This document shows positions 1 to 64,000 of a stretch of DNA of 64,000 nucleotides, one piece after another (position 1 is the stretch's first letter; every line of letters begins with the position of its first letter). The notes beneath the pieces were generated by a model. It made no database searches, was not told the DNA's origin, and saw nothing but the letters and a program-made list of their open reading frames with translations. Position numbers and translations under genes: made by a program. The DNA is from Prochlorococcus sp. HOT208_60m_813O14 (lineage in GTDB: Bacteria; Cyanobacteriota; Cyanobacteriia; PCC-6307; Cyanobiaceae): positions 1 to 64,000 of the forward strand of contig MWOO01000142.1 in the NCBI GenBank assembly GCA_002025945.1, read 5' to 3'.

Positions 1-2
1 CT

Positions 3-350
3 GTTATTTTTATTGGTGATACATTATTTTCTGGAGGCTGTGGAAGAATTTTTGAAGGGACTTATCAACAAATGTATTATTCACTAGAGAGAATCAAATC
101 TTTACCAAAAAATACTCTCATATATTGTGCACATGAATATACTAAAGCAAATATATTGTGGGCATTGAATCTCAAGCCTAAAGATCAAGATATAAAAAAT
201 AAACTTTCGGAAGTTGAAAAAAAACTTTCTCTTAATGAATTGACAATTCCATTTTTACTTGATGAAGAGATGAAAATAAACCTTTTCTTAAGAGCAAAAA
301 ATTTAGAAGAATTTACTTTTTTAAGAGCAAATAAAGATTTATGGGTTTAA
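3..350 (+). CDS. gloB: Hydroxyacylglutathione hydrolase (glyoxalase II), C-terminal part
   Basis: The gene enters from the left edge, so only about the last 115 residues are present. Glyoxalase II hydrolyses S-lactoylglutathione to lactate and glutathione in the cytosol, the second step of methylglyoxal detoxification. The reading frame is open from base 3 and gives [16 protein letters not shown], the conserved segment holding a metal-ligand Asp and a substrate-binding stretch. [10 protein letters not shown] follows and carries the last metal-binding His. The frame then runs to a TAA at 348-350. An internal ATG at 72 is not the start, because the conserved sequence continues upstream of it. 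RidA follows on the same strand after 24 bases. Confidence 0.9.
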
Positions 351-374
351 ATAGATAGGTATCTTCTTAAACAA

Positions 375-767
375 ATGTCCCCCAAACAAGTAATCAAAAC
401 ATCAAATGCTCCAGATCCAGTCGGACCTTATAATCAAGCAATAAAAGCTGGGGATTTTATCTATTGTTCTGGACAAATTGCTATAGACCCAGTTTTGAAT
501 GAAATAACATGTTTAGGTGATATAGAGAAGGAAACTATTCAAGTTTTAAAAAATCTCGCAGCAGTTCTTAAAGCTGGTGGAGCAACAATAGAGGATGTAA
601 TTAAAACAACTATTTACTTAACCGACTTAAGTAATTTTCAAATTGTCAACAAAATATATAATGATTTTTTTAATACAGAGAATCCTCCAGCCAGGGCCTG
701 TGTAGAAGTTTCATCTCTACCAAAAGGAGTTTTAGTTGAGATAGATTGCGTCGCATTTCTAGATTAA
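375..767 (+). CDS. ridA: RidA/YjgF family enamine/imine deaminase
   Basis: A 130-residue cytosolic protein of the usual RidA length. The family speeds hydrolysis of reactive enamine and imine intermediates, such as 2-aminoacrylate released by PLP enzymes, and acts as a trimer. Visible signatures are the N-terminal APDPVGPYNQAI, the CSGQIAIDP stretch near residue 31, and PARACVEVSSLPKG near residue 106, which holds the conserved arginine that binds the carboxylate. The start is an ATG. It lies 24 bases after gloB on the same strand, so the two may be co-transcribed. The protective role fits next to another detoxification enzyme, but that link is inference. Confidence 0.93.
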   Translation: MSPKQVIKTSNAPDPVGPYNQAIKAGDFIYCSGQIAIDPVLNEITCLGDIEKETIQVLKNLAAVLKAGGATIEDVIKTTIYLTDLSNFQIVNKIYNDFFNTENPPARACVEVSSLPKGVLVEIDCVAFLD

Positions 768-852
768 TTTCTAATTATTGAGAAATTTGAAATATGCACC
801 TATTGTGCACCATAGTTGTATAGATTATTAGTTGATAATTCATCTTTGATCT

Positions 853-1080
853 ATGTCAGCAGCAAAGCTTAATATAGATGAACTAGAAGCAGGTTATCCT
901 TTATTTTGCAAAGCTCTAAGACTCTTAATTTTAAAAGGTAATTCAGTTAAAGATATAGAAAAGACAGTTTGTTGGAGTCATCTTGAAACTTTAAATAGAT
1001 GTCTACCTGGTAGATATAAAGCTCCCACATATTTAATGGCTTTAATCAAAAGAGATATTGCAAAGCCAAATAATTATTAA
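853..1080 (+). CDS. Small conserved hypothetical protein (DUF3136-like)
   Basis: A 75-residue protein with an ATG start, placed tail-to-tail with the acRAF gene six bases away. I recognise it only as a small protein typical of marine Synechococcus and Prochlorococcus, probably DUF3136; that assignment is from memory. It has no signal peptide or membrane segment. The centre holds a paired-helix stretch with the Cys-Trp motif KTVCWSHLETLN, followed by a basic LPGRYKAPTYL segment, which could suit nucleic-acid or protein binding. No function is known to me. Its position beside the carboxysome operon is suggestive only, since it is on the opposite strand. Confidence 0.75.
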   Translation: MSAAKLNIDELEAGYPLFCKALRLLILKGNSVKDIEKTVCWSHLETLNRCLPGRYKAPTYLMALIKRDIAKPNNY

Positions 1081-1086
1081 AAAGAA

Positions 1087-1326
1087 CTAATCTTCTAAAT
1101 AAAATTGATCAATATCCTTTGAAAAGTTTTTTTCCTTTTCTGATATTTCTTTATTATCTAAAAAAATTGAAAGACTTACAAAATTTTTACCGAAGCTGAT
1201 ATTTGGATAGACATCCCTTTCTTTGCATAATTTCTCAATTTTCATCATGAATTTACTAATTTTTGAGTATTGCTCAAATTCAAATCTTTTTTCAATCCTT
1301 AAAGGTGATTCTCTTTCATTCCACAT
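1087..1326 (-). CDS. Alpha-carboxysome RuBisCO assembly factor, PCD-like (acRAF)
   Basis: A 79-residue protein of the pterin-4a-carbinolamine dehydratase fold at the 3' end of the cso operon. In alpha-carboxysome operons this member acts as a RuBisCO assembly chaperone (acRAF), not as a dehydratase. The fold is visible as RKFEF-type helix motif RFEFEQY, then KIEKLCKERDVYPNISF. Aligned with the true PCD at 60394, the two adjacent catalytic histidines become Val39-Tyr40, and the later histidine falls on Asp57, so dehydratase activity is not expected. It starts with ATG, 74 bases after the csoS4B stop, and is probably on the same transcript. The chaperone role is inferred from family knowledge and position. 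Confidence 0.85.
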   Translation of the reverse strand: MWNERESPLRIEKRFEFEQYSKISKFMMKIEKLCKERDVYPNISFGKNFVSLSIFLDNKEISEKEKNFSKDIDQFYLED

Positions 1327-1400
1327 TAAATTTTTTAATCAAAACTTATTACACTATACCTTCAACAAAGTTACTCAATAAATTTTTGAAGTTAAAATTT

Positions 1401-1649
1401 TTAGTCACTCTCCCAATAATCAATAATACCTCCAATAGTTAAATCGGTTTGAATTTCTGGATTAGGACAAGCAAATCTAGCGGCAGAGCCACTAGAAGTA
1501 AAAACCCAGTTACCTTCTCTGGCACCAACAGGATCAACAGCAACTAATTTCTTTCCTTTATTATTTTCTAAAATTCGTAAATTCATATAACCTAAGCCAG
1601 CGACTCTTTGAGTACAAACCATCCTTCCTAATACCTTCATAATTTCCAC
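1401..1649 (-). CDS. csoS4B: Carboxysome shell vertex protein CsoS4B
   Basis: An 82-residue BMC-P (Pfam EutN/CcmL) protein. Such proteins form pentamers that cap the twelve vertices of the icosahedral carboxysome shell. The family pattern is plain: basic N-terminal strand, VAVDPVGAREGNWV, GSAARFA, and the C-terminal DLTIGGIIDYW. The start is a GTG preceded by the strong ribosome site AGGAGG with nine bases between; the ATG at 1640 is too far from it. It sits 18 bases after csoS4A, its paralogue, and is co-transcribed with it. The ribosome site in that short gap suggests translation set separately from CsoS4A. Both proteins are needed only in small numbers per shell. Confidence 0.95.
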   Translation of the reverse strand: MEIMKVLGRMVCTQRVAGLGYMNLRILENNKGKKLVAVDPVGAREGNWVFTSSGSAARFACPNPEIQTDLTIGGIIDYWESD

Positions 1650-1667
1650 AATTTCTATCCTCCTTTT

Positions 1668-1919
1668 TTATGACTTATCAGGATCCCAATGATCAATTAT
1701 TCCAACAATCGTCAAATCACTTGGATAAGATTTGCTTCCCGCAGCTTCCCTAGCAGCAGAACTTCCAACACAAATAACCCAATCTCCTGGCTTACAACCA
1801 ACAGCATCTACCGCAACCTTACTTGAAGAACCATCCAAAACAACCTGTAGATGTTTATGTTCAAAACCAGGAATCCTATTGGTAGAAACAAGTGGTTTTA
1901 CAACCTTGCAAATTAACAT
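1668..1919 (-). CDS. csoS4A: Carboxysome shell vertex protein CsoS4A
   Basis: An 83-residue BMC-P shell pentamer subunit, paralogous to CsoS4B. The motifs VAVDAVGCKPGDWVICVGSSAARE and the C-terminal DLTIVGIIDHW occupy the expected places, seen in shorter pieces as AVDAVGCKPGDWV and GIIDHW. It starts with ATG only two bases after the csoSCA stop, so translation of the carbonic anhydrase and the first vertex protein is probably coupled. It acts in the carboxysome shell, sealing vertices against CO2 leakage. Length is normal for the family and there are no anomalies. Confidence 0.95.
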   Translation of the reverse strand: MLICKVVKPLVSTNRIPGFEHKHLQVVLDGSSSKVAVDAVGCKPGDWVICVGSSAAREAAGSKSYPSDLTIVGIIDHWDPDKS

Positions 1920-1921
1920 AA

Positions 1922-3451
1922 TTAGTGAGCCTCCTCTGTTTTTTTATCTAAAGACATTCCAATAATTTGGGCGGAATGAATGTTGTCTCTATCTCTAATA
2001 GTAGAGCAAGTATGCAACAAACCTTGATCAACTAAATTTTTATACCTAATTGATATCGCATTATTAACCCTTTCACAATCTTTTATTGCCCTCTCTTTTG
2101 CGCCGGGTACTTTGCCAGAGTAATCAAATCTTATTACTACTGGAATAGGTAGATCTTGAGACACATTTAGTCCAGTAAAAATCTTCACTCCTACATCTAA
2201 ATCTGGAGCCCCTTCTTCGACTGTATCTAAATGAGCAAAATAAGTTAAATTTCTTAGATGTACTTCTTTAAAACCTATACCTACTCCAATAAACCTCTCT
2301 GCATGTCCAATATCTTCATAAGAACCATTATGAAAACTCTTTACATAATCAATTTGAGAAATATTATTGACAATTAATTTATACATAAATTTTTCCAGTC
2401 CACTGAGTTTATCTTTTGAAAATTGCTTAGAAATTGTCTGACAAATTTCTTTTTCCGCATCCTCTTTTGAAAAGTTTATTGTTGAATTATAAATTTCTAA
2501 AGTAGAAATAGTTTTTTCTAAATCAATCCCTCCATCACTAGTTGGCATATGTATTTTTAATGAATCAGTATCTGTATCAAGTCCAATTAACATTAAATCC
2601 ACAGAAGCACCACAGCAAAAGCTATTCTCTACAGCCTCTTTAAAAGCATATAGTTTACTTCTCCCTTCTTCCGCAGCTAACTCGTCATTACTCCCATGAG
2701 CTGCGCATCCCTGATGCAAAGGATCTACAGAACTAAAATGATAAGTTACAACCTTTAAGTACCTAGTATCTTTATGGGCTTCATTAGGGATATTCTCTCT
2801 ATATCTTTTATGTTCAGTTTTTACCCATCTATTTACTGTATTTTCAATATCAAAAAGTGCACCAGCATGAGATCTTCTTCTCACTGAACTAAAAGGTATT
2901 CTCATTACATACGCTACTGAATGAGCTAATCGACCATCCGAACAAGGAGTTATATCAAGTAAATGTATTCCACAATCTAAAAGAAATTTTTCAAAATCTT
3001 CCGCACCTCTACTTCCTGAAGCCCCTTCAAGAGGATCATTTTTAAAAAAATTGTCACTAAGTTTCTGATGTTGTTTAAAAGCACACCATGCATATAGAGC
3101 TCTCATATCGAGAGGTTTAACCCAAGATTTATCTAATACATGAAGAGGTAGATCTATTCCCAAATTTTTTCTTGATATTACCTGAGCTTTACTTATAAAA
3201 TCTTCATGGTGTTGTATTCTAGCAATTTCCTTTAAAGTAGGAACAATTTCATCAAAATCACTTTTTATTTTGCTTTCATACCTATAAAAATTTTCATTCT
3301 GGATACTGTTAGTTAATTTATGAGATTTTCCAGAATTACCTAAATCGTTTGATTTTTTAGTTTGTGTATGAATATTTTCCGTAAAAGTTTTCATTGGAGC
3401 TGTAGGCCCCAATGTGAAGTTCTTGGCTTTTGCCAGTCCTCTTAAAGGCAT
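1922..3451 (-). CDS. csoSCA: Carboxysomal carbonic anhydrase CsoSCA (CsoS3), epsilon-type beta-CA
   Basis: A 509-residue carbonic anhydrase that dehydrates bicarbonate to CO2 inside the alpha-carboxysome, feeding RuBisCO. It is a split beta-class enzyme with one active site per chain. The predicted zinc ligands are Cys170 in PCSDGR (with Asp172 and Arg174 of the catalytic dyad), His238 in TYHFSSVD and Cys249 in HQGCAAHG. The His-to-Cys spacing of 11 matches the Halothiobacillus enzyme. Residues 1-60 are polar and probably disordered, the region that in relatives anchors the enzyme to RuBisCO. The ATG follows the csoS2 stop by seven bases, and csoS4A begins two bases after its own stop, so this is tight operon packing. 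Confidence 0.97.
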   Translation of the reverse strand: MPLRGLAKAKNFTLGPTAPMKTFTENIHTQTKKSNDLGNSGKSHKLTNSIQNENFYRYESKIKSDFDEIVPTLKEIARIQHHEDFISKAQVISRKNLGIDLPLHVLDKSWVKPLDMRALYAWCAFKQHQKLSDNFFKNDPLEGASGSRGAEDFEKFLLDCGIHLLDITPCSDGRLAHSVAYVMRIPFSSVRRRSHAGALFDIENTVNRWVKTEHKRYRENIPNEAHKDTRYLKVVTYHFSSVDPLHQGCAAHGSNDELAAEEGRSKLYAFKEAVENSFCCGASVDLMLIGLDTDTDSLKIHMPTSDGGIDLEKTISTLEIYNSTINFSKEDAEKEICQTISKQFSKDKLSGLEKFMYKLIVNNISQIDYVKSFHNGSYEDIGHAERFIGVGIGFKEVHLRNLTYFAHLDTVEEGAPDLDVGVKIFTGLNVSQDLPIPVVIRFDYSGKVPGAKERAIKDCERVNNAISIRYKNLVDQGLLHTCSTIRDRDNIHSAQIIGMSLDKKTEEAH

Positions 3452-3458
3452 TATTTAA

Positions 3459-5735
3459 TTACCCTCGTGCACCACCTGAAAAGGTAACAAGTTGTCCTTC
3501 ACGAGTATTGCCACTTGATCCAGTTATCAAGAAATCTGGCTCTTTCATTTCATCATTCCTTTTTATATCCATCACTGGCATTGCACTCGTCATGCCTGGT
3601 CTTGTAGGATTTCTTTTTCTTGCTGAAGCTCCTTCAGTACCTGTTACCCTGTTTCCTCTTGCCCAATCATCCCCTGTTATCTTCAACCCAGCAGATTGAC
3701 CCTCGCCAGTAATTCTGGATTGTGCTCTCTCTTTTGAAGAATCAAATTCCTTTAAATCTTTTTTTGGGGTAAGTAGGGAATTTTTGTTTTTATCAAACCT
3801 AAATTGTTCTGTCCCTGTTACTGTGTCCTCAGCCATATCGAATGGGCCTGTAATCTTTGAGCCATTTTCATACTCATTGCCTGTTACACCATCTCTTTTT
3901 TTATCAGAGTATTTATCTCTTGAGGGAGAATTTACAGAAAATTCTTCCCATGAGCTTGAATTTTTTCTTTCACTATTGGCATAATTTTTTTCGGATGAAT
4001 GATTGGAACAATTATTACCTAACTGATCTCCTCCAACATATGGGGTTCCTGTTGGATTTAGACAAGCACCTTTGCCTGCTCCAGTCATACTTCCTCCGAT
4101 ACCCGGTTGTATACCCGTAAGGCGTGCATTTGAGCTACCTCCTAAATAAATTTTTCCTTTATCTTTTAATTCAGTTATTAAGTCAGAATTACAATTTTCC
4201 TCAACTTGATCTAATCCAGCATATGGTGTCCCAGTTACATTTTTGCAAGTTCCAGGTTCATCGCCAGTAACTTTCTCAGATCTTCCAGTTAAGGTGCCAC
4301 TAATCTCATTAGCGTTATTTGAAAGACTAACTCCAACCTTCATTGCTTCAGGTTTTGGTTTGGATTTACAGAATGACTCGTATTGTTGGGAACCAATATA
4401 TTCATCGCCAGTTACATTTTTACAGCTTCCTGGTTCATTTCCAGTAACGAATTCAGACCTCCCTACTCCTGTACCAGTTAATGCATTGCCATTTAATGTA
4501 TTATATTTCCCGACTTTTTCATGAGATCTCCCTTTAGGATTAGTTTCTGAACCAAGATATTGATCGCCTGTTAATTGATGACCAGATCCTGACTCATCTC
4601 CAGTTACAAGTGCAGATCTCCCAGGTAAAGAACCAGATACTTTTAATCCGTCAGCTGTATTACTATGTTTAACCTTTGAGGGATTTTTGGGAACTTCTCC
4701 ACAATATTCCTTTGACTGATTTGCAGAACTATATTCAGTACCAGTTACATTTTTGCAAGTTCCAGGTTCATCGCCAGTAACTTTCTCAGATCTTCCGACC
4801 TCATTACCTGTGACTTTATTACCAGCTGATGTTGAAGTTACTGAGGATCTAGTTGGCTGTTTATATTCAGGTTGATTTTGGCAAAATTGATTAAGTACTT
4901 CGGATCCCAAATATTGTGTACCTGTGACGCTTCTACATGTACTAGCTTCATTACCAGTAGTTTTTAACGATCTATTAGCCTGTGTTCCAGTTACTGTTTG
5001 TCCAGAATTAGTTTCACTTTTACCAACTTTCCAACTTGCATCAGCAATATTCATTTTTGATCCATTTTTATTTGGACCACATGGTCTACATTTACCATTT
5101 CCTTTTTTTGAGGTTGCTCCAGTTTTACTTCTTAATTCCCTAACTCTTTGAGATATTTCTCTGCTTGATAAATCTGGATCTCCTCTTCTAGCTAAAGATG
5201 CTGCACTACTATTTTGTTTAGAAGCTGATTTGCCATGTTTAGATTGAGCTTCTCTTCTTGCCAAAACAATATCTCTACTTGTATTTGTGATAGGTTTTCT
5301 TTTTTGAGTTACCCTTCTTTTAATTTTAGTATTTAGAACTTTATTCTCTGAATTACCAGAATTTGATAAGTCAGGGCTTTTATCTGAAGTTATTTTTATT
5401 TCATTTACTTGGATCTTTTTATTAGCTTCTGTACGAGTTCTATCAGATGAATTTATGGCTGATTTGCCATGAGTTGACATTGCTTTCCTTCTTTCAATTA
5501 CAAGTTCTTTGCTGGATAAATTTTTAGAAAAGGATTTTTTATTCATTTTTGCTGTTGGAATATGTTTTTTCGCAGTATTTGTATCAATGGAAGATTTTAT
5601 CCCAGAAATTTGCATATCATCAGATGTACGAACCCTGTCTTTAGTAGTGGAAGAATTGGCAACAGCTTTTTTTCCGCTATCACTCATAGCTTTTCTTCTC
5701 TCTAATGCAATTTCTCTACTAGTTTTCATTGACAT
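3459..5735 (-). CDS. csoS2: Carboxysome assembly scaffold CsoS2
   Basis: A roughly 758-residue, largely disordered repeat protein that gathers RuBisCO and shell proteins during alpha-carboxysome assembly. Four N-terminal repeats (about 2-22, 72-92, 150-170 and 188-207, of the SREIALERRKAMS type) are the RuBisCO-binding ones. Six middle repeats span about 243-575 with three VTG/ITG triplets each, for example KVTGDEPGTCKNVTG. Two C-region repeats follow, then the conserved tail GSSGNTREGQLVTFSGGARG, which anchors in the shell. Middle repeat 3 lacks the cysteines seen in the others. Two ATGs compete: 5735 matches relatives as I recall them, while 5729 has better spacing (8 bases) from GAAGG. The upstream in-frame TTG at 5744 is unlikely. 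Confidence 0.96.
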   Translation of the reverse strand: MSMKTSREIALERRKAMSDSGKKAVANSSTTKDRVRTSDDMQISGIKSSIDTNTAKKHIPTAKMNKKSFSKNLSSKELVIERRKAMSTHGKSAINSSDRTRTEANKKIQVNEIKITSDKSPDLSNSGNSENKVLNTKIKRRVTQKRKPITNTSRDIVLARREAQSKHGKSASKQNSSAASLARRGDPDLSSREISQRVRELRSKTGATSKKGNGKCRPCGPNKNGSKMNIADASWKVGKSETNSGQTVTGTQANRSLKTTGNEASTCRSVTGTQYLGSEVLNQFCQNQPEYKQPTRSSVTSTSAGNKVTGNEVGRSEKVTGDEPGTCKNVTGTEYSSANQSKEYCGEVPKNPSKVKHSNTADGLKVSGSLPGRSALVTGDESGSGHQLTGDQYLGSETNPKGRSHEKVGKYNTLNGNALTGTGVGRSEFVTGNEPGSCKNVTGDEYIGSQQYESFCKSKPKPEAMKVGVSLSNNANEISGTLTGRSEKVTGDEPGTCKNVTGTPYAGLDQVEENCNSDLITELKDKGKIYLGGSSNARLTGIQPGIGGSMTGAGKGACLNPTGTPYVGGDQLGNNCSNHSSEKNYANSERKNSSSWEEFSVNSPSRDKYSDKKRDGVTGNEYENGSKITGPFDMAEDTVTGTEQFRFDKNKNSLLTPKKDLKEFDSSKERAQSRITGEGQSAGLKITGDDWARGNRVTGTEGASARKRNPTRPGMTSAMPVMDIKRNDEMKEPDFLITGSSGNTREGQLVTFSGGARG
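4231..4796. repeat. 56-bp perfect direct repeat inside csoS2 (4231-4286 and 4741-4796)
   Basis: Bases 4231-4286 and 4741-4796 are identical over 56 positions. They encode the same block, GRSEKVTGDEPGTCKNVTG, in middle repeats 2 and 5 of CsoS2. Other middle repeats are similar in protein but differ in DNA. Identity at synonymous sites points to recent gene conversion or duplication between repeats rather than only protein-level selection. Recombination between the copies would remove or add 510 bp in frame, which is three repeat modules. Confidence 0.95.
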
Positions 5736-5754
5736 AACCTTCAATTGTGAAACT

Positions 5755-5800
5755 TTTTAAAAAGACTTTCTCCAAAAAATTAAGTTCTTATGGAGAAAGT
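5755..5800 (-). terminator. Stem-loop with U-run between rbcS and csoS2 (partial terminator or attenuator)
   Basis: On the transcribed strand ACTTTCTCC pairs perfectly with GGAGAAAGT (5792-5800 and 5765-5773) across an 18-base loop and is followed at once by CTTTTT. This 9-bp stem plus U-run has the form of an intrinsic terminator. It lies in the 86-base gap between the rbcS stop and the csoS2 start, inside the operon. A smaller stem, CTAC/GTAG (5807-5819), precedes it. It probably lowers read-through from abundant RuBisCO messages into csoS2, or protects the rbcLS 3' end. Confidence 0.6.
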
Positions 5801-5821
5801 TATTTACTACGAAAAGTAGCT

Positions 5822-6163
5822 TTAACGTCCTTGGAAAACTACAAAAGCTGTTCCTTGACTTTGAGTGTAAGCATCGTATCCGATGATTCTTACATGATGA
5901 TCAGGGTATGCTCTATGGCATGCCTCTAATTCGCTCACTATCAAGTTAAGATCTTTTTCCCCAAAGAATGGGAGTTTCCAATAAGACCAATAAGTTTGCA
6001 TACATCCACTTGGATGAACATGCTCAATAACTGGACTCCAACCTTGAGCAATTATGTAGGCAATTTGGTCATATATTTCTTCCTGGGTCATCGGTGGTAA
6101 GAAACCGAATGTTTCCAGGGTTGCAACTGTTTGATAGTCGCTTACTGTGCTCTGGAAAGGCAT
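5822..6163 (-). CDS. rbcS: RuBisCO small subunit, form IA
   Basis: A 113-residue small subunit that joins eight large subunits in the L8S8 RuBisCO holoenzyme of the carboxysome lumen. Typical landmarks are ETFGFLPPMTQEEIYDQI near the N terminus, WSYWKLPFFGE in the middle and AYPDHHVRIIGYD near residue 95. The start is ATG. It is 89 bases downstream of rbcL, and two stem-loops lie in that gap. The length is typical of carboxysomal form IA subunits (about 110). Nothing is anomalous in the protein. Confidence 0.98.
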   Translation of the reverse strand: MPFQSTVSDYQTVATLETFGFLPPMTQEEIYDQIAYIIAQGWSPVIEHVHPSGCMQTYWSYWKLPFFGEKDLNLIVSELEACHRAYPDHHVRIIGYDAYTQSQGTAFVVFQGR

Positions 6164-6189
6164 AATTAATCAAAATGTGAATGTAATTA

Positions 6190-6253
6190 CTCGTAAAAAC
6201 GAGATTTTAATAAGTTTGAGGAGAATAAATCTACTCAATTTCGAAACTTGAGT
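6190..6253 (-). promoter_or_regulatory. Two stem-loops between rbcL and rbcS
   Basis: On the transcribed strand, ACTCAA and TTGAGT (6248-6253 and 6233-6238) form a 6-bp stem that overlaps the rbcL stop codon. CTCGT and ACGAG (6199-6203 and 6190-6194) form a second tight hairpin with a TTTT loop. Neither is followed by a U-run, so they look more like RNA processing or stability elements than terminators. They could help set the large to small subunit ratio. Confidence 0.5.
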
Positions 6254-7668
6254 TAACCCTGAACATCAAGCTTGTCGACAGTGTCAAACTCGAACTTAAT
6301 TTCCTTCCAAGTTTCTAGAGCAATAGCTAATTCAGGACTATGCTTAGCAGCTTCCATAAGAATGTCTCTACTCTCTTTTTCGATTTCGCGACCAGCATTT
6401 CGTGCTTTTACACAAGCTTCTAAAGCAACTCTGTTAGCTGCAGCTCCAGCAGCAGAACCCCATGGATGACCATGTGTTCCTCCACCGAACTGAAGGCAGG
6501 AGTCATCACCAAAGATCGCTAGAAGTGCAGGCATATGCCAAACATGGATACCACCTGATGCGACTGCAAATACTCCAGGCATTGAACCCCAATCTTGATC
6601 AAAGAAGTTACCTCTTGATCTATCTTCAGGAACAAATGACTCTCTTAAGTTGTCAATATAACCAAGAGTTGTTTGACGATCACCTTCTAGTTTTCCAACA
6701 ACGGTTCCAGTATGTAATTGGTCTCCTCCAGATAGTCTCAAACATTTTGCAAGAACTCTGAAGTGAATACCATGCTTTGGATGTCTATCAATAACAGCAT
6801 GCATAGCTCTATGAATATGCAAAAGCATGCCATTTTTACGACACCAATTAGCTAATCCAGTATTTGCAGTAAAACCACCAGTTATATAATCATGCATGAT
6901 GATTGGCATATCTAGCTCTTTTGCAAATTCAGCTCTTTCATAGAGTTCCTCAGGAGTGTTAGCAGTACAATTTAGATAGTGACCTTTAACTTCTCCAGTT
7001 TCTCGCTGAGCAAGCTTAACTGCTTCTGCAACAAACTCAAATCTTTCTCTCCAACGTTGGAATGGTTGAGAATTAATATTCTCATCATCCTTCGTTAAAT
7101 CAAGACCTCCTCTAAGACATTCATATACAACTCGACCATAGTTTTTACCAGATAATCCTAATTTAGGTTTGATGGTACAACCAAGTAGAGGTCTTCCGTA
7201 TTTGTTAAGTCGATCTCTTTCAACTACGATTCCATTTGGTGGACCACCGCAAGTTTTAATGAAAGCAATTGGGAATCTAATATCTTCTAGACGTAGATGT
7301 CTAAGAGCTTTAAATCCAAAAACGTTTCCTACAAGAGATGTTAATACGTTTGTAATTGAGCCTTCTTCAAAAAGATCTAAAGGATATGCAATAAAAGCAT
7401 AGAAAGCTTCAGGATCTCCAGGAACGTCTTCGATTCGATAACAACGTCCTTTATAAAATTCTAAGTCTGTAAGTAACTCGGACCAAACTGTTGACCAAGT
7501 ACCTGTTGAAGATTCAGCGGCAACAGCTGCTGCAACTTCTTCTCTTGGAACACCTTCCTGACCTGTACATTTGAAACAGGCTAGTAAATCGGTGTCTAGG
7601 GGGACATATTCTGGAGTCCAGTAGGTATCTCTGTACTCCTTTACCCCTGCGTCATACTTCTTACTCAT
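6253..7668 (-). CDS. rbcL: RuBisCO large subunit, form IA
   Basis: A 471-residue catalytic subunit of ribulose-1,5-bisphosphate carboxylase/oxygenase, acting inside the carboxysome. The carbamylated lysine lies in [15 protein letters not shown], about residue 195; Leu replaces the more common Phe before Thr-Lys. The second catalytic lysine is in [11 protein letters not shown] and loop 6 is [12 protein letters not shown]. The N-terminal [14 protein letters not shown] is typical of carboxysomal form IA rather than plant form IB. It starts at ATG 69 bases after csoS1 without an obvious Shine-Dalgarno sequence. It is the second gene of the operon, between the main shell protein and rbcS. Confidence 0.99.
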
Positions 7669-7737
7669 AAGGATAAATTTAGGTCTGTGTAGGGAAAATA
7701 ATTATTTTGCAAAATTTATAAATCTTGCTTTACTTAA

Positions 7738-8049
7738 TTAGTCCTTTTGACCAAGAAATTCACCGTTACCTAGAGCAGGTTCAACTTCTCTATGAGGACG
7801 AGCAATAATGTGAGCTGCAACTAAACCGTCACCAACTCTTTCACAAGCATCAGCACCAGCTCTTACAGCTGCGTTAACTGCGCCTGTTTCGCCTCTAACT
7901 AATACTGTGACATAACCGCCACCAACGAATTCACGACCAATAAGGCGAACTTCTGCTGCCTTTGTCATTGCGTCTGCTGCTTCGATTGCAGGTACAAGTC
8001 CGCGTGTCTCGATCATGCCGAGAGCGATACCCATTGTTTCTGTAGCCAT
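7738..8049 (-). CDS. csoS1: Major carboxysome shell protein CsoS1 (BMC-H hexamer)
   Basis: A 103-residue single BMC domain protein that tiles the facets of the alpha-carboxysome as hexamers with a central pore for bicarbonate and RuBP. MGIALGMIETRGLVPAIEAAD opens the domain; KAAEVRLIGREFVGGGYV and GAVNAAVRAGADA follow, and the C-terminal tail ends in EPALGNGEFLGQKD. It starts with ATG and is the first gene of the cso operon. Its codons are visibly more G+C rich than those of nearby genes, as expected for a highly expressed gene. Transcription likely starts in the 327-bp region upstream. Confidence 0.98.
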   Translation of the reverse strand: MATETMGIALGMIETRGLVPAIEAADAMTKAAEVRLIGREFVGGGYVTVLVRGETGAVNAAVRAGADACERVGDGLVAAHIIARPHREVEPALGNGEFLGQKD

Positions 8050-8067
8050 TGTCTACTAAATACTAAA

Positions 8068-8081
8068 TGTGGAATGTTCAA
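8068..8081 (-). repeat. 14-mer TTGAACATTCCACA, copy 1 (csoS1 leader)
   Basis: The exact sequence TTGAACATTCCACA lies on the minus strand 19 bases ahead of the csoS1 start codon, so it would be in the mRNA leader. The same 14 bases recur at 8299-8312 and at 55103-55116, and I found no other exact copy in the window. The core GAA/TTC arms make an imperfect dyad. It could bind a protein on DNA or act in RNA. Confidence 0.7.
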
Positions 8082-8169
8082 TTCGAAGAATGCTTCATTA
8101 AGTACTTATAAGTCAAGCGTTTTCGACAAAATCTCCATTAATGTTTTTTCTATGATTCATAAGTTAAAC

Positions 8170-8199
8170 TTATCACCCTTGGTACTATTGATATGTCAA
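8170..8199 (-). promoter_or_regulatory. Candidate csoS1 promoter
   Basis: On the minus strand a perfect -35 box TTGACA (8194-8199) is separated by 18 bases from TGATAA (8170-8175). Transcription would start near 8162, giving a csoS1 leader of roughly 110 bases. The -35 match is unusually good for this AT-rich genome, while the -10 box is only moderate. A second, weaker possibility begins with TTGACT nearer the gene. Confidence 0.4.
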
Positions 8200-8275
8200 T
8201 ACTTATAGAAATTAGTTAGTGCATCAAAACATACTGTTGTGTTAAGAAAAAATTTACATTATGTTATTTCCGTAC

Positions 8276-8325
8276 GAGACAGGCCCTGTCTATACAGGTG
8301 TGGAATGTTCAACCTTTCCTGTCTC
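8276..8325. repeat. Nested inverted repeats GAGACAGG / CCTGTCTC around a 14-mer copy
   Basis: GAGACAGG (8276-8283) is the exact reverse complement of CCTGTCTC (8318-8325). Between them lie CCTGTCT (8285-8291), ACAGG (8294-8298) and the 14-mer copy at 8299-8312. AGACAGG-C-CCTGTCT (8277-8291) is itself a perfect palindrome with a one-base centre. The two CCTGTCT copies start 33 bases apart, about three helical turns. The blocks allow mutually exclusive hairpins in RNA, or cooperative binding of a dimeric protein on DNA. Confidence 0.75.
8299..8312 (-). repeat. 14-mer TTGAACATTCCACA, copy 2
   Basis: The second exact copy lies inside the GAGACAGG/CCTGTCTC dyad, in the same orientation relative to csoS1 as copy 1. 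It is about 250 bases ahead of the csoS1 start and about 65 bases ahead of the ham1 start. The next base is also shared with the third copy near priA/sigA, extending that match to GTTGAACATTCCACA. Confidence 0.7.
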
Positions 8326-8376
8326 CGTATCAATCTTTGAAGTAAGATAATATTCACAGTAAATTTATTTGTTATT

Positions 8377-8961
8377 TTGAACCTTCCAGTTCTAACCATT
8401 GCTAGTGGCAATCAAAGAAAAGTATCTGAAATTTCAGAGATGCTGGATGTTTTGTCTTTAAAGGTTCAGAAGCAACCAGAATATTTAAATGTCGAAGAGA
8501 CTGGAAACACATATTTTGAGAATGCACTTCTAAAAGCAAAAGCAGCTGCTTTAGAGACTAAAACTTGGGCATTAGCTGATGACTCGGGTCTTGAAGTAGA
8601 TGTTTTAGATGGTCGGCCAGGAATTTATTCTGCTCGATATGCCAAAACTAATGATGAGAAAATTAAAAAATTAATTAATGAACTTTCTGATAGTCCTTAT
8701 AGGAGTGCAAGATTTATAAGTTGTATGGTTTTGTGCGATCCCTCAGGAAACTTAGTTAAAGATACAACAGGAATATGCTGGGGAGAAATTCTTAAGAACC
8801 CCAAATATCCAAACGGGGAATTCGAATCTATTTTTTGGGTAAAAGAGTCTAACTGTGTTTACGGTGAGCTCTCACAATCACAACTAAATAAATTAGGTAG
8901 TAGAGGTAAAGCTGCAAAAATTATGTCACCTTTTTTAAAAAAAGAGATAGGTTTAAGTTAA
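8377..8961 (+). CDS. rdgB: Non-canonical purine NTP pyrophosphatase (RdgB/HAM1)
   Basis: A 194-residue cytosolic house-cleaning enzyme that hydrolyses dITP, ITP and XTP to monophosphates, keeping deaminated purines out of DNA and RNA. Motifs are the N-terminal TIASGNQRKVSEI (triphosphate binding), ENALLKAKAAA, and ADDSGLEVDVLDGRPGIYSARYA with the catalytic Asp pair. The C-terminal part is a little divergent but keeps LSQSQLNKLGSRGKA. The only plausible start is a TTG at 8377, which puts LTIASGN at the usual distance from the N terminus. It diverges from csoS1 and converges on csoS1D. Linkage of ham1 to the cso operon is a known arrangement in marine cyanobacteria. Confidence 0.92.
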   Translation: MNLPVLTIASGNQRKVSEISEMLDVLSLKVQKQPEYLNVEETGNTYFENALLKAKAAALETKTWALADDSGLEVDVLDGRPGIYSARYAKTNDEKIKKLINELSDSPYRSARFISCMVLCDPSGNLVKDTTGICWGEILKNPKYPNGEFESIFWVKESNCVYGELSQSQLNKLGSRGKAAKIMSPFLKKEIGLS

Positions 8962-8985
8962 AAAAAAGTTTAAATTAAAAAATTC

Positions 8986-9756
8986 TCAATAATTTGAAAT
9001 TTCTTCAATTGCTCTAATAGCAGCAGCTGCTGCTTCTTCTACATCTCCTTCTTTCCCGGCGAGAGTTAATCTACCAAAAGCTCCAACTGCCTTAACATCA
9101 ACAACCGTTATATTAGATGCCTTTTCAGCTTCATTTGCTGCTTTTAAAACATAACCAGCTGGTTCAGTTTCTAATATAAACATGCTCATTCCAGATTGAA
9201 TCATTGATCCACTTCTGTTTTGTCTATTTATTAAAACAGCATGATCTGGAGTAATAGCTCGAATAACTTCTGTCCAACTTGTTGAAGGTTTGGTTCTTTT
9301 TCTAACTTCACTTCCTATAGCATCTAGAACAACATCCCCAGAATGTAAAACAGTACTTTGATCTTTGTGATAAAGAGCAAGAGAGCCAAATGCTCTCTCA
9401 ACAATCATCTGACCAAGTCTTACATTACTTGCTTTTAAGGCAATATCAGTGACTCTATGCACGGCCATCCCAGGTGAAACTTCCATCCAAAGGCATGAAT
9501 CTCCCGGTATAGGTAAAAAACCTCTACTAACCGTCCCCATATATGCAGCTAATTGAGGTTGAAGAGAATCCAAAAAAACATATGTTCTCAACTCAATTTG
9601 CTCAACTTGACTTGCTTGTCTGGACACCAAAGACTTTTCTGAATCAGTTGTAATAAAACAGCTTGCACCACTGGCCTGAGATTGCACCTCAGATCCTGTT
9701 ACAAGAGAACTGCCTTTTTTTCGTTCCCCTCTGTTTAAACTAGAAGTTGGTTCCAT
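8986..9756 (-). CDS. csoS1D: Carboxysome shell protein CsoS1D (tandem BMC domain)
   Basis: A 256-residue shell protein with two fused BMC domains, about residues 55-150 and 155-253, after a 50-residue polar N-terminal extension. The Prochlorococcus CsoS1D forms trimers that stack in pairs and have a large gated pore, thought to admit bulky metabolites such as RuBP. Recognisable stretches are [34 protein letters not shown] and [17 protein letters not shown]. It starts with ATG. It lies outside the main cso operon, separated by ham1 on the opposite strand, so its expression is independent, which fits a minor shell component. Confidence 0.95.
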
Positions 9757-9853
9757 TCACGCGACTATAACGGATTATGGTTCATTTTTTCTATTAAATT
9801 TACTTGCATGCTTCCCACAAAACGATAACTTCAAGTAAAAGATATGCATTTTT

Positions 9854-10222
9854 ATGGGCACTTCTCAAAAAAAAGAACCGAATGTTTCTGGTACTGAAAA
9901 AGAATTAACTCCTGATCAAACTCTTGGATTAGTTAGCCTAAGCTTGATGCAAAAACTATCTCAGAAAGACCCATCTTTTAGTTGGTTAGAAGAAGATAAA
10001 ATTGAAAAGGTAAATCTTAAAAACCTTAGAGATAGATTGGAGTTAACGCAATTAGCTATAAATACTGGAGCACCTTTAACCACTTCAGAAGTCACAGCTT
10101 TAATTGGGGCAAAGCCCGGGAAATCTAAGTTAGAAAGAGCAGGATTATTAGCGACGAAAATAGCTAGAAATGTGTGGAAGATTTCAAAAACAAGTCAAGG
10201 AAATTCTTTCTACAGAAATTAA
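9854..10222 (+). CDS. Conserved hypothetical protein next to csoS1D and chlN
   Basis: A 122-residue cytosolic protein with an ATG start, diverging from csoS1D across 97 bases and 157 bases ahead of chlN on the same strand. I do not recognise a named domain. The first 20 residues are polar; residues 20-75 are mostly helical with QTLGLVSLSLMQKLSQ and LRDRLELTQLAINTG. The second half has LTTSEVTALIGAKPGKSKLERAGLLA, seen as shorter pieces TTSEVTALIG and GLLATKIARNVWKI, which resembles a small winged-helix or other DNA-binding unit. Prochlorococcus relatives carry it at the same place as far as I recall. Function is unknown. Confidence 0.75.
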   Translation: MGTSQKKEPNVSGTEKELTPDQTLGLVSLSLMQKLSQKDPSFSWLEEDKIEKVNLKNLRDRLELTQLAINTGAPLTTSEVTALIGAKPGKSKLERAGLLATKIARNVWKISKTSQGNSFYRN

Positions 10223-10370
10223 AATACGCCCAAAAAGTTTTTTTCATAATTCCCATTTAAGTATTTAAACATTCATATAAGTTTTTTAAATGTGTTCATT
10301 TTGTAAGAGAACTTATTAATTACTTTCTTAAATTGAAAAGTTTATGCAAGCTTGAAATATAAGCTCTTGA

Positions 10371-11636
<1,266 letters not shown>

Positions 11637-11641
11637 AAACT

Positions 11642-13213
11642 ATGGAATTAACTCTTTGGACGTATGAAGGACCACCACATGTTGGTGCCATGAGAATTGC
11701 CTCTTCAATGAAAGACATTCATTATGTGCTTCATGCCCCCCAAGGAGATACATATGCAGATCTTCTCTTTACAATGATCGAAAGGAGAGGGCAAAGGCCT
11801 CCAGTAACCTATACAACTTTTCAGGCCAGAGACCTTGGAGGCGATACAGCTGAATTAGTGAAGAAAAATATTAAGGAAGCGGTTGAACGCTTCAAACCCA
11901 AAACTCTTTTAGTCGGAGAAAGTTGTACAGCAGAACTTATCCAAGACCAACCTGGAGCTCTTGCGAAAGGGATGGGGTTTGATATGCCGATTGTGAATCT
12001 TGAATTACCAGCTTATAGCAAGAAAGAAAATTGGGGGGCCTCAGAAACCTTTTATCAATTAATAAGAACTCTTTTAAAAGAAAAAGTAAGCTTTTCAGAG
12101 AAAATAAGTCCTCTAAGGTGGAAGGAATTTGGGCGTAGACCAAAAGTCAATATACTTGGCCCTTCATTACTAGGATTTAGATGCAGAGATGATGTAATCG
12201 AAATCCAACGCATACTTTCAGAGCAAGGAATAGATACAAACGTAGTTGCTCCATTAGGTGCTAGTCCAGATGATATTGAAAGACTAATTGATGCTGAAAT
12301 AAATATTTGTCTTTATCCAGAAATTGCGGAAGCATCGTGCGAATGGCTTAAACGGAACTTTGGAATGCAATATACAAGCACTATTCCAATTGGCATAAAA
12401 AATACAATTGAATTTATAAATGAAGTCCATAAGAAATTAGATCTTCCTTTGACTAATAAAAAAGAATTAGAAAATAAATCTAAACTTCCTTGGTACTCAA
12501 AATCAGTTGACTCAAATTATCTAACTGGCAAAAGAGTTTTTATTTTTGGTGATGGAACACATGCAATTGCAGCAGCCAAAATTGCTAAGGAAGAATTGGG
12601 TTTTGAAGTAGTGGGTCTTGGAACATACAGCAGGGAGATGGCCAGGCAAGTAAGAGCTACTGCAAAAGATCTAAATGTAGAAGCTCTTATAACTAACAAT
12701 TATTTAGAAGTGGAAGATGCCATGAAAAAAGCCGCCCCTGAACTAGTTTTAGGGACCCAAATGGAAAGGCATAGTGCAAAAAGACTCGGCATTCCTTGCT
12801 CAGTAATTAGTACTCCAATGCATGTTCAGGATGTTCCTGCAAGATATAGCCCTCAAATGGGATGGGAAGGAGCAAATGTGATTTTTGATGACTGGGTACA
12901 TCCACTAATGATGGGCTTAGAAGAGCATCTTATTGATATGTTCAAACATGACTTTGAGTTTGTTGATGGTCATCAAAGCCATTTAGGACATACAGCGACA
13001 AACACAAAGGAATTTTTAAATTCTGACGAAAAAAAAGAAAAAAATAGTAAAGAAGGAATTATCTGGACTGAATCTGGTAGAGCTGAATTAATAAAAGTTC
13101 CATTTTTTGTAAGAGGTAAAGTTAAAACAAATACTGAAAAATACGCAATCTTGAGAGGAATTCCAGAGATAAGCGATGAAACTCTTTACGATGCCAAAGC
13201 ATATTTCAGCTAA
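11642..13213 (+). CDS. chlB: Light-independent protochlorophyllide reductase subunit B
   Basis: A 523-residue partner of ChlN in the NB catalytic component of dark protochlorophyllide reductase. Asp36 in [10 protein letters not shown] is the unusual aspartate ligand of the NB cluster, and [11 protein letters not shown] and the C-terminal [19 protein letters not shown], read as [15 protein letters not shown], are family signatures. The C terminus ends in a small DUF-type domain (about residues 470-523) linked to complex formation with ChlL. It starts with ATG five bases after chlN. The length agrees with cyanobacterial ChlB (about 508-525). Confidence 0.98.
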
Positions 13214-13403
13214 TTTTTACTAATAAACTAAATTTAAGTCATGAGTATTTTCACTCATAATTAAATAGATTTCTTGCTAAAAATTCAGTTATAAGAACAT
13301 ATTTCCCACTTTTAATACAATTAAATACATATTTGTTTAGAAACATATTTCATGTGTATTTACGCTGCAAGAATATAAATAATAATGTGTTTTTAAGCTT
13401 TAA
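13214..13403 (+). promoter_or_regulatory. chlB-chlL intergenic region with ACATATTT direct repeats
   Basis: The 190-base gap carries three direct copies of ACATATTT at 13297-13304, 13327-13334 and 13343-13350, spaced 30 and 16 bases apart. The first and last are followed by C and the middle one by G. They lie 54-107 bases ahead of the chlL start. Such short AT-rich repeats can arise by chance, but clustering just upstream of a regulated gene makes a binding role possible. No clear terminator was seen after chlB. Confidence 0.35.
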
Positions 13404-14291
<888 letters not shown>

Positions 14292-14297
14292 TATAAA

Positions 14298-15302
14298 TTA
14301 ATCTAACCCAACCAATTGGCATGTTAAATCATAAGTTTGTTTAGAAGTCTTCGTATCAATTATTCTTTTTGACAACTTTTGAGAAAAAGCTTTTCTGCCA
14401 GTTTTTTGACGATTCCCCCAGCTCCAATGGACTGATGGTTTAGCAAATTCTTTATAAGTTGCCACTTGAGCGACCCTCTCTCCTGCAAGTCTTTGTGAAA
14501 CATATCCTTTTGTTATGAATTTTTGAAATATCGGGAAAAGGAATCTAAATAACCAAGGTGTATCTCTAAAAAGTTTAGTCTCAGCAACACATCCAGGATA
14601 TAGAGAATTTACAATAATCTTCTCTGCAGGATATCTTTTTGATAATTCCTGTACGGTCACCATATTGCAAAGTTTACTATCCTTATAAGCCTTTCCAGGT
14701 TTAAATTTCTTTCCATTCGCCATACTTATTGGAGATAAAAAACCATTTTTGAATCCAGATAAATCTCCCAAATCAGCTGGGGCAGGGATGGGGATCCTTC
14801 CTCCAAGTTCTGAATAATTAGCCGTAACAGTCCCTAATACTGTAATTCTTGGCTTAAATAAAGTTGATTTGCCATTTAAAACAATTTCTCCTTCAGAAGA
14901 TAAAATATTTTCCATAAGTAGGTTTATCATAAGAAAATGCCCAAAATGATTTACTGCCATAGAGTTTTCAAACCCTTGTGCAGACCTTTCAGGTCTCTTT
15001 AGTCTCGGTTTATAAACTGCTGCATTACAAATAAGAGAATTTATTGGCTTTTTAAATCTTTCTAATATTTCATTGCAACCTTTCCTCACATCATCCAAGT
15101 TAGAAAGATCTATTTCTATAAAGTGAATATTTTCAACTTCCTCTTTTGTCAAGGATTCTTCAGCTATTTTTATAGCTCTTTTATTTGATCGATTAACTGC
15201 TATAACCTCCCATCCAAATCTTAATAGAGGTTTTAGAGTATTTAATCCAACTCCTGAAGTTGTTCCTGTTATTAGGACTAAACCCTTAATGTTTTTACTC
15301 AC
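14298..15302 (-). CDS. por: Light-dependent NADPH:protochlorophyllide oxidoreductase
   Basis: A short-chain dehydrogenase of about 334 residues that reduces protochlorophyllide when lit, the light-driven counterpart of ChlLNB encoded next door. The dinucleotide-binding motif is TGTTSGVG near residue 12. The catalytic Tyr-Lys pair is in KAYKDSKLCNM. NHFGHFLMINLL and VHWSWGNRQKTGRKAF mark the POR subfamily. No ATG is available: GTG at 15302 gives VSKNIKGLVLITG and the expected length, and TTG at 15308 is the alternative. Having both enzymes lets chlorophyll synthesis run in light, with oxygen, and in dark. Confidence 0.96.
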   Translation of the reverse strand: MSKNIKGLVLITGTTSGVGLNTLKPLLRFGWEVIAVNRSNKRAIKIAEESLTKEEVENIHFIEIDLSNLDDVRKGCNEILERFKKPINSLICNAAVYKPRLKRPERSAQGFENSMAVNHFGHFLMINLLMENILSSEGEIVLNGKSTLFKPRITVLGTVTANYSELGGRIPIPAPADLGDLSGFKNGFLSPISMANGKKFKPGKAYKDSKLCNMVTVQELSKRYPAEKIIVNSLYPGCVAETKLFRDTPWLFRFLFPIFQKFITKGYVSQRLAGERVAQVATYKEFAKPSVHWSWGNRQKTGRKAFSQKLSKRIIDTKTSKQTYDLTCQLVGLD

Positions 15303-15356
15303 TAGCAAAAAAGTTAATTTAAATATGAAAAGGATAATGATTCATGATCATCCTTA

Positions 15357-15704
15357 TCAACGCCATATTACTCTGATAATGTCCCTAGAAATTATTTGAT
15401 CCTGATCCTTCATAAATCTTTGCTCACCTTCAGAAGAGAATAAATCATCAAACTTATCTGTTAAAACATTAAATCTATATTTTTCGTATAAAAATGAGTC
15501 TTCAATTTCCCTTAATCTGATCAACCTTACTTTAGAACTATAGCCAAGTTTAATGAGGCTTATTATTGCTAAAAGGGAAAAGCTAATTTTTATAATTAAA
15601 AAAATCAATGATACAAAATTATCCTGTTTCTGTTGTCTTTTTATAAATAAAGACCCTAAATATTTTTTGTGGGAAATACTATTTTTATAAAAAGATTTTG
15701 ACAA
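15357..15704 (-). CDS. Conserved cyanobacterial single-pass membrane protein
   Basis: A 115-residue protein with a polar N terminus (1-28), one hydrophobic segment at about 29-53 (FVSLIFLIIKISFSLLAIIS), and a charged helical C-terminal part. The C-terminal half includes RLREIEDSFLYEKYRF and ends in ISRDIIRVIWR. This arrangement resembles the small bitopic FtsB/FtsL class, but sequence alone cannot assign it. The only usable start is TTG at 15704. I recall similar proteins in other cyanobacteria near por, with no established function. It sits between por and psaM on the same strand. Confidence 0.65.
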   Translation of the reverse strand: MSKSFYKNSISHKKYLGSLFIKRQQKQDNFVSLIFLIIKISFSLLAIISLIKLGYSSKVRLIRLREIEDSFLYEKYRFNVLTDKFDDLFSSEGEQRFMKDQDQIISRDIIRVIWR

Positions 15705-15788
15705 ATTAAGTACTAGATATTTTACTGAATAAATTAATTCAGTCTTACTTTATTATTACCTTATAAATTTACAATTTTCTAATGGACT

Positions 15789-15893
15789 TTAGTTCCTACC
15801 TAAACTAATTCCTAGTCTTAATGCTAAAACTCCTGCATGCATAACAACTATGAGGCTTAATGCAATAAGATTTATTGTTTGAGTTGGCTCCAT
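15789..15893 (-). CDS. psaM: Photosystem I reaction centre subunit XII (PsaM)
   Basis: A 34-residue single-span thylakoid protein of photosystem I, located near the trimerisation domain, where it helps stabilise the complex. Translation of the minus strand from ATG at 15893 begins [13 protein letters not shown], followed by [19 protein letters not shown] and TAA at 15789. That matches PsaM in length, the hydrophobic core and the basic C terminus. Such a short gene is easily missed. No Shine-Dalgarno sequence is visible. It lies in a region otherwise rich in chlorophyll-synthesis genes and may share a transcript with the downstream membrane-protein gene. Confidence 0.93.
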
Positions 15894-15994
15894 GGTGAAA
15901 AAATTATTTTCTATATTCTCCACCGAAAAGAGAAGATTTGAAACACTATTACAAAATGATGTTACGTAATTAACAAATTGAAAGAAAAAATTTA

Positions 15995-16722
15995 TTGAAA
16001 ATTATCATTAATAAACCTACAAAGTTAATTTTGGGAATTGAAAATCAGGCTTTAATTTTTTCAACAAATAATTTACCTGGATTTGATCAAATGGCTTTAG
16101 ATTTAAATTCTTTAGATCAGACAATTTCGAATCCTGAAATAATTCTCACATTGAGGTTCTACTATTGGACTGGGGATTGGCTTTCAATTGGCTATCACCA
16201 AAAGGAAATTCCTCTTCATTGGAAAAATTTATTGTCAAATGGTGAAATTAATATTGTTAGCGTCCTTCTGGAGGGGGGGCTGTTCTGCATTCAGGAGGCA
16301 TAACATATGCATTAACATTTAAGAAAACTTACTATAAAGTCTTAAGTTATGAAATGGTTAATAATTGGTTAATTGAAAGTTTTAGAGAATTAGGTCTAAA
16401 CTTACAATATGGTAATTTACGAAAATCAAGAATTAAAACAAATTGTTTTGGGACTTCATTAATTTCCGATTTAGTCGATCAGGATGGGTTTAAGAGAATA
16501 GGTAGTGCTCAATTTCGTAAAAAAGGTGCATTCCTTCAACATGGAGAAATTCAAACAAATCCTTCAAGAGATTTGTGGTTCAAACTATTCAAAGAAGAAG
16601 CTCCACCAAAAGTAAACTTAAAACTAACCAATGATGAAATAGTTCAACATTTGAGAAATTCATTCCTGAAAAATAAACCAAATATAAATTTCAAAAATAT
16701 TGCCATAGATAATAAAAAATAG
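15995..16722 (+). pseudogene. Lipoate-protein ligase A family gene interrupted by a 1-base deletion
   Basis: Two overlapping frames together encode one biotin/lipoate A/B ligase family protein of about 242 residues. Frame 15995-16303 gives the N-terminal part up to ...GEINIV; the continuation RPSGGGAVLHSGGITYAL is in another frame from 16261 to the stop at 16720-16722. The expected motif VRRPSGGGAVLH is recovered by adding one base after AG at 16259-16260, so a single base is missing there. The upstream frame has TAG at 16258, which fixes the shift precisely. The nearby G7 run is not the site. It could be a real inactivating mutation or a sequencing error. The upstream start would be TTG. Confidence 0.85.
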
Positions 16723-16744
16723 AAAATTTTAATGACAAGAATTA

Positions 16745-17968
16745 TTAAAGATCTCCTTTCTGCTTCATTGAATTAATTATTCTCGGCAATTCAATTCCTA
16801 AGGGATAATGATTTTTAAAGTTTAATTTGTTAACAATATCTGAAGACAAATTAAAACCTAACTTATTCAATACAAAGTTTCCAATTTTTGACCTATCAAT
16901 TATCCCCAAAGGGATATCTGCAGCATTGAGAACCAATAAAAAACCTTCATTTGTTTCTTCAAGTCTTTCTATAGTTTTCCATAATTTATCGTTATAAGAT
17001 ACACTTTCAAAACAACCGATTGGTTTCTTAAAATCCCCCACAAATTTCCGTTCCCATTTTTTTAAGGAAACAGTTTTCAAAATATTCTCATCAACAAAAC
17101 CGGTCCATCTACCATTATTCGTAACAAAAAAATATTTATCCGATCCATCCTTTTTATTTTTTATGAATTTATTAAATTCTGAGAAATTTGAATCATATTC
17201 AATTTTCCTCAAAGGTTTTAATTTAATCTCAGAAACTTTACTAAATTTAAGTATGTTTTCAATTTTAAAAAATTGACTTTCAGATTTTGAAGAATTAACT
17301 CCAAACAAGCCCAAAAAAGAAAGAATAAAACCAAAGTAAAAGTTAAATCTAAATAAACAAATTATCCCGAAAAATAAAACAAAAAAAGATAATAATAAAT
17401 TTACTTTATTGAGGAAATTTCTTCCTTTATTTTTACTCCCTGAGAAATGCCAAATAATACTTTTTAACAAATTCCCTCCATCTAAAGAACCAATTGGAAT
17501 CAAATTTAAGAAGCCTAAGAATAAATTAAATGTACCTACTCTTGAAATTACATTAACTGCTATTTGTTCTTGAGATGTACTGTTAATACTAATTAAAAGA
17601 AGGATAGATGCTGTAGAGAAACATAAAAGAGGTCTAACAATTGCAATTTTTATATTACCTAAAGCAGTTTGACAATACTTATCTATTTGTAAAATTGCTC
17701 CTAAAAAATAAAAAGTAATTTTTTTTATTTTTACACCCTGATTAAGTGAAACAAAAGTATGAAAAACCTCATGAAAAATAATTGAAGATAATAAGAAAAA
17801 AGAAGTTAAAAACCCTATAATCCAAGCTTCTTTATTATTGAAGATATCGCCAGAAGATAAATTGACCTGATTACTTATACTCCATGAGAATAAAAAGAGA
17901 ATAAGAAACCAATAGGGATGAACTTTAAAGGGAATTCCCCATATTTTAAAAATTTGCCAACTTCTCAA
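16745..17968 (-). CDS. Site-2-protease-type M50 zinc metallopeptidase with CBS-like domain
   Basis: A 407-residue integral membrane protease of the S2P family, which cuts substrates inside the membrane, often to release a regulator. The zinc motif HEVFH is His66-Glu67-His70, and the third ligand is Asp163 in SLDGGNLL. Hydrophobic spans lie at about 18-36, 48-68, 105-130, 145-162 and 178-225. Residues 245-395 form a soluble region resembling paired CBS units (WTGFVDENILKTV and IPLGIIDRS). The start is TTG at 17968, supported by GGAG seven bases upstream; no ATG fits. It diverges from trpF. The substrate is unknown. Confidence 0.88.
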   Translation of the reverse strand: MRSWQIFKIWGIPFKVHPYWFLILFLFSWSISNQVNLSSGDIFNNKEAWIIGFLTSFFLLSSIIFHEVFHTFVSLNQGVKIKKITFYFLGAILQIDKYCQTALGNIKIAIVRPLLCFSTASILLLISINSTSQEQIAVNVISRVGTFNLFLGFLNLIPIGSLDGGNLLKSIIWHFSGSKNKGRNFLNKVNLLLSFFVLFFGIICLFRFNFYFGFILSFLGLFGVNSSKSESQFFKIENILKFSKVSEIKLKPLRKIEYDSNFSEFNKFIKNKKDGSDKYFFVTNNGRWTGFVDENILKTVSLKKWERKFVGDFKKPIGCFESVSYNDKLWKTIERLEETNEGFLLVLNAADIPLGIIDRSKIGNFVLNKLGFNLSSDIVNKLNFKNHYPLGIELPRIINSMKQKGDL

Positions 17969-18023
17969 AAATAATCTCCGCTATATTTAGCAATAATATT
18001 AATCTTACATGCAGGATAATTAT

Positions 18024-18680
18024 ATGCCCAAGACTAATCCTTTAGTTAAAATTTGTGGACTAACTTCTGAAGAACAAGCTCTTCAAATTGCAAAATTAGG
18101 AGCGCATGCTATAGGTATTATTTCAGTTGAAGAGTCCCCAAGATATATATCAGCTGAAATTAAGAAAAAAATTTTTAAAACCTTAGAAAGGTTGTATCCA
18201 AACATCGAGAGGGTATCAGTTGTACAAAATTGTCCAATAGACTTAATTATTAAAAATTTCTTAGGAAACCCAAGTGAAACCATCATTCAATTACATGGAG
18301 ATGAAGATATTGATTTCTGCAAAAATATAAGGGAAAAAATTCCCAATATTGGCTTATGGAAGGCTTTCAGAATAAAAACAGAAAAGGACATAGACAAAAT
18401 CAAACCTTTTGAAGATTTTGTAGATGCGATACTACTTGATTCTTGGAATAAAGAAACTTATGGAGGTTCAGGAAAAAAAATAAAATCTACTTACTTAAAA
18501 GATTTGCAATTTAGCAAGCCTTGGTGGCTAGCCGGGGGAATATCAATTGAATGGATTGATGAAATCCTTACTGATATCAAACCTGATGGGCTAGATATTT
18601 CTAGTAGTATTGAGATTTCTCCAGGTCTAAAGGATATAAAAAAAACAGAAGAACTTTTTAAGTTTTTAAAAAGGGATTAG
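18024..18680 (+). CDS. trpF: Phosphoribosylanthranilate isomerase
   Basis: A 218-residue TIM-barrel enzyme that converts N-(5-phosphoribosyl)anthranilate to the carboxyphenylamino-deoxyribulose phosphate in tryptophan synthesis. VKICGLTSEEQ holds the catalytic Cys, LDSWNKETYGGSGK the catalytic Asp and the loop after it, and WWLAGGIS plus DGLDISSSIE the phosphate-binding strands. I chose ATG at 18024 because AGGA lies seven bases before it; an in-frame ATG at 18009 has no ribosome site. Its 3' end overlaps the folE stop region by four bases in convergent orientation. No other trp gene is in the window. Confidence 0.95.
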   Translation: MPKTNPLVKICGLTSEEQALQIAKLGAHAIGIISVEESPRYISAEIKKKIFKTLERLYPNIERVSVVQNCPIDLIIKNFLGNPSETIIQLHGDEDIDFCKNIREKIPNIGLWKAFRIKTEKDIDKIKPFEDFVDAILLDSWNKETYGGSGKKIKSTYLKDLQFSKPWWLAGGISIEWIDEILTDIKPDGLDISSSIEISPGLKDIKKTEELFKFLKRD

Positions 18681-19417
18681 TAATTATTAGTAGCAGACTG
18701 CTGTTTGACAAGCTCAAAAAATTCTTGTTTTAAACTTAAATCGTGTCTAAAATCTCCTCTTACCACAGAATTAATCATACTTGTATTTGGTTCTTTGACT
18801 CCCCTCCACTTCATACAATAATGTTGAGCCTTTACAATAATGCCTAAACCTTTAGGTTCACATAGTTTTTCGATTTCATCTGCAAGTATCATTACAGCCT
18901 CTTCCTGAATATGAGGTCTTGAAAAAACCCAATCAGCAACTCTCGCGAATTTTGAAAGTCCTATGACTTTATTCCCAGGTTTAATACCTATCCAACACTC
19001 TCCTAGGATTGGAACTAAGTGATGCGAACATGCAGATCTAACAGAAATTGGGCCGACTGTATAAATCTCATCAAGATTCTTGTCATTTGGGAAACTTGTA
19101 ACTTTTGGTTGTTGATGATATCTGCCTTTAAAAACTTCATTTAAATACATTTTTGAAACTCTTTCAGCAGTTTCTTGAGTATTATGATCATTCTCAACAT
19201 CTATTATGAGGGACTTTAGTAAGTCCTTAACTCTTGAGGCAACTTCTCTTTCTAAAATCTCTAATTCTCCGGGATTTATAAAATCTGCAATATTATCGTT
19301 AGCACTAAACCTGGTTCCAGAATTCTTAATTCTGTCTCTTATAATTTCGGAGATTAATTTATTAGTAATCTGGTCGTCAAAGTTTCTAATATTATCGTTG
19401 GGTAATGTAGAGGTCAT
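18677..19417 (-). CDS. folE: GTP cyclohydrolase I (type IA)
   Basis: A 246-residue enzyme that converts GTP to dihydroneopterin triphosphate, the first step of folate and pterin synthesis. Zinc ligands are visible in VRSACSHHLVPILGE (Cys and His) and in KAQHYCMKWRGVKEP (Cys). LSKFARVADWVFSRPHIQEE is the conserved C-terminal helix region, seen as KFARVADWVFSRPQ-type sequence. The first 50 residues are a variable extension, normal for the family. It starts with ATG at 19417. It converges with trpF with a 4-base overlap. The pterin products link functionally to the PCD at 60394, though not physically. Confidence 0.97.
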   Translation of the reverse strand: MTSTLPNDNIRNFDDQITNKLISEIIRDRIKNSGTRFSANDNIADFINPGELEILEREVASRVKDLLKSLIIDVENDHNTQETAERVSKMYLNEVFKGRYHQQPKVTSFPNDKNLDEIYTVGPISVRSACSHHLVPILGECWIGIKPGNKVIGLSKFARVADWVFSRPHIQEEAVMILADEIEKLCEPKGLGIIVKAQHYCMKWRGVKEPNTSMINSVVRGDFRHDLSLKQEFFELVKQQSATNNY

Positions 19418-19570
19418 AAAATTCTTGACAGAAAATCGTATGCAACTTAATTAACTGTATCTTCTAAGAGCTTAATTGCTTATACACTATATCACATTCT
19501 ATTGTTTAATCGGGTTCACGTAGCCCTAAAAAAAATCACTTTTTAAGGATTAAGAAAACAAAAAGAATAT

Positions 19571-20278
19571 TTAAAAAGCTCCTCCAGAGGGCATTAAAGT
19601 TAAGTCTTCAATCATTTGTGATTCAGGTTGTTGAGCCATATAGAGAATAGTATCTGATACTTCGCTTGAGGAGAGCATAGAAGTTCTATCAAAATCAGCA
19701 TTAATAGATTCTGAGTCCCAAAGAGGAGTATTTACTGAACCTAAAGTTATTGTGCAGGCTCTGATTGAATTAGATCTCTCCTCTTCTCTCAAGCATTTAG
19801 TAAACATAGCTAGTGCAGACTTTGAAATACAATACGCTCCCCATTGGGGAAATGCATTATAAGAAGCATGACTACTAACGTTAATGACTAATCCACCATT
19901 TTTTCTCATATTAGGAATTATTGAACTGCAAATTTGGAAAACACTTGTGAGGTTTATTTGCATAGTTTGTTCCCATTGACCTAAATCCATTTCAACTAAG
20001 GGACCATTAAACGCACAACCAGCATTATTTATCAATACTGAAGGGCACCCATACTTCTTAATCGCTTCTTTAACACAATGCTCTATTTCTAGAGGATTAG
20101 ATAAATCACATTTAACTAGGTTAATTTTTGATTTAGTAGTCAAAAGTTCGCTCTTTAGTTTCTCCATTAAATCCAAGTTTCTGGAGAGCAAAATCAAATC
20201 CCAGCCAGCATTAGCGAAAGTAATTGCTGTAGATCTCCCTATACCTTTAGTAGCACCCGTTATAAAAGCTAGTTTCAA
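19571..20278 (-). CDS. Short-chain dehydrogenase/reductase (FabG-like)
   Basis: A 235-residue NAD(P)-dependent oxidoreductase of the classical SDR family. The cofactor motif TGATKGIGRST lies near residue 7, NNAGCAF near 83, the catalytic Ser in INVSSHAS, and YCISK is the Tyr-x-x-x-Lys pair. The substrate cannot be named; it resembles 3-ketoacyl reductases and sits directly behind accA. I chose TTG at 20278, one base after the accA stop, giving MKLAFITGATKGIG, the normal distance to the motif. Longer readings would overlap accA. The head-to-tail order aar, accA, SDR suggests a shared transcript for fatty-acid metabolism. Confidence 0.88.
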   Translation of the reverse strand: MKLAFITGATKGIGRSTAITFANAGWDLILLSRNLDLMEKLKSELLTTKSKINLVKCDLSNPLEIEHCVKEAIKKYGCPSVLINNAGCAFNGPLVEMDLGQWEQTMQINLTSVFQICSSIIPNMRKNGGLVINVSSHASYNAFPQWGAYCISKSALAMFTKCLREEERSNSIRACTITLGSVNTPLWDSESINADFDRTSMLSSSEVSDTILYMAQQPESQMIEDLTLMPSGGAF

Positions 20279-20279
20279 T

Positions 20280-21287
20280 TTATTCAGTTTTTTGGGGGAT
20301 TTCACTATAAATCTCTTCAATATTATTTGCTTCGACAAATCTACCTAAAACCCTAAATTTTTTGTATCTTTCTTCAATTAATTCGTCTTCAGGCATTTGC
20401 AGTAAAGCATTAAGGTGTTTCTCAATTGCCTCTTTTAGTGTATTGCCAGCATCTAAAGGGGCCCAATTATTCCCACCAGAGGGTTCTGGTAATACCTCAT
20501 CAATTATCCCCAATTTAAGTAAATCTTTACCTGTAATTTTAAGTGCTGATGCTGCTTCTGGTGCCTTCGCAGCATCTCTCCACAAAATTGATGCACATGC
20601 TTCCGGACTAGCAACTGTGTAAACACTGTGTTCGAACATCAGTAACCTATCAGCAACACCTATTCCAAGTGCTCCTCCTGAACCTCCTTCTCCTATGACA
20701 GTAGCTACAATTGGGACTTTAAGTCCAAACATCTCTCGAAGGTTTCTTGCAATAGCTTCCCCTTGACCTTGTTCTTCAGCTTTTAAACCAGCATAAGCTC
20801 CAGGAGTATCAATAAATGTAAGAATTGGCAAGGAGAATCTATTTGCATGCTGCATTAATCTAAGAGCTTTTCTGTAACCTCCTGGTTTTGCCATCCCAAA
20901 GTTTCTTACTACATTTTCTTTCGTGTCCCTTCCTTTCTGATGCCCTAACATCAACACCGGTCTGTTATTTATCGAGCCTATCCCTCCAATTAGTGCCATA
21001 TCATCGCCACCATTTCTATCTCCATGTAATTCGATCCAGTCATCACAAAACATTTGAACAAAATCCAAAGTACTAGGTCTTTGTGGATGTCTTGCTACCT
21101 GAATCTTTTGAGCAGGGGTGAGAGATTTAAATATTTCTTCTCTTCTCCTAGCAGCTAAGGTTTCAAGCTGTAGAAGCTGTTGACTAACATCTACCTCTGA
21201 ATCTCGAGCTAATTCTTTAATTTGCTCTATCTGCTTCTCAAGTTCAACAAGAGGCTTTTCAAAATCAAGGAGGTAACGTTTAGCCAT
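20280..21287 (-). CDS. accA: Acetyl-CoA carboxylase carboxyltransferase subunit alpha
   Basis: A 335-residue subunit that with AccD transfers the carboxyl group from carboxybiotin to acetyl-CoA, giving malonyl-CoA for fatty-acid synthesis in the cytosol. [15 protein letters not shown] and HRPQRP-like [11 protein letters not shown] are N-terminal signatures. [33 protein letters not shown] and [15 protein letters not shown] carry the crotonase-like oxyanion-hole core. It starts with ATG and lies three bases after the aar stop. The SDR follows one base after its own stop. Placement behind aar and ado puts a precursor-supplying enzyme with the enzymes that consume fatty acyl-ACP. Confidence 0.98.
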
Positions 21288-21290
21288 AAT

Positions 21291-22331
21291 TTAAACAGTT
21301 AATACTTTAGGATGCTTATCAAGTCCAATCGCAGAAAAACCATGCTTTAAAGATGCTGCTCCAATAAACTCCATCTTTTCAAGAGAAATGTTATTTCTTC
21401 CCCAACTAAAGTTTGTATGACACTTTTCAAATTCTAAAATCATAGCTTCTGCAAAGCAAGCAAACATCTCTCGCTGCGGGTTTTGCATTTCCGCAAGTTC
21501 CATCATATTCCAACCAATATCATTAAAAAACTCTACTATACCTCCTTTCAAAACATGAATATTTTCACCCTGAAATTTCTCATCAAGATTCTTGGGGTAT
21601 CCGCCATCAATCATTAAACATGGTTTTTTTAAGTTATCTGTATCAATTTCAATAGTTTTAGGCATACTTGCAACCCATACAACAATATCCGCCTGAGGCA
21701 ATGCCTCATTTAAGCTTGTTACGGTGCCACCATCTAATTCTTTTTGTAATAGCGCTAGTGGTTCTTGTTGTCTTGCTACCATAAGAAGTTCTGAAATCCC
21801 AGTTTTATTGATAAGCCATCTACAAACAGCACTACCAATATCACCTGTAGCACCAATTACAGCAACAGTTGCTTTTTTAAGATCTATCCCAATGCGAGGC
21901 GCATTAATTTCGAGTTGCTTACAAATGACCCAGGCGGTATGAGTATTGCCAGTAGTAAACCTTTCCCACTCTAATGAAGTATTTCTAATTTGTTTATGTT
22001 GTAGAAGATTAAAATTCTCAAAAATAATAGAAGTAAATCCTCCCAAAGCAGTAATGTTAATCCCTTTTTTCTGAGCTAGTTCCATAGCATTTAGTACTTT
22101 TCTTCTAGCCGTTTTAAACCTAGAAAGCATTTCAGGAACAAAGCACGAATCTATATAAGAACCTTCAATAGATATTCCAGTAGCACTCTTAACTTCTACA
22201 TTTTCAACAAGCTGAGGTGGAGCAGTACACCAAACATCCAAGTCGCCATCGGCAATATGATCAAAACCTAGCATCGAAGCTTTTCTTTTTGCATCTTCAA
22301 AACTGGTTGAGTGGCCAATTAACCCAAACAT
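21291..22331 (-). CDS. aar: Long-chain acyl-[acyl-carrier-protein] reductase (AAR)
   Basis: A 346-residue enzyme that reduces fatty acyl-ACP to fatty aldehyde with NADPH, the first step of cyanobacterial alkane production. Family stretches are [19 protein letters not shown] at the N terminus, [15 protein letters not shown], and the NADPH motif [18 protein letters not shown] near residue 165. [20 protein letters not shown] near residue 293 includes the cysteine thought to hold the acyl group. It starts with ATG, 108 bases after ado on the same strand, and precedes accA by three bases. The ado-aar pair is the complete alkane pathway. Confidence 0.97.
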
Positions 22332-22439
22332 TTAAAATTTATAAATGGTTTCTATACAATGTTATGAACAATAGCACAGAGATAACTACTTAAATAGGAT
22401 TGATTAATTATTAAAGTCCTTAATTAATTAGAAATGTAA

Positions 22440-23168
22440 TTAGACAATAGCTGCCATAGCCATTCTTGCAATTTCTCTATTATCTAGTCCTATTTCCATC
22501 AATGTATCTTGATAAGCAATCATAAACTCTTCCATTAATTCTTCTCTGTCCATAGCTAAAACTGATGCGTCATCTGCTACTTCATCTAACATCTTTTTAA
22601 TTAATGGAAGATTAACCTTATTAGCTTCCATTAATTCCTCTTTACAAGTAGATAGATTCTCTTTAAGCCACTCTTGACCATAATTTAAATGAAGATATTC
22701 ATCTTTAACCACTCCCTCTGTTATTTTTTTTGCAAAAGGATCCGCAACTCTTATGTAGACGTTATAAGCAGAGATCGCGAAAGCTTCGATTAAAATAGCT
22801 TGAATTAAAAGACATGTTGTTAAATTTCCTTTTTCAAGAGCAACTTGAAAATTACCATGTAATTTAGAAAAGAATTTTTTAGCAAATTCCATATCAGCAA
22901 CTACACCTAAATTTCTTCCACATGCAGTAAATCCTTTTTTATGCTTCATTTCCATTCTTGCCAATTTAGTTAACTCCTCTAACTCATTTGGAATTAAAGT
23001 TGCTATTGAAATGTAATTATCATGAGCCTCTTGCTCTCCCTCTATAACAATTGCATTTATTCTGCTGTATGCATCCTTATAAGAATCTGTAGTGAAGTCG
23101 GGCAAATTTAAAGAAATCGGATTAGTCGATTCTTCAATATTTTTTTTATTTGATTCTAGAGTTTGCAT
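22440..23168 (-). CDS. ado: Aldehyde-deformylating oxygenase (ADO, alkane synthase)
   Basis: A 242-residue ferritin-like di-iron enzyme that converts fatty aldehydes to alkanes plus formate (mainly C15 hydrocarbon in these cells). Metal ligands are in VIEGEQEAHDNYI, ARMEMKHKKGF, IEAFAISAY and KDEYLHLNYGQEW. I chose ATG at 23168 (MQTLESNKK). An ATG at 23195 adds nine residues, but a TATAAT box at 23208-23213 would put the transcription start only a few bases before that codon, so the inner ATG leaves a reasonable leader. The next gene on the strand is aar, its substrate supplier. Alkanes are thought to sit in thylakoid and cell membranes. Confidence 0.95.
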   Translation of the reverse strand: MQTLESNKKNIEESTNPISLNLPDFTTDSYKDAYSRINAIVIEGEQEAHDNYISIATLIPNELEELTKLARMEMKHKKGFTACGRNLGVVADMEFAKKFFSKLHGNFQVALEKGNLTTCLLIQAILIEAFAISAYNVYIRVADPFAKKITEGVVKDEYLHLNYGQEWLKENLSTCKEELMEANKVNLPLIKKMLDEVADDASVLAMDREELMEEFMIAYQDTLMEIGLDNREIARMAMAAIV

Positions 23169-23207
23169 GTCAGTAATCTTTAGCTCATTATGCATGAATA
23201 TTACACG

Positions 23208-23213
23208 ATTATA
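23208..23213 (-). promoter_or_regulatory. -10 box TATAAT for ado
   Basis: A perfect TATAAT on the minus strand lies 40 bases ahead of the ATG at 23168. No good -35 box is seen 17 bases upstream, a common situation in Prochlorococcus promoters. Transcription would start near 23200, which argues against the ATG at 23195 as the real ado start. Confidence 0.45.
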
Positions 23214-23279
23214 GAGAGTTTATTTAAATATCATGAAAATAGTTTCAATTGTTAAGTCACATTTTTTACTTAAACTTAT

Positions 23280-24074
23280 TCAAGAATTGTTTGGCCAATC
23301 TGATTGCATCAGATTCATAATCAATTTGAACCAATGATTAATCAATAATTCCTTTAAATTTTTCCCTAAAGACTCATTTGCCCCTCTGCTATCTCCAATA
23401 ACACCTGATTTACTGAAGTCGTCAGTAAGCCAGGCAGTAGGCGCATTGCCCTCTAGACTCCAACCTTCAGGAATCTTTCCTTTATTAACCTCATTTGGGC
23501 GTTCATCGCCTACTAATTCTGGTTTCAAAGCCAGCATCAAACTTGTTTCAGCTAAAGAAGCATGAAGCCCATCCTCAATCTCAGTTTTTGTTAACAATTC
23601 ACTCAATCCATTCACACCACTCCATAAGAAACAAGGGAAAACTGCCATGCCTGGTGCGACACTTCTTAGCTCTCTTGCAGCTGTATTTAATAGTGAAATT
23701 TGACCTCCATGTCCATTAATCAATATCAATCTTTTAAAACCCATTTCCGATAATTGACTTCCGACTTCCTTAATCAATGAGGTTATTAAATTTGAGGAAA
23801 GTGAAATTGTCCCGGCAAAACCCTTATGTTCTGGAGAAAAACCAATATATTGAGTTGGAAGTTTTTTTAATGGAATATCGGCAGAGAATAATTTTAAAAC
23901 TTCGCTAATAATTTCATCAACAAAAATACTATCTGTCGCAAGAGGCAAATGCGGCCCATGTTGCTCAACAGCACCGAATGGCCAAATCACTGTAGATCTT
24001 TTATGTTTTGCAACACTCTCAATTTCTTGCCAGTTTAAATGTTCAAATTTATTAGGTATTGGTTTAAAGTTCAT
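23280..24074 (-). CDS. Creatininase family amidohydrolase-like protein
   Basis: A 264-residue protein of the creatininase superfamily, metal-dependent amidohydrolases that include creatininase and mycofactocin or riboflavin-pathway members. The metal site is visible in WPFGAVEQHGPHLPLATD (Glu, His, Asp), LILINGHGGQ, and LHASLAETSLML with the catalytic Glu. The substrate cannot be inferred from sequence; creatinine is unlikely in this organism. It starts with ATG and lies 111 bases ahead of ado on the same strand. It diverges from the S1-domain gene across 66 bases. Length is normal for the family. Confidence 0.88.
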   Translation of the reverse strand: MNFKPIPNKFEHLNWQEIESVAKHKRSTVIWPFGAVEQHGPHLPLATDSIFVDEIISEVLKLFSADIPLKKLPTQYIGFSPEHKGFAGTISLSSNLITSLIKEVGSQLSEMGFKRLILINGHGGQISLLNTAARELRSVAPGMAVFPCFLWSGVNGLSELLTKTEIEDGLHASLAETSLMLALKPELVGDERPNEVNKGKIPEGWSLEGNAPTAWLTDDFSKSGVIGDSRGANESLGKNLKELLINHWFKLIMNLMQSDWPNNS

Positions 24075-24140
24075 TAATTTTAATTTTGAGTACTAACATT
24101 TAGAGTATGTTAATAATTAATCATACTTATTTTACCTACG

Positions 24141-25358
24141 ATGGGAGTCAATAATAAAAATGCCCAAGATAATATCCAACCAAAGGGCAATAAAAAACCT
24201 CTTCAGGTACTTCACATAAGCAAGAAAGATCCTCAAAAAAAATCTCAAGAAAAAGATAATGAACAAACCAATTCGCAAGAAGAAATTAAAAAAGAAAATA
24301 TCGCAATCAAACCGCAAATCAACCAAGATCATTCAGTAAAAGAAATTGATGACAGAAATGAAAACACTAAAGATTTTGATATTTATCAACAAGATTTAAC
24401 TAATCAAGACTTAAATAGACCCAAAAATTTTTCTGAGAAAAACACAGATTTTCAATTAGAAAGAACTGTTGATGAATTCGATTTTGATGAAAGTGCTTTT
24501 TTGGAGGCTTTAAATGAAAATGAGCCAATTGGGGCTACAGGAGAAACAATTTCAGGTAAGGTTATAGCAATCGAAAGTGATGGTCTATATGTTGACATTG
24601 GCGGAAAAGCACCTGGTTATATGCCTAAAAAAGAATGTGGTTTGGGAGTCATCACTAACTTTAAAGAAAAGTTTTCTATAGGCCTTGAAATGGAAGTTTT
24701 GGTTATCAAAGAACAAAATGCTGATGGAATGGTAACAGTGAGCGCTCGGGCATTAATTCTTAGGCAAAGTTGGGAAAAGGTATCGAGTTCCGCAAAAAAT
24801 GGAAAATTAATTAACGTTTTAATTAATGGATTTAACAGAGGTGGTCTTACGTGTGATGTAGATGGATTGAGAGGATTCATCCCAAGATCCCAACTTGAAG
24901 ATGGTCAAGACTATCAATCTTTTGTTGGCAAAACTCTAAAAGTAGCATTTCTTGAGGTGAATCCAGAATCTAGAAAATTAGTTCTCTCTGAAAAGAAAGC
25001 ATCACTAGTCTCTAAACTTACAAGTTTAGAATTAGGTCAATTAATTGAAGGAGAAGTTTTAGCAGTAAAGCCATATGGCTTCTTTATAGACTTAGGGGGA
25101 GCTAGTGGACTTCTTCATCAATCCTCACTAACAAATGGATCGATTCGTTCTTTAAGAGAAGTTTTTAGAGAAGGGGAAATGATAAAAGCTTTAATATCTG
25201 AAATTGACCTCGAAAAAGGGCGCATTAGTCTCAATACAGCTCTCCTAGAAAACTCTGCGGGAGAATTAATTATTGATAAGCAAAAAGTTATGCAAGAAGC
25301 CACAGAGAGAGCACAAAAAACTAAAGCACTCTTCGATAAAAAAGAACAAGATAAATGA
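24141..25358 (+). CDS. S1-domain RNA-binding protein (ribosomal protein S1-like)
   Basis: A 405-residue cytosolic protein with a highly charged, low-complexity N terminus (1-125) and three S1 RNA-binding domains, about 132-205, 212-285 and 293-365. The best one is GEVLAVKPYGFFIDLGGASG followed by LLHQSSL. It is related to cyanobacterial Rps1 homologues but differs from the main S1 protein by its lysine/glutamine-rich N terminus and its position. It starts with ATG. Its stop overlaps the next start as ATGA, so translation is coupled with a Tab2-like RNA-binding protein. A role in translation of photosystem messages is a reasonable guess from that pairing. Confidence 0.88.
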   Translation: MGVNNKNAQDNIQPKGNKKPLQVLHISKKDPQKKSQEKDNEQTNSQEEIKKENIAIKPQINQDHSVKEIDDRNENTKDFDIYQQDLTNQDLNRPKNFSEKNTDFQLERTVDEFDFDESAFLEALNENEPIGATGETISGKVIAIESDGLYVDIGGKAPGYMPKKECGLGVITNFKEKFSIGLEMEVLVIKEQNADGMVTVSARALILRQSWEKVSSSAKNGKLINVLINGFNRGGLTCDVDGLRGFIPRSQLEDGQDYQSFVGKTLKVAFLEVNPESRKLVLSEKKASLVSKLTSLELGQLIEGEVLAVKPYGFFIDLGGASGLLHQSSLTNGSIRSLREVFREGEMIKALISEIDLEKGRISLNTALLENSAGELIIDKQKVMQEATERAQKTKALFDKKEQDK

Positions 25359-26260
25359 ACATTAATAAAACAATGGATTCAGGTCTTAAATTAAAAATTT
25401 CAGATTGGGAATTAGACTTCTACTCAAGACCAATTATTGAATCAAATGGAAAAAAAAGGTGGGAGTTAATTATTTGCTCTACAAGAAGTTATAAGACAGA
25501 AGATATTTTTCTTTGGAATAAAAAATGTCCTGCCAATGAAGTTAATTCAGTATGGCTTACAAAGGCACTAAATGAAGCAATTAGTGAAGCAAAAAAACAA
25601 GGGTGGGAAAAACCATCAATAGTTCGATTCTGGAGGTCGTCAATGAAATCGATCATTAAGAAATCTCTGGAGGCCGTGAGTATCGAGGCTCTTGTAAGTA
25701 GGAGAACTTACGATTTATTAGATAGAATCGCATTTCTTGAGAAAGAGATTTATCCAAAGGAGAAAGGTTATGTAAGAGGTGTACTAGCTCCTACTTTTAC
25801 TTCTAAAATGGAAAACCCTCCTACACCTTTACCAGAAGAAGTAAGGGGTGATGCTTTAACAATCTCAGAAATATCAATTGGAGAATTAAAATCAGCAGAA
25901 AATTGGCCTATTGAATTTGGAGAAATTTTCCCAATTCAGCAAGTTTTAGATGATAATTACTTGGTTCCAGGATTAAGACTTTTTAGCAAAGATAGATCAT
26001 TAGCACTTTCTGCATGGTTCAGTTGTTTAGAACCTATTAAATTAGTCATCAATAAGAACCAACTCATACTTGAAGCTTCAGAAGACGATAAGTGGCTGGT
26101 AACAGATTTGCCAGAAAAAGATGCAAACATTTTGAGTACAAAGTTTATGGAGAATAAAAAAAATTCTTTTGATTATCAATTTATTTCCATACAGGCAACG
26201 CCATACATCGAAAAATTTGCAGGATTCTGGATCTTGAGAGATATTGAATTAATTTCATAA
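25355..26260 (+). CDS. Tab2/Atab2-like RNA-binding protein (DUF1092)
   Basis: A 301-residue protein of the Tab2/Atab2 family. The chloroplast members bind the psaB mRNA leader and are needed for photosystem I translation; the cyanobacterial ones are less studied. Matching features are the N-terminal SDWELDFYSRPI, WVTKAL-like VWLTKALNEAISEAKKQGW, PSIVRFWRSSM, and the C-terminal FAGFWILRDIE. ATG at 25355 overlaps the S1-gene stop by four bases, which implies coupled expression. The gene after it (PgeF) overlaps poorly and may depend on this transcript. No membrane segment is present. Confidence 0.9.
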   Translation: MNINKTMDSGLKLKISDWELDFYSRPIIESNGKKRWELIICSTRSYKTEDIFLWNKKCPANEVNSVWLTKALNEAISEAKKQGWEKPSIVRFWRSSMKSIIKKSLEAVSIEALVSRRTYDLLDRIAFLEKEIYPKEKGYVRGVLAPTFTSKMENPPTPLPEEVRGDALTISEISIGELKSAENWPIEFGEIFPIQQVLDDNYLVPGLRLFSKDRSLALSAWFSCLEPIKLVINKNQLILEASEDDKWLVTDLPEKDANILSTKFMENKKNSFDYQFISIQATPYIEKFAGFWILRDIELIS

Positions 26261-26282
26261 ATTCAGCTTAGGAGCAGGAACT

Positions 26283-27065
26283 ATTCCATACAAAGAAATA
26301 TATTTCTCAAAAACTGAAATTTTTATTCAAAACAAAAAATTTGAATATTATTCATCACCTATCCTTAGTCAAAATAATTTCAAACATGCATATTTTACAA
26401 AATCAAGCTCTGAGAAATTTCTTCAATTATTAGGGAATCATTTTAATGAAAATCACATAAATTGTGTTTCCAATCAAATTCACAGTAATGTGATAGTTTT
26501 TGGATCACATGCGGGAGATGGTATTAAGACTGATGCAGATGGCCTTGTTGGTAATAAATGCAATCAAAACTTATGGATTTACACAGCTGATTGTATGCCA
26601 ATATTTTTTGCAGATAAAAGAACAAGAAATGTAGCAACCTTGCATTGTGGAAGGAAGGGCTTAGAAAAAAAAATAATAAAAAATCTGGTTAAAATTTTCG
26701 ATAATTTAGGAACATCTAGAGATAACTTACTTGTTGCAATAGGACCAGCGATTTCCAAGGAACATTATCTAGTTGATAAAAAGACACTCAAAGAATTTTA
26801 TAGAAAAGCCGATAAAAAAAACATAATGGTAAATTTGACTCAAACTGAAAAAGATCTTTGTTTAAGTGATTCAAATCACTTCAAAGAAAAAAACTTAAAT
26901 CAACTTGATCTTAAAAGATCTGCTTATAGACAACTTTTAAATGAGAACATTCCCAATACAAATATAGACATCTCAAATTTATGTACATACAAATTAAAAA
27001 ATGAATTTAATTCCTGGAGAAGGAGCAAAACATTCTCGAGACAATGGAATTTTATTTGCTCATAG
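26283..27065 (+). CDS. PgeF/YfiH family protein (polyphenol oxidase/purine nucleoside phosphorylase-like), no standard start codon
   Basis: A protein of the YfiH/PgeF (laccase-domain) family, members of which act as peptidoglycan editing or purine nucleoside phosphorylase-like enzymes with a zinc site. Visible features are NQIHSNV, LWIYTADCMPIFFAD (Cys), and ATLHCGRKGLEKK (the His-Cys/Ala-Gly region), plus AIGPAIS. Conserved N-terminal sequence such as FKHAYFTK, matching the HGFSTR position of relatives, extends far upstream of the first GTG at 26490. The frame is open from the TAA at 26250 and contains no ATG, GTG or TTG before 26490. AGGAG at 26270-26274 sits eight bases before an ATT at 26283, which would give a normal 260 residues. 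Confidence 0.72.
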   Translation: MPYKEIYFSKTEIFIQNKKFEYYSSPILSQNNFKHAYFTKSSSEKFLQLLGNHFNENHINCVSNQIHSNVIVFGSHAGDGIKTDADGLVGNKCNQNLWIYTADCMPIFFADKRTRNVATLHCGRKGLEKKIIKNLVKIFDNLGTSRDNLLVAIGPAISKEHYLVDKKTLKEFYRKADKKNIMVNLTQTEKDLCLSDSNHFKEKNLNQLDLKRSAYRQLLNENIPNTNIDISNLCTYKLKNEFNSWRRSKTFSRQWNFICS

Positions 27066-27071
27066 AGATAG

Positions 27072-27422
27072 TTAACTTGGACAAATTTCACTAGTTAAGT
27101 CTTTGGCGACTAATAATTCCGTCATCTCCTTAGTACCTTTAATATTAAAAACTTTGGCTAACAAAACATTCTCTTTGAAACCAAAAGGCTTTATTTTCAC
27201 TTTGCTCCCCCTTGGGAATTCACTCTTAAGTAGATTAGTTGCCTCAATCTCATCATTTTCATTTACATCTACACAAAATAATCCAATAGTTAAATTTCTA
27301 TTTTGATCCCCCACCAAAATAGTATTTGAACTTTTAATTTGAAGAATTTCGGCCGAGTTTACTATTACAGGATTAAGGACAATCAAGCAGACTATAATTA
27401 AAATTTTTGATAATTTTTTCAA
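27072..27422 (-). CDS. Secreted SNase-fold-like protein
   Basis: A 116-residue protein with an N-terminal signal peptide (KKLSKILIIVCLIVLNPV then a likely cut after VNSA, residues 1-24). The mature part resembles the OB-fold of staphylococcal nuclease: ILQIKSSNTILVGD, LTIGLFCVDV, and LLAKVFNIKG with a final LVAKDL. The DGDT and Arg/Glu catalytic residues of true nucleases are absent, so enzymatic activity is doubtful. It should be in the periplasm or thylakoid lumen. Start is TTG at 27422; there is no ATG. It converges with the PgeF gene six bases away. Confidence 0.7.
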   Translation of the reverse strand: MKKLSKILIIVCLIVLNPVIVNSAEILQIKSSNTILVGDQNRNLTIGLFCVDVNENDEIEATNLLKSEFPRGSKVKIKPFGFKENVLLAKVFNIKGTKEMTELLVAKDLTSEICPS

Positions 27423-27491
27423 TTCAGAAATATCTAAGTTTTTAAATTTATCTTAAAGTTGATTATTTAAAATTACGAGTTTTAAAAAAAA

Positions 27492-29255
27492 TTAGTCTTC
27501 ACAATTAACATATCCAACCATTTGAGCATTACTTTTACCAGGAGGAACCATTGGATAACAATTTTCACCTCTTCTAACAAGGATATTAATCAAGGCAGGG
27601 CCGTCATGATCAAGCGCATTTTTTAATTCATTCTGTAATTTTTTTCTATCAGAAATTAAGTATCCTTTAACTCCAAAAGACTCAGCAAGTTTTACAAAAT
27701 CAGGTTCGCCACAACTCATATCAGATGAAGAATATCTTTCATCATAGAAACTTTCCTGCCATTGTCTTACCATACCTTGCCAGCGATTATTGATAATAAT
27801 CAACTTTACGTTTAGACCATATTGAGATAAGGTTCCTAATTCTTGAATATTCATTAGGACACTTGCATCTCCTGCAATACAAATTACATCTGAATTAGGT
27901 AAGGCTGCTTTTACTCCAATTGCCGCTGGTAATCCAAAACCCATAGTTCCTAAGCCTGCACTACTAATCCATTTTCTTGGAGAATTCCTAAGATATTGAG
28001 CAGCCCACATCTGATGCTGTCCTACATCTGTAGTTATATAAGCTTCTGGTGAAAATTCCCTAACTTTTAAAAGAACTTCCTGAGGATAAATTTCTCCTTC
28101 TTTAGGCGGGTCATACAAAGGGTGCTTATGTTTCCAAAAATCAATTTTTTCTAACCAGTTTTTCGTCAGACAAGTAAATTTGTTTTTTAGAGATTTTTCA
28201 TTAATTTTCAGAACAGCTTTTGAAACATCAGCAACAATTGCAACATCTACACGTCTATTTTTATTAACTTCTGCTGGGTCGATATCTATATGAATTACCT
28301 TTGCATTAGGTGCAAAAGTATCTAATTTTCCTGTCACCCTGTCATCGAATCTAGCTCCAATAGCAATTAAAAGATCGCATTCTGTAACAGCAAAATTTGC
28401 ATAAGCAGTTCCATGCATTCCTAACATCCCTACCGATAAATTGTCTTTTTCATCAAAAGCACCCTTCCCCATTAAGGTTGTGGTAACTGGTATTTGATAA
28501 TTCTTTGCCAAAGTTTTTATTTCATCATGAGCCCCTGAAGATATTGCCCCACCTCCTACGTATAGAAGAGGTCTTTCAGAATCTTCTATTAATTTAATTG
28601 CTTTGTTGATATCGCAATCATTAATTTCTCCATTCCTTTTAAATCCTTTAGGAATAATCTCACCAGGCAAAACTCTTTGGTAATTAAAGAACTCCTGACC
28701 AACATCTTTAGGTATATCAATTAAAACAGGGCCAGGTCTTCCAGATGAGGCTATAAAAAAAGCTTCAGACACTACTTTCGCTATATCTGAAGGATCCCTT
28801 ATTACCCATGAATGTTTCACGATTGGAAGAGTTATGCCAAAAATATCAGTTTCTTGAAAAGCGTCGGTCCCAATAGCAGGTCTTGGGACTTGACCTGTAA
28901 CTACAACTAGAGGGACTGAATCCATTTGCGCAGTGGCAATTCCAGTTACCAAATTTGTGGCACCTGGGCCTGAGGTTCCAAAACATACTCCTACTTGACC
29001 AGTAGATCTTGCATATCCATCAGCCGCATGTGAACCACCTTGTTCATGCCTAACCATATAGTGCTTTAACCAACCATCTTGTTCTGCCTTATGAACAGCG
29101 TCATATATTGGTAGTATGGCTCCCCCAGGATATCCAAATATAACTTTTACTCCATGAATTTTTAAAGAATCCATTAGTGCATCTGCACCAGTTATCCAAA
29201 CTGGATTTTCATATTTTGAACTACCCTTTGAAAAGGATCTCGAAGTAAGGGTCAC
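27492..29255 (-). CDS. ilvB: Acetolactate synthase large (catalytic) subunit
   Basis: A 587-residue thiamine-diphosphate enzyme that condenses pyruvate to 2-acetolactate (or 2-aceto-2-hydroxybutyrate) in valine, leucine and isoleucine synthesis. Domains in order are the N-terminal TPP pyrimidine-binding domain with [12 protein letters not shown] and the catalytic Glu in [16 protein letters not shown], a central FAD domain with [11 protein letters not shown], and the C-terminal TPP domain with [15 protein letters not shown] and [12 protein letters not shown]. It starts with GTG at 29255. The small regulatory subunit is not in the window. It is transcribed in the same direction as hemH, 136 bases downstream of it. 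Confidence 0.97.
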
Positions 29256-29391
29256 TAAAGAAATTCAATATTTAATATAAATATTAAACTCAATTAAATA
29301 CTTTTGCCTCATTTAGAAATGTAATGTCAGAAATTTATTCAAAAAATCTTTTAAAAAATTTAAAAATTTTCAAATAAATATAAATTTTTCT

Positions 29392-30567
29392 TTATAAGAT
29401 GCCTAATTTATGTAGAGGTCCAGAGCCTGAAATGAGTTCAATAAAAAGCACAAGAAAAATAATCATTGCAACCCTTCCGTTCCAAACCTCTGAACTATTA
29501 TTCCAACCCCATTGCCACTTCTCCTGAGGATAAAGTTTAACTTTTTCAGGCAACTGAGAAGCTTCTTCTATATTAACTAGAGGCCCTTCCAAGCAAGAAA
29601 TCACTAGATCACTAAGACCTTCAATAAAAGTAGGATGAGTATTTAGAGCCTTAACTCTCCGAAAGTTTTTAATACCAGCCTTTTCAGCAATTTCTTTATA
29701 TTCAATATCAATTTCTTGCAATGTTTCGATATGCTCTCCAACGAAACTTATGGGGACCACAATCAGATCATTAACATTTGACCTCCCAAGCTCAGCTAAC
29801 ACTTCTTCTGTATAAGGCTTTAACCATTCAACAGGACCAACTCTACTTTGATAAGAAAGTGTATGTGGGTTACTATGACCTAAACATTTTTCCAGCTCAT
29901 TTATAATTAATAAAGAACAATCTTCAATTTGTTGTTTGTAAGGGTCTCCAGCTTCCTCTACGTAACTCTTAGGAACTCCATGAGCAGTGAAAAATATATG
30001 GGCTTTTGAAGGTGATTCACAAAGTAAAATCTGTTCAGAAATCAATTCGACCATAGACTTTAAATAACCTGATTGACTGAACCAACTTCTTACACATCTC
30101 ATTGGAACCTTCTTAAATTCATCATCAGAATCTCGCAATTTTTTTAATTCTCTAAAGCTTGAACCACTAGTACTTATAGAAAAATGCGGATACAAGGGTA
30201 TTACAACAACTTGATCTATGCCATCTGCTTTCATATCAGCGATTGCTGATTCGGTAAAAGGATGCCAATACCTCATAGCGATGTAGGTAGTGGCATTAAA
30301 CCCCTTGTCCCTTAATTTAGATTGTAATTCTCGCGCTTGTTGTTCAGTTATCCTTCTGATAGGTGAACCTCCACCTATGGAAAGGTAGGCCTGTTGTGAA
30401 GTAGTGCTCCTAAGCGTGCTAATTAACCAAGCCAGGGGCTTTTGAAAAACAGGGAAAGGTGTCCTTATAATTTCTGGATCAGAAAAAAGGTTGTATAAAA
30501 ATGGGCCGACATCAGTAATGCGTTCAGGCCCTCCTAAATTCATTAGTAAGACGCCTATTTTATCCAT
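29392..30567 (-). CDS. hemH: Ferrochelatase with C-terminal chlorophyll-binding-type domain
   Basis: A 391-residue enzyme that inserts ferrous iron into protoporphyrin IX to make protohaem. The ferrochelatase domain (1-320) shows [23 protein letters not shown] with the catalytic His, [11 protein letters not shown] and [17 protein letters not shown]. Residues about 345-391 add a cyanobacterial tail with a single membrane helix and the LHC-like motif [20 protein letters not shown], in which Glu, Asn and Arg are the usual chlorophyll ligands. This tail resembles high-light-inducible proteins and anchors the enzyme to the thylakoid. It starts with ATG and diverges from the integrase gene. Confidence 0.97.
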
Positions 30568-30632
30568 TTAAAATTTATGGAGATTGAAAATCAACATTAA
30601 AAACGTCATCATATGGTCAATTATATAAGTAA

Positions 30633-31802
30633 ATGAACGTAATTCAGGAAATTAATAATGTCAATGATAAATTTGCTACTCAAGGCAGCAAGCTTAAAAT
30701 TGAGAAGAGAGGAGAGAAATTAAATATTCGTGGTTCACTACCCTCCAAAGAAGATAACAATAACTTTAAAATTCAAAGAATATCCCTTGGTTTAAAGGCC
30801 GATATTTCTGGATTAGAGGAAGCCAAAAAAAAATTACAATTAATCAATTTGCAATTGGAATTGAATCAATTTGATTGGATTAATTGGATAGACAAACCTT
30901 ATAAAAAGGAAATAAAAGATGGTTTTGAATTCCCAAAAAGATTAAATCAATTTGAAGAATTTTTTTTTAAAGAAAATAAAAGTGACTTTCGAACCAGCAC
31001 TAGAAAAACTACTTGGAGAAGTTCTTACAAACCATATATGAAAAGAATCTTAAATATTTACAATGAATATGAGAATGCAGCTTTAGAAAAAATATTTCAA
31101 AAAACACTTGAAAGTTATAAGGAAGGTACCAGAAGTAGAAAACAATGCGCTACTTCTTTAAGTGTTTTGGCTAAGTTTTTGGACATTAAACTACCAGAAG
31201 ATTGGAAATTAAATTCTAGAGGATATGGTCTCAACAAAGCAGGATTTAGGGACTTACCTAAAGACGAATTAATAGAGAAACTGTGGGAAACGATACCAAA
31301 CAAGTCTTGGAAATTTGTTTTTGGCCTGATGGCTACATATGGATTAAGAAATCATGAAGTATTTTTTTGTGATTTAAGTTCTCTTACTAATCTTGGGGAC
31401 AAAATTATAAGGGTTTTGCCTACGACTAAAACTGGGGAACATCAAGTTTGGCCATTTCATCCTGAATGGGTGGAAAAGTTCGAATTATCAAAACTTGGCG
31501 AAAATCCAGAACTTTTGCCAAACATTAATAGAGACCTCAAAGTTACAACCTTACAGAATATTGGAAAAAAAATTACAGACCAGTTTAAGCGTTACTCTTT
31601 ACAGATAAAACCTTATGATCTAAGGCATGCTTGGGCAGTTAGAACAATTTTTTATGATTTACCTGATACTGTGGCTGCCAGAATGATGGGCCATTCGGTT
31701 AGTTTACATACTCAAACTTATCACCACTGGATTACTAAAAGAGATCAACAACAGGCAGTGAATAATGCACTGTTAAAAGTTAAAAGAGTTAAAAATATTT
31801 AA
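30633..31802 (+). CDS. Tyrosine recombinase/integrase family protein
   Basis: A 389-residue site-specific recombinase. The catalytic set looks complete: Arg in MATYGLRNHEVFF, Lys in LPTTKTGEHQ, His-x-x-Arg in YDLRHAWAVR, His in MMGHSVSLH and the nucleophile Tyr in TQTYHHWI. Residues 95-200 form a core-binding-like domain after a long N-terminal region. There are no other phage genes, no adjacent tRNA and no flanking repeats, and the base composition is like that of its neighbours. It may therefore be a resident chromosomal recombinase (XerC-like role) rather than part of a mobile island. It starts with ATG and diverges from hemH across 65 bases. Confidence 0.88.
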   Translation: MNVIQEINNVNDKFATQGSKLKIEKRGEKLNIRGSLPSKEDNNNFKIQRISLGLKADISGLEEAKKKLQLINLQLELNQFDWINWIDKPYKKEIKDGFEFPKRLNQFEEFFFKENKSDFRTSTRKTTWRSSYKPYMKRILNIYNEYENAALEKIFQKTLESYKEGTRSRKQCATSLSVLAKFLDIKLPEDWKLNSRGYGLNKAGFRDLPKDELIEKLWETIPNKSWKFVFGLMATYGLRNHEVFFCDLSSLTNLGDKIIRVLPTTKTGEHQVWPFHPEWVEKFELSKLGENPELLPNINRDLKVTTLQNIGKKITDQFKRYSLQIKPYDLRHAWAVRTIFYDLPDTVAARMMGHSVSLHTQTYHHWITKRDQQQAVNNALLKVKRVKNI

Positions 31803-31836
31803 AGATTTATAATAATTAAATAAAATTAAGTGCCAT

Positions 31837-32529
31837 ATGCAAGAAAAATCTTCATTTTCCGAGAAAATACTTAACCTCGATAATCAAGCAAATAAACTTG
31901 GAATGGGAGGTAAATTATCACCGGATAGCGATGAGAGCTCATATAAAAAAAGAATGCAGGAAAGAAAAGATATTCAAGCCGAAAGACTACAAATTAGAAA
32001 AACAAAAAAAGGATTATTGATTGTTTTTACAGGAAATGGCAAGGGCAAGACAACTGCATCTTTAGGTATGGCTTTAAGGACGATAGGTCATGGTTATAAA
32101 GTGGCGATAATTCAATTTATCAAGGGAGGCTGGACCACTGGAGAAGAAAAAGCACTAAAAAACTTTTCTTCAAACCTATCTTGGCATTCATTAGGAGAGG
32201 GATTTACTTGGGAAACACAAGATAGAATAAGAGATGAAAAATTAGTTAAAGAGGCCTGGCAATTAGCAAAAAAATACATCCAAAACGAATCTTATAAACT
32301 TATCATTCTTGATGAAATTAATGTTGCTACAAAACTTGGTTACCTTACACCTGAAGAAATAATCACTTTTTTAAAAAGCTTAAATATTAGAAAAAATCAT
32401 ATTGTTTTAACTGGAAGGGGAGCATCTGATTCAATTATCAATTACGCTGATCTTGTTACAGAGATGAAACTAATAAGACATCCATTCAAAGAACAAGGAA
32501 TAAAAGCACAAAAATGTGTTGAATTTTAA
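31837..32529 (+). CDS. cobO: Cob(I)alamin adenosyltransferase, CobO/BtuR type
   Basis: A 230-residue enzyme that transfers the adenosyl group of ATP to corrinoid cobalt, a late step in making coenzyme B12 or its pseudo form. The P-loop is FTGNGKGKTTASLGMALR near residue 65, followed by VAIIQFIKGGW, and ILDEINVATKLGYL is the conserved Walker B-like region. RHPFKEQGIKAQKCVEF is the family C terminus. It starts with ATG 34 bases after the recombinase. The N-terminal 55 residues are a charged extension present in cyanobacterial members. Another cobalamin gene, cobK, is at 48765, but not linked. Confidence 0.96.
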   Translation: MQEKSSFSEKILNLDNQANKLGMGGKLSPDSDESSYKKRMQERKDIQAERLQIRKTKKGLLIVFTGNGKGKTTASLGMALRTIGHGYKVAIIQFIKGGWTTGEEKALKNFSSNLSWHSLGEGFTWETQDRIRDEKLVKEAWQLAKKYIQNESYKLIILDEINVATKLGYLTPEEIITFLKSLNIRKNHIVLTGRGASDSIINYADLVTEMKLIRHPFKEQGIKAQKCVEF

Positions 32530-32657
32530 TTGAAGTAAATTATTATTTAAATTTTTCTTTAGGCAAGTTTAGAAATGTTTAAAGACGCAAGCAATATCTG
32601 AACAAAAAATAATTTTGGTGCATTTACTTGCTAAGGTCTTAAAAGTACAATTATTGA

Positions 32658-33362
32658 ATGGCTTACAAAAGAGTTCTCTTAAAACTTAGTGGTGAAGCAC
32701 TAATGGGTGAAAAACCTTATGGTATTGATCCTGCTATAGTCCAGTCAATTGCAGAGGATGTTTCAAAAGTAGTAGAAAATAATGTGCAACTTGCAATAGT
32801 TGTTGGGGGCGGGAATATTTTTAGGGGGCTTAAAGGGTCTGCAGATGGCATGGATAGAGCTACAGCTGATTATGTTGGGATGCTCGCGACAGTAATGAAT
32901 GCTATTTCACTTCAAGATGGTTTAGAAAGAGTAGGAGTTGAAACCAGAGTTCAAACTGCAATAGAAATGCAGGAAATTGCCGAACCCTATATCAGAAGAA
33001 GAGCTATGAGACACCTTGAAAAAGGGAGAGTTGTGGTCTTCGGAGGTGGATGCGGAAATCCATTTTTCACAACTGACACTACAGCGGCTCTGAGGGCAGC
33101 GGAGATCAATGCTGAAGTTGTTATGAAGGCTACCAAAGTTGACGGAGTATATAATTGTGATCCTAATAAATTTAAAGATGCAAAAAAATATTCCTCTCTT
33201 AGTTATCAGCAAGTTCTTAGCGATGAAATCGCAGTAATGGATAGTACTGCAATTGCACTATGCAAAGATAACAATATTCCTATCATGGTATTTGATATAT
33301 TCAAAAAAGGGAACATTTCAAAAGCTGTTGCTGGGGATCCTATAGGTTCATTAATTAGTTAA
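32658..33362 (+). CDS. pyrH: Uridylate kinase
   Basis: A 234-residue hexameric kinase of the amino-acid kinase fold that phosphorylates UMP to UDP. The sequence opens [14 protein letters not shown], then [26 protein letters not shown], and [21 protein letters not shown] in two shorter blocks [13 protein letters not shown] and AALRAAEI. It starts with ATG, 128 bases after cobO, and frr follows after 22 bases. The pyrH-frr pairing is widespread in bacteria and normally co-transcribed. Nothing is unusual in length or motifs. Confidence 0.98.
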
Positions 33363-33384
33363 AGCTTATTTAAATTTTTTTATT

Positions 33385-33933
33385 ATGAAAGAACAAGAAA
33401 TTCAAGAAAATATGAATAAAAGTATTGAAGCTACTCAAAGAAACTTTAATACAATTAGGACAGGGAGAGCTAATGCTTCATTGCTGGACAGAGTAAGTGT
33501 TGAGTATTACGGAGCAGAAACACCAATTAAATCACTTGCCACAATAAGCACTGTAGATTCACAAACGATTTCAATACAACCATTTGATATTTCATGTTTA
33601 CAAGCGATTGAGAAATCTATTTCCATGAGTGATTTAGGTATTACTCCAAATAATGATGGTAAAGTAATAAGAATAAATGTTCCGCCCTTAACAGAAGAGA
33701 GGAGAAAAGAATTCTGTAAATTAGCCTCTAAATATGCAGAGGAAGGGAAAGTAGCTTTGAGAAATATCAGAAGAGATGCTGTTGATAAAGAAAAAAAAGA
33801 CGAAAAAGATGGTCTCATTTCAATTGACGAATCGAGAGATAATCAATCTGAAATTCAGAAAATTACTGATAAATATATTGCCTTAATAGAAACTAAATTG
33901 TCTGAGAAAGAAAAGGAAATTCTAAAAGTTTGA
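33385..33933 (+). CDS. frr: Ribosome recycling factor
   Basis: A 182-residue tRNA-shaped factor that with EF-G splits post-termination ribosomes. Signatures are [19 protein letters not shown] near residue 20, ISIQPFD, and [26 protein letters not shown], read as shorter pieces [17 protein letters not shown]. The C terminus is the usual helical bundle strand ending [10 protein letters not shown]. It starts with ATG, 22 bases after pyrH, and overlaps the following reductase gene by four bases. The usual bacterial order pyrH-frr is preserved. Confidence 0.98.
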
Positions 33934-35063
33934 TAGGATTTGACGTCGTAATAATTGGTGGAGGTTTATCAGGATCTTCCACAGCTCTTAACTTATCAAA
34001 GAAAGGATATTCAGTTTTAATTATAGAAAAAGAAAATTTCCAAGATTACAAACCATGTGCAGGTGGGATGGCGTCTTCAATGCAAAGATTTCTTCCTTTA
34101 GATGTGAAAGATTCCATAGAATCAAAAATTAAGAATGTTGAATTCAGATGGAAGGCTTCAGATAATGTAACTGCTGATCTGACTGGTGAATCTCCATTTT
34201 GGATTATTAAAAGAGAAAAGCTTGATCAATTATTACTTGAAGAGTCCTTGAGTAATGGAGCTCAGATAATGAGACCATTATTGATAGAAAAAATCATAAA
34301 AAAAAATGATAAATGGGAAATTACTTGCAACAACAAAATAAAATATATTACAGAATTTCTTGTGATTGCAGATGGGTCTCAATCGAAATGGGCGGGTTAT
34401 TTCAATTTAGGGCCAAGAAAACCGAAATTTGCGAACACAATCTCATTGAGATTGAAAGGGCTAGGTGAAATACCTAGAGATGCAGTTAGATTTGAGTTTG
34501 GATTTATAAAATATGGTTTTGCATGGGCATTCCCCCTAAGAGAAAGCTTAAATATTGGTTTAGGTACTTTTATAAATAATGGTCTCCTAGAGAATCAAGC
34601 TATAAATAAACAAGTAATCAGAAGCTTCGGTTTTAATAATTTTCCTCATAAAACAATTAGTAAGAAATTGAGAATATGGAATGGCTTCCACTCAATTAAT
34701 GGTGACAAAGTTCTAGCGGTTGGAGATGCAGCATCTCTATGTGATCCATTTTTAGCTGAAGGAATTAGACCATCTTTAATTAGCAGTTTTTATGCTGCAG
34801 ACTATATAGATCAGTGCTTATCAGGTAAAGAGGACAATTTAAATCTTTATACAAAAAAAATAAACAATATTTGGGGGAAATCTATGGCTTGGGGGAGGAG
34901 AATAGCCCAAGTATTTTATAGATTTCCCAGAACTGGATACCAATTAGGTGTCAAGAGAAAAACAGCACCTAAACGTATTGCTCAAATATTATCAGGAGAA
35001 ATGAGTTATGAAGATATTGCAAAAAGAGTTATCAGAAGACTTTTAACAAAAAATATGACTTAA
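33930..35063 (+). CDS. Geranylgeranyl-reductase-like FAD-dependent oxidoreductase
   Basis: A 377-residue flavoprotein of the geranylgeranyl reductase/digeranylglycerophospholipid reductase group. The FAD motif [21 protein letters not shown] opens the chain, seen as [15 protein letters not shown] follows, and [21 protein letters not shown] is the second FAD motif, typical of the family, with the pieces [10 protein letters not shown] and EGIRPS. It is related to ChlP but is likely a different paralogue, so the substrate is unknown; reduction of an isoprenoid or lipid double bond is plausible. It starts with TTG at 33930, overlapping the frr stop by four bases. Confidence 0.85.
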
Positions 35064-35087
35064 TTCTTTCTCAATTCAAACTTAAAT

Positions 35088-36089
35088 TTAGTTAGCAGAA
35101 ATCAATTTATTATTTTTAATTTCTGAATATCTCTTAAGTAGCAGCTCTTCTAATTCTTCTATGGCCTTACTGAATCCAGTGATACCCTCACTAAGTTTTT
35201 CACTTGCCATTTGATCTTCTAACATGCTTAATCTAAAATCTTTTTCTGCAAATTCGTAGTCAATAGAATGATTTATTTGGGTACTTAAATTTAATTTTCT
35301 AACTAACTCTCCTTTTTCTTTTTTCAGTTCCTCAAGAAATTTTGGTGCAATTGTTAAAAGATCGCAACCTGCTAATTCTTTTATTTCATCAAGATTTCTA
35401 AAACTAGCTCCCATTACTTCTGTCTTGAATCCCTTTTCTTTAAAGTACTTGTATATTTGCGTAACCGAAATAACACCAGGGTCTTCAGCACCAACAAAAC
35501 TAGTTTTGCCAGTTTTTGCTTTATGCCAATCCAATATACGACCAACGAAAGGAGAAATTAGAGTTATCTTTGCATTGGCACAAGTTACCGCTTGGCAGAA
35601 GTTAAAAAGTAAAGTTAAGTTGCACTTAATACCCTCTTTTTCCAAAATTTCAGCTGCCTTAATTCCCTCCCAAGTTGCAGCAATCTTAATCAAAATTCTT
35701 TCCTTTTCAATTCCAAAATTTTTGTAAAGATTAATCAATTTTCTCGCTTTTTCTACCGTAGCTTCAGTGTCAAAGCTCAGTCTTGCATCAACTTCTGTAG
35801 ATACGCGCCCTGAAATAATTTTCAATATTTCTTTTCCAAAAAATACTGAAACTTGATCAACTGTTTCTTTAATTAAGTCAATTTCGGAGAATCCTTGAGG
35901 CAATGCATTTTCTGAACTTTCTAAAGCTTTATCAATTAATTTCACATAATCAGGATTCTTAGCAGCAGCAAGTATCAGCGATGGATTAGTGGTAGCATCT
36001 CTTGGTTGGAATTTTTTTATAGAATCTAAATCTCCAGTATCAGCAACAACAACGGTCATTGAGGATAATTGTTCTAAAATTGATTTCAT
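35088..36089 (-). CDS. tal: Transaldolase
   Basis: A 333-residue TIM-barrel enzyme of the pentose phosphate network that moves a dihydroxyacetone unit between sugar phosphates. The Schiff-base Lys is in [13 protein letters not shown] near residue 131, with VVADTGD and [10 protein letters not shown] at the N terminus and [15 protein letters not shown] following. The C-terminal tail after residue 300 is helical. I took ATG at 36089; a TTG 24 bases upstream (36113) would add eight residues in an AT-rich stretch that looks like promoter. It lies alone between convergent and leftward genes. In cyanobacteria it feeds night-time sugar catabolism. Confidence 0.97.
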
Positions 36090-36177
36090 GTATAGATAGT
36101 CATATATATACAAACTAGCTTTAATTCCTCATGAAATCATCAGATAGTGAATTAAATATTTATAAAATTGGAAAATT

Positions 36178-37929
36178 TTAGGGTTTTTTAACAATCATTC
36201 CATGATCTTCAATTTTAGGAGGTATTTTTTCAATTACTATCAAAGTCTCGATAATTTCTTTCGCGACTGGTACTGCAACAGTTGAACCATATGAATATGA
36301 TTTAGATGGCTCATCAACGACTACAAGGACAGCATATTTTGGATCATTAACTGGTAAGGTTGCGACAAAACTACAAACTTTTTTGCTTGTATACGAACCA
36401 TTTAAGGCTTTTTGAGAAGTGCCCGTTTTCCCCGCTATCCTATAACCTTCTATTTTTACTCCAGATCCACTTCCTTTATCGACTACGCTCTCCATCCATT
36501 CAAGAACAGTTTTAGTAACCTCGCGTGAAAAAAATTGTTTTTTTGGATTTTTATTAAATCTTTCTTTGAAAGTTGAGGTCACATGAGGAGTCACTTCAAA
36601 ACCCCCATTTGCAAGAGACGCATGAAGTTGAACCAATTTAAGTGGCGAGATTGAGAAACCTTTACCAAAAGAAGTGACAGCAGGCTCAATTGATTGATTT
36701 ACAAATAAATCTTTTCTCTTAAGTTGGCCAGCAGTTGATTCAAATAAGTCAGTCTCTAAATTTTTATTTATACCTAAATTTTTTAACCACTCCCAATAAA
36801 TTGTGGGGTCTAAATTTTGCATTATTTTTACCATCCCAACATTACTTGAAACCTGCAAAACTTTTGGATAGTCAATGTATCCATTACCTTTTTTATCCCA
36901 ATTAGAAAGTGTCCATCCTCCAACATTAATCTTTCCAATATCTTCAACTACTCCATCTTTCTGGATGACTTTTTCTTCTAAAGCTAAGGCAAGATTAATA
37001 GGTTTAAAAGTTGAGCCTGGCTCAAATAAATCTTGAGAATACCACCCCCTAAAGAGTTCGGAATCATACTGCCAAAACTTATTTGGATCATATGATGGGA
37101 CTGTAACCAAAGAGAGAATCCGACCATCATTAACATCCATAACTATTGCAAATCCCTTCTTTGCTTTCCATTTGCTTACTTGCTTTGATAATGCATTGTA
37201 TGAAGCTTTCTGTAATCTTGAATCTATAGTTAGGCCTAAACTTTTGTAATCAGAGATAAAATCACCTGGTGCTGAATTATCCGGTAAAGGAGTTCCATCT
37301 CCTCCTCTTTTTATTAAATTACTTTTATTAAAAACTTTAATTTGATTATCTAAATGTAGTTCTAAACCTGCTGAAGCTACATTCTCATCATTAACAAAAC
37401 CGACAAGATTAGAGTAAAGTTCCCCTTGCGGATAATATCTCTGCGAATATTTAAACAAATCAATACCGCTTATTTGAAGGTTCTTAATCTCTTCTGCCTT
37501 TTCTTCCGCAATTTTATCCAAAAGTTTGATACCACTCATTTTATTCTTAAATTTCCTCAAGAGTATTTCATCATCAATACCCAAGATAGGTGACAATTTT
37601 TCTATTACTTCTTCAATACTGCGAACTCTGTTAATTGAATCACCAGGAAAATTAAAATATTTTGGATGGGCCCATAATTTATAGAGCGGTTTATCATAAG
37701 CAATTACTCTATTATTTCTATCAACGATTGATCGCCTTTTTTTTAAGGAGTTAGTTTGAGAAGATTGTATTAATCTAGCTTTCCTTTGCAAATCAGAGGC
37801 GTTAAAGACTTGCAATTTAACTAACCTACCAAACAAACAAAAAATTAATAGTAAGCTAAAAATATAGAGAAATTTAAATCTTCGTTGATCAAGGGGTATT
37901 AGACGAACAATTTTTTTGTATTTTTTCAT
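36178..37929 (-). CDS. ftsI: Peptidoglycan D,D-transpeptidase FtsI (PBP2B/PBP3 class)
   Basis: A 583-residue division-specific penicillin-binding protein that cross-links septal peptidoglycan. An N-terminal membrane anchor spans about residues 20-38. The dimerisation domain (60-235) shows RRSIVDRNNRVIA. The transpeptidase domain has the active serine in EPGSTFKP (Ser306, Lys309), SSN near 357 and the KTGT motif in IAGKTGTSQ. ATG at 37929 is preceded by GGGG at a suitable distance; the TTG one codon earlier is too close to it. The start overlaps the stop of the FtsL-like gene, a classic ftsL-ftsI coupling. Confidence 0.95.
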   Translation of the reverse strand: MKKYKKIVRLIPLDQRRFKFLYIFSLLLIFCLFGRLVKLQVFNASDLQRKARLIQSSQTNSLKKRRSIVDRNNRVIAYDKPLYKLWAHPKYFNFPGDSINRVRSIEEVIEKLSPILGIDDEILLRKFKNKMSGIKLLDKIAEEKAEEIKNLQISGIDLFKYSQRYYPQGELYSNLVGFVNDENVASAGLELHLDNQIKVFNKSNLIKRGGDGTPLPDNSAPGDFISDYKSLGLTIDSRLQKASYNALSKQVSKWKAKKGFAIVMDVNDGRILSLVTVPSYDPNKFWQYDSELFRGWYSQDLFEPGSTFKPINLALALEEKVIQKDGVVEDIGKINVGGWTLSNWDKKGNGYIDYPKVLQVSSNVGMVKIMQNLDPTIYWEWLKNLGINKNLETDLFESTAGQLKRKDLFVNQSIEPAVTSFGKGFSISPLKLVQLHASLANGGFEVTPHVTSTFKERFNKNPKKQFFSREVTKTVLEWMESVVDKGSGSGVKIEGYRIAGKTGTSQKALNGSYTSKKVCSFVATLPVNDPKYAVLVVVDEPSKSYSYGSTVAVPVAKEIIETLIVIEKIPPKIEDHGMIVKKP

Positions 37930-38312
37930 CAATATCCCCTTTGATATTTGCTATCACTAAATCCTTCAATGAAGGTACTAAAATTTTTCTTAAATGTACT
38001 TTCTTTTTTTTCATTAAGTTTATCTATATAAATTAAATCTTCAGGTTTGGTTTTTCTATAGATGTTGAGAGACTCAAGTTCACTAATATAAAATTCCTCA
38101 ATTTTAGAAATATAATCAATGAGATTATTATTGATAGCTCTTGTTTTAGATAAGATTTTATATGTATTTGACCATTTTCTTTGGCTATCAAAAGATAAGA
38201 AAAATAAGGTAAAAATTAATACCAATAAAGAGACATTAATGGTGTCAAAAATTTGATGTACTAATTTGATATTAATTATGGATATTTTTTCGGAATCTTT
38301 TTTACCTAACAT
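37929..38312 (-). CDS. FtsL-like bitopic membrane protein upstream of ftsI
   Basis: A 127-residue protein with a short cytoplasmic N terminus, one membrane span at about 28-44 (VSLLVLIFTLFFLSF) and a helical extracytoplasmic tail. AINNNLIDYISKIEEFYI follows and then KPEDLIYIDKL. This is the architecture of FtsL, which joins FtsB and FtsQ in the divisome. Gene order supports it: the stop overlaps the ftsI start (TGATG). FtsL sequences diverge so much that similarity alone would not settle it. The assignment is inferred from architecture and position. It starts with ATG. Confidence 0.7.
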   Translation of the reverse strand: MLGKKDSEKISIINIKLVHQIFDTINVSLLVLIFTLFFLSFDSQRKWSNTYKILSKTRAINNNLIDYISKIEEFYISELESLNIYRKTKPEDLIYIDKLNEKKESTFKKNFSTFIEGFSDSKYQRGY

Positions 38313-38443
38313 ATGGAAATTTTTTTTTTAAATTAAGTTGATTCCCATAAGGTTTCATCAATGATTTATTTTTTAAATGGAAGGAGTATTACTAATAAAA
38401 TAAACATCTTTTTGTGTGATTCGCAAGTAAAAAATTAAATTCT

Positions 38444-39805
38444 TTATGTCCTCAATAAGAACAAATTTAAGAAGGTCAATCCATTCCATAAAGAATGCAT
38501 AATCACTGAAGAGATCAAACTCCCTGAAGCAATTCTTGTGATTCCTAATCCAATTCCTAGAACAAATAATGGCGGCATTTCTCCCAAACTTAAATGGGCT
38601 AATGCAAAGATAAAGGCTGAAACTATGATGCCCGAAATCACTCCAAAATCTCTTGAAAGAGTTGGTAGTAAAATACCGCGAAATATAATCTCTTCAAATA
38701 GAGGAGCTAATAGAGTTGTTGTTACAAATAATAGAAAAAATGATAAGTAATTATTATTATTAAGAACAATTTCCAGCAAAGGGTTACTACCATTTTGATT
38801 ATCTATCAAACTATTCATAATTAGAGAAATCAATAAAACAAAAGGAACAATTGTTAACCAACCTTTAATTCCCTGAATAATTGCATAATTTATTGGCAAG
38901 AAATTGAACTGTAAATAATCCTTTTTAAAAGAAAATTCACCATTCAAAGATTTAATTTGAAAATAAACTATCCATAACGGCGGAATAGCCATAAAAAGAT
39001 ATCCAAAGAAAATTTTTAAAGATTGAGACAATTCATTAGAGATATTTTTAGAGAAAAGTTCAACCAAACTGATAGAAAACAAAGGTGATACCACTTCTCC
39101 TAAAACAACAAATCCACCTGCAATTAATAAAACCATATCTATTAATTCTAAATCTAAGTATTTAATTTCTTTCCAACCAAACTTTTTCAAGGATATGGTT
39201 GTCCATAATATTTTTAAAGCCATAATAGAGCCAATAAGTATTGTTAAAAGTGGTATTAATCTTATGGCTAATATCTTTAAAAACATTTTGCTTGAAAATG
39301 ATTTTGTTATTAATGCGCTATCGTCAAAATCAAATTGCCGGCTTAAAAGATGATATAAAAATCTATCACCTTTAAATAAATCAAATTTATCAGAACTCGT
39401 TTTATATGAATTATTATTAGATTTTTTTTCTATCTCATCAATCAGAAATTTAAAGTTTTTATTTTCAAAATCTTTGGATATATTTTTATAGATTATAGGA
39501 TCATTTGATTCTGAAGTAATTATTCGAATTAATTTATTTCTTTCTGTTAGCTCTTCAAATGAGACATCAGAGAGTGATTTATTTATTTGATCAACAGGAT
39601 CATTAATGATAAAAAATTTTTTAAGATTTACAGGTATTGATTGGAGAGATAATTCAGCGATTTCTTGCTCTTTTTGACTAATATCAAATGTGACAGATGG
39701 TCTATTTAAACTATCTCTTAAGCCTTGTTGCCATACAAAAAAAGTTATGACTATAGAAATAAAAGCTAAAGTGAGTTTTGACTTAGAAATATTTTTAAAG
39801 ATCAT
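38444..39805 (-). CDS. CPBP family intramembrane metalloprotease (CAAX protease-like)
   Basis: A 453-residue membrane protein with an N-terminal anchor (10-27), a polar segment of about 150 residues with no membrane span, then multiple membrane helices. The C-terminal domain carries the CPBP/Rce1 signatures: LLAPLFEEIIFRGILLP (paired Glu and Arg), FALAHLSLG with the metal His, and MHSLWNG with another His. The family includes protein-processing and bacteriocin-immunity proteases; the substrate here is unknown. It starts with ATG at 39805. The long N-terminal soluble region is typical of cyanobacterial members and may recruit substrate. Confidence 0.88.
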   Translation of the reverse strand: MIFKNISKSKLTLAFISIVITFFVWQQGLRDSLNRPSVTFDISQKEQEIAELSLQSIPVNLKKFFIINDPVDQINKSLSDVSFEELTERNKLIRIITSESNDPIIYKNISKDFENKNFKFLIDEIEKKSNNNSYKTSSDKFDLFKGDRFLYHLLSRQFDFDDSALITKSFSSKMFLKILAIRLIPLLTILIGSIMALKILWTTISLKKFGWKEIKYLDLELIDMVLLIAGGFVVLGEVVSPLFSISLVELFSKNISNELSQSLKIFFGYLFMAIPPLWIVYFQIKSLNGEFSFKKDYLQFNFLPINYAIIQGIKGWLTIVPFVLLISLIMNSLIDNQNGSNPLLEIVLNNNNYLSFFLLFVTTTLLAPLFEEIIFRGILLPTLSRDFGVISGIIVSAFIFALAHLSLGEMPPLFVLGIGLGITRIASGSLISSVIMHSLWNGLTFLNLFLLRT

Positions 39806-39920
39806 AAATAAATTATATTATTGAAAACTATACTTAGTTAGCATTGAAGTTCCTTATATTTGTATCTATTTTAATCACGCCATGACATGATTAAATTATA
39901 TTAATCTTCAAATTTATATA

Positions 39921-41249
39921 ATGACTATACGATTAGTTTTAGTTAGGCATGGACTAAGCAGTTTCAATGCAAAAGGATTAATTCAAGGAAGAACAGACGA
40001 TTCATTATTAACTGATGAAGGATACGAACAAGCCCGAAAAGCAGGTAAAGCATTATCAAAAATAAACTTCGATAAAATCTATTCGTCTCCACTTGTGAGA
40101 GCGGCAGAGACTGCAAAAACAATTAAAAAGACCTTCAATAAAGAACAAGATATTGTAATCGATGATAATTTGCTAGAGGTAGATCTTAGTGAATGGTCTG
40201 GTCTAAAAATTGATGAAATAAAAAAGAAATTTCCAGAAATTTACCCTATATGGAAAAGTGATCCAGAGAATCTAATCTTAAAAAGAAAAGACAACCAAAC
40301 TTATAAACCAATTCAAGATTTATTTTTCCAAGCAACAAATTTTGTAGAAGATATTTTAAAAATTTATCTAGACAAAGATGATGCGAATATTCTAGTTGTA
40401 GGACATAATGCGATTCTAAGATGTTTAATCCTCACGTTATTAGGAAAGCCTAAGCAAGGTTTTAGGAAAATAAGATTAGAAAATGCATCTTTATCTATAC
40501 TCAATATTTCAAGGGAAGATAACTCTTTTAAGACCCAAATTGAATGCTTAAATCAAACTTCCCATCTGAATAAAAATATTCCGAATCAAATTGGAGATTC
40601 CAGAATATTTCTAATAAGGCATGGTGAAACTAACTGGAACAAAGAAGGTAGATTTCAAGGCCAAATTGATATTCCTTTAAATGAAAACGGGAAAGACCAA
40701 GCTAGAAAGACTTTTGAATATTTGAAAAATATTTCTTTCAATAAGGCATTTTCAAGTTCAATGGAAAGACCTTATGAGACTGCACAAATAATCCTTCAAA
40801 ATAGAAAAGATTTAAAAATAGGAAGAATAGATTCACTTGTAGAAATTAGTCATGGATTATGGGAAGGTAAACTGGAAGCAGAAATCAAAGAACAGTGGCC
40901 CGATTTATTAAAAAATTGGCATGATAAACCTGAAGAAGTAATAATGCCTGAGGGTGAATCTATAAAAGATGTATCAGAAAGGTCCGTAGAAGCTTTTGAC
41001 AAGATTTGTTTTTCTCAAAAGGATAATGATCTTAGCCTTCTGGTTGCTCATGATGCAGTCAATAAAACTCTAATTTGCAAAATCCTTGGGATTAATTATT
41101 CAAATATTTGGATGATAAAACAGGGCAATGGCGGCATAACTGTAATTGACCTTTTTAATGATCCCAATAAGCCCCCTGTGATTAGCGCTCTTAACATTAC
41201 AACACACCTAGGGGGAATACTTGATTCAACTGCTTCAGGAGCACTTTAA
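39921..41249 (+). CDS. Two-domain histidine phosphatase (phosphoglycerate mutase family)
   Basis: A 442-residue protein with two consecutive histidine-phosphatase domains. The first (1-210) starts LVLVRHGLSSFNAKG and ends with VVGHNAILRCL; the second (225-425) starts FLIRHGETNWNKEGRFQG and ends with VAHDAVNKTLI. Both keep the phospho-acceptor His in RHG, the acid/base Glu region (LLEVDLSEWSG and LVEISHGLWEG) and the second His. In cyanobacteria this fused type is annotated as a phosphoglycerate mutase-like enzyme, but it may be a phosphatase on another sugar phosphate. It starts with ATG. It converges on lepB across a dyad. Confidence 0.9.
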   Translation: MTIRLVLVRHGLSSFNAKGLIQGRTDDSLLTDEGYEQARKAGKALSKINFDKIYSSPLVRAAETAKTIKKTFNKEQDIVIDDNLLEVDLSEWSGLKIDEIKKKFPEIYPIWKSDPENLILKRKDNQTYKPIQDLFFQATNFVEDILKIYLDKDDANILVVGHNAILRCLILTLLGKPKQGFRKIRLENASLSILNISREDNSFKTQIECLNQTSHLNKNIPNQIGDSRIFLIRHGETNWNKEGRFQGQIDIPLNENGKDQARKTFEYLKNISFNKAFSSSMERPYETAQIILQNRKDLKIGRIDSLVEISHGLWEGKLEAEIKEQWPDLLKNWHDKPEEVIMPEGESIKDVSERSVEAFDKICFSQKDNDLSLLVAHDAVNKTLICKILGINYSNIWMIKQGNGGITVIDLFNDPNKPPVISALNITTHLGGILDSTASGAL

Positions 41250-41307
41250 AATAAGCCTTGTCAAAAATTTATTTTGATGAAGTAAGATTCAGAAAAAAGG
41301 CTTTATT
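41250..41307. terminator. Bidirectional terminator-like dyad between the phosphatase gene and lepB
   Basis: AATAAGCCTT (41250-41259) pairs with AAGGC-T-TTATT (41297-41307) with one extra T, and inside it TCAAAA (41261-41266) pairs with TTTTGA (41272-41277) around ATTTA. The stems have A-rich and T-rich flanks on both sides, so either strand could terminate. It overlaps the lepB stop codon at 41303. The placement between convergent genes fits a shared terminator. Confidence 0.55.
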
Positions 41308-41962
41308 TACTGAAAAAGCCAACTTGACTAAGAGGCCAAAATCTAAAATATGCTTTACCAATTATCTCTTTTTTATGAAGAAATTTACTTCCAGGCCAAT
41401 ATCTTCCATCCCAGCTATTTGCCCTATTATCACCTAAAACTAAAAAATGATCTTCTGGCACTTTTATATTTTCAAATTCACCACATTTATTAAAGAGGGA
41501 TAATGAACACTTATAAGTGACATAGGGTTCAGGAATTAATTTATTATTTATTATTAATTCACCATTAGAGTTTACACTTACAATTTCTCCTGGAGTTGCT
41601 ACCACTCTTTTAATATAAGCATCGCAAGCTTGATCCCTCAAACCAGGAATAAAAGACATTGGAGGAAAACTCATAAAAAAACAATATCGTTTTTTTGGTA
41701 AAGGCTTAGATCTTGATGAAATTAATTTCTTGTCAAACGAATAAGGTGAGTTAAAAACAACAATATCTCCTCTTTTTGGTAAAGAGTTTCTTAGCGAAAA
41801 TTTTTCAATAATTAACCTATCATTTATTTGTAATTCTGGCAGCATTGAACCAGAAGGGATATAACGTGGCTCTGCAAAAAAAGATCTACAAGAAGAAACA
41901 AAAAAAGTTAATAGAATTAGTAGCCCCCATTCTTTTAAAAAACTTTTTATGGAACCATTCAT
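41303..41962 (-). CDS. lepB: Signal peptidase I
   Basis: A 219-residue membrane serine protease that removes signal peptides from exported proteins. One N-terminal membrane anchor lies at about 9-27. The catalytic Ser is in YIPSGSMLPEL, the catalytic Lys in YIKRVVATPGE, and the C-terminal box VLGDNRANSWDGRYWPG is intact. It starts with ATG at 41962. It could process both periplasmic and thylakoid-lumen proteins, for example Psb27 nearby. It is 29 bases downstream of the ArsC/Spx-like gene on the same strand. Confidence 0.97.
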   Translation of the reverse strand: MNGSIKSFLKEWGLLILLTFFVSSCRSFFAEPRYIPSGSMLPELQINDRLIIEKFSLRNSLPKRGDIVVFNSPYSFDKKLISSRSKPLPKKRYCFFMSFPPMSFIPGLRDQACDAYIKRVVATPGEIVSVNSNGELIINNKLIPEPYVTYKCSLSLFNKCGEFENIKVPEDHFLVLGDNRANSWDGRYWPGSKFLHKKEIIGKAYFRFWPLSQVGFFSK

Positions 41963-41991
41963 AGGATTAATAAAATCTTGATTTTTTATAC

Positions 41992-42348
41992 TTAAATAAA
42001 ATCTTTTTCATATTCAATTTCGTTAAAACCTAATATTACTTTTTTTCCTTCGTAAATCAAAAATGGTCTTTTTATTAATTTGCCATCACTTAAAAGAAGT
42101 TGAATAATTTCTTCCTTTGACAAACGATCAATATCAAGATTAAGAATTTTAAAGGCTTTACCTCTTGTATTAAAAATCCTTTTCTTATCATCAGCGTATT
42201 GTTCTAAGGCTAGATTTAAATAATTAACAATTGGAGGTTCTTTTACAATATCAATTAACTGAAATTCAAAATCTTTGCTCTTAAGCCACTTTGCAGCTTT
42301 TCGGCATGTAGAGCATTTTAAATAACTGTAAAAAATTATTTTTTTCAA
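41992..42348 (-). CDS. ArsC/Spx-family thioredoxin-fold protein
   Basis: A 118-residue protein of the ArsC/Spx/MgsR family. The thioredoxin-fold N terminus has IIFYSYLKCSTCRKAAKWL, with a Cys-x-x-Cys pair, and RPFLIYEGKKVILGF supplies the conserved Arg-Pro of the family. Members are either glutathione-linked arsenate reductases or redox regulators that bind RNA polymerase; the CxxC pattern resembles Spx-type more than classic CX5R arsenate reductase. Which applies cannot be decided here. It starts with TTG at 42348, overlapping the ppa-like stop by four bases, so the two are probably co-transcribed. Confidence 0.85.
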   Translation of the reverse strand: MKKIIFYSYLKCSTCRKAAKWLKSKDFEFQLIDIVKEPPIVNYLNLALEQYADDKKRIFNTRGKAFKILNLDIDRLSKEEIIQLLLSDGKLIKRPFLIYEGKKVILGFNEIEYEKDFI

Positions 42349-42899
42349 TTTAATTTACTAATATTTGATTTCTTAAGTACTTTAAAGTTTTTCTTTTTTA
42401 GAGGCATACAACTTTTCAATAAATTTTCAACTACATCAAAATCCCTCCAACCATCAATTTGAACTGTTCTTCCATCGAGTCCTTTACTTGTTCTAAAAAA
42501 TTCTGCAACATCCTCAAGCTGATTAGGAGCAATTTGATTAATACTCACTATATTAGCCTGCCTAGGATTAGCCATAGGCACACATAAAAGTTTTCCATCA
42601 TATGCACCACAATCATGCATATCCAAAACTCCAATAGGTCTAGCTTTTATAAGACAACCTGCAAAAGTAGGTTCGTCCATTATCACCATTGCATCAAGGG
42701 GAGCTCCATCATCAGCAAGGGTATTTGGGATAAAGCCATAATCAAAAGGGTACCTCACTGAAGAATGTAATACTCTGTCTAGGGCCATTATTCCTGCTTC
42801 AGAACAATATTCATATTTATTCCTACTACCTGCAGGTATTTCAACAACAATATTCACTATTCCCTTCATTGGAGATGGAGGTATTGAACTAAGGTCCAT
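42345..42899 (-). CDS. ppa: Family I inorganic pyrophosphatase with substitutions at two active-site positions
   Basis: A 184-residue family I soluble pyrophosphatase by sequence, with VEIPAGSRNKYEY, LDRVLHSSVRYPFDYGFIPNT and VLDMHDCGAYDGKLL in place. Two key positions are changed. The signature DGDPLD reads DGAPLD (Ala66, where E. coli has Asp67), and the Tyr-Lys pair near the end reads FFRTSKG (Ser138 for Tyr141). Other metal and phosphate ligands remain. A second, fully canonical pyrophosphatase is encoded at 57637. Reduced activity or a changed role is possible, but not shown. It starts with ATG and overlaps the small membrane-protein gene by 11 bases. Confidence 0.9.
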   Translation of the reverse strand: MDLSSIPPSPMKGIVNIVVEIPAGSRNKYEYCSEAGIMALDRVLHSSVRYPFDYGFIPNTLADDGAPLDAMVIMDEPTFAGCLIKARPIGVLDMHDCGAYDGKLLCVPMANPRQANIVSINQIAPNQLEDVAEFFRTSKGLDGRTVQIDGWRDFDVVENLLKSCMPLKKKNFKVLKKSNISKLN

Positions 42900-43143
42900 C
42901 TTTTTTAAAATCGTGATTATGCATTATCTCGTTGCCTTGAGATAAAGGTCTACCAATTAAAATGCTTATTAAAGGTAAAAAAATTGTCAAAAAGGCAAAA
43001 ATAATACCTAAAGATGTTATCGATAAACTCCTTATACTTAAGGGGTCATCATCATCTCTTTCAAAATCATTTCGAGCAGAACCATGAGAAGATTCTTCGC
43101 TTGATTTACTTTGAATAAACTGCTTTGATTTCGTGTAACTCAA
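42889..43143 (-). CDS. Small conserved membrane protein upstream of ppa
   Basis: An 84-residue protein with a polar, acidic N terminus (1-37, including RNDFERDDDDPLSIRS), one hydrophobic segment at about 41-66 (SLGIIFAFLTIFLPLISILIG) and a short His/Lys-rich tail. It is probably in the inner membrane. I do not recognise a named family. The start is TTG at 43143, since no ATG is available upstream of the membrane span. Its stop overlaps the pyrophosphatase start by 11 bases, so the two are translated from one message. No function can be offered. Confidence 0.6.
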   Translation of the reverse strand: MSYTKSKQFIQSKSSEESSHGSARNDFERDDDDPLSIRSLSITSLGIIFAFLTIFLPLISILIGRPLSQGNEIMHNHDFKKDGP

Positions 43144-43239
43144 GAACTCTTAATTAGTAAAGATTAAGGAGATAATTCAACATCATTATCCTACATTTAA
43201 AATGTCAATAAATCAAAACATTGATTGGCGACTTTTTAA

Positions 43240-43590
43240 TTACTCTTTTTCTAGCAAAGACCTAATAGATTTTAGTTCGTCTAAAATTTGCGCCAGTATA
43301 TTTTGAGCAGCGGACGAAGGTGTATTAAAGACCTCTACAGTAACTTCCTTTATTCTTAAGATATCTTTTGCAAATCTTGCTACTTCATTTGGATGGAATT
43401 TTAAAGGGTCTTTTTGATCAGTCCTAAATTCGGGATTTAATTTTCTTGGATTAAAACTAGGGTTTAGATTTCTTAAATCTGTATTTGTATACCTATAGAC
43501 AGAAGCTCTCGATCTATTTAGGAATTTTTGAACTTCATCAATACCTACTAATTCCTCTTCACTAGAAATATTGGAATCTATATTTTCCAT
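43240..43590 (-). CDS. Putative DNA-binding protein with MerR/excisionase-like HTH
   Basis: A 116-residue protein. Residues 14-38 (VGIDEVQKFLNRSRASVYRY) look like a MerR- or excisionase-type helix-turn-helix, followed by a linker with LNPSFNPRKLNPEFR and a PLKFHPNEVARFAKDIL segment. The C-terminal 35 residues form an amphipathic helix (ILAQILDELKSIRSLLEKE) suited to dimerisation. It lies just ahead of proS on the other strand, and two stem-forming dyads occupy the gap. Cyanobacterial relatives are annotated only as hypothetical or resolvase-like. A transcription regulator is the best guess. It starts with ATG. Confidence 0.7.
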   Translation of the reverse strand: MENIDSNISSEEELVGIDEVQKFLNRSRASVYRYTNTDLRNLNPSFNPRKLNPEFRTDQKDPLKFHPNEVARFAKDILRIKEVTVEVFNTPSSAAQNILAQILDELKSIRSLLEKE

Positions 43591-43592
43591 AA

Positions 43593-43649
43593 ACTTAAGA
43601 AAATGTTTAAGTAGTAATGAACTTTCTAAAGAGTTTGAACTTCATTACT
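43593..43649. promoter_or_regulatory. Tandem inverted repeats between the HTH gene and proS
   Basis: ACTTAA (43593-43598) pairs with TTAAGT (43607-43612), and AGTAATGAA (43613-43621) is the perfect 9-base reverse complement of TTCATTACT (43641-43649), with CTTT/AAAG inside its loop. They abut, and the first begins three bases before the HTH gene's start codon. This could be an operator for the HTH protein itself or a stem-loop in its mRNA leader. No U-run follows on either strand. Confidence 0.5.
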
Positions 43650-43764
43650 GAAGAAGTTAGCAGAAAGAATATTCTTAGACTAGCCGTGTTGAGGGACTCA
43701 AGACACTTTGAATTATTTTTTCGCCTTAATTGATAAAATCAAATATTATTAAGGATTTTTCTGT

Positions 43765-45567
43765 ATGCGCGTGACAACCTCATTTCCTCTGGGGACACTT
43801 CGTGACACACCTTCTGAAGCTGAGATTATTTCACATCAATTACTCTTAAAAGCTGGGTATATTCGAAGAGTTAACAGCGGTATTTATGCATACATGCCGC
43901 TAATGCTTAGAGTTATTGAAAAAATATCCGCAATAATAGAGAAAGAACTTAATAGTATTGGTTGTTCAAAATTACTATTACCTCAACTTCATCCTGCAGA
44001 TTTATGGAAAAAAAGTCAAAGGTGGGAGGGATATACCGCAGGTGAAGGAATAATGTTTAATCTCAAAGATAGACAAGGTAAAGAATTTGGTTTAGCACCA
44101 ACTCACGAAGAGGTGATCACGAGTATTGCATCAGAGACCATCAACTCCTATAAGCAATTACCTCAATGTTTTTACCAAATTCAGACAAAATTTAGAGATG
44201 AAATAAGGCCAAGGTTTGGATTGATGAGAAGTAGGGAATTCATAATGAAAGATGGTTATTCTTTTCATTCTTCAGAAAGCGATCTAGCTTCTTTCTATGA
44301 AAAGGTGGGTAATGCTTATGAAAATATTTTTGAATCTTGCGGACTGCAGACAGTAGGGGTTGAAGCTGATAGTGGAGCAATTGGCGGTGCTTCATCTAAA
44401 GAATTTATGGTCACTGCTGATGCTGGGGAAGATTCCATTTTGTTCACTCAAAGTGGTTCTTATGCTGCCAATATCGAAAAAGCTGTTTCTCTACCCTCTC
44501 AACCTATTCCACTAAAAGATAATATTGCAGAGTGGTTGGAAACGCCTCATCAAAAAACAATCCTAGAAGTTTGCGATAATAACAATTTAGACCCAAGTCA
44601 GATTATTAAAGTAGTAATATTCCTTGCACAGTTCGAAAATGAATTTAATGCCCCAATTCTTGCATGCATAAGGGGCGATCAACACATTAATGAAGTAAAG
44701 CTTTTTAACATAATAAATAAACTTCATCACTTCAATCTCCTTAATCTTAAAAAGATTGAAGACAAAAATACTATCGAAAAAAATCTAGTTGATTTACCCT
44801 TAGGTTTTATCGGGCCAGATTTAGATAATAAAACTATTAAAGCTAGTTCTAATTGGGAAAAAAAATGGACGAGAATAATTGACCATTCTGCAAGTGACCT
44901 TTCAAAGTTTATAAGTGGTGGGAATAAAGTTAATTTCCATAAAGTTTTCCAAGAATTTTCTTTTTATTCAAAAGACTATCTAATTGGGGATATAAGGAAT
45001 GCCAAAAAAGGAGATAAAATAAGTATTAATGATGATGAAGAACTTAAAGAAAAAAAAGGTATCGAGATTGGACATATTTTCCAACTAGGTCAGAAATATA
45101 GTGAAAAATTAAATGCAAAGTTCTCTGATAAGGACGGTCAGTTAAAAAATTTATGGATGGGTTGTTACGGAATAGGAGTGACAAGAATAGCTCAAGCTGC
45201 TATCGAACAGAATCATGATCAAAAAGGAATTTGTTGGCCTATCCAGATTTCTCCTTTTGAAGTGATTATTATCCCAACAAACCTAAAAGATCCTATTCAA
45301 AGTGATCTTACTGAGCAAATCTACAACAACTTTTTAATTAATAAAATTGATGTCCTTCTTGATGATAGAAACGATAGAGCTGGAGTGAAATTTAAAGATG
45401 CGGAATTAATTGGTATTCCTTTTCAGATAATTATTGGCAGAGATTCTATTAATAAAGAAGTAGAACTTTTATGCAGAACAAATAATACTAAGATTAAAAT
45501 TAGTACTGATAAATTGTTAGAAACATTTATTTCCGAATCTGAAATAATGTACAATAAAAAGTCTTGA
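43765..45567 (+). CDS. proS: Prolyl-tRNA synthetase, bacterial type
   Basis: A 600-residue class II aminoacyl-tRNA synthetase that charges tRNA-Pro. Class II motif 1 is in the region SGIYAYMPLMLRVIEKI, motif 2 is KFRDEIRPRFGLMRSREF (two parts) and motif 3 is CYGIGVTRIAQA. The segment from about 225 to 385 is an editing (YbaK-like) insertion, as in bacterial-type ProRS. The C-terminal anticodon-binding domain shows VLLDDRNDRAGVKFKDAELIG in pieces DDRNDRAGVKFKDAE. It starts with ATG. No T-box was found in the leader. psb27 follows 25 bases downstream. Confidence 0.98.
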   Translation: MRVTTSFPLGTLRDTPSEAEIISHQLLLKAGYIRRVNSGIYAYMPLMLRVIEKISAIIEKELNSIGCSKLLLPQLHPADLWKKSQRWEGYTAGEGIMFNLKDRQGKEFGLAPTHEEVITSIASETINSYKQLPQCFYQIQTKFRDEIRPRFGLMRSREFIMKDGYSFHSSESDLASFYEKVGNAYENIFESCGLQTVGVEADSGAIGGASSKEFMVTADAGEDSILFTQSGSYAANIEKAVSLPSQPIPLKDNIAEWLETPHQKTILEVCDNNNLDPSQIIKVVIFLAQFENEFNAPILACIRGDQHINEVKLFNIINKLHHFNLLNLKKIEDKNTIEKNLVDLPLGFIGPDLDNKTIKASSNWEKKWTRIIDHSASDLSKFISGGNKVNFHKVFQEFSFYSKDYLIGDIRNAKKGDKISINDDEELKEKKGIEIGHIFQLGQKYSEKLNAKFSDKDGQLKNLWMGCYGIGVTRIAQAAIEQNHDQKGICWPIQISPFEVIIIPTNLKDPIQSDLTEQIYNNFLINKIDVLLDDRNDRAGVKFKDAELIGIPFQIIIGRDSINKEVELLCRTNNTKIKISTDKLLETFISESEIMYNKKS

Positions 45568-45592
45568 GGCTTATTTTTTTGGGAGCAAATTT

Positions 45593-46030
45593 ATGTTACT
45601 GAAATGGACATCAAAATTATTTTTTAAGAATCTTACCAAAGCTATATCTTTTGCAATATCCTTAATTGTTGTTTTTACATTATTTAGTTCCCCTTCCATA
45701 GCTGCAAAAACCGCTATGACAGGTGACTACACAAAAGATACAATTTCAGTTGTTAAAACATTACAATCAGCTGTTGATACTCCAAAAGATTCTCCGAACA
45801 AAGATGAAATAAGGAGTGAGGCTCTTACACTCATAACTGACTATATTTCCAGATATAGAAATAGAGGGATGGTGAATAAAACGCAATCATTTACCACAAT
45901 GCAAACAGCATTAAATGCTATGGCAGGTCATTACAAAAACTTTGCAAGTAGACCTTTACCAGATAAACTTAAAGAGCGTTTAACCAAAGAATTTTCTCTT
46001 GCTGAAAAAATGGTTCTAAGAGAAAGTTGA
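45593..46030 (+). CDS. psb27: Photosystem II assembly factor Psb27
   Basis: A 145-residue thylakoid-lumen protein that binds CP43 and holds photosystem II back from premature manganese-cluster assembly during biogenesis and repair. Residues 1-38 form a signal peptide ending in SSPSIAAK. The mature four-helix bundle shows MTGDYTKDTISVV, YISRYRNRGMVNKTQSFTTM, and FASRPLPDKLKERL. Unlike well-studied freshwater homologues, which are lipoproteins, this one has no cysteine anywhere, so it cannot be lipidated at a lipobox. ATG has GGGAG seven bases before it. It follows proS by 25 bases. Confidence 0.95.
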   Translation: MLLKWTSKLFFKNLTKAISFAISLIVVFTLFSSPSIAAKTAMTGDYTKDTISVVKTLQSAVDTPKDSPNKDEIRSEALTLITDYISRYRNRGMVNKTQSFTTMQTALNAMAGHYKNFASRPLPDKLKERLTKEFSLAEKMVLRES

Positions 46031-46057
46031 TACAATTCATTTACTTTTTAAAAGTAA

Positions 46058-47422
<1,365 letters not shown>

Positions 47423-47437
47423 TTTAGTTCCAAATTA

Positions 47438-48439
47438 ATGAAGGAATCCTTTAGACATTTTGAACATAAAAAAGTTGATCTCATTGGTCTGGGAAACGCA
47501 ATAGTAGATATTATTGTAAATATTGAAGATGAGTTTCTTGAGATAAATAATCTGGATAAAGGATCAATGAATCTAGTTAATTCTGATGAATCTCAGAGAT
47601 TGTTAGAAAATTGCAAAGTGATCAAACAAATTTCAGGTGGGTCCTCAGCAAATACTGTTGTTTCTTTAGCAGAATTAGGCAATAATGTGCAGTTTATAGG
47701 AAGAGTGAAAAATGATCAATTTGGGGATTTTTTTTCTGACGATATAAAAAAAAGTAAAACAATATTTAATACTCCACCAACTATTGAAGGTGCTCCAACA
47801 GCTCATTCAATCATTTTGGTTACACCTGATGCACAAAGAACTATGTGCACTTACCTAGGAGCATCTGTAGAGTTTGAACCAAAAGACATTGACTTTACTG
47901 TTATTAAGGAAAGTAAATACTTATATTTAGAAGGATATTTATGGGACAGCGAATTAGCTAAAAAAGCTTTTATTAAAGCCTCCCAAATTGCAAACCAATC
48001 TAATACAAAAATAATTCTTTCTTTGTCTGATTCATTTTGTGTAGACAGACATCGTGAGAGTTTCTTGGAATTAATATATGAATATGTAGATATTGTTTTT
48101 TGTAATGAATCCGAGGTGTTAAGTCTTTTAAAAAATGATAAATTATCAAGCTGCCAAGAAGAAATATCTTCCCTATGTGAATTAGTCATAGTAACTCTTG
48201 GAAGCAATGGTTCTCTCATTGTTAACAAAAATAATCTTGAAATAATTGAGTCAATAACGAAAGGCAAGATTATTGATACTACAGGAGCGGGAGATATCTA
48301 TGCGGGAGGATTTATCCATGGATTAATCAATAATTATTCCCTAAAAAAATGCGGAGAGATAGCTTCAATATGTGCGGGACAAATAATTACGCAATTAGGA
48401 TCTAGATCAGATATTGATCTTAAAGAGTTAATAAAATAA
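47438..48439 (+). CDS. PfkB-family sugar/nucleoside kinase
   Basis: A 333-residue ribokinase-family kinase. The first signature is SGGSSANTVVSLAELGNNVQFIGRV, given in parts GGSSANTVVSLAELG and VQFIGRV, near residue 68. The second is DTTGAGDIYAGGFIHGLI near residue 278, with the catalytic Asp in GAGD. Members phosphorylate adenosine, ribose, fructose or other sugars; its position directly after purA (15 bases) suggests adenosine kinase or another nucleoside kinase in purine salvage, which is inference. It starts with ATG. It converges with cutA six bases away. Confidence 0.88.
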   Translation: MKESFRHFEHKKVDLIGLGNAIVDIIVNIEDEFLEINNLDKGSMNLVNSDESQRLLENCKVIKQISGGSSANTVVSLAELGNNVQFIGRVKNDQFGDFFSDDIKKSKTIFNTPPTIEGAPTAHSIILVTPDAQRTMCTYLGASVEFEPKDIDFTVIKESKYLYLEGYLWDSELAKKAFIKASQIANQSNTKIILSLSDSFCVDRHRESFLELIYEYVDIVFCNESEVLSLLKNDKLSSCQEEISSLCELVIVTLGSNGSLIVNKNNLEIIESITKGKIIDTTGAGDIYAGGFIHGLINNYSLKKCGEIASICAGQIITQLGSRSDIDLKELIK

Positions 48440-48445
48440 ATTTAA

Positions 48446-48751
48446 TCAAATAGTCTTATTCAACCAATCATAATATTTCATCTCAGCATGGTATTTTTTG
48501 TAAATAATTTGAGGGACATCATATGTGGAATTTTTATTTAAGAATTCAATTAAATAATCTTTAAATTCTAATTTACTTTTTATTGTGATTTCGAACTCTT
48601 TAGTTTCTTCAATATCTTCATTCCACTTATAAATTGAAAAAATTTGCTTTATCGAAACACAAGCTGCAAGTTTATTTTGTATTAGTAATTTAGCCATTCG
48701 CAAAGCATTTGCGTTACTTGATTCAGTTGTGATCATAACTAATACTTCCAT
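48446..48751 (-). CDS. cutA: Divalent-cation tolerance protein CutA
   Basis: A 101-residue trimeric ferredoxin-fold protein named for copper tolerance; its exact role is still unsettled. Motifs are MITTESSNANALRMAKLLIQNKLAACVSI in pieces NALRMAKLLIQ and KLAACVSI, SIYKWNEDIEETKEFEI, and the C-terminal YDVPQIIYKKYHAEMKYYDWL seen as VPQIIYK and YDWL. It starts with ATG at 48751. It is 13 bases after cobK on the same strand. Normal length. Confidence 0.95.
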   Translation of the reverse strand: MEVLVMITTESSNANALRMAKLLIQNKLAACVSIKQIFSIYKWNEDIEETKEFEITIKSKLEFKDYLIEFLNKNSTYDVPQIIYKKYHAEMKYYDWLNKTI

Positions 48752-48764
48752 AATGAATTAAACA

Positions 48765-49562
48765 TCAATATTTTTTAATTATGTGATTTATCAAATTATG
48801 ATATTGATCAAAAGAGTAAGAAAAATCATTTTTGAATTTTGGCCTTTTAACCAAAAATAGCTTCATTTTACTTCCAGAAACTATAGTCTCCCAGTTTTTC
48901 TGAGAATAACTTCCAGATTCTCTGCATAAAACATAATCTATCTTCCAAAAATCACAAAGTTTTTTTTCTAGAATGCTTCTATTATTTTTACTCGGTTCAA
49001 GTATCGCTATGTTTGAATTTTGAATACATGATCCAAAAGCTTTAGTTATACTCTCATAAGTTGGAAGCACCCTTGTAAATACATTTGCTTTACAATTCAT
49101 ATAATAATTAGCTGTATCGTTAAGGAATCTTGATCCTATTGCAAGAAGAATATTCTTATTCTCAATATCAACGTTATTTATATCCTTTAAATCATCAATA
49201 TAAAAAAAATTATTAGTGTTATTTATGAGAGATTTCCTCTCAAATAGTAAAAGAGGTGTATTAATCTCTTTACATGCATTATTAAGATTTTTAGAAATTA
49301 TTACCGCAAACGGATGAGTAGCATCAACAACGCATGTGATTTTATTTTTATTTATGAAATTAATTATTTGATCTTTATTATTTAATTTACCCGTAATGAT
49401 ATGTAACTTTGGATTCTCAATATAAGCTTGCCCTGCTTTATAAGTTAAAACACTTGCAAAGACTGAATAATTTAGTTCAAGAAGCCTATTAGCTATTACA
49501 GGTCCATCCGAAGTTCCTGATAGGATCCAAACATTTTTATAGCAATTTCCTTGATTCTGCAT
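48765..49562 (-). CDS. cobK: Precorrin-6A reductase
   Basis: A 265-residue NADPH-dependent enzyme of cobalamin ring synthesis (CobK/CbiJ). The N terminus VWILSGTSDGPVIANRLL is the family's nucleotide-binding start, with CVVDATHPFAVIISKN near residue 95 the most conserved stretch and LLLFERKS after it. YVLCRESGSYSQKNWETI is near the C terminus. It starts with ATG at 49562. It diverges from ssb across 28 bases. Prochlorococcus makes pseudocobalamin, so the pathway is expected to be complete elsewhere in the genome. Confidence 0.9.
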   Translation of the reverse strand: MQNQGNCYKNVWILSGTSDGPVIANRLLELNYSVFASVLTYKAGQAYIENPKLHIITGKLNNKDQIINFINKNKITCVVDATHPFAVIISKNLNNACKEINTPLLLFERKSLINNTNNFFYIDDLKDINNVDIENKNILLAIGSRFLNDTANYYMNCKANVFTRVLPTYESITKAFGSCIQNSNIAILEPSKNNRSILEKKLCDFWKIDYVLCRESGSYSQKNWETIVSGSKMKLFLVKRPKFKNDFSYSFDQYHNLINHIIKKY

Positions 49563-49590
49563 CAGTATGTCTTTAATTAAATAGTAAGTA

Positions 49591-50016
49591 ATGAATCATT
49601 GTTTAATTCAGGCGGTCATTAATAGCGCTCCCCAAATGAGGTATACCAAAGAAAACCAAACTCCAATTGCAGAAATGATTGTTAATTTTAAAGGATTACG
49701 TAGTGAAGATCCAACCAGAGATCTCAAGATCATAGGATGGGGAAATATTGCCCAAGAAATGGTAGATGAACTAAAGGAGGGGCAAAATATTGTTATTGAG
49801 GGACGTCTCAAGATGAATTCTGTCACTAGAAAAGACGGTACGAAAGAGAAGCAACCAGAACTAACAGCTTCAAAGATTCATCAAATATCGCCAGTTGATG
49901 TTATTAAGTCTGATCAAAAAGAAAATAGTGAGTCATTTGAAAAAAAAGAAAGCACCAAAAATTCAAGTTGGGACAGTTCACCTTTAGTACCTGAAGTTGA
50001 CGAAATACCCTTTTAA
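49591..50016 (+). CDS. ssb: Single-stranded DNA-binding protein
   Basis: A 141-residue SSB with an N-terminal OB-fold (1-105) and a short acidic tail ending VDEIPF, the tip through which SSB recruits partners such as PriA (encoded at 52803). LIQAVINSAPQMRYT and IAEMIVNFKG, then VIEGRLKMNSVTRKDGTKEK, are read as the OB core. It is a little unusual in lacking the common N-terminal MN-x-V-x-LIGRL wording. It starts with ATG. It diverges from cobK and converges on a 60-residue gene. Confidence 0.92.
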   Translation: MNHCLIQAVINSAPQMRYTKENQTPIAEMIVNFKGLRSEDPTRDLKIIGWGNIAQEMVDELKEGQNIVIEGRLKMNSVTRKDGTKEKQPELTASKIHQISPVDVIKSDQKENSESFEKKESTKNSSWDSSPLVPEVDEIPF

Positions 50017-50017
50017 A

Positions 50018-50200
50018 TCAAATATCAACATTATTTTCTTGAACACTTATAATTAACTTGCTTATTTTTCTTTCAAGTGCGGCAAGTTCGCTTCTAATTT
50101 CTGGCCATTTACCCTTATCAAGATTTTCTAATAGCCATGCTCTATCTTGATCAAGTTTAAAAATTAAATCTCCTTGATTTGCAGTATTAGGATCTTGCAT
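50018..50200 (-). CDS. Small conserved hypothetical, coiled-coil
   Basis: A 60-residue, mostly helical protein starting with ATG, MQDPNTANQGDLIFKLDQ. The rest, RAWLLENLDKGKWPEIRSEL and then LAALERKISKLIIS, suggests a short coiled coil. I recall similar small proteins in other cyanobacteria, with no known function. It fills the space between ssb and the DUF2854 gene on the opposite strand, one base after the ssb stop. Codon use looks like that of a real gene, and no alternative gene occupies the gap. Confidence 0.6.
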   Translation of the reverse strand: MQDPNTANQGDLIFKLDQDRAWLLENLDKGKWPEIRSELAALERKISKLIISVQENNVDI

Positions 50201-50242
50201 AATACTTGTTAGACAATTTAAAACTCATTGTACTAAATCAAA

Positions 50243-50773
50243 ATGAAGAAATACCTATCGCCCGGAAACTTAATCGTAACCGCTGGGGGTATATTAGCTT
50301 TTGTAGGAATGACTGCTTATTTTACAGACTCCGTAAATTTAAGTGTACCTACTTTTTTTTATGGAGTACCTATTTTTTTAATTGGATTAGGTTTAAAGAC
50401 TTCCGAAATACCTCCTGTAGAGTTGTTTGACAAGACAAATTTTGCGACAAATAAATTTAATAGACCAAAAGAATTAACAGCACTAGTTAAAGATGTTACA
50501 AGATGGAGATATGGGATAAAAGCTCATCTTGAATCGTCATTAGAATCTCTAAATTTGTGGGACGAGGATAATCCCCCTCAACTAAAAGAAATCGAAGAAA
50601 TTACAAAGGAAGAAAAAAATGGTCTAAGAATGCGTTTCGAATTAAACGCTGTCCCTCTAGAAAAATGGATTGAAAAACAAGAAAGATTAAACAGATTTTT
50701 CGTCAAAGGTCTTGAATCAGAATTTATTATCGACGATAATAAAAAAGAATTTGATTTTATTCTCTTTTATTGA
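50243..50773 (+). CDS. DUF2854 family membrane protein
   Basis: A 176-residue protein of the DUF2854 family, found in cyanobacteria and chloroplasts. Two hydrophobic segments near the N terminus (about 8-30 and 33-52) form a hairpin, with the soluble remainder including TRWRYGIKAHLESSLESL and PLEKWIEKQERLNRFF. It is expected in the thylakoid or plasma membrane. No function has been established to my knowledge; plant relatives are in the thylakoid. It starts with ATG at 50243. It precedes argB by 64 bases, on the same strand. Confidence 0.85.
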   Translation: MKKYLSPGNLIVTAGGILAFVGMTAYFTDSVNLSVPTFFYGVPIFLIGLGLKTSEIPPVELFDKTNFATNKFNRPKELTALVKDVTRWRYGIKAHLESSLESLNLWDEDNPPQLKEIEEITKEEKNGLRMRFELNAVPLEKWIEKQERLNRFFVKGLESEFIIDDNKKEFDFILFY

Positions 50774-50837
50774 ATATAGGGATATATTTGTAAAAACCTA
50801 ATTTCTCAATTCAATCAAGTTTTAATGAATTTTAATA

Positions 50838-51689
50838 ATGAATGATTCTCAAAGAGTATCAATATTAAGCGAAGCACTTCCATATATACAAAGTTTCTCA
50901 GGTAGAAAAATTGTTATCAAGTATGGTGGTTCTGTTATGGAGAATAATAATTTAAAAAATGCTTTTTTTAGAGACATTGCACTTTTATCAACCGTTGGGG
51001 TTTGTCCGATAGTAATTCATGGAGGTGGACCAGAGATTAATAATTGGTTAAAGAAATTAGAAATATCTCCTAAATTCGAAAATGGATTAAGAATTACTGA
51101 TCAAAAAACAATGGAAATTGTCGAGATGGTTCTAATGGGTAGAGTTAACAAACAAATTGTAAAAGGGATTAATAAAACTGGATCCTTAGCTGTGGGAATA
51201 TCAGGTCTGGATGGCAACTTAATTCAATCTAGAGAACTAGGAGATGGTAGCCATGGGTTAGTGGGAGAGGTTACAAAAATCAATCCTGAAATATTAGATC
51301 CTCTTATTTCTAAAGGATACATCCCAATTATTTCTAGCATTGGATCAACCTTGGAGGGTATTTCCCATAACATTAATGCAGATTTTGTTGCTGGAGAAAT
51401 TGCTGCTGCAATAAATGCAGAAAAACTTATTCTTCTTACTGATACTCAAGGGATTTTAAAAGAAAAAGATAACAAAAATAGTCTTGTTGAAAAAACTAAT
51501 CTCAAAGAGGCAAGAGATTTTATTGATAAAAAAATTGTGAATGAAGGTATGATTCCAAAGACAGAATGCTGTATAAGAGCTTTAGCCCAAGGAGTCAAAG
51601 CAGCTCACATAATTGATGGCAGAATAGAACATTCATTACTTCTTGAGATTTTTACAAATTCCGGAATAGGTACAATGATAGTCGCTTAA
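50838..51689 (+). CDS. argB: Acetylglutamate kinase
   Basis: A 283-residue amino-acid kinase that phosphorylates N-acetylglutamate in arginine synthesis; in cyanobacteria it is the target of PII (GlnB) activation. Signatures are [48 protein letters not shown] in pieces [12 protein letters not shown] and LLTD. The C-terminal [25 protein letters not shown] holds the arginine-binding region. It starts with ATG. A DUF3153 gene follows three bases after the stop, so they are co-transcribed. Confidence 0.98.
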
Positions 51690-51692
51690 CAC

Positions 51693-52802
51693 ATGAAAAC
51701 TTATGAGCAAGTTTTAGAAAAAGTAGAACTTGCTTTAGCTAAAGGTGAGTATCATTATTGCATTGAATTTCTTTTGCCCATAATCGAATCATTTCCTTTA
51801 TCAAGCAAGGAGGGAGTAAATTTAAGAACAATCTTAATTACTGCTCTATGTGGTATCAATAAAAGGAACGAGGCTAAAAGGTTTTGTAAAGAACTTCTAA
51901 AATCTTACGATACTAAGACTAGAGAAAATGCTAAATATTTGATGGAAGTTATAGACTCTCCTGACATTAAAAAGCCAGAAAATTGGAACGTACAGTTTGA
52001 AAGCGACCCATCACTCAATAAAAAATCTCTTAACTCACTGCGCAAAAAAAGAGAAGTATTGAAGAAAAAAAAATTTATTAATGTAACTGAGAAACCAACT
52101 GGTGAAACAAAACCCTTTCAGAAAGGCTTTTCACTGGTCATTTTTCTAATACTATTATTATTGATTCCTCTTTTAAGTGGCTGCGTTAAAGTTGAGGATA
52201 CTCTTGATATTAGTGAAATTGATTCAATAACCAATAATTTAGTCATAGAAAGTAAATACATTAAGAAATTTCCTTGGCAATTAAAATTTGAAGACAAGAT
52301 GAAAGATATTTTTCCTGAAGCAGAAATTGTACAAGACGAATCAAGCTTTTCATTGAAACATAAAAATCTCAATCTAGAAGATACAAAACAAGTGCTTAAA
52401 ATTACACAAAATACCGCTGGAGAGTTAGCTGGAGGATCAACAAATATAGAAATTAATACTACTCAAAAAAACTTCATTTTTTTTAAAAAATACTTTTACA
52501 GGTTGGATTTAGATCTAAATTCTATTCAAGGTGTTGATAATTTAGAACTCATTTTCAAAATTATTCACCCTAATAAAGCTATCCTTACTGATACAGATAA
52601 TTCAAATTTAGAAATCAAAAAAAATCTAATAATTTGGAATTTAAATCAAGGGAAGATAAATAGTCTTGAATTTGCTTTCTGGAGCCTCAACAAACTTTTG
52701 ATTGGGATATCTACTATCTTAATAATTACAATAATTGCTTATTTATTAAGATTCTATAGATTTAAATTAGGTACAGATTTGCCTCAACTTCCATCAAAGT
52801 AA
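51693..52802 (+). CDS. TPR-like plus DUF3153 membrane protein
   Basis: A 369-residue protein in two parts. Residues 1-100 look like helical TPR-type repeats with LALAKGEYHYCIEFLLP and TALCGINKRNEAKRFCKELL. A basic linker (110-148) is followed by a membrane span (149-166) and a lipobox-like LLSGCVKVED. Residues 170-320 match the cyanobacterial DUF3153 extracytoplasmic domain, and a second membrane helix closes the chain (about 338-355). It starts with ATG three bases after argB. The TPR-like part is unusual in front of DUF3153. Function is unknown. Confidence 0.75.
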   Translation: MKTYEQVLEKVELALAKGEYHYCIEFLLPIIESFPLSSKEGVNLRTILITALCGINKRNEAKRFCKELLKSYDTKTRENAKYLMEVIDSPDIKKPENWNVQFESDPSLNKKSLNSLRKKREVLKKKKFINVTEKPTGETKPFQKGFSLVIFLILLLLIPLLSGCVKVEDTLDISEIDSITNNLVIESKYIKKFPWQLKFEDKMKDIFPEAEIVQDESSFSLKHKNLNLEDTKQVLKITQNTAGELAGGSTNIEINTTQKNFIFFKKYFYRLDLDLNSIQGVDNLELIFKIIHPNKAILTDTDNSNLEIKKNLIIWNLNQGKINSLEFAFWSLNKLLIGISTILIITIIAYLLRFYRFKLGTDLPQLPSK

Positions 52803-55079
52803 TTACAACTCAGCTGGATTAACATCAATTGTTAAAAAAACATTTTTTGGAATAAATTTCCATAATATTGATCTATCAGGTAAAGGGATCTTTGTTCCTT
52901 CAGGTCCATGCATTAATATCTGCCATCTAAATTTTTTACCAACTTTAGCAATTAAACTAGGAGCAGGACCAATTAATTTCCAGTTCTTTTTCTCACAAAA
53001 TGTGAGTAGATATTTTGCTAATTTTATTGCAATTGATTCAGTTAATTCATAATTTTCACCTGATAATTTAAGAAGGCAAATCGTGCAAAATGGAAATAAA
53101 TTTGCATCTTTTCTCAATCTCGAGTTTTCAATTAAGAATCTTTCATAATCTCTTTTCTGAAGATACGAAATTACCGGGTGATTAGGTTTATATGTTTGAA
53201 AAATTACTTTTCCTTTTTTTTGAGCCCTTCCTGCCCTGCCAGCTAATTGCAAAAATAATTGTAATGATTTTTCTTCTGCCGAAATATCTGGGCGATGAAG
53301 CAACCCATCTGCTGCGATAACTACTGAAAGAGTAATATTGGGGATGTCAATTCCTTTTGCCAACATTTGAGTTCCCACAAGAATATCAGCACCCCCTTTA
53401 GAAAACTCTGAAAGAATATCTCTGTGGCCATCCTTTCCTAAGGTTGTATCTCTATCAAAGCGAAGTACTCTTAAGTCAGGGAATTCTTCATTTAAAAACT
53501 CTATTACCCTTTGTGTACCAATTCCAAAAGGTTTAAAGGCAGTTGAATGACAATCTGGGCAACGATTGATCAATCTCGATTTATGATCACACCAATGACA
53601 ATTTAACCATTTTTTTCCTTGTGCACCGAGATGAACTGATAAAGGAACATCACAGTTGGGGCAATTTATTAAATATCCGCAATTTCTGCAACTTAAAAAC
53701 CCACTATGCCCCCTTCTAGGAATCAAAATTATTGCTTGCTCATTTTTTAAGCGAAGTTGAGGAAGCAATAGTAATAATTCATTGGAAAAAATTTTCATAT
53801 TTCCTTGCTTGAACTCATCCCGCATATCAATAATTCTTATTTCAGGAATCTCATTTCTGGATATCCTTTCAATCATCCTTACCAATTTGAAATTATTTTC
53901 AAAACTACACTTTTTCCAAGTCTTCATTGATGGGGTTGCACTCCCAAAAATTAACTTTGCAGAATTCCTTTTTACTATTTCAATAGCAATCTCTCTTGCG
54001 TCATAACAAGGCATAGGACTATCTTGTTTATAAGAAACATCATGTTCTTCATCCATTATTATTACTCCTAGATTTTTCATTGGAAGAAAAACTGCGGACC
54101 TTGTTCCTATTACTATTAAGGGTTCATTAGCATTAATAATTTTCTTCCAAACTAAAGTTCTATGATTCGGAGAACAGTTACTATGATATTCGTAAACAAC
54201 ATTATTAAATCGCTGACTAAACCTATCAATAAGTTGAGGAATTAGTCCAATTTCTGGGGCTAGTATCAAACAACTTTTTTTCTTAAGAAATTGATCTTCA
54301 GCAATTCTCATGTAAACTTCTGTTTTACCTGAACCTGTTTCGCCCCAAAGAAGTAATGCATCTCCTTGTTTCATTTTTTGAAATTCTTGAAATGCAATTT
54401 TTTGCTCATTTGTAAGATTTGGTTTTTTCGTCGCGATATGATCTTTTATAAAGGAATTTAATTTACTATTTATATTTTTTTTTCTTTTAGATCTAGAAAG
54501 ATAATTTTTGCTGACCATTGAGTTAATTAGAGTGGAATTAAAACCAGACTTTATTAATTCACTTTGCCAATTACCTTTTTTAGATAAAGTATCTATTAAA
54601 AAAGATTCTTTTTTGGTTAATCCATTTTTCTTAATATCAAATTCTTTTTTAGTTTCAATCCATATTTGATCTTTTAAACCTTTAGAGAAATTTTTATATT
54701 TACCAATCCAGCCAGGAGGAAATGCAGTTTTAAACATTTTTAAATTACTAACCATATAAAAAGAGGCTAGGGATTCTATCAATTCTCTCCAAGATTCATC
54801 AATTATTTTTTTCTGCAAAATACTTTCAACAAACAAATATCTTATGTTTTTTCCTCCAGTAATATTTGATTCATCATTATTGATTGTCGAAAAGTCTTTT
54901 TTGGAGATCACCAACCCGTTCAATAATCTCCCCCTTAGTCTGACACTTACAATATCTCCAACTTCTACTCCAAGATTATTTCCATCTAAATAGTAAAAGC
55001 TTTCATTACTACTACCTATATCAAGCAAAATTTCCAATTTATAGGAGATATTTAATAACTGATTACTTGCCGGCTTCAA
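52803..55079 (-). CDS. priA: Primosomal replication protein N' (PriA helicase)
   Basis: A 758-residue superfamily 2 helicase that restarts stalled replication forks. The N-terminal 3'-binding and winged-helix domains run to about 230; the helicase core follows with LLWGETGSGKTEVYMRI (Walker A), IIMDEEHDVSYKQD and IFGSATPSMKTWKK. A zinc-binding module lies at about 465-520: CRNCGYLINCPNCDVPL and CHWCDHKSRLINRCPDC. AGRAGRAQKKGKVIFQTY is helicase motif VI. No ATG precedes the first conserved segment; TTG at 55079 is the best start, without a clear ribosome site. It converges on the DUF3153 gene and diverges from sigA. Confidence 0.96.
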   Translation of the reverse strand: MKPASNQLLNISYKLEILLDIGSSNESFYYLDGNNLGVEVGDIVSVRLRGRLLNGLVISKKDFSTINNDESNITGGKNIRYLFVESILQKKIIDESWRELIESLASFYMVSNLKMFKTAFPPGWIGKYKNFSKGLKDQIWIETKKEFDIKKNGLTKKESFLIDTLSKKGNWQSELIKSGFNSTLINSMVSKNYLSRSKRKKNINSKLNSFIKDHIATKKPNLTNEQKIAFQEFQKMKQGDALLLWGETGSGKTEVYMRIAEDQFLKKKSCLILAPEIGLIPQLIDRFSQRFNNVVYEYHSNCSPNHRTLVWKKIINANEPLIVIGTRSAVFLPMKNLGVIIMDEEHDVSYKQDSPMPCYDAREIAIEIVKRNSAKLIFGSATPSMKTWKKCSFENNFKLVRMIERISRNEIPEIRIIDMRDEFKQGNMKIFSNELLLLLPQLRLKNEQAIILIPRRGHSGFLSCRNCGYLINCPNCDVPLSVHLGAQGKKWLNCHWCDHKSRLINRCPDCHSTAFKPFGIGTQRVIEFLNEEFPDLRVLRFDRDTTLGKDGHRDILSEFSKGGADILVGTQMLAKGIDIPNITLSVVIAADGLLHRPDISAEEKSLQLFLQLAGRAGRAQKKGKVIFQTYKPNHPVISYLQKRDYERFLIENSRLRKDANLFPFCTICLLKLSGENYELTESIAIKLAKYLLTFCEKKNWKLIGPAPSLIAKVGKKFRWQILMHGPEGTKIPLPDRSILWKFIPKNVFLTIDVNPAEL

Positions 55080-55102
55080 AACTTTTTCTTAGTATTGGAT
55101 TG

Positions 55103-55116
55103 TTGAACATTCCACA
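55103..55116 (+). repeat. 14-mer TTGAACATTCCACA, copy 3 (sigA side)
   Basis: The exact sequence appears here on the plus strand, oriented towards sigA, and 24 bases ahead of the priA start on the other strand. The preceding base is G, as in copy 2. It is about 285 bases upstream of the sigA start codon. Taken with copies 1 and 2, all three sit only in these two control regions. Confidence 0.7.
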
Positions 55117-55153
55117 AAGTGTTTTTTGCACATTGTAAGTATCCTGCTCTTAA

Positions 55154-55228
55154 GGGAGACATGAAGCTCTGATCATTGACTGAAAATTCAAAAATGATCT
55201 GCCTGTCTGAGAAATCCCAAGACTTTTT
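55154..55228 (+). ncRNA. Candidate structured RNA or leader element upstream of sigA
   Basis: Nested pairs occur on the plus strand: GGG (55154-55156) with CCC (55216-55218); AGACA (55157-55161) with TGTCT (55204-55208); GATCATT (55171-55177) with AATGATC (55193-55199). A GACTTTTT run ends at 55228, which could terminate a short RNA of about 75 bases. The CCTGTCT at 55202-55208 also occurs at the csoS1/ham1 site. No known RNA family was recognised. It might be an independent small RNA or the 5' leader of sigA. Confidence 0.4.
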
Positions 55229-55286
55229 ACTTTAGGTAATCTATAGCACTATTTAAATTTTTCAACAATTTAGAAAACTTTTCTTA

Positions 55287-55310
55287 TTCTCATTTTGTGA
55301 GAAAGTTTTT
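55287..55310 (+). terminator. Hairpin with short U-run in the sigA upstream region
   Basis: TTCTCA (55287-55292) and TGAGAA (55298-55303) form a perfect 6-bp stem with a TTTTG loop, followed by AAG and a TTTTTT run. This looks like a weak intrinsic terminator or attenuator about 90 bases before the sigA start codon. The low G+C content makes the stem weak. Confidence 0.4.
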
Positions 55311-55400
55311 TAAACATTAAGGGGACTTTACTACTAAATGTTCAAATTAGCCCTAAATAAAATTTTATCTAGTTAAATTCACCGTAGAAAGGAGTCTATT

Positions 55401-56582
55401 ATGTGTCCAGTCGCAGCAGAATCAAAGAATTCCAAGCCTAGTTCAAAAAAAAAGATCAATAAAAAAATTAATACAAATTTAGAAACAGTAGTTGAAGAAG
55501 ATAGTAAAAAAAATAATCAAACTTTACAGACATCTGCTGAGTTAAACGAAAGCAATATTGAAAATAACAATAATGAATTTAGTGATTCTGAAGAAGATAA
55601 AGGGCTCGGGAATATAAAACTTGGGCCAAAAGGTATCTACACTGAAGATTCAATAAGAGTTTATCTCCAAGAAATTGGAAGAATTAGACTTTTAAGACCA
55701 GACGAAGAAATTGAGCTTGCAAGAAAAATTGCTGACTTGCTCCAATTAGAAGAGCTAGCAACTCAATATGAGTCAGAAAAAGGACATTTCCCATCTGTAA
55801 GAGAATGGGCCGAGTTAATAGATATGCCTCTTCCCAAATTTAGAAGAAGACTTCTCTTAGGGCGGCGAGCTAAAGAAAAAATGGTTCAATCAAATTTAAG
55901 ATTAGTTGTTTCCATTGCTAAAAAATATATGAACAGAGGTTTATCTTTTCAAGATTTAATCCAAGAAGGAAGTTTGGGTCTAATTAGGGCAGCGGAAAAA
56001 TTCGACCATGAAAAAGGTTATAAGTTCTCTACATATGCAACTTGGTGGATTCGCCAAGCCATTACAAGAGCAATTGCGGATCAAAGTAGAACTATTAGAT
56101 TGCCAGTTCACTTATACGAGACAATATCCAGAATTAAAAAAACCACAAAAGTTCTTAGCCAAGAATTTGGCAGGAAACCTAGTGAAGAAGAAATCGCTGA
56201 GAGTATGGAAATGACAATCGAAAAATTAAGATTTATAGCTAAAAGTGCACAACTTCCTATTTCTTTAGAAACTCCAATAGGGAAAGAAGAAGACTCAAGA
56301 CTAGGAGACTTTATAGAGGCTGATATAGAAAATCCTGAGCAAGATGTTTCTAAAACTTTACTAAGAGAGGATTTGGAAGGAGTATTAGCCACTCTTAGTC
56401 CAAGAGAAAGAGATGTTCTCAGATTGAGATATGGAATTGATGATGGAAGAATGAAAACACTTGAAGAAATTGGCCAGATTTTTGATGTTACGAGAGAAAG
56501 AATTAGACAAATAGAGGCAAAAGCCCTAAGAAAACTTAGACATCCAAATCGAAATGGGGTTTTAAAAGAATATATAAAATAA
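55401..56582 (+). CDS. sigA: Principal RNA polymerase sigma factor (group 1, RpoD/SigA)
   Basis: A 393-residue group 1 sigma-70 factor, the main promoter-recognition subunit. Residues 1-70 are a variable charged extension. Region 1.2 is [16 protein letters not shown]; region 2 includes [23 protein letters not shown], given as [19 protein letters not shown] and [17 protein letters not shown], which binds the -10 box. Region 3 begins after RLPVHLYE, and region 4.2 is [19 protein letters not shown], the -35 binding HTH. ATG has the strong ribosome site AAAGGAG six bases ahead. It diverges from priA. hemC follows on the same strand, 97 bases on. Confidence 0.97.
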
Positions 56583-56679
56583 AAAAAGTTAAGTATAATA
56601 ATTACCTTTAAAAACTGGCAAAATAATAGCTTAAAATAAATTCGACTTAATTTTTAATTCAAACTCAAAATAATATTTA

Positions 56680-57630
56680 ATGACTAATTTTAAGCTAAAA
56701 ATAGCTAGTAGAAGAAGTAAGCTAGCAATGGTTCAAACTTTATGGGTTAAAGATCAACTAGAGAGGAATATTCCCAATTTAGAGGTATCTATAGAAGCTA
56801 TGGCAACTCAAGGTGACAAAATCCTTGATGTAGCCTTAGCAAAAATTGGCGACAAAGGCTTATTTACAAAAGAACTTGAAGCACAAATGCTCGTAGGCCA
56901 TGCAGATATAGCAGTACATTCTCTAAAAGATTTACCAACCAACTTGCCTGATGGCCTTAAATTAGGATGCATTACAAAAAGGGAGGATCCTGCAGATGCT
57001 TTAGTAGTAAACAAAAAAAATGACTGTTATAAATTAGAAAACCTACCTGAAGGTTCGCTTGTTGGAACAAGCTCCCTAAGAAGACTTGCACAATTAAGAA
57101 ATAAGTACCCTCATCTTGTTTTCAAAGATATCAGGGGAAATGTTATTACAAGAATTGAAAAATTAGATGCAGGAGAATATGATTGTATAATTCTTGCGGC
57201 CGCTGGTTTAAAGAGATTAGGCTTTGAATCAAGAATTCACCAGATTATCCCAAGTGAAGTTTCCCTTCATGCCGTTGGCCAAGGAGCACTAGGCATTGAA
57301 TGTAAATCTGATGATAAAAAAGTTTTAGAAATTATAAATATCTTAGAAGATAAACCCACCAGTCAAAGATGTCTAGCAGAAAGGGCTTTTTTAAGAGAGC
57401 TTGAAGGTGGATGCCAAGTCCCAATAGGTGTGAATAGTAAAATTCAGAATGAACAACTTTGCCTTACTGGTATGGTTGCATCTCTTGATGGAGAAAGGCT
57501 TATTAAAGATCAATATATTGGCAATATTAATTATCCCGAAGAAGTAGGCAAAGAACTAGCTAAAAAATTAAAGCAGCAAGGTGCAGAAGAAATATTAAGC
57601 GAAATATTTGAAAAATTTAGAGAAAAATAA
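56680..57630 (+). CDS. hemC: Hydroxymethylbilane synthase (porphobilinogen deaminase)
   Basis: A 316-residue enzyme that joins four porphobilinogens to hydroxymethylbilane, feeding haem, chlorophyll and cobalamin synthesis. [11 protein letters not shown] begins the chain, with [14 protein letters not shown] (the Lys and Asp of the active site) and [16 protein letters not shown] (the arginine set). The dipyrromethane cofactor is attached through Cys in [10 protein letters not shown] near residue 245. It starts with ATG, 97 bases after sigA. It belongs to the same pathway as hemH, chlLNB, por and cobK elsewhere in the window. It converges on ppa six bases away. Confidence 0.98.
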
Positions 57631-57636
57631 AATTAG

Positions 57637-58224
57637 TTAATTTACTAATTTAGGATCAATTTCTTTTTTGTATCTCTCTTCACAATCTTTAATCACTTTA
57701 ACAGCTTCTTCTATCCCAAAAAAACCATTGACAGTACATGTTCCTGGTTTTTTTAGATCTTTGTAGTGCTCCCAATAATACTTTGTTTCTTTTAACCAAT
57801 GATCTCCAAGGTCTTCATAACTTGAGATATGATCCATTCTTTTATCATCTGCGAGAACCGCTATTACCTTATCATCGACCTCTCCACCATCATCAAATTT
57901 CATCACCCCAATAATCCTTGCTTCCACAATAGATCCGGGTATCAATGGCTCAGTTACCCCAACAATTTCTACATCAAGCGGATCTCCATCTTCATCCCAT
58001 GTCCTTGGAATACATCCATAAGCAAAAGGATATGCAAGTGATGAATAACCTACCCTATCAAGTTTAAGATGACCCGTTTCTGTAATTAATTCATATTTAT
58101 TTATGGTATTAGAGTTCAATTCAACAATAGTATTTATTATTGTATTTGAGCTATCAGTGAAAGCATTTAGTATATGCAATAAATTTGGGGTAACCCTGCT
58201 TGGGGCCTGATTTAGATTTGCCAT
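57637..58224 (-). CDS. ppa: Inorganic pyrophosphatase, family I (canonical)
   Basis: A 195-residue soluble pyrophosphatase that hydrolyses PPi to phosphate, pulling biosynthetic reactions forward. All active-site signatures are intact: INKYELI, DRVGYSSLAYPFAYG, DEDGDPLD (three Asp), DDGGEVDDK and YYWEHYK. Compared with the family member at 42345 it has an N-terminal extension of about 30 residues and different overall wording. I chose ATG at 58224; a TTG one codon earlier is also possible. It converges with hemC and follows the carboxypeptidase gene on the same strand. This is likely the main cellular PPase. Confidence 0.95.
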   Translation of the reverse strand: MANLNQAPSRVTPNLLHILNAFTDSSNTIINTIVELNSNTINKYELITETGHLKLDRVGYSSLAYPFAYGCIPRTWDEDGDPLDVEIVGVTEPLIPGSIVEARIIGVMKFDDGGEVDDKVIAVLADDKRMDHISSYEDLGDHWLKETKYYWEHYKDLKKPGTCTVNGFFGIEEAVKVIKDCEERYKKEIDPKLVN

Positions 58225-58287
58225 CAAGAAATTATTTTTGTTTATCTTACATCCTCACACCTAACCAAATTCTTTAAAAGTAATGTT

Positions 58288-59793
58288 TCAGCAAAAATCA
58301 TTTATTTTAGACCTTAAATGATTAATAAAATAGTTTGGCGATAGTTCTTCATTAGTTACAGCTCTTACCAACTCCATACAATTAACTGATCTGCCATATT
58401 TATGTATATTATTTTTTAACCAAAAGATGATCTTTTGATATTCACCATTTTCAATTAAGTTGTCAATCAAACCTATTTCTCTTTCCATTTGAGAAGATAT
58501 TTGCGCACTTATAACATGTCCTAACAAATATGAGGGGAAATATCCAAACGCCCCTTCACTCCAATGAACATCTTGAAGACAACCTTCTGAATCATTAGAT
58601 GGTTTAATTCCCAGTAATTCATCATATCTTTTATTCCATTCTGTTGGGATATCTTCAGCAGGTAACCCTTTTTCAATTAAATCTATTTCAAGTTCGGTTC
58701 TTATTAATATGTGTAAGCCATAAGTCAATTCATCCGCTTCAACCCTATTTAATCCTGCTTCCAAATGATTAATAGATTTCCATAGTTCTAAATAATTATT
58801 AAAAGGACATCCAGCCGAAACAAATTTGTTAAAAATTCTTTTTGAAAAAGATTTGGATTTAACTATTCTATTTTCCCAAAATAAAGATTGACTTTCATGA
58901 ATACCCATAGAGGTTGCTTGACCTAAAGGCCAAGCAAACCATTGATGACTTTGAGATGGCAACCCCTGCTCATAAATAGAATGCCCCCACTCATGCGCAG
59001 TTGCTAAAAAACTTGATAATGGTTCACGTTCAACAATTCTTGTCGTAATCCTGTAATCATTAGGCCCTAATGTAATCGAAAAAGGATGGGGAGATTTACC
59101 AACAACAACTAGATCTTTATCTCTCCCAAACTCATCAAGTAATTGTGAACATAAAGTATTTTGAGATTCTGGACTCAAATCCCAGTGATATTTCTTGGAT
59201 TTATTAATCCCTCTAATCAACTCTGGGAGAGTATCTTTCAAAGGCTGAAACATTTTACTCATCCACTTTAAAGTTATTTCAGGCTCAAAGGGTTGGGCTA
59301 AAGTTTCCCATGGTGAATATTGATCTGATATTTGTTTTGCCTCTTCAATCCGCAATTTAACTAATTCTTCAAAGAAAGGAAGAAAAATTCTAAAATCTGA
59401 TTTTTCCTTAGCTTCTTGCCAGCTTTCATACCCTTTAGATTTTGCCTTTGCTAAAGACTCAACTAATTTAGGATCTAAATTTCTTTCTCTATTAAATTCC
59501 TTCAATAAAAGACTAATATTTCTTTCTTTATCTTTTTTGAAAAGTTGATTATCGGAATTTAGTTCAATATCTGCCACTTCATTTTTAGCAGATTGTATTA
59601 AATTAGAAAATTCCTCGGAAGAATTTCTTTCATGCAATACTTTTGCAATATAAGTAAGCTGTTCAGACCTCCAAGAAGCACCTTTCTTTGGCATTCCAGT
59701 ATTCTGATCCCAATAAAGTGTATTTTGGATTGAACCTAATATTTGTGTTTCTTTAAGGTAAGCACCCAGCTTATTCCAATGAGTTTCAGCCAA
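58288..59793 (-). CDS. M32 family carboxypeptidase (Taq type)
   Basis: A 501-residue cytosolic zinc metallocarboxypeptidase that trims C-terminal residues from peptides. The zinc site is ATAHEWGHSIYEQGL near residue 265, with the third ligand in HESQSLFWENRI further on. GPNDYRITTRIVE and LWKSINHLEAGLNRVEADELTYGLHILIRTELE (pieces EADELTYGLHI) are family stretches. It starts with TTG at 59793, as no ATG precedes the first conserved region. It diverges from the YjbQ gene across a 108-base region with palindromes. It is 63 bases ahead of ppa on the same strand. Confidence 0.94.
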   Translation of the reverse strand: MAETHWNKLGAYLKETQILGSIQNTLYWDQNTGMPKKGASWRSEQLTYIAKVLHERNSSEEFSNLIQSAKNEVADIELNSDNQLFKKDKERNISLLLKEFNRERNLDPKLVESLAKAKSKGYESWQEAKEKSDFRIFLPFFEELVKLRIEEAKQISDQYSPWETLAQPFEPEITLKWMSKMFQPLKDTLPELIRGINKSKKYHWDLSPESQNTLCSQLLDEFGRDKDLVVVGKSPHPFSITLGPNDYRITTRIVEREPLSSFLATAHEWGHSIYEQGLPSQSHQWFAWPLGQATSMGIHESQSLFWENRIVKSKSFSKRIFNKFVSAGCPFNNYLELWKSINHLEAGLNRVEADELTYGLHILIRTELEIDLIEKGLPAEDIPTEWNKRYDELLGIKPSNDSEGCLQDVHWSEGAFGYFPSYLLGHVISAQISSQMEREIGLIDNLIENGEYQKIIFWLKNNIHKYGRSVNCMELVRAVTNEELSPNYFINHLRSKINDFC

Positions 59794-59813
59794 AGATTTA
59801 AATGGAAATTAGA

Positions 59814-59829
59814 TTTATCTTAAGATAAA
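59814..59829. repeat. 16-bp perfect palindrome between the carboxypeptidase and YjbQ genes
   Basis: TTTATCTTAAGATAAA (59814-59829) is a perfect palindrome with 8-base arms, 20 bases upstream of the carboxypeptidase start. A second, spaced inverted repeat, TATCC-ATAATA-GGATA (59862-59877), lies 25 bases before the YjbQ start. Both are in the divergent promoter region, so they may be binding sites. They are AT-rich, so chance is not excluded. Confidence 0.5.
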
Positions 59830-59901
59830 AATTTTAATGTCTGCAGTAAAACATGCATCTTTATCCATAATAGGATATTGATTAATTAAGTTTTAACTTA
59901 T

Positions 59902-60357
59902 ATGGAACAAATATTTTCAAAATTAAAATTCATAACCCATGGCGAGGATTTTATTGATATCACATATGATTTAAATTTATGTGTTGAAAAAAATAATTTT
60001 CATTCCGGAATTTTAAATTTAACTTCACTTCATACAAGTTGCAGTTTAACTATTAATGAGAACGCAGATCCAAATGTGCTGAGGGACCTAAAAAAGTATA
60101 TGCAATCGATAGTTCCCTATGATTCCTACTTAACTTTATCAAAAAATAGAGAAGAAATATCCTATAAACATTATCAAGAAGGGGCTGACGATATGCCAGC
60201 ACATATTAAAACATCCCTAACAAACACTTGTTTATCTTTGAGTTTTCAAGACGGGAAAATTATGCTTGGCACATGGCAAGCAGTTTATTTATGGGAACAT
60301 CGATTTGATCAAAAGGAAAGATTCATTAATGTTCATATAATTGGTGAGAAAAAGTAA
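59902..60357 (+). CDS. UPF0047/YjbQ family protein
   Basis: A 151-residue beta-rich protein of the UPF0047 (YjbQ) family, a small trimeric fold. Some members show thiamin-phosphate synthase activity, though the physiological role is not settled. The family core HTSCSLTINENADPNVLRDL holds conserved His, Cys and Asn, and the C-terminal GTWQAVYLWEHR contains another conserved pattern. It starts with ATG. It precedes the PCD gene by 36 bases, and they may share a message. No membrane or signal segment. Confidence 0.92.
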   Translation: MEQIFSKLKFITHGEDFIDITYDLNLCVEKNNFHSGILNLTSLHTSCSLTINENADPNVLRDLKKYMQSIVPYDSYLTLSKNREEISYKHYQEGADDMPAHIKTSLTNTCLSLSFQDGKIMLGTWQAVYLWEHRFDQKERFINVHIIGEKK

Positions 60358-60393
60358 GATATTTATAATGTAATAAGTCAGATTTCTTATTTA

Positions 60394-60684
60394 ATGGAAC
60401 CCTACATTTTGCAAGATGAAGAATTGAATGAATTAGTTGTCAAAATACCTGGCTGGGAAATTAAATCTAAACAAATCCAAAGAGAATTTAACTTCGCTAA
60501 TTTTATTGAAGCCTTTGCTTTTATGACTAAGGTTGCTTTAATCTGTGAAAAATATAATCATCATCCTAACTGGGAAAATGTTTATGCAAAAGTAATAATT
60601 AAATTAAATACACATGATCTAGGAGGCATTACGAATCTGGATCAAACATTAGCTTCGGAAATCAACAAAATTTTCGATCAATAA
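60394..60684 (+). CDS. phhB: Pterin-4a-carbinolamine dehydratase (PCD)
   Basis: A 96-residue enzyme of the PCD/DCoH fold with the catalytic set present: His56 and His57 in EKYNHHPNW, Trp60, and His74 in LNTHDLGGIT. PCD dehydrates 4a-hydroxytetrahydropterin to recycle pterins, and in plants and bacteria it may protect other pterin pools. It serves as a useful comparator for the acRAF at 1087, which shares the fold but not these residues. It starts with ATG, between YjbQ and the CobW gene. The pterin source is folE at 18677. Confidence 0.93.
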   Translation: MEPYILQDEELNELVVKIPGWEIKSKQIQREFNFANFIEAFAFMTKVALICEKYNHHPNWENVYAKVIIKLNTHDLGGITNLDQTLASEINKIFDQ

Positions 60685-60713
60685 AAATATAAACTTGTTT
60701 TCAACTATTCAAA

Positions 60714-61757
60714 ATGTCTAAAGATTTATTGCCAGTTACTATTATTAGTGGATTTTTAGGTTCTGGCAAAACTACACTTCTAAATCATATTTTAAAAAAT
60801 CAAGTTGGTATTAAAACAGCTGTTTTAGTCAACGAATTTGGAGAAATCGGAATAGATAATGACTTAATAATAGAAGGCTCAGAGGATATGATCGAATTAA
60901 ATAATGGATGTATATGTTGCTCTATCAATGGCGAATTATTAAATACCGTATCCAAAGTTTTAGAAAGAGCTGAAAAATTAGACTATTTGATTGTTGAAAC
61001 AACTGGATTAGCAGATCCATTACCAGTAGCCATGACTTTTGCGGCTGGTGATCTTAGGGACAAAGTGAGATTAGATTCGATAATCACTGTCATTGATGGA
61101 GAAAATTTTGATTTTGAAATTAATAATACAAGTGTCGCCTATTCTCAAATTTTATACGGAGATATCCTTCTTCTTAATAAATCTGATTTAGTAAATGAAA
61201 AACAATTAAAGAAAATAGAGGAGTTTATAAATAAAATAAAAAAAGAACCAAGGATTTTGAGATCAACTAATAGTGAAGTTGCATTACAAACAATAATGAG
61301 CGTGGGTCTATTTGAGACGGATACTTTTGAATTCGAGAAAAATAAAAAAAATATAGAACAAAATTCAAACGATCATTCTTCCCATTCCCACGATCATTCT
61401 TCCCATTCCCACGATCACTCTTCCCATTCCCACGATCACTCTTCCCATTCTCACGATTTAAATAATATAGAGGGTTTTACATCAGTTTCTTATGAAACAT
61501 TTGAACCATTCTCTTTAAGGAAGTTTCAATATTTCTTAGATAATCAAATCTCAAAAAATGTATTTAGGGCGAAAGGAATATTATGGTTTATGGAAAGTGA
61601 TAGAAAACACATTTTTCACTTATCCGGAAAACGATTTTCTCTTGATGATGAAGAATGGACAAAAGAAAAATCTAACAAGATAGTATTAATTGGTAAAAAC
61701 TTAGATCATCAAACTATTAAGAATCAACTTTCATCCTGTAGATTTAGTACAGATTAG
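60714..61757 (+). CDS. CobW/COG0523 GTPase metal chaperone with His-rich repeat
   Basis: A 347-residue G3E GTPase. Walker A is SGFLGSGKTTLLNH, with the family metal motif NGCICCSI (GCxCC) near residue 65, NKSD near 150 for guanine recognition, and a C-terminal CobW_C domain (about 255-340, FVSYETFEPFS-like SVSYETFEPFS). Between them, at residues 220-247, lies the repeat DHSSHSH four times in tandem, a metal-binding histidine-rich segment. Members deliver zinc or cobalt to target enzymes. The target here is unknown. It starts with ATG, 29 bases after PCD. The permease gene follows. Confidence 0.93.
   Translation: MSKDLLPVTIISGFLGSGKTTLLNHILKNQVGIKTAVLVNEFGEIGIDNDLIIEGSEDMIELNNGCICCSINGELLNTVSKVLERAEKLDYLIVETTGLADPLPVAMTFAAGDLRDKVRLDSIITVIDGENFDFEINNTSVAYSQILYGDILLLNKSDLVNEKQLKKIEEFINKIKKEPRILRSTNSEVALQTIMSVGLFETDTFEFEKNKKNIEQNSNDHSSHSHDHSSHSHDHSSHSHDHSSHSHDLNNIEGFTSVSYETFEPFSLRKFQYFLDNQISKNVFRAKGILWFMESDRKHIFHLSGKRFSLDDEEWTKEKSNKIVLIGKNLDHQTIKNQLSSCRFSTD
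61371..61454 (+). repeat. Four tandem 21-bp repeats in the CobW gene
   Basis: Units start at 61371, 61392, 61413 and 61434 and each encodes DHSSHSH, with only synonymous changes (cat/cac, cccac/ctcac). The near-identity of units shows recent slippage or unequal exchange, so the copy number probably varies among strains. Each unit adds three histidines (twelve over four units), giving a tunable metal-binding patch. Confidence 0.95.
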
Positions 61758-61785
61758 TGTTTACATATTAGGATTTAATTAATTT

Positions 61786-63324
61786 TTGAAAATACTTATT
61801 AAAGGATTTAAAAAAGCATTAACCGAATTAAAACTTTTTTATTTTACTTCGTTTATTGTCGCAATTTTAGTAATCATTCCAATTTCCAATTTTCTTCTTG
61901 AAGGAGTCCAATATGTTGTAAGTGGGAATTTTTCATTAGGCATTGCTGGAGGAGAAGAGGTATTAGAAACTTTAAAAGTTTTAGTACTAACGAGTTTTAT
62001 TGGAGGAGGATTAGGCACTTTAAATGGATGGTTACTTTCAAATTGTGATTTTAAGTTCAGAAAAGTTCTCCGTATTTGTCAGCTTATTCCACTAGCCGCC
62101 CCAGCATACCTAATAACAGCTGTTTTGCAGGATTTAGGAAGTATTTTTGGGTATCAAGTAACCGGTTTATGGTGGGGGGTATTAATACTTTCAATTTCTA
62201 CTTATCCATATGTATTCATTCTTGCTAACGAAAGTTTTAATAAATTTGGAGTTAATCAAATCAATGCTAGTAGAGGATTAGGAGTTGGGCCGTGGAGGAG
62301 CTTCTTTAAAATCGCTTTTCCAATGGCATTACCAGCACTAATAACAGGAATAAGTTTAATGTGTATGGAAGTAATGAATGAGTTAGGTACATTTGCATTA
62401 TTAAATATTCCAAGTATTTCTACAGGTATAGCCGAAAATTGGATAATTGAGGGTAATCCAAAAAGCGCTATTGGACTATCTTTGGTAGCTTTATTAATAA
62501 TTTTCACTTTAATTATTTTTGAAAAATTCTCGAGAAGAAAATCAAAGAGGTGGAGTGAAAATCCTGCATCAAAAGATTCTCAAGGATGGAAATTAAAAAA
62601 AACAAGAGCTCTTTTAGCAATAACAATATCTTTATTTCCTCCAATTTTCTCTTTTGGAATTCCATGTTTTTGGATTCTCCTCAATATCGATCAAATTCAA
62701 AAAGGGTTATCTCTAGAATTACTTACCCTATCATTAAGAACCATAAGTCTAGGATTTTTTACTGCATTAATAACGATGTTATTCTCCTTAATAATTTCCT
62801 TAGCAAGACGACCAAATAAAGGCTTATTACTAGGACTAATAACAAACCTTGCAGGAATAGGTTATGCAATTCCAGGCACTGTATTAGCTTTATCTTTAAT
62901 AAACATTTCTTCTCCAAAATTGAATTTCATTGCTATTTGCTTACTAATTTGGGGTTATCTTGTTCGATTTCTAACTATTTCTAAGGGTTCTATTGATTCA
63001 AGTCTTGAGAGAATTTCTCCTAGTCTAGATGAAGCTGCACTTGGACTAGGAGAGAATTGGCCGGGAATCATCAAAAAAATTCATCTACCTCTTCTTCGGG
63101 GACCAATATTCGTAGGATCACTTTTAGTTTTTGTAGACACGATAAAAGAATTACCCATGACATTTATTTTGAGACCATTTGATTTTGATACTTTATCTGT
63201 GAGGATATATCAATATGCTGGAGATGAAAGAATGGTAGAGGCAATATTACCAGCCATACTTATCATGACTTTAGGCTTTATTGCTTCAATTACATTGATA
63301 CCAAGTTTAGAGAAAAAAAACTAA
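61786..63324 (+). CDS. ABC transporter permease, two fused domains (iron(III)-type FutB-like)
   Basis: A 512-residue permease with about twelve membrane helices and two copies of the binding-protein-dependent transport domain, as in FutB/SfuB/AfuB iron(III) or thiamin/spermidine permeases. The EAA loops that contact the ATPase are visible twice, as ASRGLGVGPWRSFFKIAFP near residue 163 and DEAALGLGENWPGIIKKIHLP near residue 422. The fused two-domain form is typical of iron(III) uptake systems. The ATPase and binding-protein genes are not adjacent. It starts with TTG at 61786. It follows the CobW gene by 28 bases. Confidence 0.88.
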   Translation: MKILIKGFKKALTELKLFYFTSFIVAILVIIPISNFLLEGVQYVVSGNFSLGIAGGEEVLETLKVLVLTSFIGGGLGTLNGWLLSNCDFKFRKVLRICQLIPLAAPAYLITAVLQDLGSIFGYQVTGLWWGVLILSISTYPYVFILANESFNKFGVNQINASRGLGVGPWRSFFKIAFPMALPALITGISLMCMEVMNELGTFALLNIPSISTGIAENWIIEGNPKSAIGLSLVALLIIFTLIIFEKFSRRKSKRWSENPASKDSQGWKLKKTRALLAITISLFPPIFSFGIPCFWILLNIDQIQKGLSLELLTLSLRTISLGFFTALITMLFSLIISLARRPNKGLLLGLITNLAGIGYAIPGTVLALSLINISSPKLNFIAICLLIWGYLVRFLTISKGSIDSSLERISPSLDEAALGLGENWPGIIKKIHLPLLRGPIFVGSLLVFVDTIKELPMTFILRPFDFDTLSVRIYQYAGDERMVEAILPAILIMTLGFIASITLIPSLEKKN

Positions 63325-64000
63325 ATTCTTTTATAAAGTTTTCTTATTAAGAAAGGTAGGCTTAAGAATAAATCTGCCGAGGTAGATATAATCCTAAAAT
63401 AAATTAAGCTAATAAGAATTATATTTTGTGGAATATTTTGGCCAACAAAAAAAAGGAGGCAAGCCTCAAAAACTCCAACTCCTCCTGGGGCTGCGGGGAC
63501 TACCAAACCTAAAGACCATGACAAAGAAAAGATTACCAATAAAAATATGATATTCAAATTATTACTTGAATAAAAAGTATTTAAGCAAATATAAAACCCA
63601 ATAAATTTTGATAAAACAAAACCAATTTCAAGTAATAAGGCTTTGGTTGGGAAAAAAGAAACTATTTCTATTCTCTTTTCAAATTGGTCCTTTGAATTTG
63701 CGAGTCTCAATACCTCAAATATTTTCCCCTTAAGAGAACCTAATCTTCTTAATATAAGGTAAATTAGTTTCCTATTTAAAAAAACTAAAGGCAAAATTAA
63801 AAAAATATAAAGTGGTGAAAAAATCACTCCCAGTGATGCCAATAGAAAAGATCCACTCAACATAAAATAAGGTTCTATAAGTGACGAATATAAAGCAATA
63901 TGACTATTACTTATTTTTTTTATAAAATTAAATCTTTCAACAAAATGCCACATGCCTCCCGGAACATATTTCAGAATATTTGTTAAAACATAAAAAGAAA
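63321..64000 (-). CDS. UPF0104/LPG-synthase-type membrane protein (flippase-like), partial
   Basis: The gene runs off the right edge. The frame remains open upstream of the internal ATG at 63953 with KYVPGGMWHF, which fits the conserved tYiPGgiW stretch of the UPF0104/lysylphosphatidylglycerol synthase transmembrane family, so the true start lies beyond base 64000. Seven or so hydrophobic segments are present. VVPAAPGGVGVFEACLLF near residue 155 is the most typical motif (two Gly, Phe-Glu). Members are proposed lipid or polyprenyl-carrier flippases. It overlaps the permease stop by four bases in convergent orientation. Confidence 0.85.
   Translation of the reverse strand, partial: SFYVLTNILKYVPGGMWHFVERFNFIKKISNSHIALYSSLIEPYFMLSGSFLLASLGVIFSPLYIFLILPLVFLNRKLIYLILRRLGSLKGKIFEVLRLANSKDQFEKRIEIVSFFPTKALLLEIGFVLSKFIGFYICLNTFYSSNNLNIIFLLVIFSLSWSLGLVVPAAPGGVGVFEACLLFFVGQNIPQNIILISLIYFRIISTSADLFLSLPFLIRKLYKRI

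Follow-up and report, generated by a model that had tools for sequence, protein, structure and literature searches.

Prochlorococcus and marine Synechococcus account for a large share of the carbon fixed in the ocean and have few protein regulators. In Synechocystis 6803, which is a beta-cyanobacterium, the RNA RblR reportedly overlaps rbcL. RblR, termed an antisense RNA in the title of its report, is a cyanobacterial RNA that affects the expression of Rubisco, as the RNA proposed below would (PMC5306279). Daily variation in MED4 amounts to 36.8-fold for the rbcL transcript and 1.3-fold for the protein, and the paper describing this itself invokes regulatory RNAs (PMC3430701). In Prochlorococcus, Yfr10 is reported to bind the csoS1 and csoS2 mRNAs (PMC6778093; PMC2518516); the CGRE1 motif (PMM1637, GntR regulon) is, in MED4, confined to the promoters of yfr2 (PMC6778093); and Yfr28, a 72-nt RNA of high-light strains, lies beside and opposite ftsQ and ftsZ, overlaps the ftsZ 5' UTR and has more predicted trans targets (PMC7368042). 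A 2005 screen for cyanobacterial RNAs contained candidate 87, located upstream of the rbcLS cluster with a conserved promoter and Z values of -4.24 and -3.64, as a candidate only (PMC1242208).

We analyzed a 64-kb stretch of Prochlorococcus DNA (the window), in which a 14-mer, TTGAACATTCCACA, recurs. We estimate at roughly two in three the probability that its three copies represent one antisense RNA, the predicted 5' leader of ham1, and the two targets of this RNA, the csoS1 and sigA mRNAs. Like Yfr1, Yfr2 and Yfr10, the ham1-leader RNA would use a short conserved motif to pair with mRNAs, but its sequence and locus differ from theirs (PMC6778093; PMC2518516); moreover, the predicted RNA is here the 5' end of an mRNA adjoining the target, and the site is the predicted +1 of that target. 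No RNA is named at ham1/csoS1 in Table 1 of PMC2518516. Whereas Yfr28 is complementary to its target by overlap (PMC7368042), the complement here is a loop at a distance of some 230 nt or more, and it occurs across the family. Candidate 87 is probably the csoS1 upstream region studied here; it was based on two sequences and read as a promoter, and the accessible part of that report names no RNA, strand, loop or target (PMC1242208). Such antisense control of carboxysome genes is not described in the literature that could be searched.

Occurrence of the 14-mer and its core

Exact copies of the 14-mer are found in the window at 8068-8081 and 8299-8312 (minus strand) and at 55103-55116 (plus strand). 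The original prediction that there are three copies, all intergenic, and no others was borne out: the window holds no fourth, none lies within an ORF of at least 100 aa, and the same three are the sole exact copies in the source draft genome (1,353,740 bases, 248 contigs, 76% complete). The draft contains a single one-mismatch copy, on contig C133, antisense to the end of an ABC-exporter-like gene. With up to three mismatches allowed, the window yields 11 matches, as many as expected from shuffles (mean 11.3); the exact copies alone are unusual. A scan of genomes of the genus, part of the check proposed with that prediction, found at least one exact copy in 185 of 200 genomes and in 66 of the 66 that are at least 90% complete; a reversed-pattern control gave none.

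A shorter, 9-letter core, GAACATTCC, is conserved across much of the family, and the 14-mer is the form it takes in the genus. The exact 14-mer was found in just 4 of 59 genera. For the csoS1 promoter together with the core, the figures are 48 of 59 genera and 106 of 151 genomes, with at least one match (G218) that looks coincidental. The bare core has one extra copy in the window, at 26945, within a gene.

A conserved RNA structure upstream of ham1

The middle copy is embedded in a structured element (Table 1). Its outer stem, P1, shows two-sided changes at 8 of 8 pairs, with 31 distinct arm pairs among 64 rows, and is thus a conserved secondary structure with covariation, as expected of a base-pairing regulatory RNA; the inner parts are weak. 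For the inner hairpin, two-sided changes are seen in 3 of 6 pairs in 17 rows from other genera, where 76% of cells pair, and for the stem closing the loop in none (17 other-genus rows). RNAalifold (64 rows) predicted P1 alone, with neither the inner hairpin nor a loop-closing stem. At the inner-hairpin position, other genera have a different hairpin sequence. Row set A2 was limited to rows in which the core is exact.

The loop, GGAAUGUUC, is conserved and accessible, and the mRNA site to which it is complementary is conserved as well, with mismatches in three relatives and partial pairing in the window's fold. Its mean unpaired probability is 0.67, compared with 0.35 for the whole RNA (64 rows), and 0.60 in the window's own RNA, in which the first GG is mostly paired. 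The best fold of the latter pairs part of the loop, which counts against the antisense reading. No terminator-like site was found in 8040-8400 of the window, after the element, and a free stand-alone small RNA is therefore not supported. Rfam 15 gave no match at the gathering score in the window and none up to E 1 in eight loci; at 8180-8420 there were just three unrelated sub-threshold matches (E 2.9-9.6).

Table 1 Features of the csoS1–ham1 and sigA regions in the window. Promoters, mRNA 5' ends and the leader are predictions; the 82 csoS1 upstream regions were preselected for at most three mismatches to the core.
Feature	Position	Strand	Basis or remark
rbcL	6253-7668	-	next after csoS1
csoS1, alpha-carboxysome shell protein	7738-8049	-	NF053791, NF003252 above cutoff
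Target site, predicted +1 of csoS1 mRNA (G8079 = +1)	8068-8081	-	core exact in 76/82 upstream regions
Predicted -10 (CATTCT) of csoS1	8087-8092	-	C, A, T at -13, -12, -8 in 94-96% of 82
Predicted -35 (TTGACT) of csoS1	8111-8116	-	TTGAC at -37 from core, 78/82 distinct upstream regions
Predicted -35 (TTGTGT), ham1-sense RNA	8237-8242	+	TTG 17 nt before -10 in 9/9 genus rows
Predicted -10 (TATGTT), ham1-sense RNA	8260-8265	+	predicted start near G8272
Predicted 5' leader of ham1 with structured antisense element	8272-8376	+	promoter position
P1 stem 5' arm (GAGACAGG)	8276-8283	+	covariation
Inner hairpin (CCTGT-CTAT-ACAGG)	8285-8298	+	single-sequence folds
Putative antisense loop, RNA UGUGGAAUGUUCAA, complement of 14-mer	8299-8312	+	core exact in 62/64 rows
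P1 stem 3' arm (CCTGTCTC)	8318-8325	+	covariation
ham1 (RdgB/HAM1 NTP pyrophosphatase), TTG start	8377-8961	+	TIGR00042 above cutoff, PF01725
Predicted sigA promoter (TTGCCG - 17 nt - TAGTAT)	55067-55095	+	overlaps priA ORF 5' end
Target site, predicted sigA mRNA 5' end	55103-55116	+	15 nt (from 55102) complementary to loop
GCCTGTCT, possible second contact	55201-55208	+	complementary to P1 5' arm
sigA / rpoD	55401-56582	+	NF005643 above cutoff

Wobble pairs and promoter-like sequences both place the RNA on the ham1 strand. Among 506 two-letter cells of P1, 27 read as G.U and 5 as A.C on that strand, the reverse of the csoS1 strand (27 A.C, 5 G.U); counted by distinct arm pairs, the ham1 strand is favored 13 to 3 (P = 0.0001 for cells and 0.02 for arm pairs, not corrected for kinship). 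Within the genus, the ham1-strand -10 is TATGTT or TAAGTT at -16 from P1 (9 rows). Of 55 rows from outside the genus, 52 have TANNNT between -14 and -12 from P1 (shuffles: mean 4.3, maximum 12), and 35 of these 52 have TTG at a spacing of 16-18 (shuffles: 0.27, maximum 2). On the csoS1 strand, no promoter peak was found upstream of P1 (no more than 4 rows of 43, and none of the 12 from large genomes). Fold energies differ little, with a mean of -19.99 on the ham1 strand and -19.03 on the csoS1 strand, the former being lower in 33 of 64 rows. Given the wobble pairs and the conserved -10, we infer that the RNA runs ham1-ward, as the ham1 5' leader; the promoter geometry is conserved, and transcription and start sites are predicted from it. 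Simple promoter scans listed none of the three promoters (ham1-sense, csoS1 and sigA).

Complementarity of the loop to the csoS1 and sigA transcripts

The loop GGAAUGUUC is antisense to positions +1 to +9 of the predicted mRNA of csoS1, which we take to be PMM0549 in MED4. In the 82 preselected upstream regions, the core keeps a fixed distance from the promoter (TTGAC at -37 in 78), whereas its spacing from the start codon varies (26-33 nt). The structure was located upstream of sbtA or csoS1 in 20 of 20 loci read, and the distance between the starts of the loop and csoS1 sites is below 300 nt in 66 of 87 genomes and 1.5-2.5 kb in the other 21. Because the predicted RNA is directed away from csoS1 and does not cross its target, it is not a cis-overlapping antisense RNA. 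In some relatives, sbtA and sbtB lie between the structure and the csoS1 site. The csoS1 -10 (CATTCT) is weak, and a candidate UGUUC-N5-GAACA dyad spans the csoS1 start; an RNase E site is another candidate element.

Twelve genus contexts of sigA were picked by their exact site, with a thirteenth, from a viral contig, left out; TAGTAT is found in all 12 and TTGCCG in 11. Genome G015 has one mismatch in the site. Some relatives have GCCAGTCT in place of GCCTGTCT at the possible second contact. Outside the genus, none of 25 loci had a sigA site with fewer than two mismatches to GAACATTCCACC. The claim that all copies point towards csoS1 or sigA holds for those at 8068 and 55103, both at predicted +1 sites, and fails for that at 8299, whose RNA is on the opposite strand. 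For priA, also named as possibly involved, nothing was found beyond the predicted sigA promoter overlapping the 5' end of its ORF.

By pairing energy with the window RNA, 3 of 6342 control stretches surpass the csoS1 site and 16 of 6342 the sigA site. Complementarity of the RNA to its own csoS1 5' end is 12.6 nt, compared with 11.4 nt for permuted partners (0 of 2000, kinship not removed). Away from the csoS1 locus, GAACATTCCMYC has six exact matches in 6 non-genus genomes, all inside ORFs; for the exact 12-letter forms, the matches read outside that locus in 24 non-genus genomes were all within ORFs (one G204 match left out).

The structure and the csoS1 site tend to be lost together, in counts that, like the permutation, ignore kinship. 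Where the structure occurs, 88 of 89 genomes have the csoS1 promoter with the core; where it does not, 18 of 62 do. In 87 of the 89, the structure and the csoS1 site are on one contig within 3 kb. Close reading of 29 genomes gave 20 of 20 versus 2 of 9. The G216 structure is a weak match (E 3e-4) on another contig and not at csoS1; if it is not counted, the figures become 87 of 88 versus 19 of 63 and, in the close-read set, 19 of 19 versus 3 of 10.

Several observations count against the antisense reading. About 14 genomes keep the csoS1 site with no detected structure (18 listed, less three with diverged structures and G218, whose match looks coincidental). In G227, the site is kept and the structure has decayed; in G261, G310 and G329, which have the site and no detected structure, the upstream DNA ends at a contig end. 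Three relatives (L355, L360 and L438) combine GAACAGTCC in the structure with GAACATTCC at csoS1, an uncompensated loop mismatch. No two-sided change was seen inside the core, so that loop-target pairing itself comes without compensatory evidence, and none was found in six relatives with a degraded core (G222, G223, G228, G230, G233 and G235), in which no structure was seen.

Proposed mechanism and alternative explanations

From what the sequences show, namely complementarity, a covarying stem, promoter geometry and linked loss, we infer that the loop pairs with mRNA in the cell. The promoter at 8237-8265 would start an RNA near 8272 that runs ham1-ward as a 5' leader, its first ~55 nt folding into P1 closed around the inner hairpin and the loop region GGAAUGUUC (here UGUGGAAUGUUCAA). 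The loop's partner on the csoS1 (carboxysome-Rubisco) mRNA would be GAACAUUCC at +1; a second partner, the sigA mRNA 5' end (15 nt), would be confined to this genus. Blocking of the ribosome site cannot account for both targets, as the sigA site is ~285 nt upstream of the start codon; most likely, pairing would alter the fate of the mRNA 5' end through RNase E protection or exposure, or through 5'-end processing. Levels of carboxysome and sigma-factor mRNAs would thereby be coupled to the promoter that also makes ham1. A broader hypothesis, possible but somewhat less probable than its opposite, is that the leader of ham1, a gene for nucleotide-pool cleaning, is a dual-purpose RNA controlling the carboxysome operon across much of the family via the first, promoter-locked nucleotides of its mRNA, and that sigA mRNA acquired the same 5' end in this genus, placing carbon fixation and transcription capacity under one RNA switch. 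If true, an antisense RNA directed at the very start of the carboxysome-Rubisco mRNA offers a testable handle on control of the operon, and the sigA site shows the recruitment of a new target to an old RNA.

That the middle copy sits in an RNA structure with covariation, encoded on the ham1 strand, is what points to an antisense loop with two targets and disfavors a common DNA-binding regulator. The original prediction had proposed such a regulator, or a shared RNA element, linking carbon fixation with the principal sigma factor and possibly ham1; the link, the part of ham1 and the shared RNA element agree with our analysis, and the regulator is not its best reading. It would bind the 14-mer, with GAACATTCC as an operator at the +1 of csoS1 and sigA and at a third, upstream site. 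The fixed position of the core over the predicted csoS1 +1 and the strong conservation of the 14-mer in the genus would fit this, and linked loss of both csoS1-region sites would follow too. Nevertheless, we consider it unlikely: the third site lies in a covarying stem-loop with promoter-like sequence, needless for a DNA site, the core is no clear palindrome, and the exact 12-letter matches read in 24 non-genus genomes include no further intergenic site.

Alternatively, the structure could be a cis-acting, for instance ligand-sensing, ham1 leader, as its promoter, its strand and a loop that hardly varies within a covarying frame would suggest, and the csoS1 copy an unrelated promoter-start motif. 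This is less probable still, as it leaves unexplained the loop complement at the predicted csoS1 +1 in 76 of the 82 preselected regions, the linked loss and the sigA site. A leader of the csoS1/sbtA strand, whose two sense copies would be recognized by a single RNA-binding protein or RNA, ranks slightly lower again. The copies are on the same strand, the stem folds on that strand as well (mean -19.03), and the structure precedes sbtA or csoS1 in all 20 loci; however, A.C mismatches there exceed G.U pairs 27 to 5 and no promoter peak precedes the stem, and a riboswitch or leader on that strand was dropped because wobble pairs and promoter-like sequences fall on the ham1 strand. The restriction of the exact 14-mer to 4 of 59 genera would be compatible with chance or a recent functionless duplication, which we regard as very improbable in view of its presence in most genomes of the genus, against 0 in the control, and of the family-wide spread of promoter plus core.

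Related sequence blocks and viral matches

CCTGTCT/AGACAGG blocks, already noted in both regions with the original prediction, were seen at 8277, 8285 and 8318 and at 55202; another, at 5634, is within a gene. A 201-base stretch of relative L228 had 0 matches among 50,697 phage records. A viral scan with the bare 14-mer returned at least 120 stretches.

Distribution of the 14-mer

The 14-mer TTGAACATTCCACA had been read from the sequence as three exact copies with no others, and all three are present (see table); neither the window nor the 1,353,740-base draft genome holds a further exact one. The proposed scan of Prochlorococcus bore out its recurrence: at least one copy occurs in 185 of 200 genomes of the genus and in all 66 of at least 90% completeness, and the reversed pattern, used as a control, in 0 of the 200. 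Across the family Cyanobiaceae, 72 of 400 genomes and 4 of 59 genera carry the 14-mer. Outside the genus there are matches in G240, G499, G437 and G405; the first two again lie at the csoS1 locus (L054, L055) and the third falls within an ORF (L056). Several genus genomes have an extra copy antisense to the end of an ABC exporter gene, and the draft genome of the window has a one-mismatch copy antisense to the last codons (WNVQVG), with matching sites in other genus genomes. The exporter copy is in coding sequence and is probably a coincidence.

Coordinates of the 14-mer copies and associated features (window positions unless a contig is named)
Feature	Position	Strand	Remark
csoS1 site	8068-8081	-	TTGAACATTCCACA
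Distal copy	8299-8312	-	TTGAACATTCCACA; predicted RNA loop on (+)
sigA site	55103-55116	+	TTGAACATTCCACA
Outer stem P1, arms	8276-8283, 8318-8325		Predicted ham1 leader RNA
First bases of ham1 (TTG start)	8377-8390	+	TTGAACCTTCCAGT; 14-mer with 3 mismatches, within chance
sigA leader hairpin	55171-55199	+	GATCATT ... AATGATC
sigA leader complement of P1 5′ arm	55201-55208	+	GCCTGTCT
Exporter copy	G000:C133:18604-18617		One mismatch

The distal copy as a structured RNA

Covariation marks the distal copy as part of a structured RNA. In A2, an alignment of 17 other-genus sequences chosen for an exact GAACATTCC (the shorter core of the 14-mer), two-sided changes occur in 9 of 20 pairs, against 2.7 in shuffles; the outer stem accounts for six, the loop-closing stem for none. 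The covariance model made from A2, R1, matched once in every one of 64 selected loci, and from the resulting alignment, A4, RNAalifold, unaided, predicted an 8-pair outer stem, all 8 pairs having rows changed on both sides, and nothing besides. Across these rows P1 occurs with 31 different arm pairings, among them GAGACAGG/CCTGTCTC, GCAACACG/CGTGTTGC and CCGAATGG/CCATTCGG, and the loop core is exact in 62 of the 64 rows, the exceptions, L355 and L360, carrying GAACAGTCC. Within the family, R1 has matches in 89 of 151 genomes, which represent 44 of the 59 genera. Among 292 genomes of the phylum, each of the 29 stronger matches (E 1e-5 or better) belongs to the family, and nine further matches, at E 0.001-0.009, look like noise. 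An Rfam search returned no family for the structure.

P1 contributes 506 cells, which on the csoS1 strand comprise 465 Watson-Crick pairs, 27 A.C, 5 G.U and 9 others. Because A.C and G.U are exchanged when the opposite strand is read, standard pairs number 492 on the ham1 strand versus 470 on the csoS1 strand; counted per distinct arm pair, the ratio of ham1-strand to csoS1-strand G.U is 13 to 3. On the ham1 strand 5′ of P1, 52 of 55 non-genus sequences carry TANNNT at -14 to -12 (shuffles: mean 4.3, maximum 12), 35 of those 52 with TTG at a spacing of 16-18 (shuffles: mean 0.27, maximum 2), and all nine genus rows have TTG, a 17-nt spacing and TATGTT or TAAGTT. No comparable promoter peak precedes P1 on the csoS1 strand. 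This promoter pattern and the wobble balance make it most likely that transcription of the RNA begins at the base of P1 and continues into ham1; we call it a ham1 leader because the window scan found no terminator-like site downstream.

The csoS1 and sigA sites

The core predates the 14-mer. csoS1, PMM0549 in MED4, was found in 29 of 30 searched genomes of other genera, in most of them with the core at about -30 and in many with a second copy at about -265. A set of 82 distinct csoS1 upstream regions was preselected for a core within 3 mismatches; 76 of them have the exact core, 78 place the start of TTGAC exactly 37 nt 5′ of it, and -13 C, -12 A and -8 T are each found in 94-96%. Since this spacing is fixed and the distance from core to start codon varies (26-33 nt), the csoS1 site is anchored to the promoter, with the G of the core as the predicted first transcribed base. 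Several species (for example L243, L246, L248, L250, L352-L354) have CTCCTCCAGGAG immediately 5′ of the csoS1 start codon, and this stretch could sequester the ribosome site in a hairpin. One contig, G200:C17, has two csoS1 loci with the structure in opposite directions (L223, L251), possibly an assembly artefact.

The genus sigA layout resembles that of csoS1: TTGCCG and TAGTAT are separated by 17 nt, and GTTGAACATTCCACA follows, its G lying 7 nt past the -10 element. In 12 distinct contexts, found by the exact site, TAGTAT is present in 12 and TTGCCG in 11; the G015 site has one mismatch, and none of 25 sigA loci of other genera has a copy within 1 mismatch. The long sigA leader contains a hairpin with a varying loop, recognisable in most of the genus sigA loci compared. 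The stretch of this leader complementary to the 5′ arm of P1, GCCAGTCT in some relatives, could be another contact or a coincidence.

Proposed pairing of the loop with csoS1 and sigA

Read on the ham1 strand, the loop sequence is GGAAUGUUC and complements the 5′ end of csoS1. We put at roughly two in three the probability that this antisense loop pairs with the 5′ ends of csoS1 and, in the genus, sigA mRNAs. At sigA the site is about 285 nt upstream of the start codon, against 26-33 nt at csoS1, so one mechanism for both would have to act at the mRNA 5′ end. In the window, complementarity extends over 14 nt with csoS1 and 15 nt with sigA. Mean unpaired probability over the 64 rows is 0.67 for the loop versus 0.35 for the whole RNA; the window's own loop, at 0.60 with the first GG mostly paired, lowers confidence slightly. 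The longest complement of each RNA to its own csoS1 5′ end has a mean length of 12.6 nt, which falls to 11.4 when partners are permuted (0 of 2000, kinship left in).

Predicted duplex energies, which ignore the RNA's own fold, are -30.7 (csoS1) and -27.3 (sigA), but 3 and 16, respectively, of 6342 other window stretches pair better, so energy alone is no proof. Several results count against the pairing: covariation is little or nil in the inner hairpin and loop-closing stem, the three predicted promoters are all absent from the output of a simple promoter scan, some genomes keep the csoS1 site with no detected RNA, and in L355, L360 and L438, from three genera, the loop has changed to GAACAGTCC with the csoS1 GAACATTCC unchanged. 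A compensating change within the core was looked for and none found. The same mid-loop mismatch is tolerated repeatedly in three different genera.

Table 1 of PMC2518516 names no RNA at the ham1/csoS1 locus. Candidate 87 of PMC1242208 is a 'Region upstream of the rbcLS cluster containing conserved promoter', based on two sequences and untested there, and Yfr10 binds csoS1 and csoS2 mRNAs, according to PMC6778093. We found no closer precedent in the main texts of the open-licence papers searched.

Linked loss of the structure and the csoS1 site

In 11 of 20 fetched loci (genomes of 2.4-4.0 Mb) the structure is separated from csoS1 by two genes, and the csoS1 site remains at csoS1; in the other nine (1.8-2.7 Mb) these genes do not intervene. 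In the two of the 11 that were scanned, L352 and L359, one gene encodes an Sbt_1 bicarbonate transporter (E 3e-119 and 7e-120) and the other a P-II-like protein, which fits SbtA and SbtB; the rest were judged by the look of the sequences.

The family searches for the structure and for promoter plus core, each of 151 genomes under the same request, were taken as one set. TTGAC-N31-33-GAACATTCC occurs in 88 of 89 genomes with the structure versus 18 of 62 without, counts that ignore the relatedness of the genomes; at 90% completeness or more, the figures are 52 of 52 versus 16 of 42. The sole structure-bearing exception, G294, is 85% complete. For 87 of the 89, structure and promoter share a contig and are less than 3 kb apart (66 under 300 nt, 21 at 1.5-2.5 kb), the remaining two being G294 and G216, whose structure match is weak and on another contig. 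Among the 18, a filters-off search found a diverged structure in three (L438, L439, L444); L425 (G227) has a decayed one, and the G218 match looks like chance.

In 29 closely examined genomes, the site is present in 20 of 20 with the structure versus 2 of 9 without (G207 and G227), or 19 of 19 versus 3 of 10 with G216 reassigned. G222 has 57 nt between the first in-frame ATG of ham1 and sbtA, and the gap in G230, where the ham1 start is uncertain, is also short, so the element is gone from both; in both the csoS1 core has decayed. Within genus g30, G295 has both structure and site, and G228, another species, has neither.
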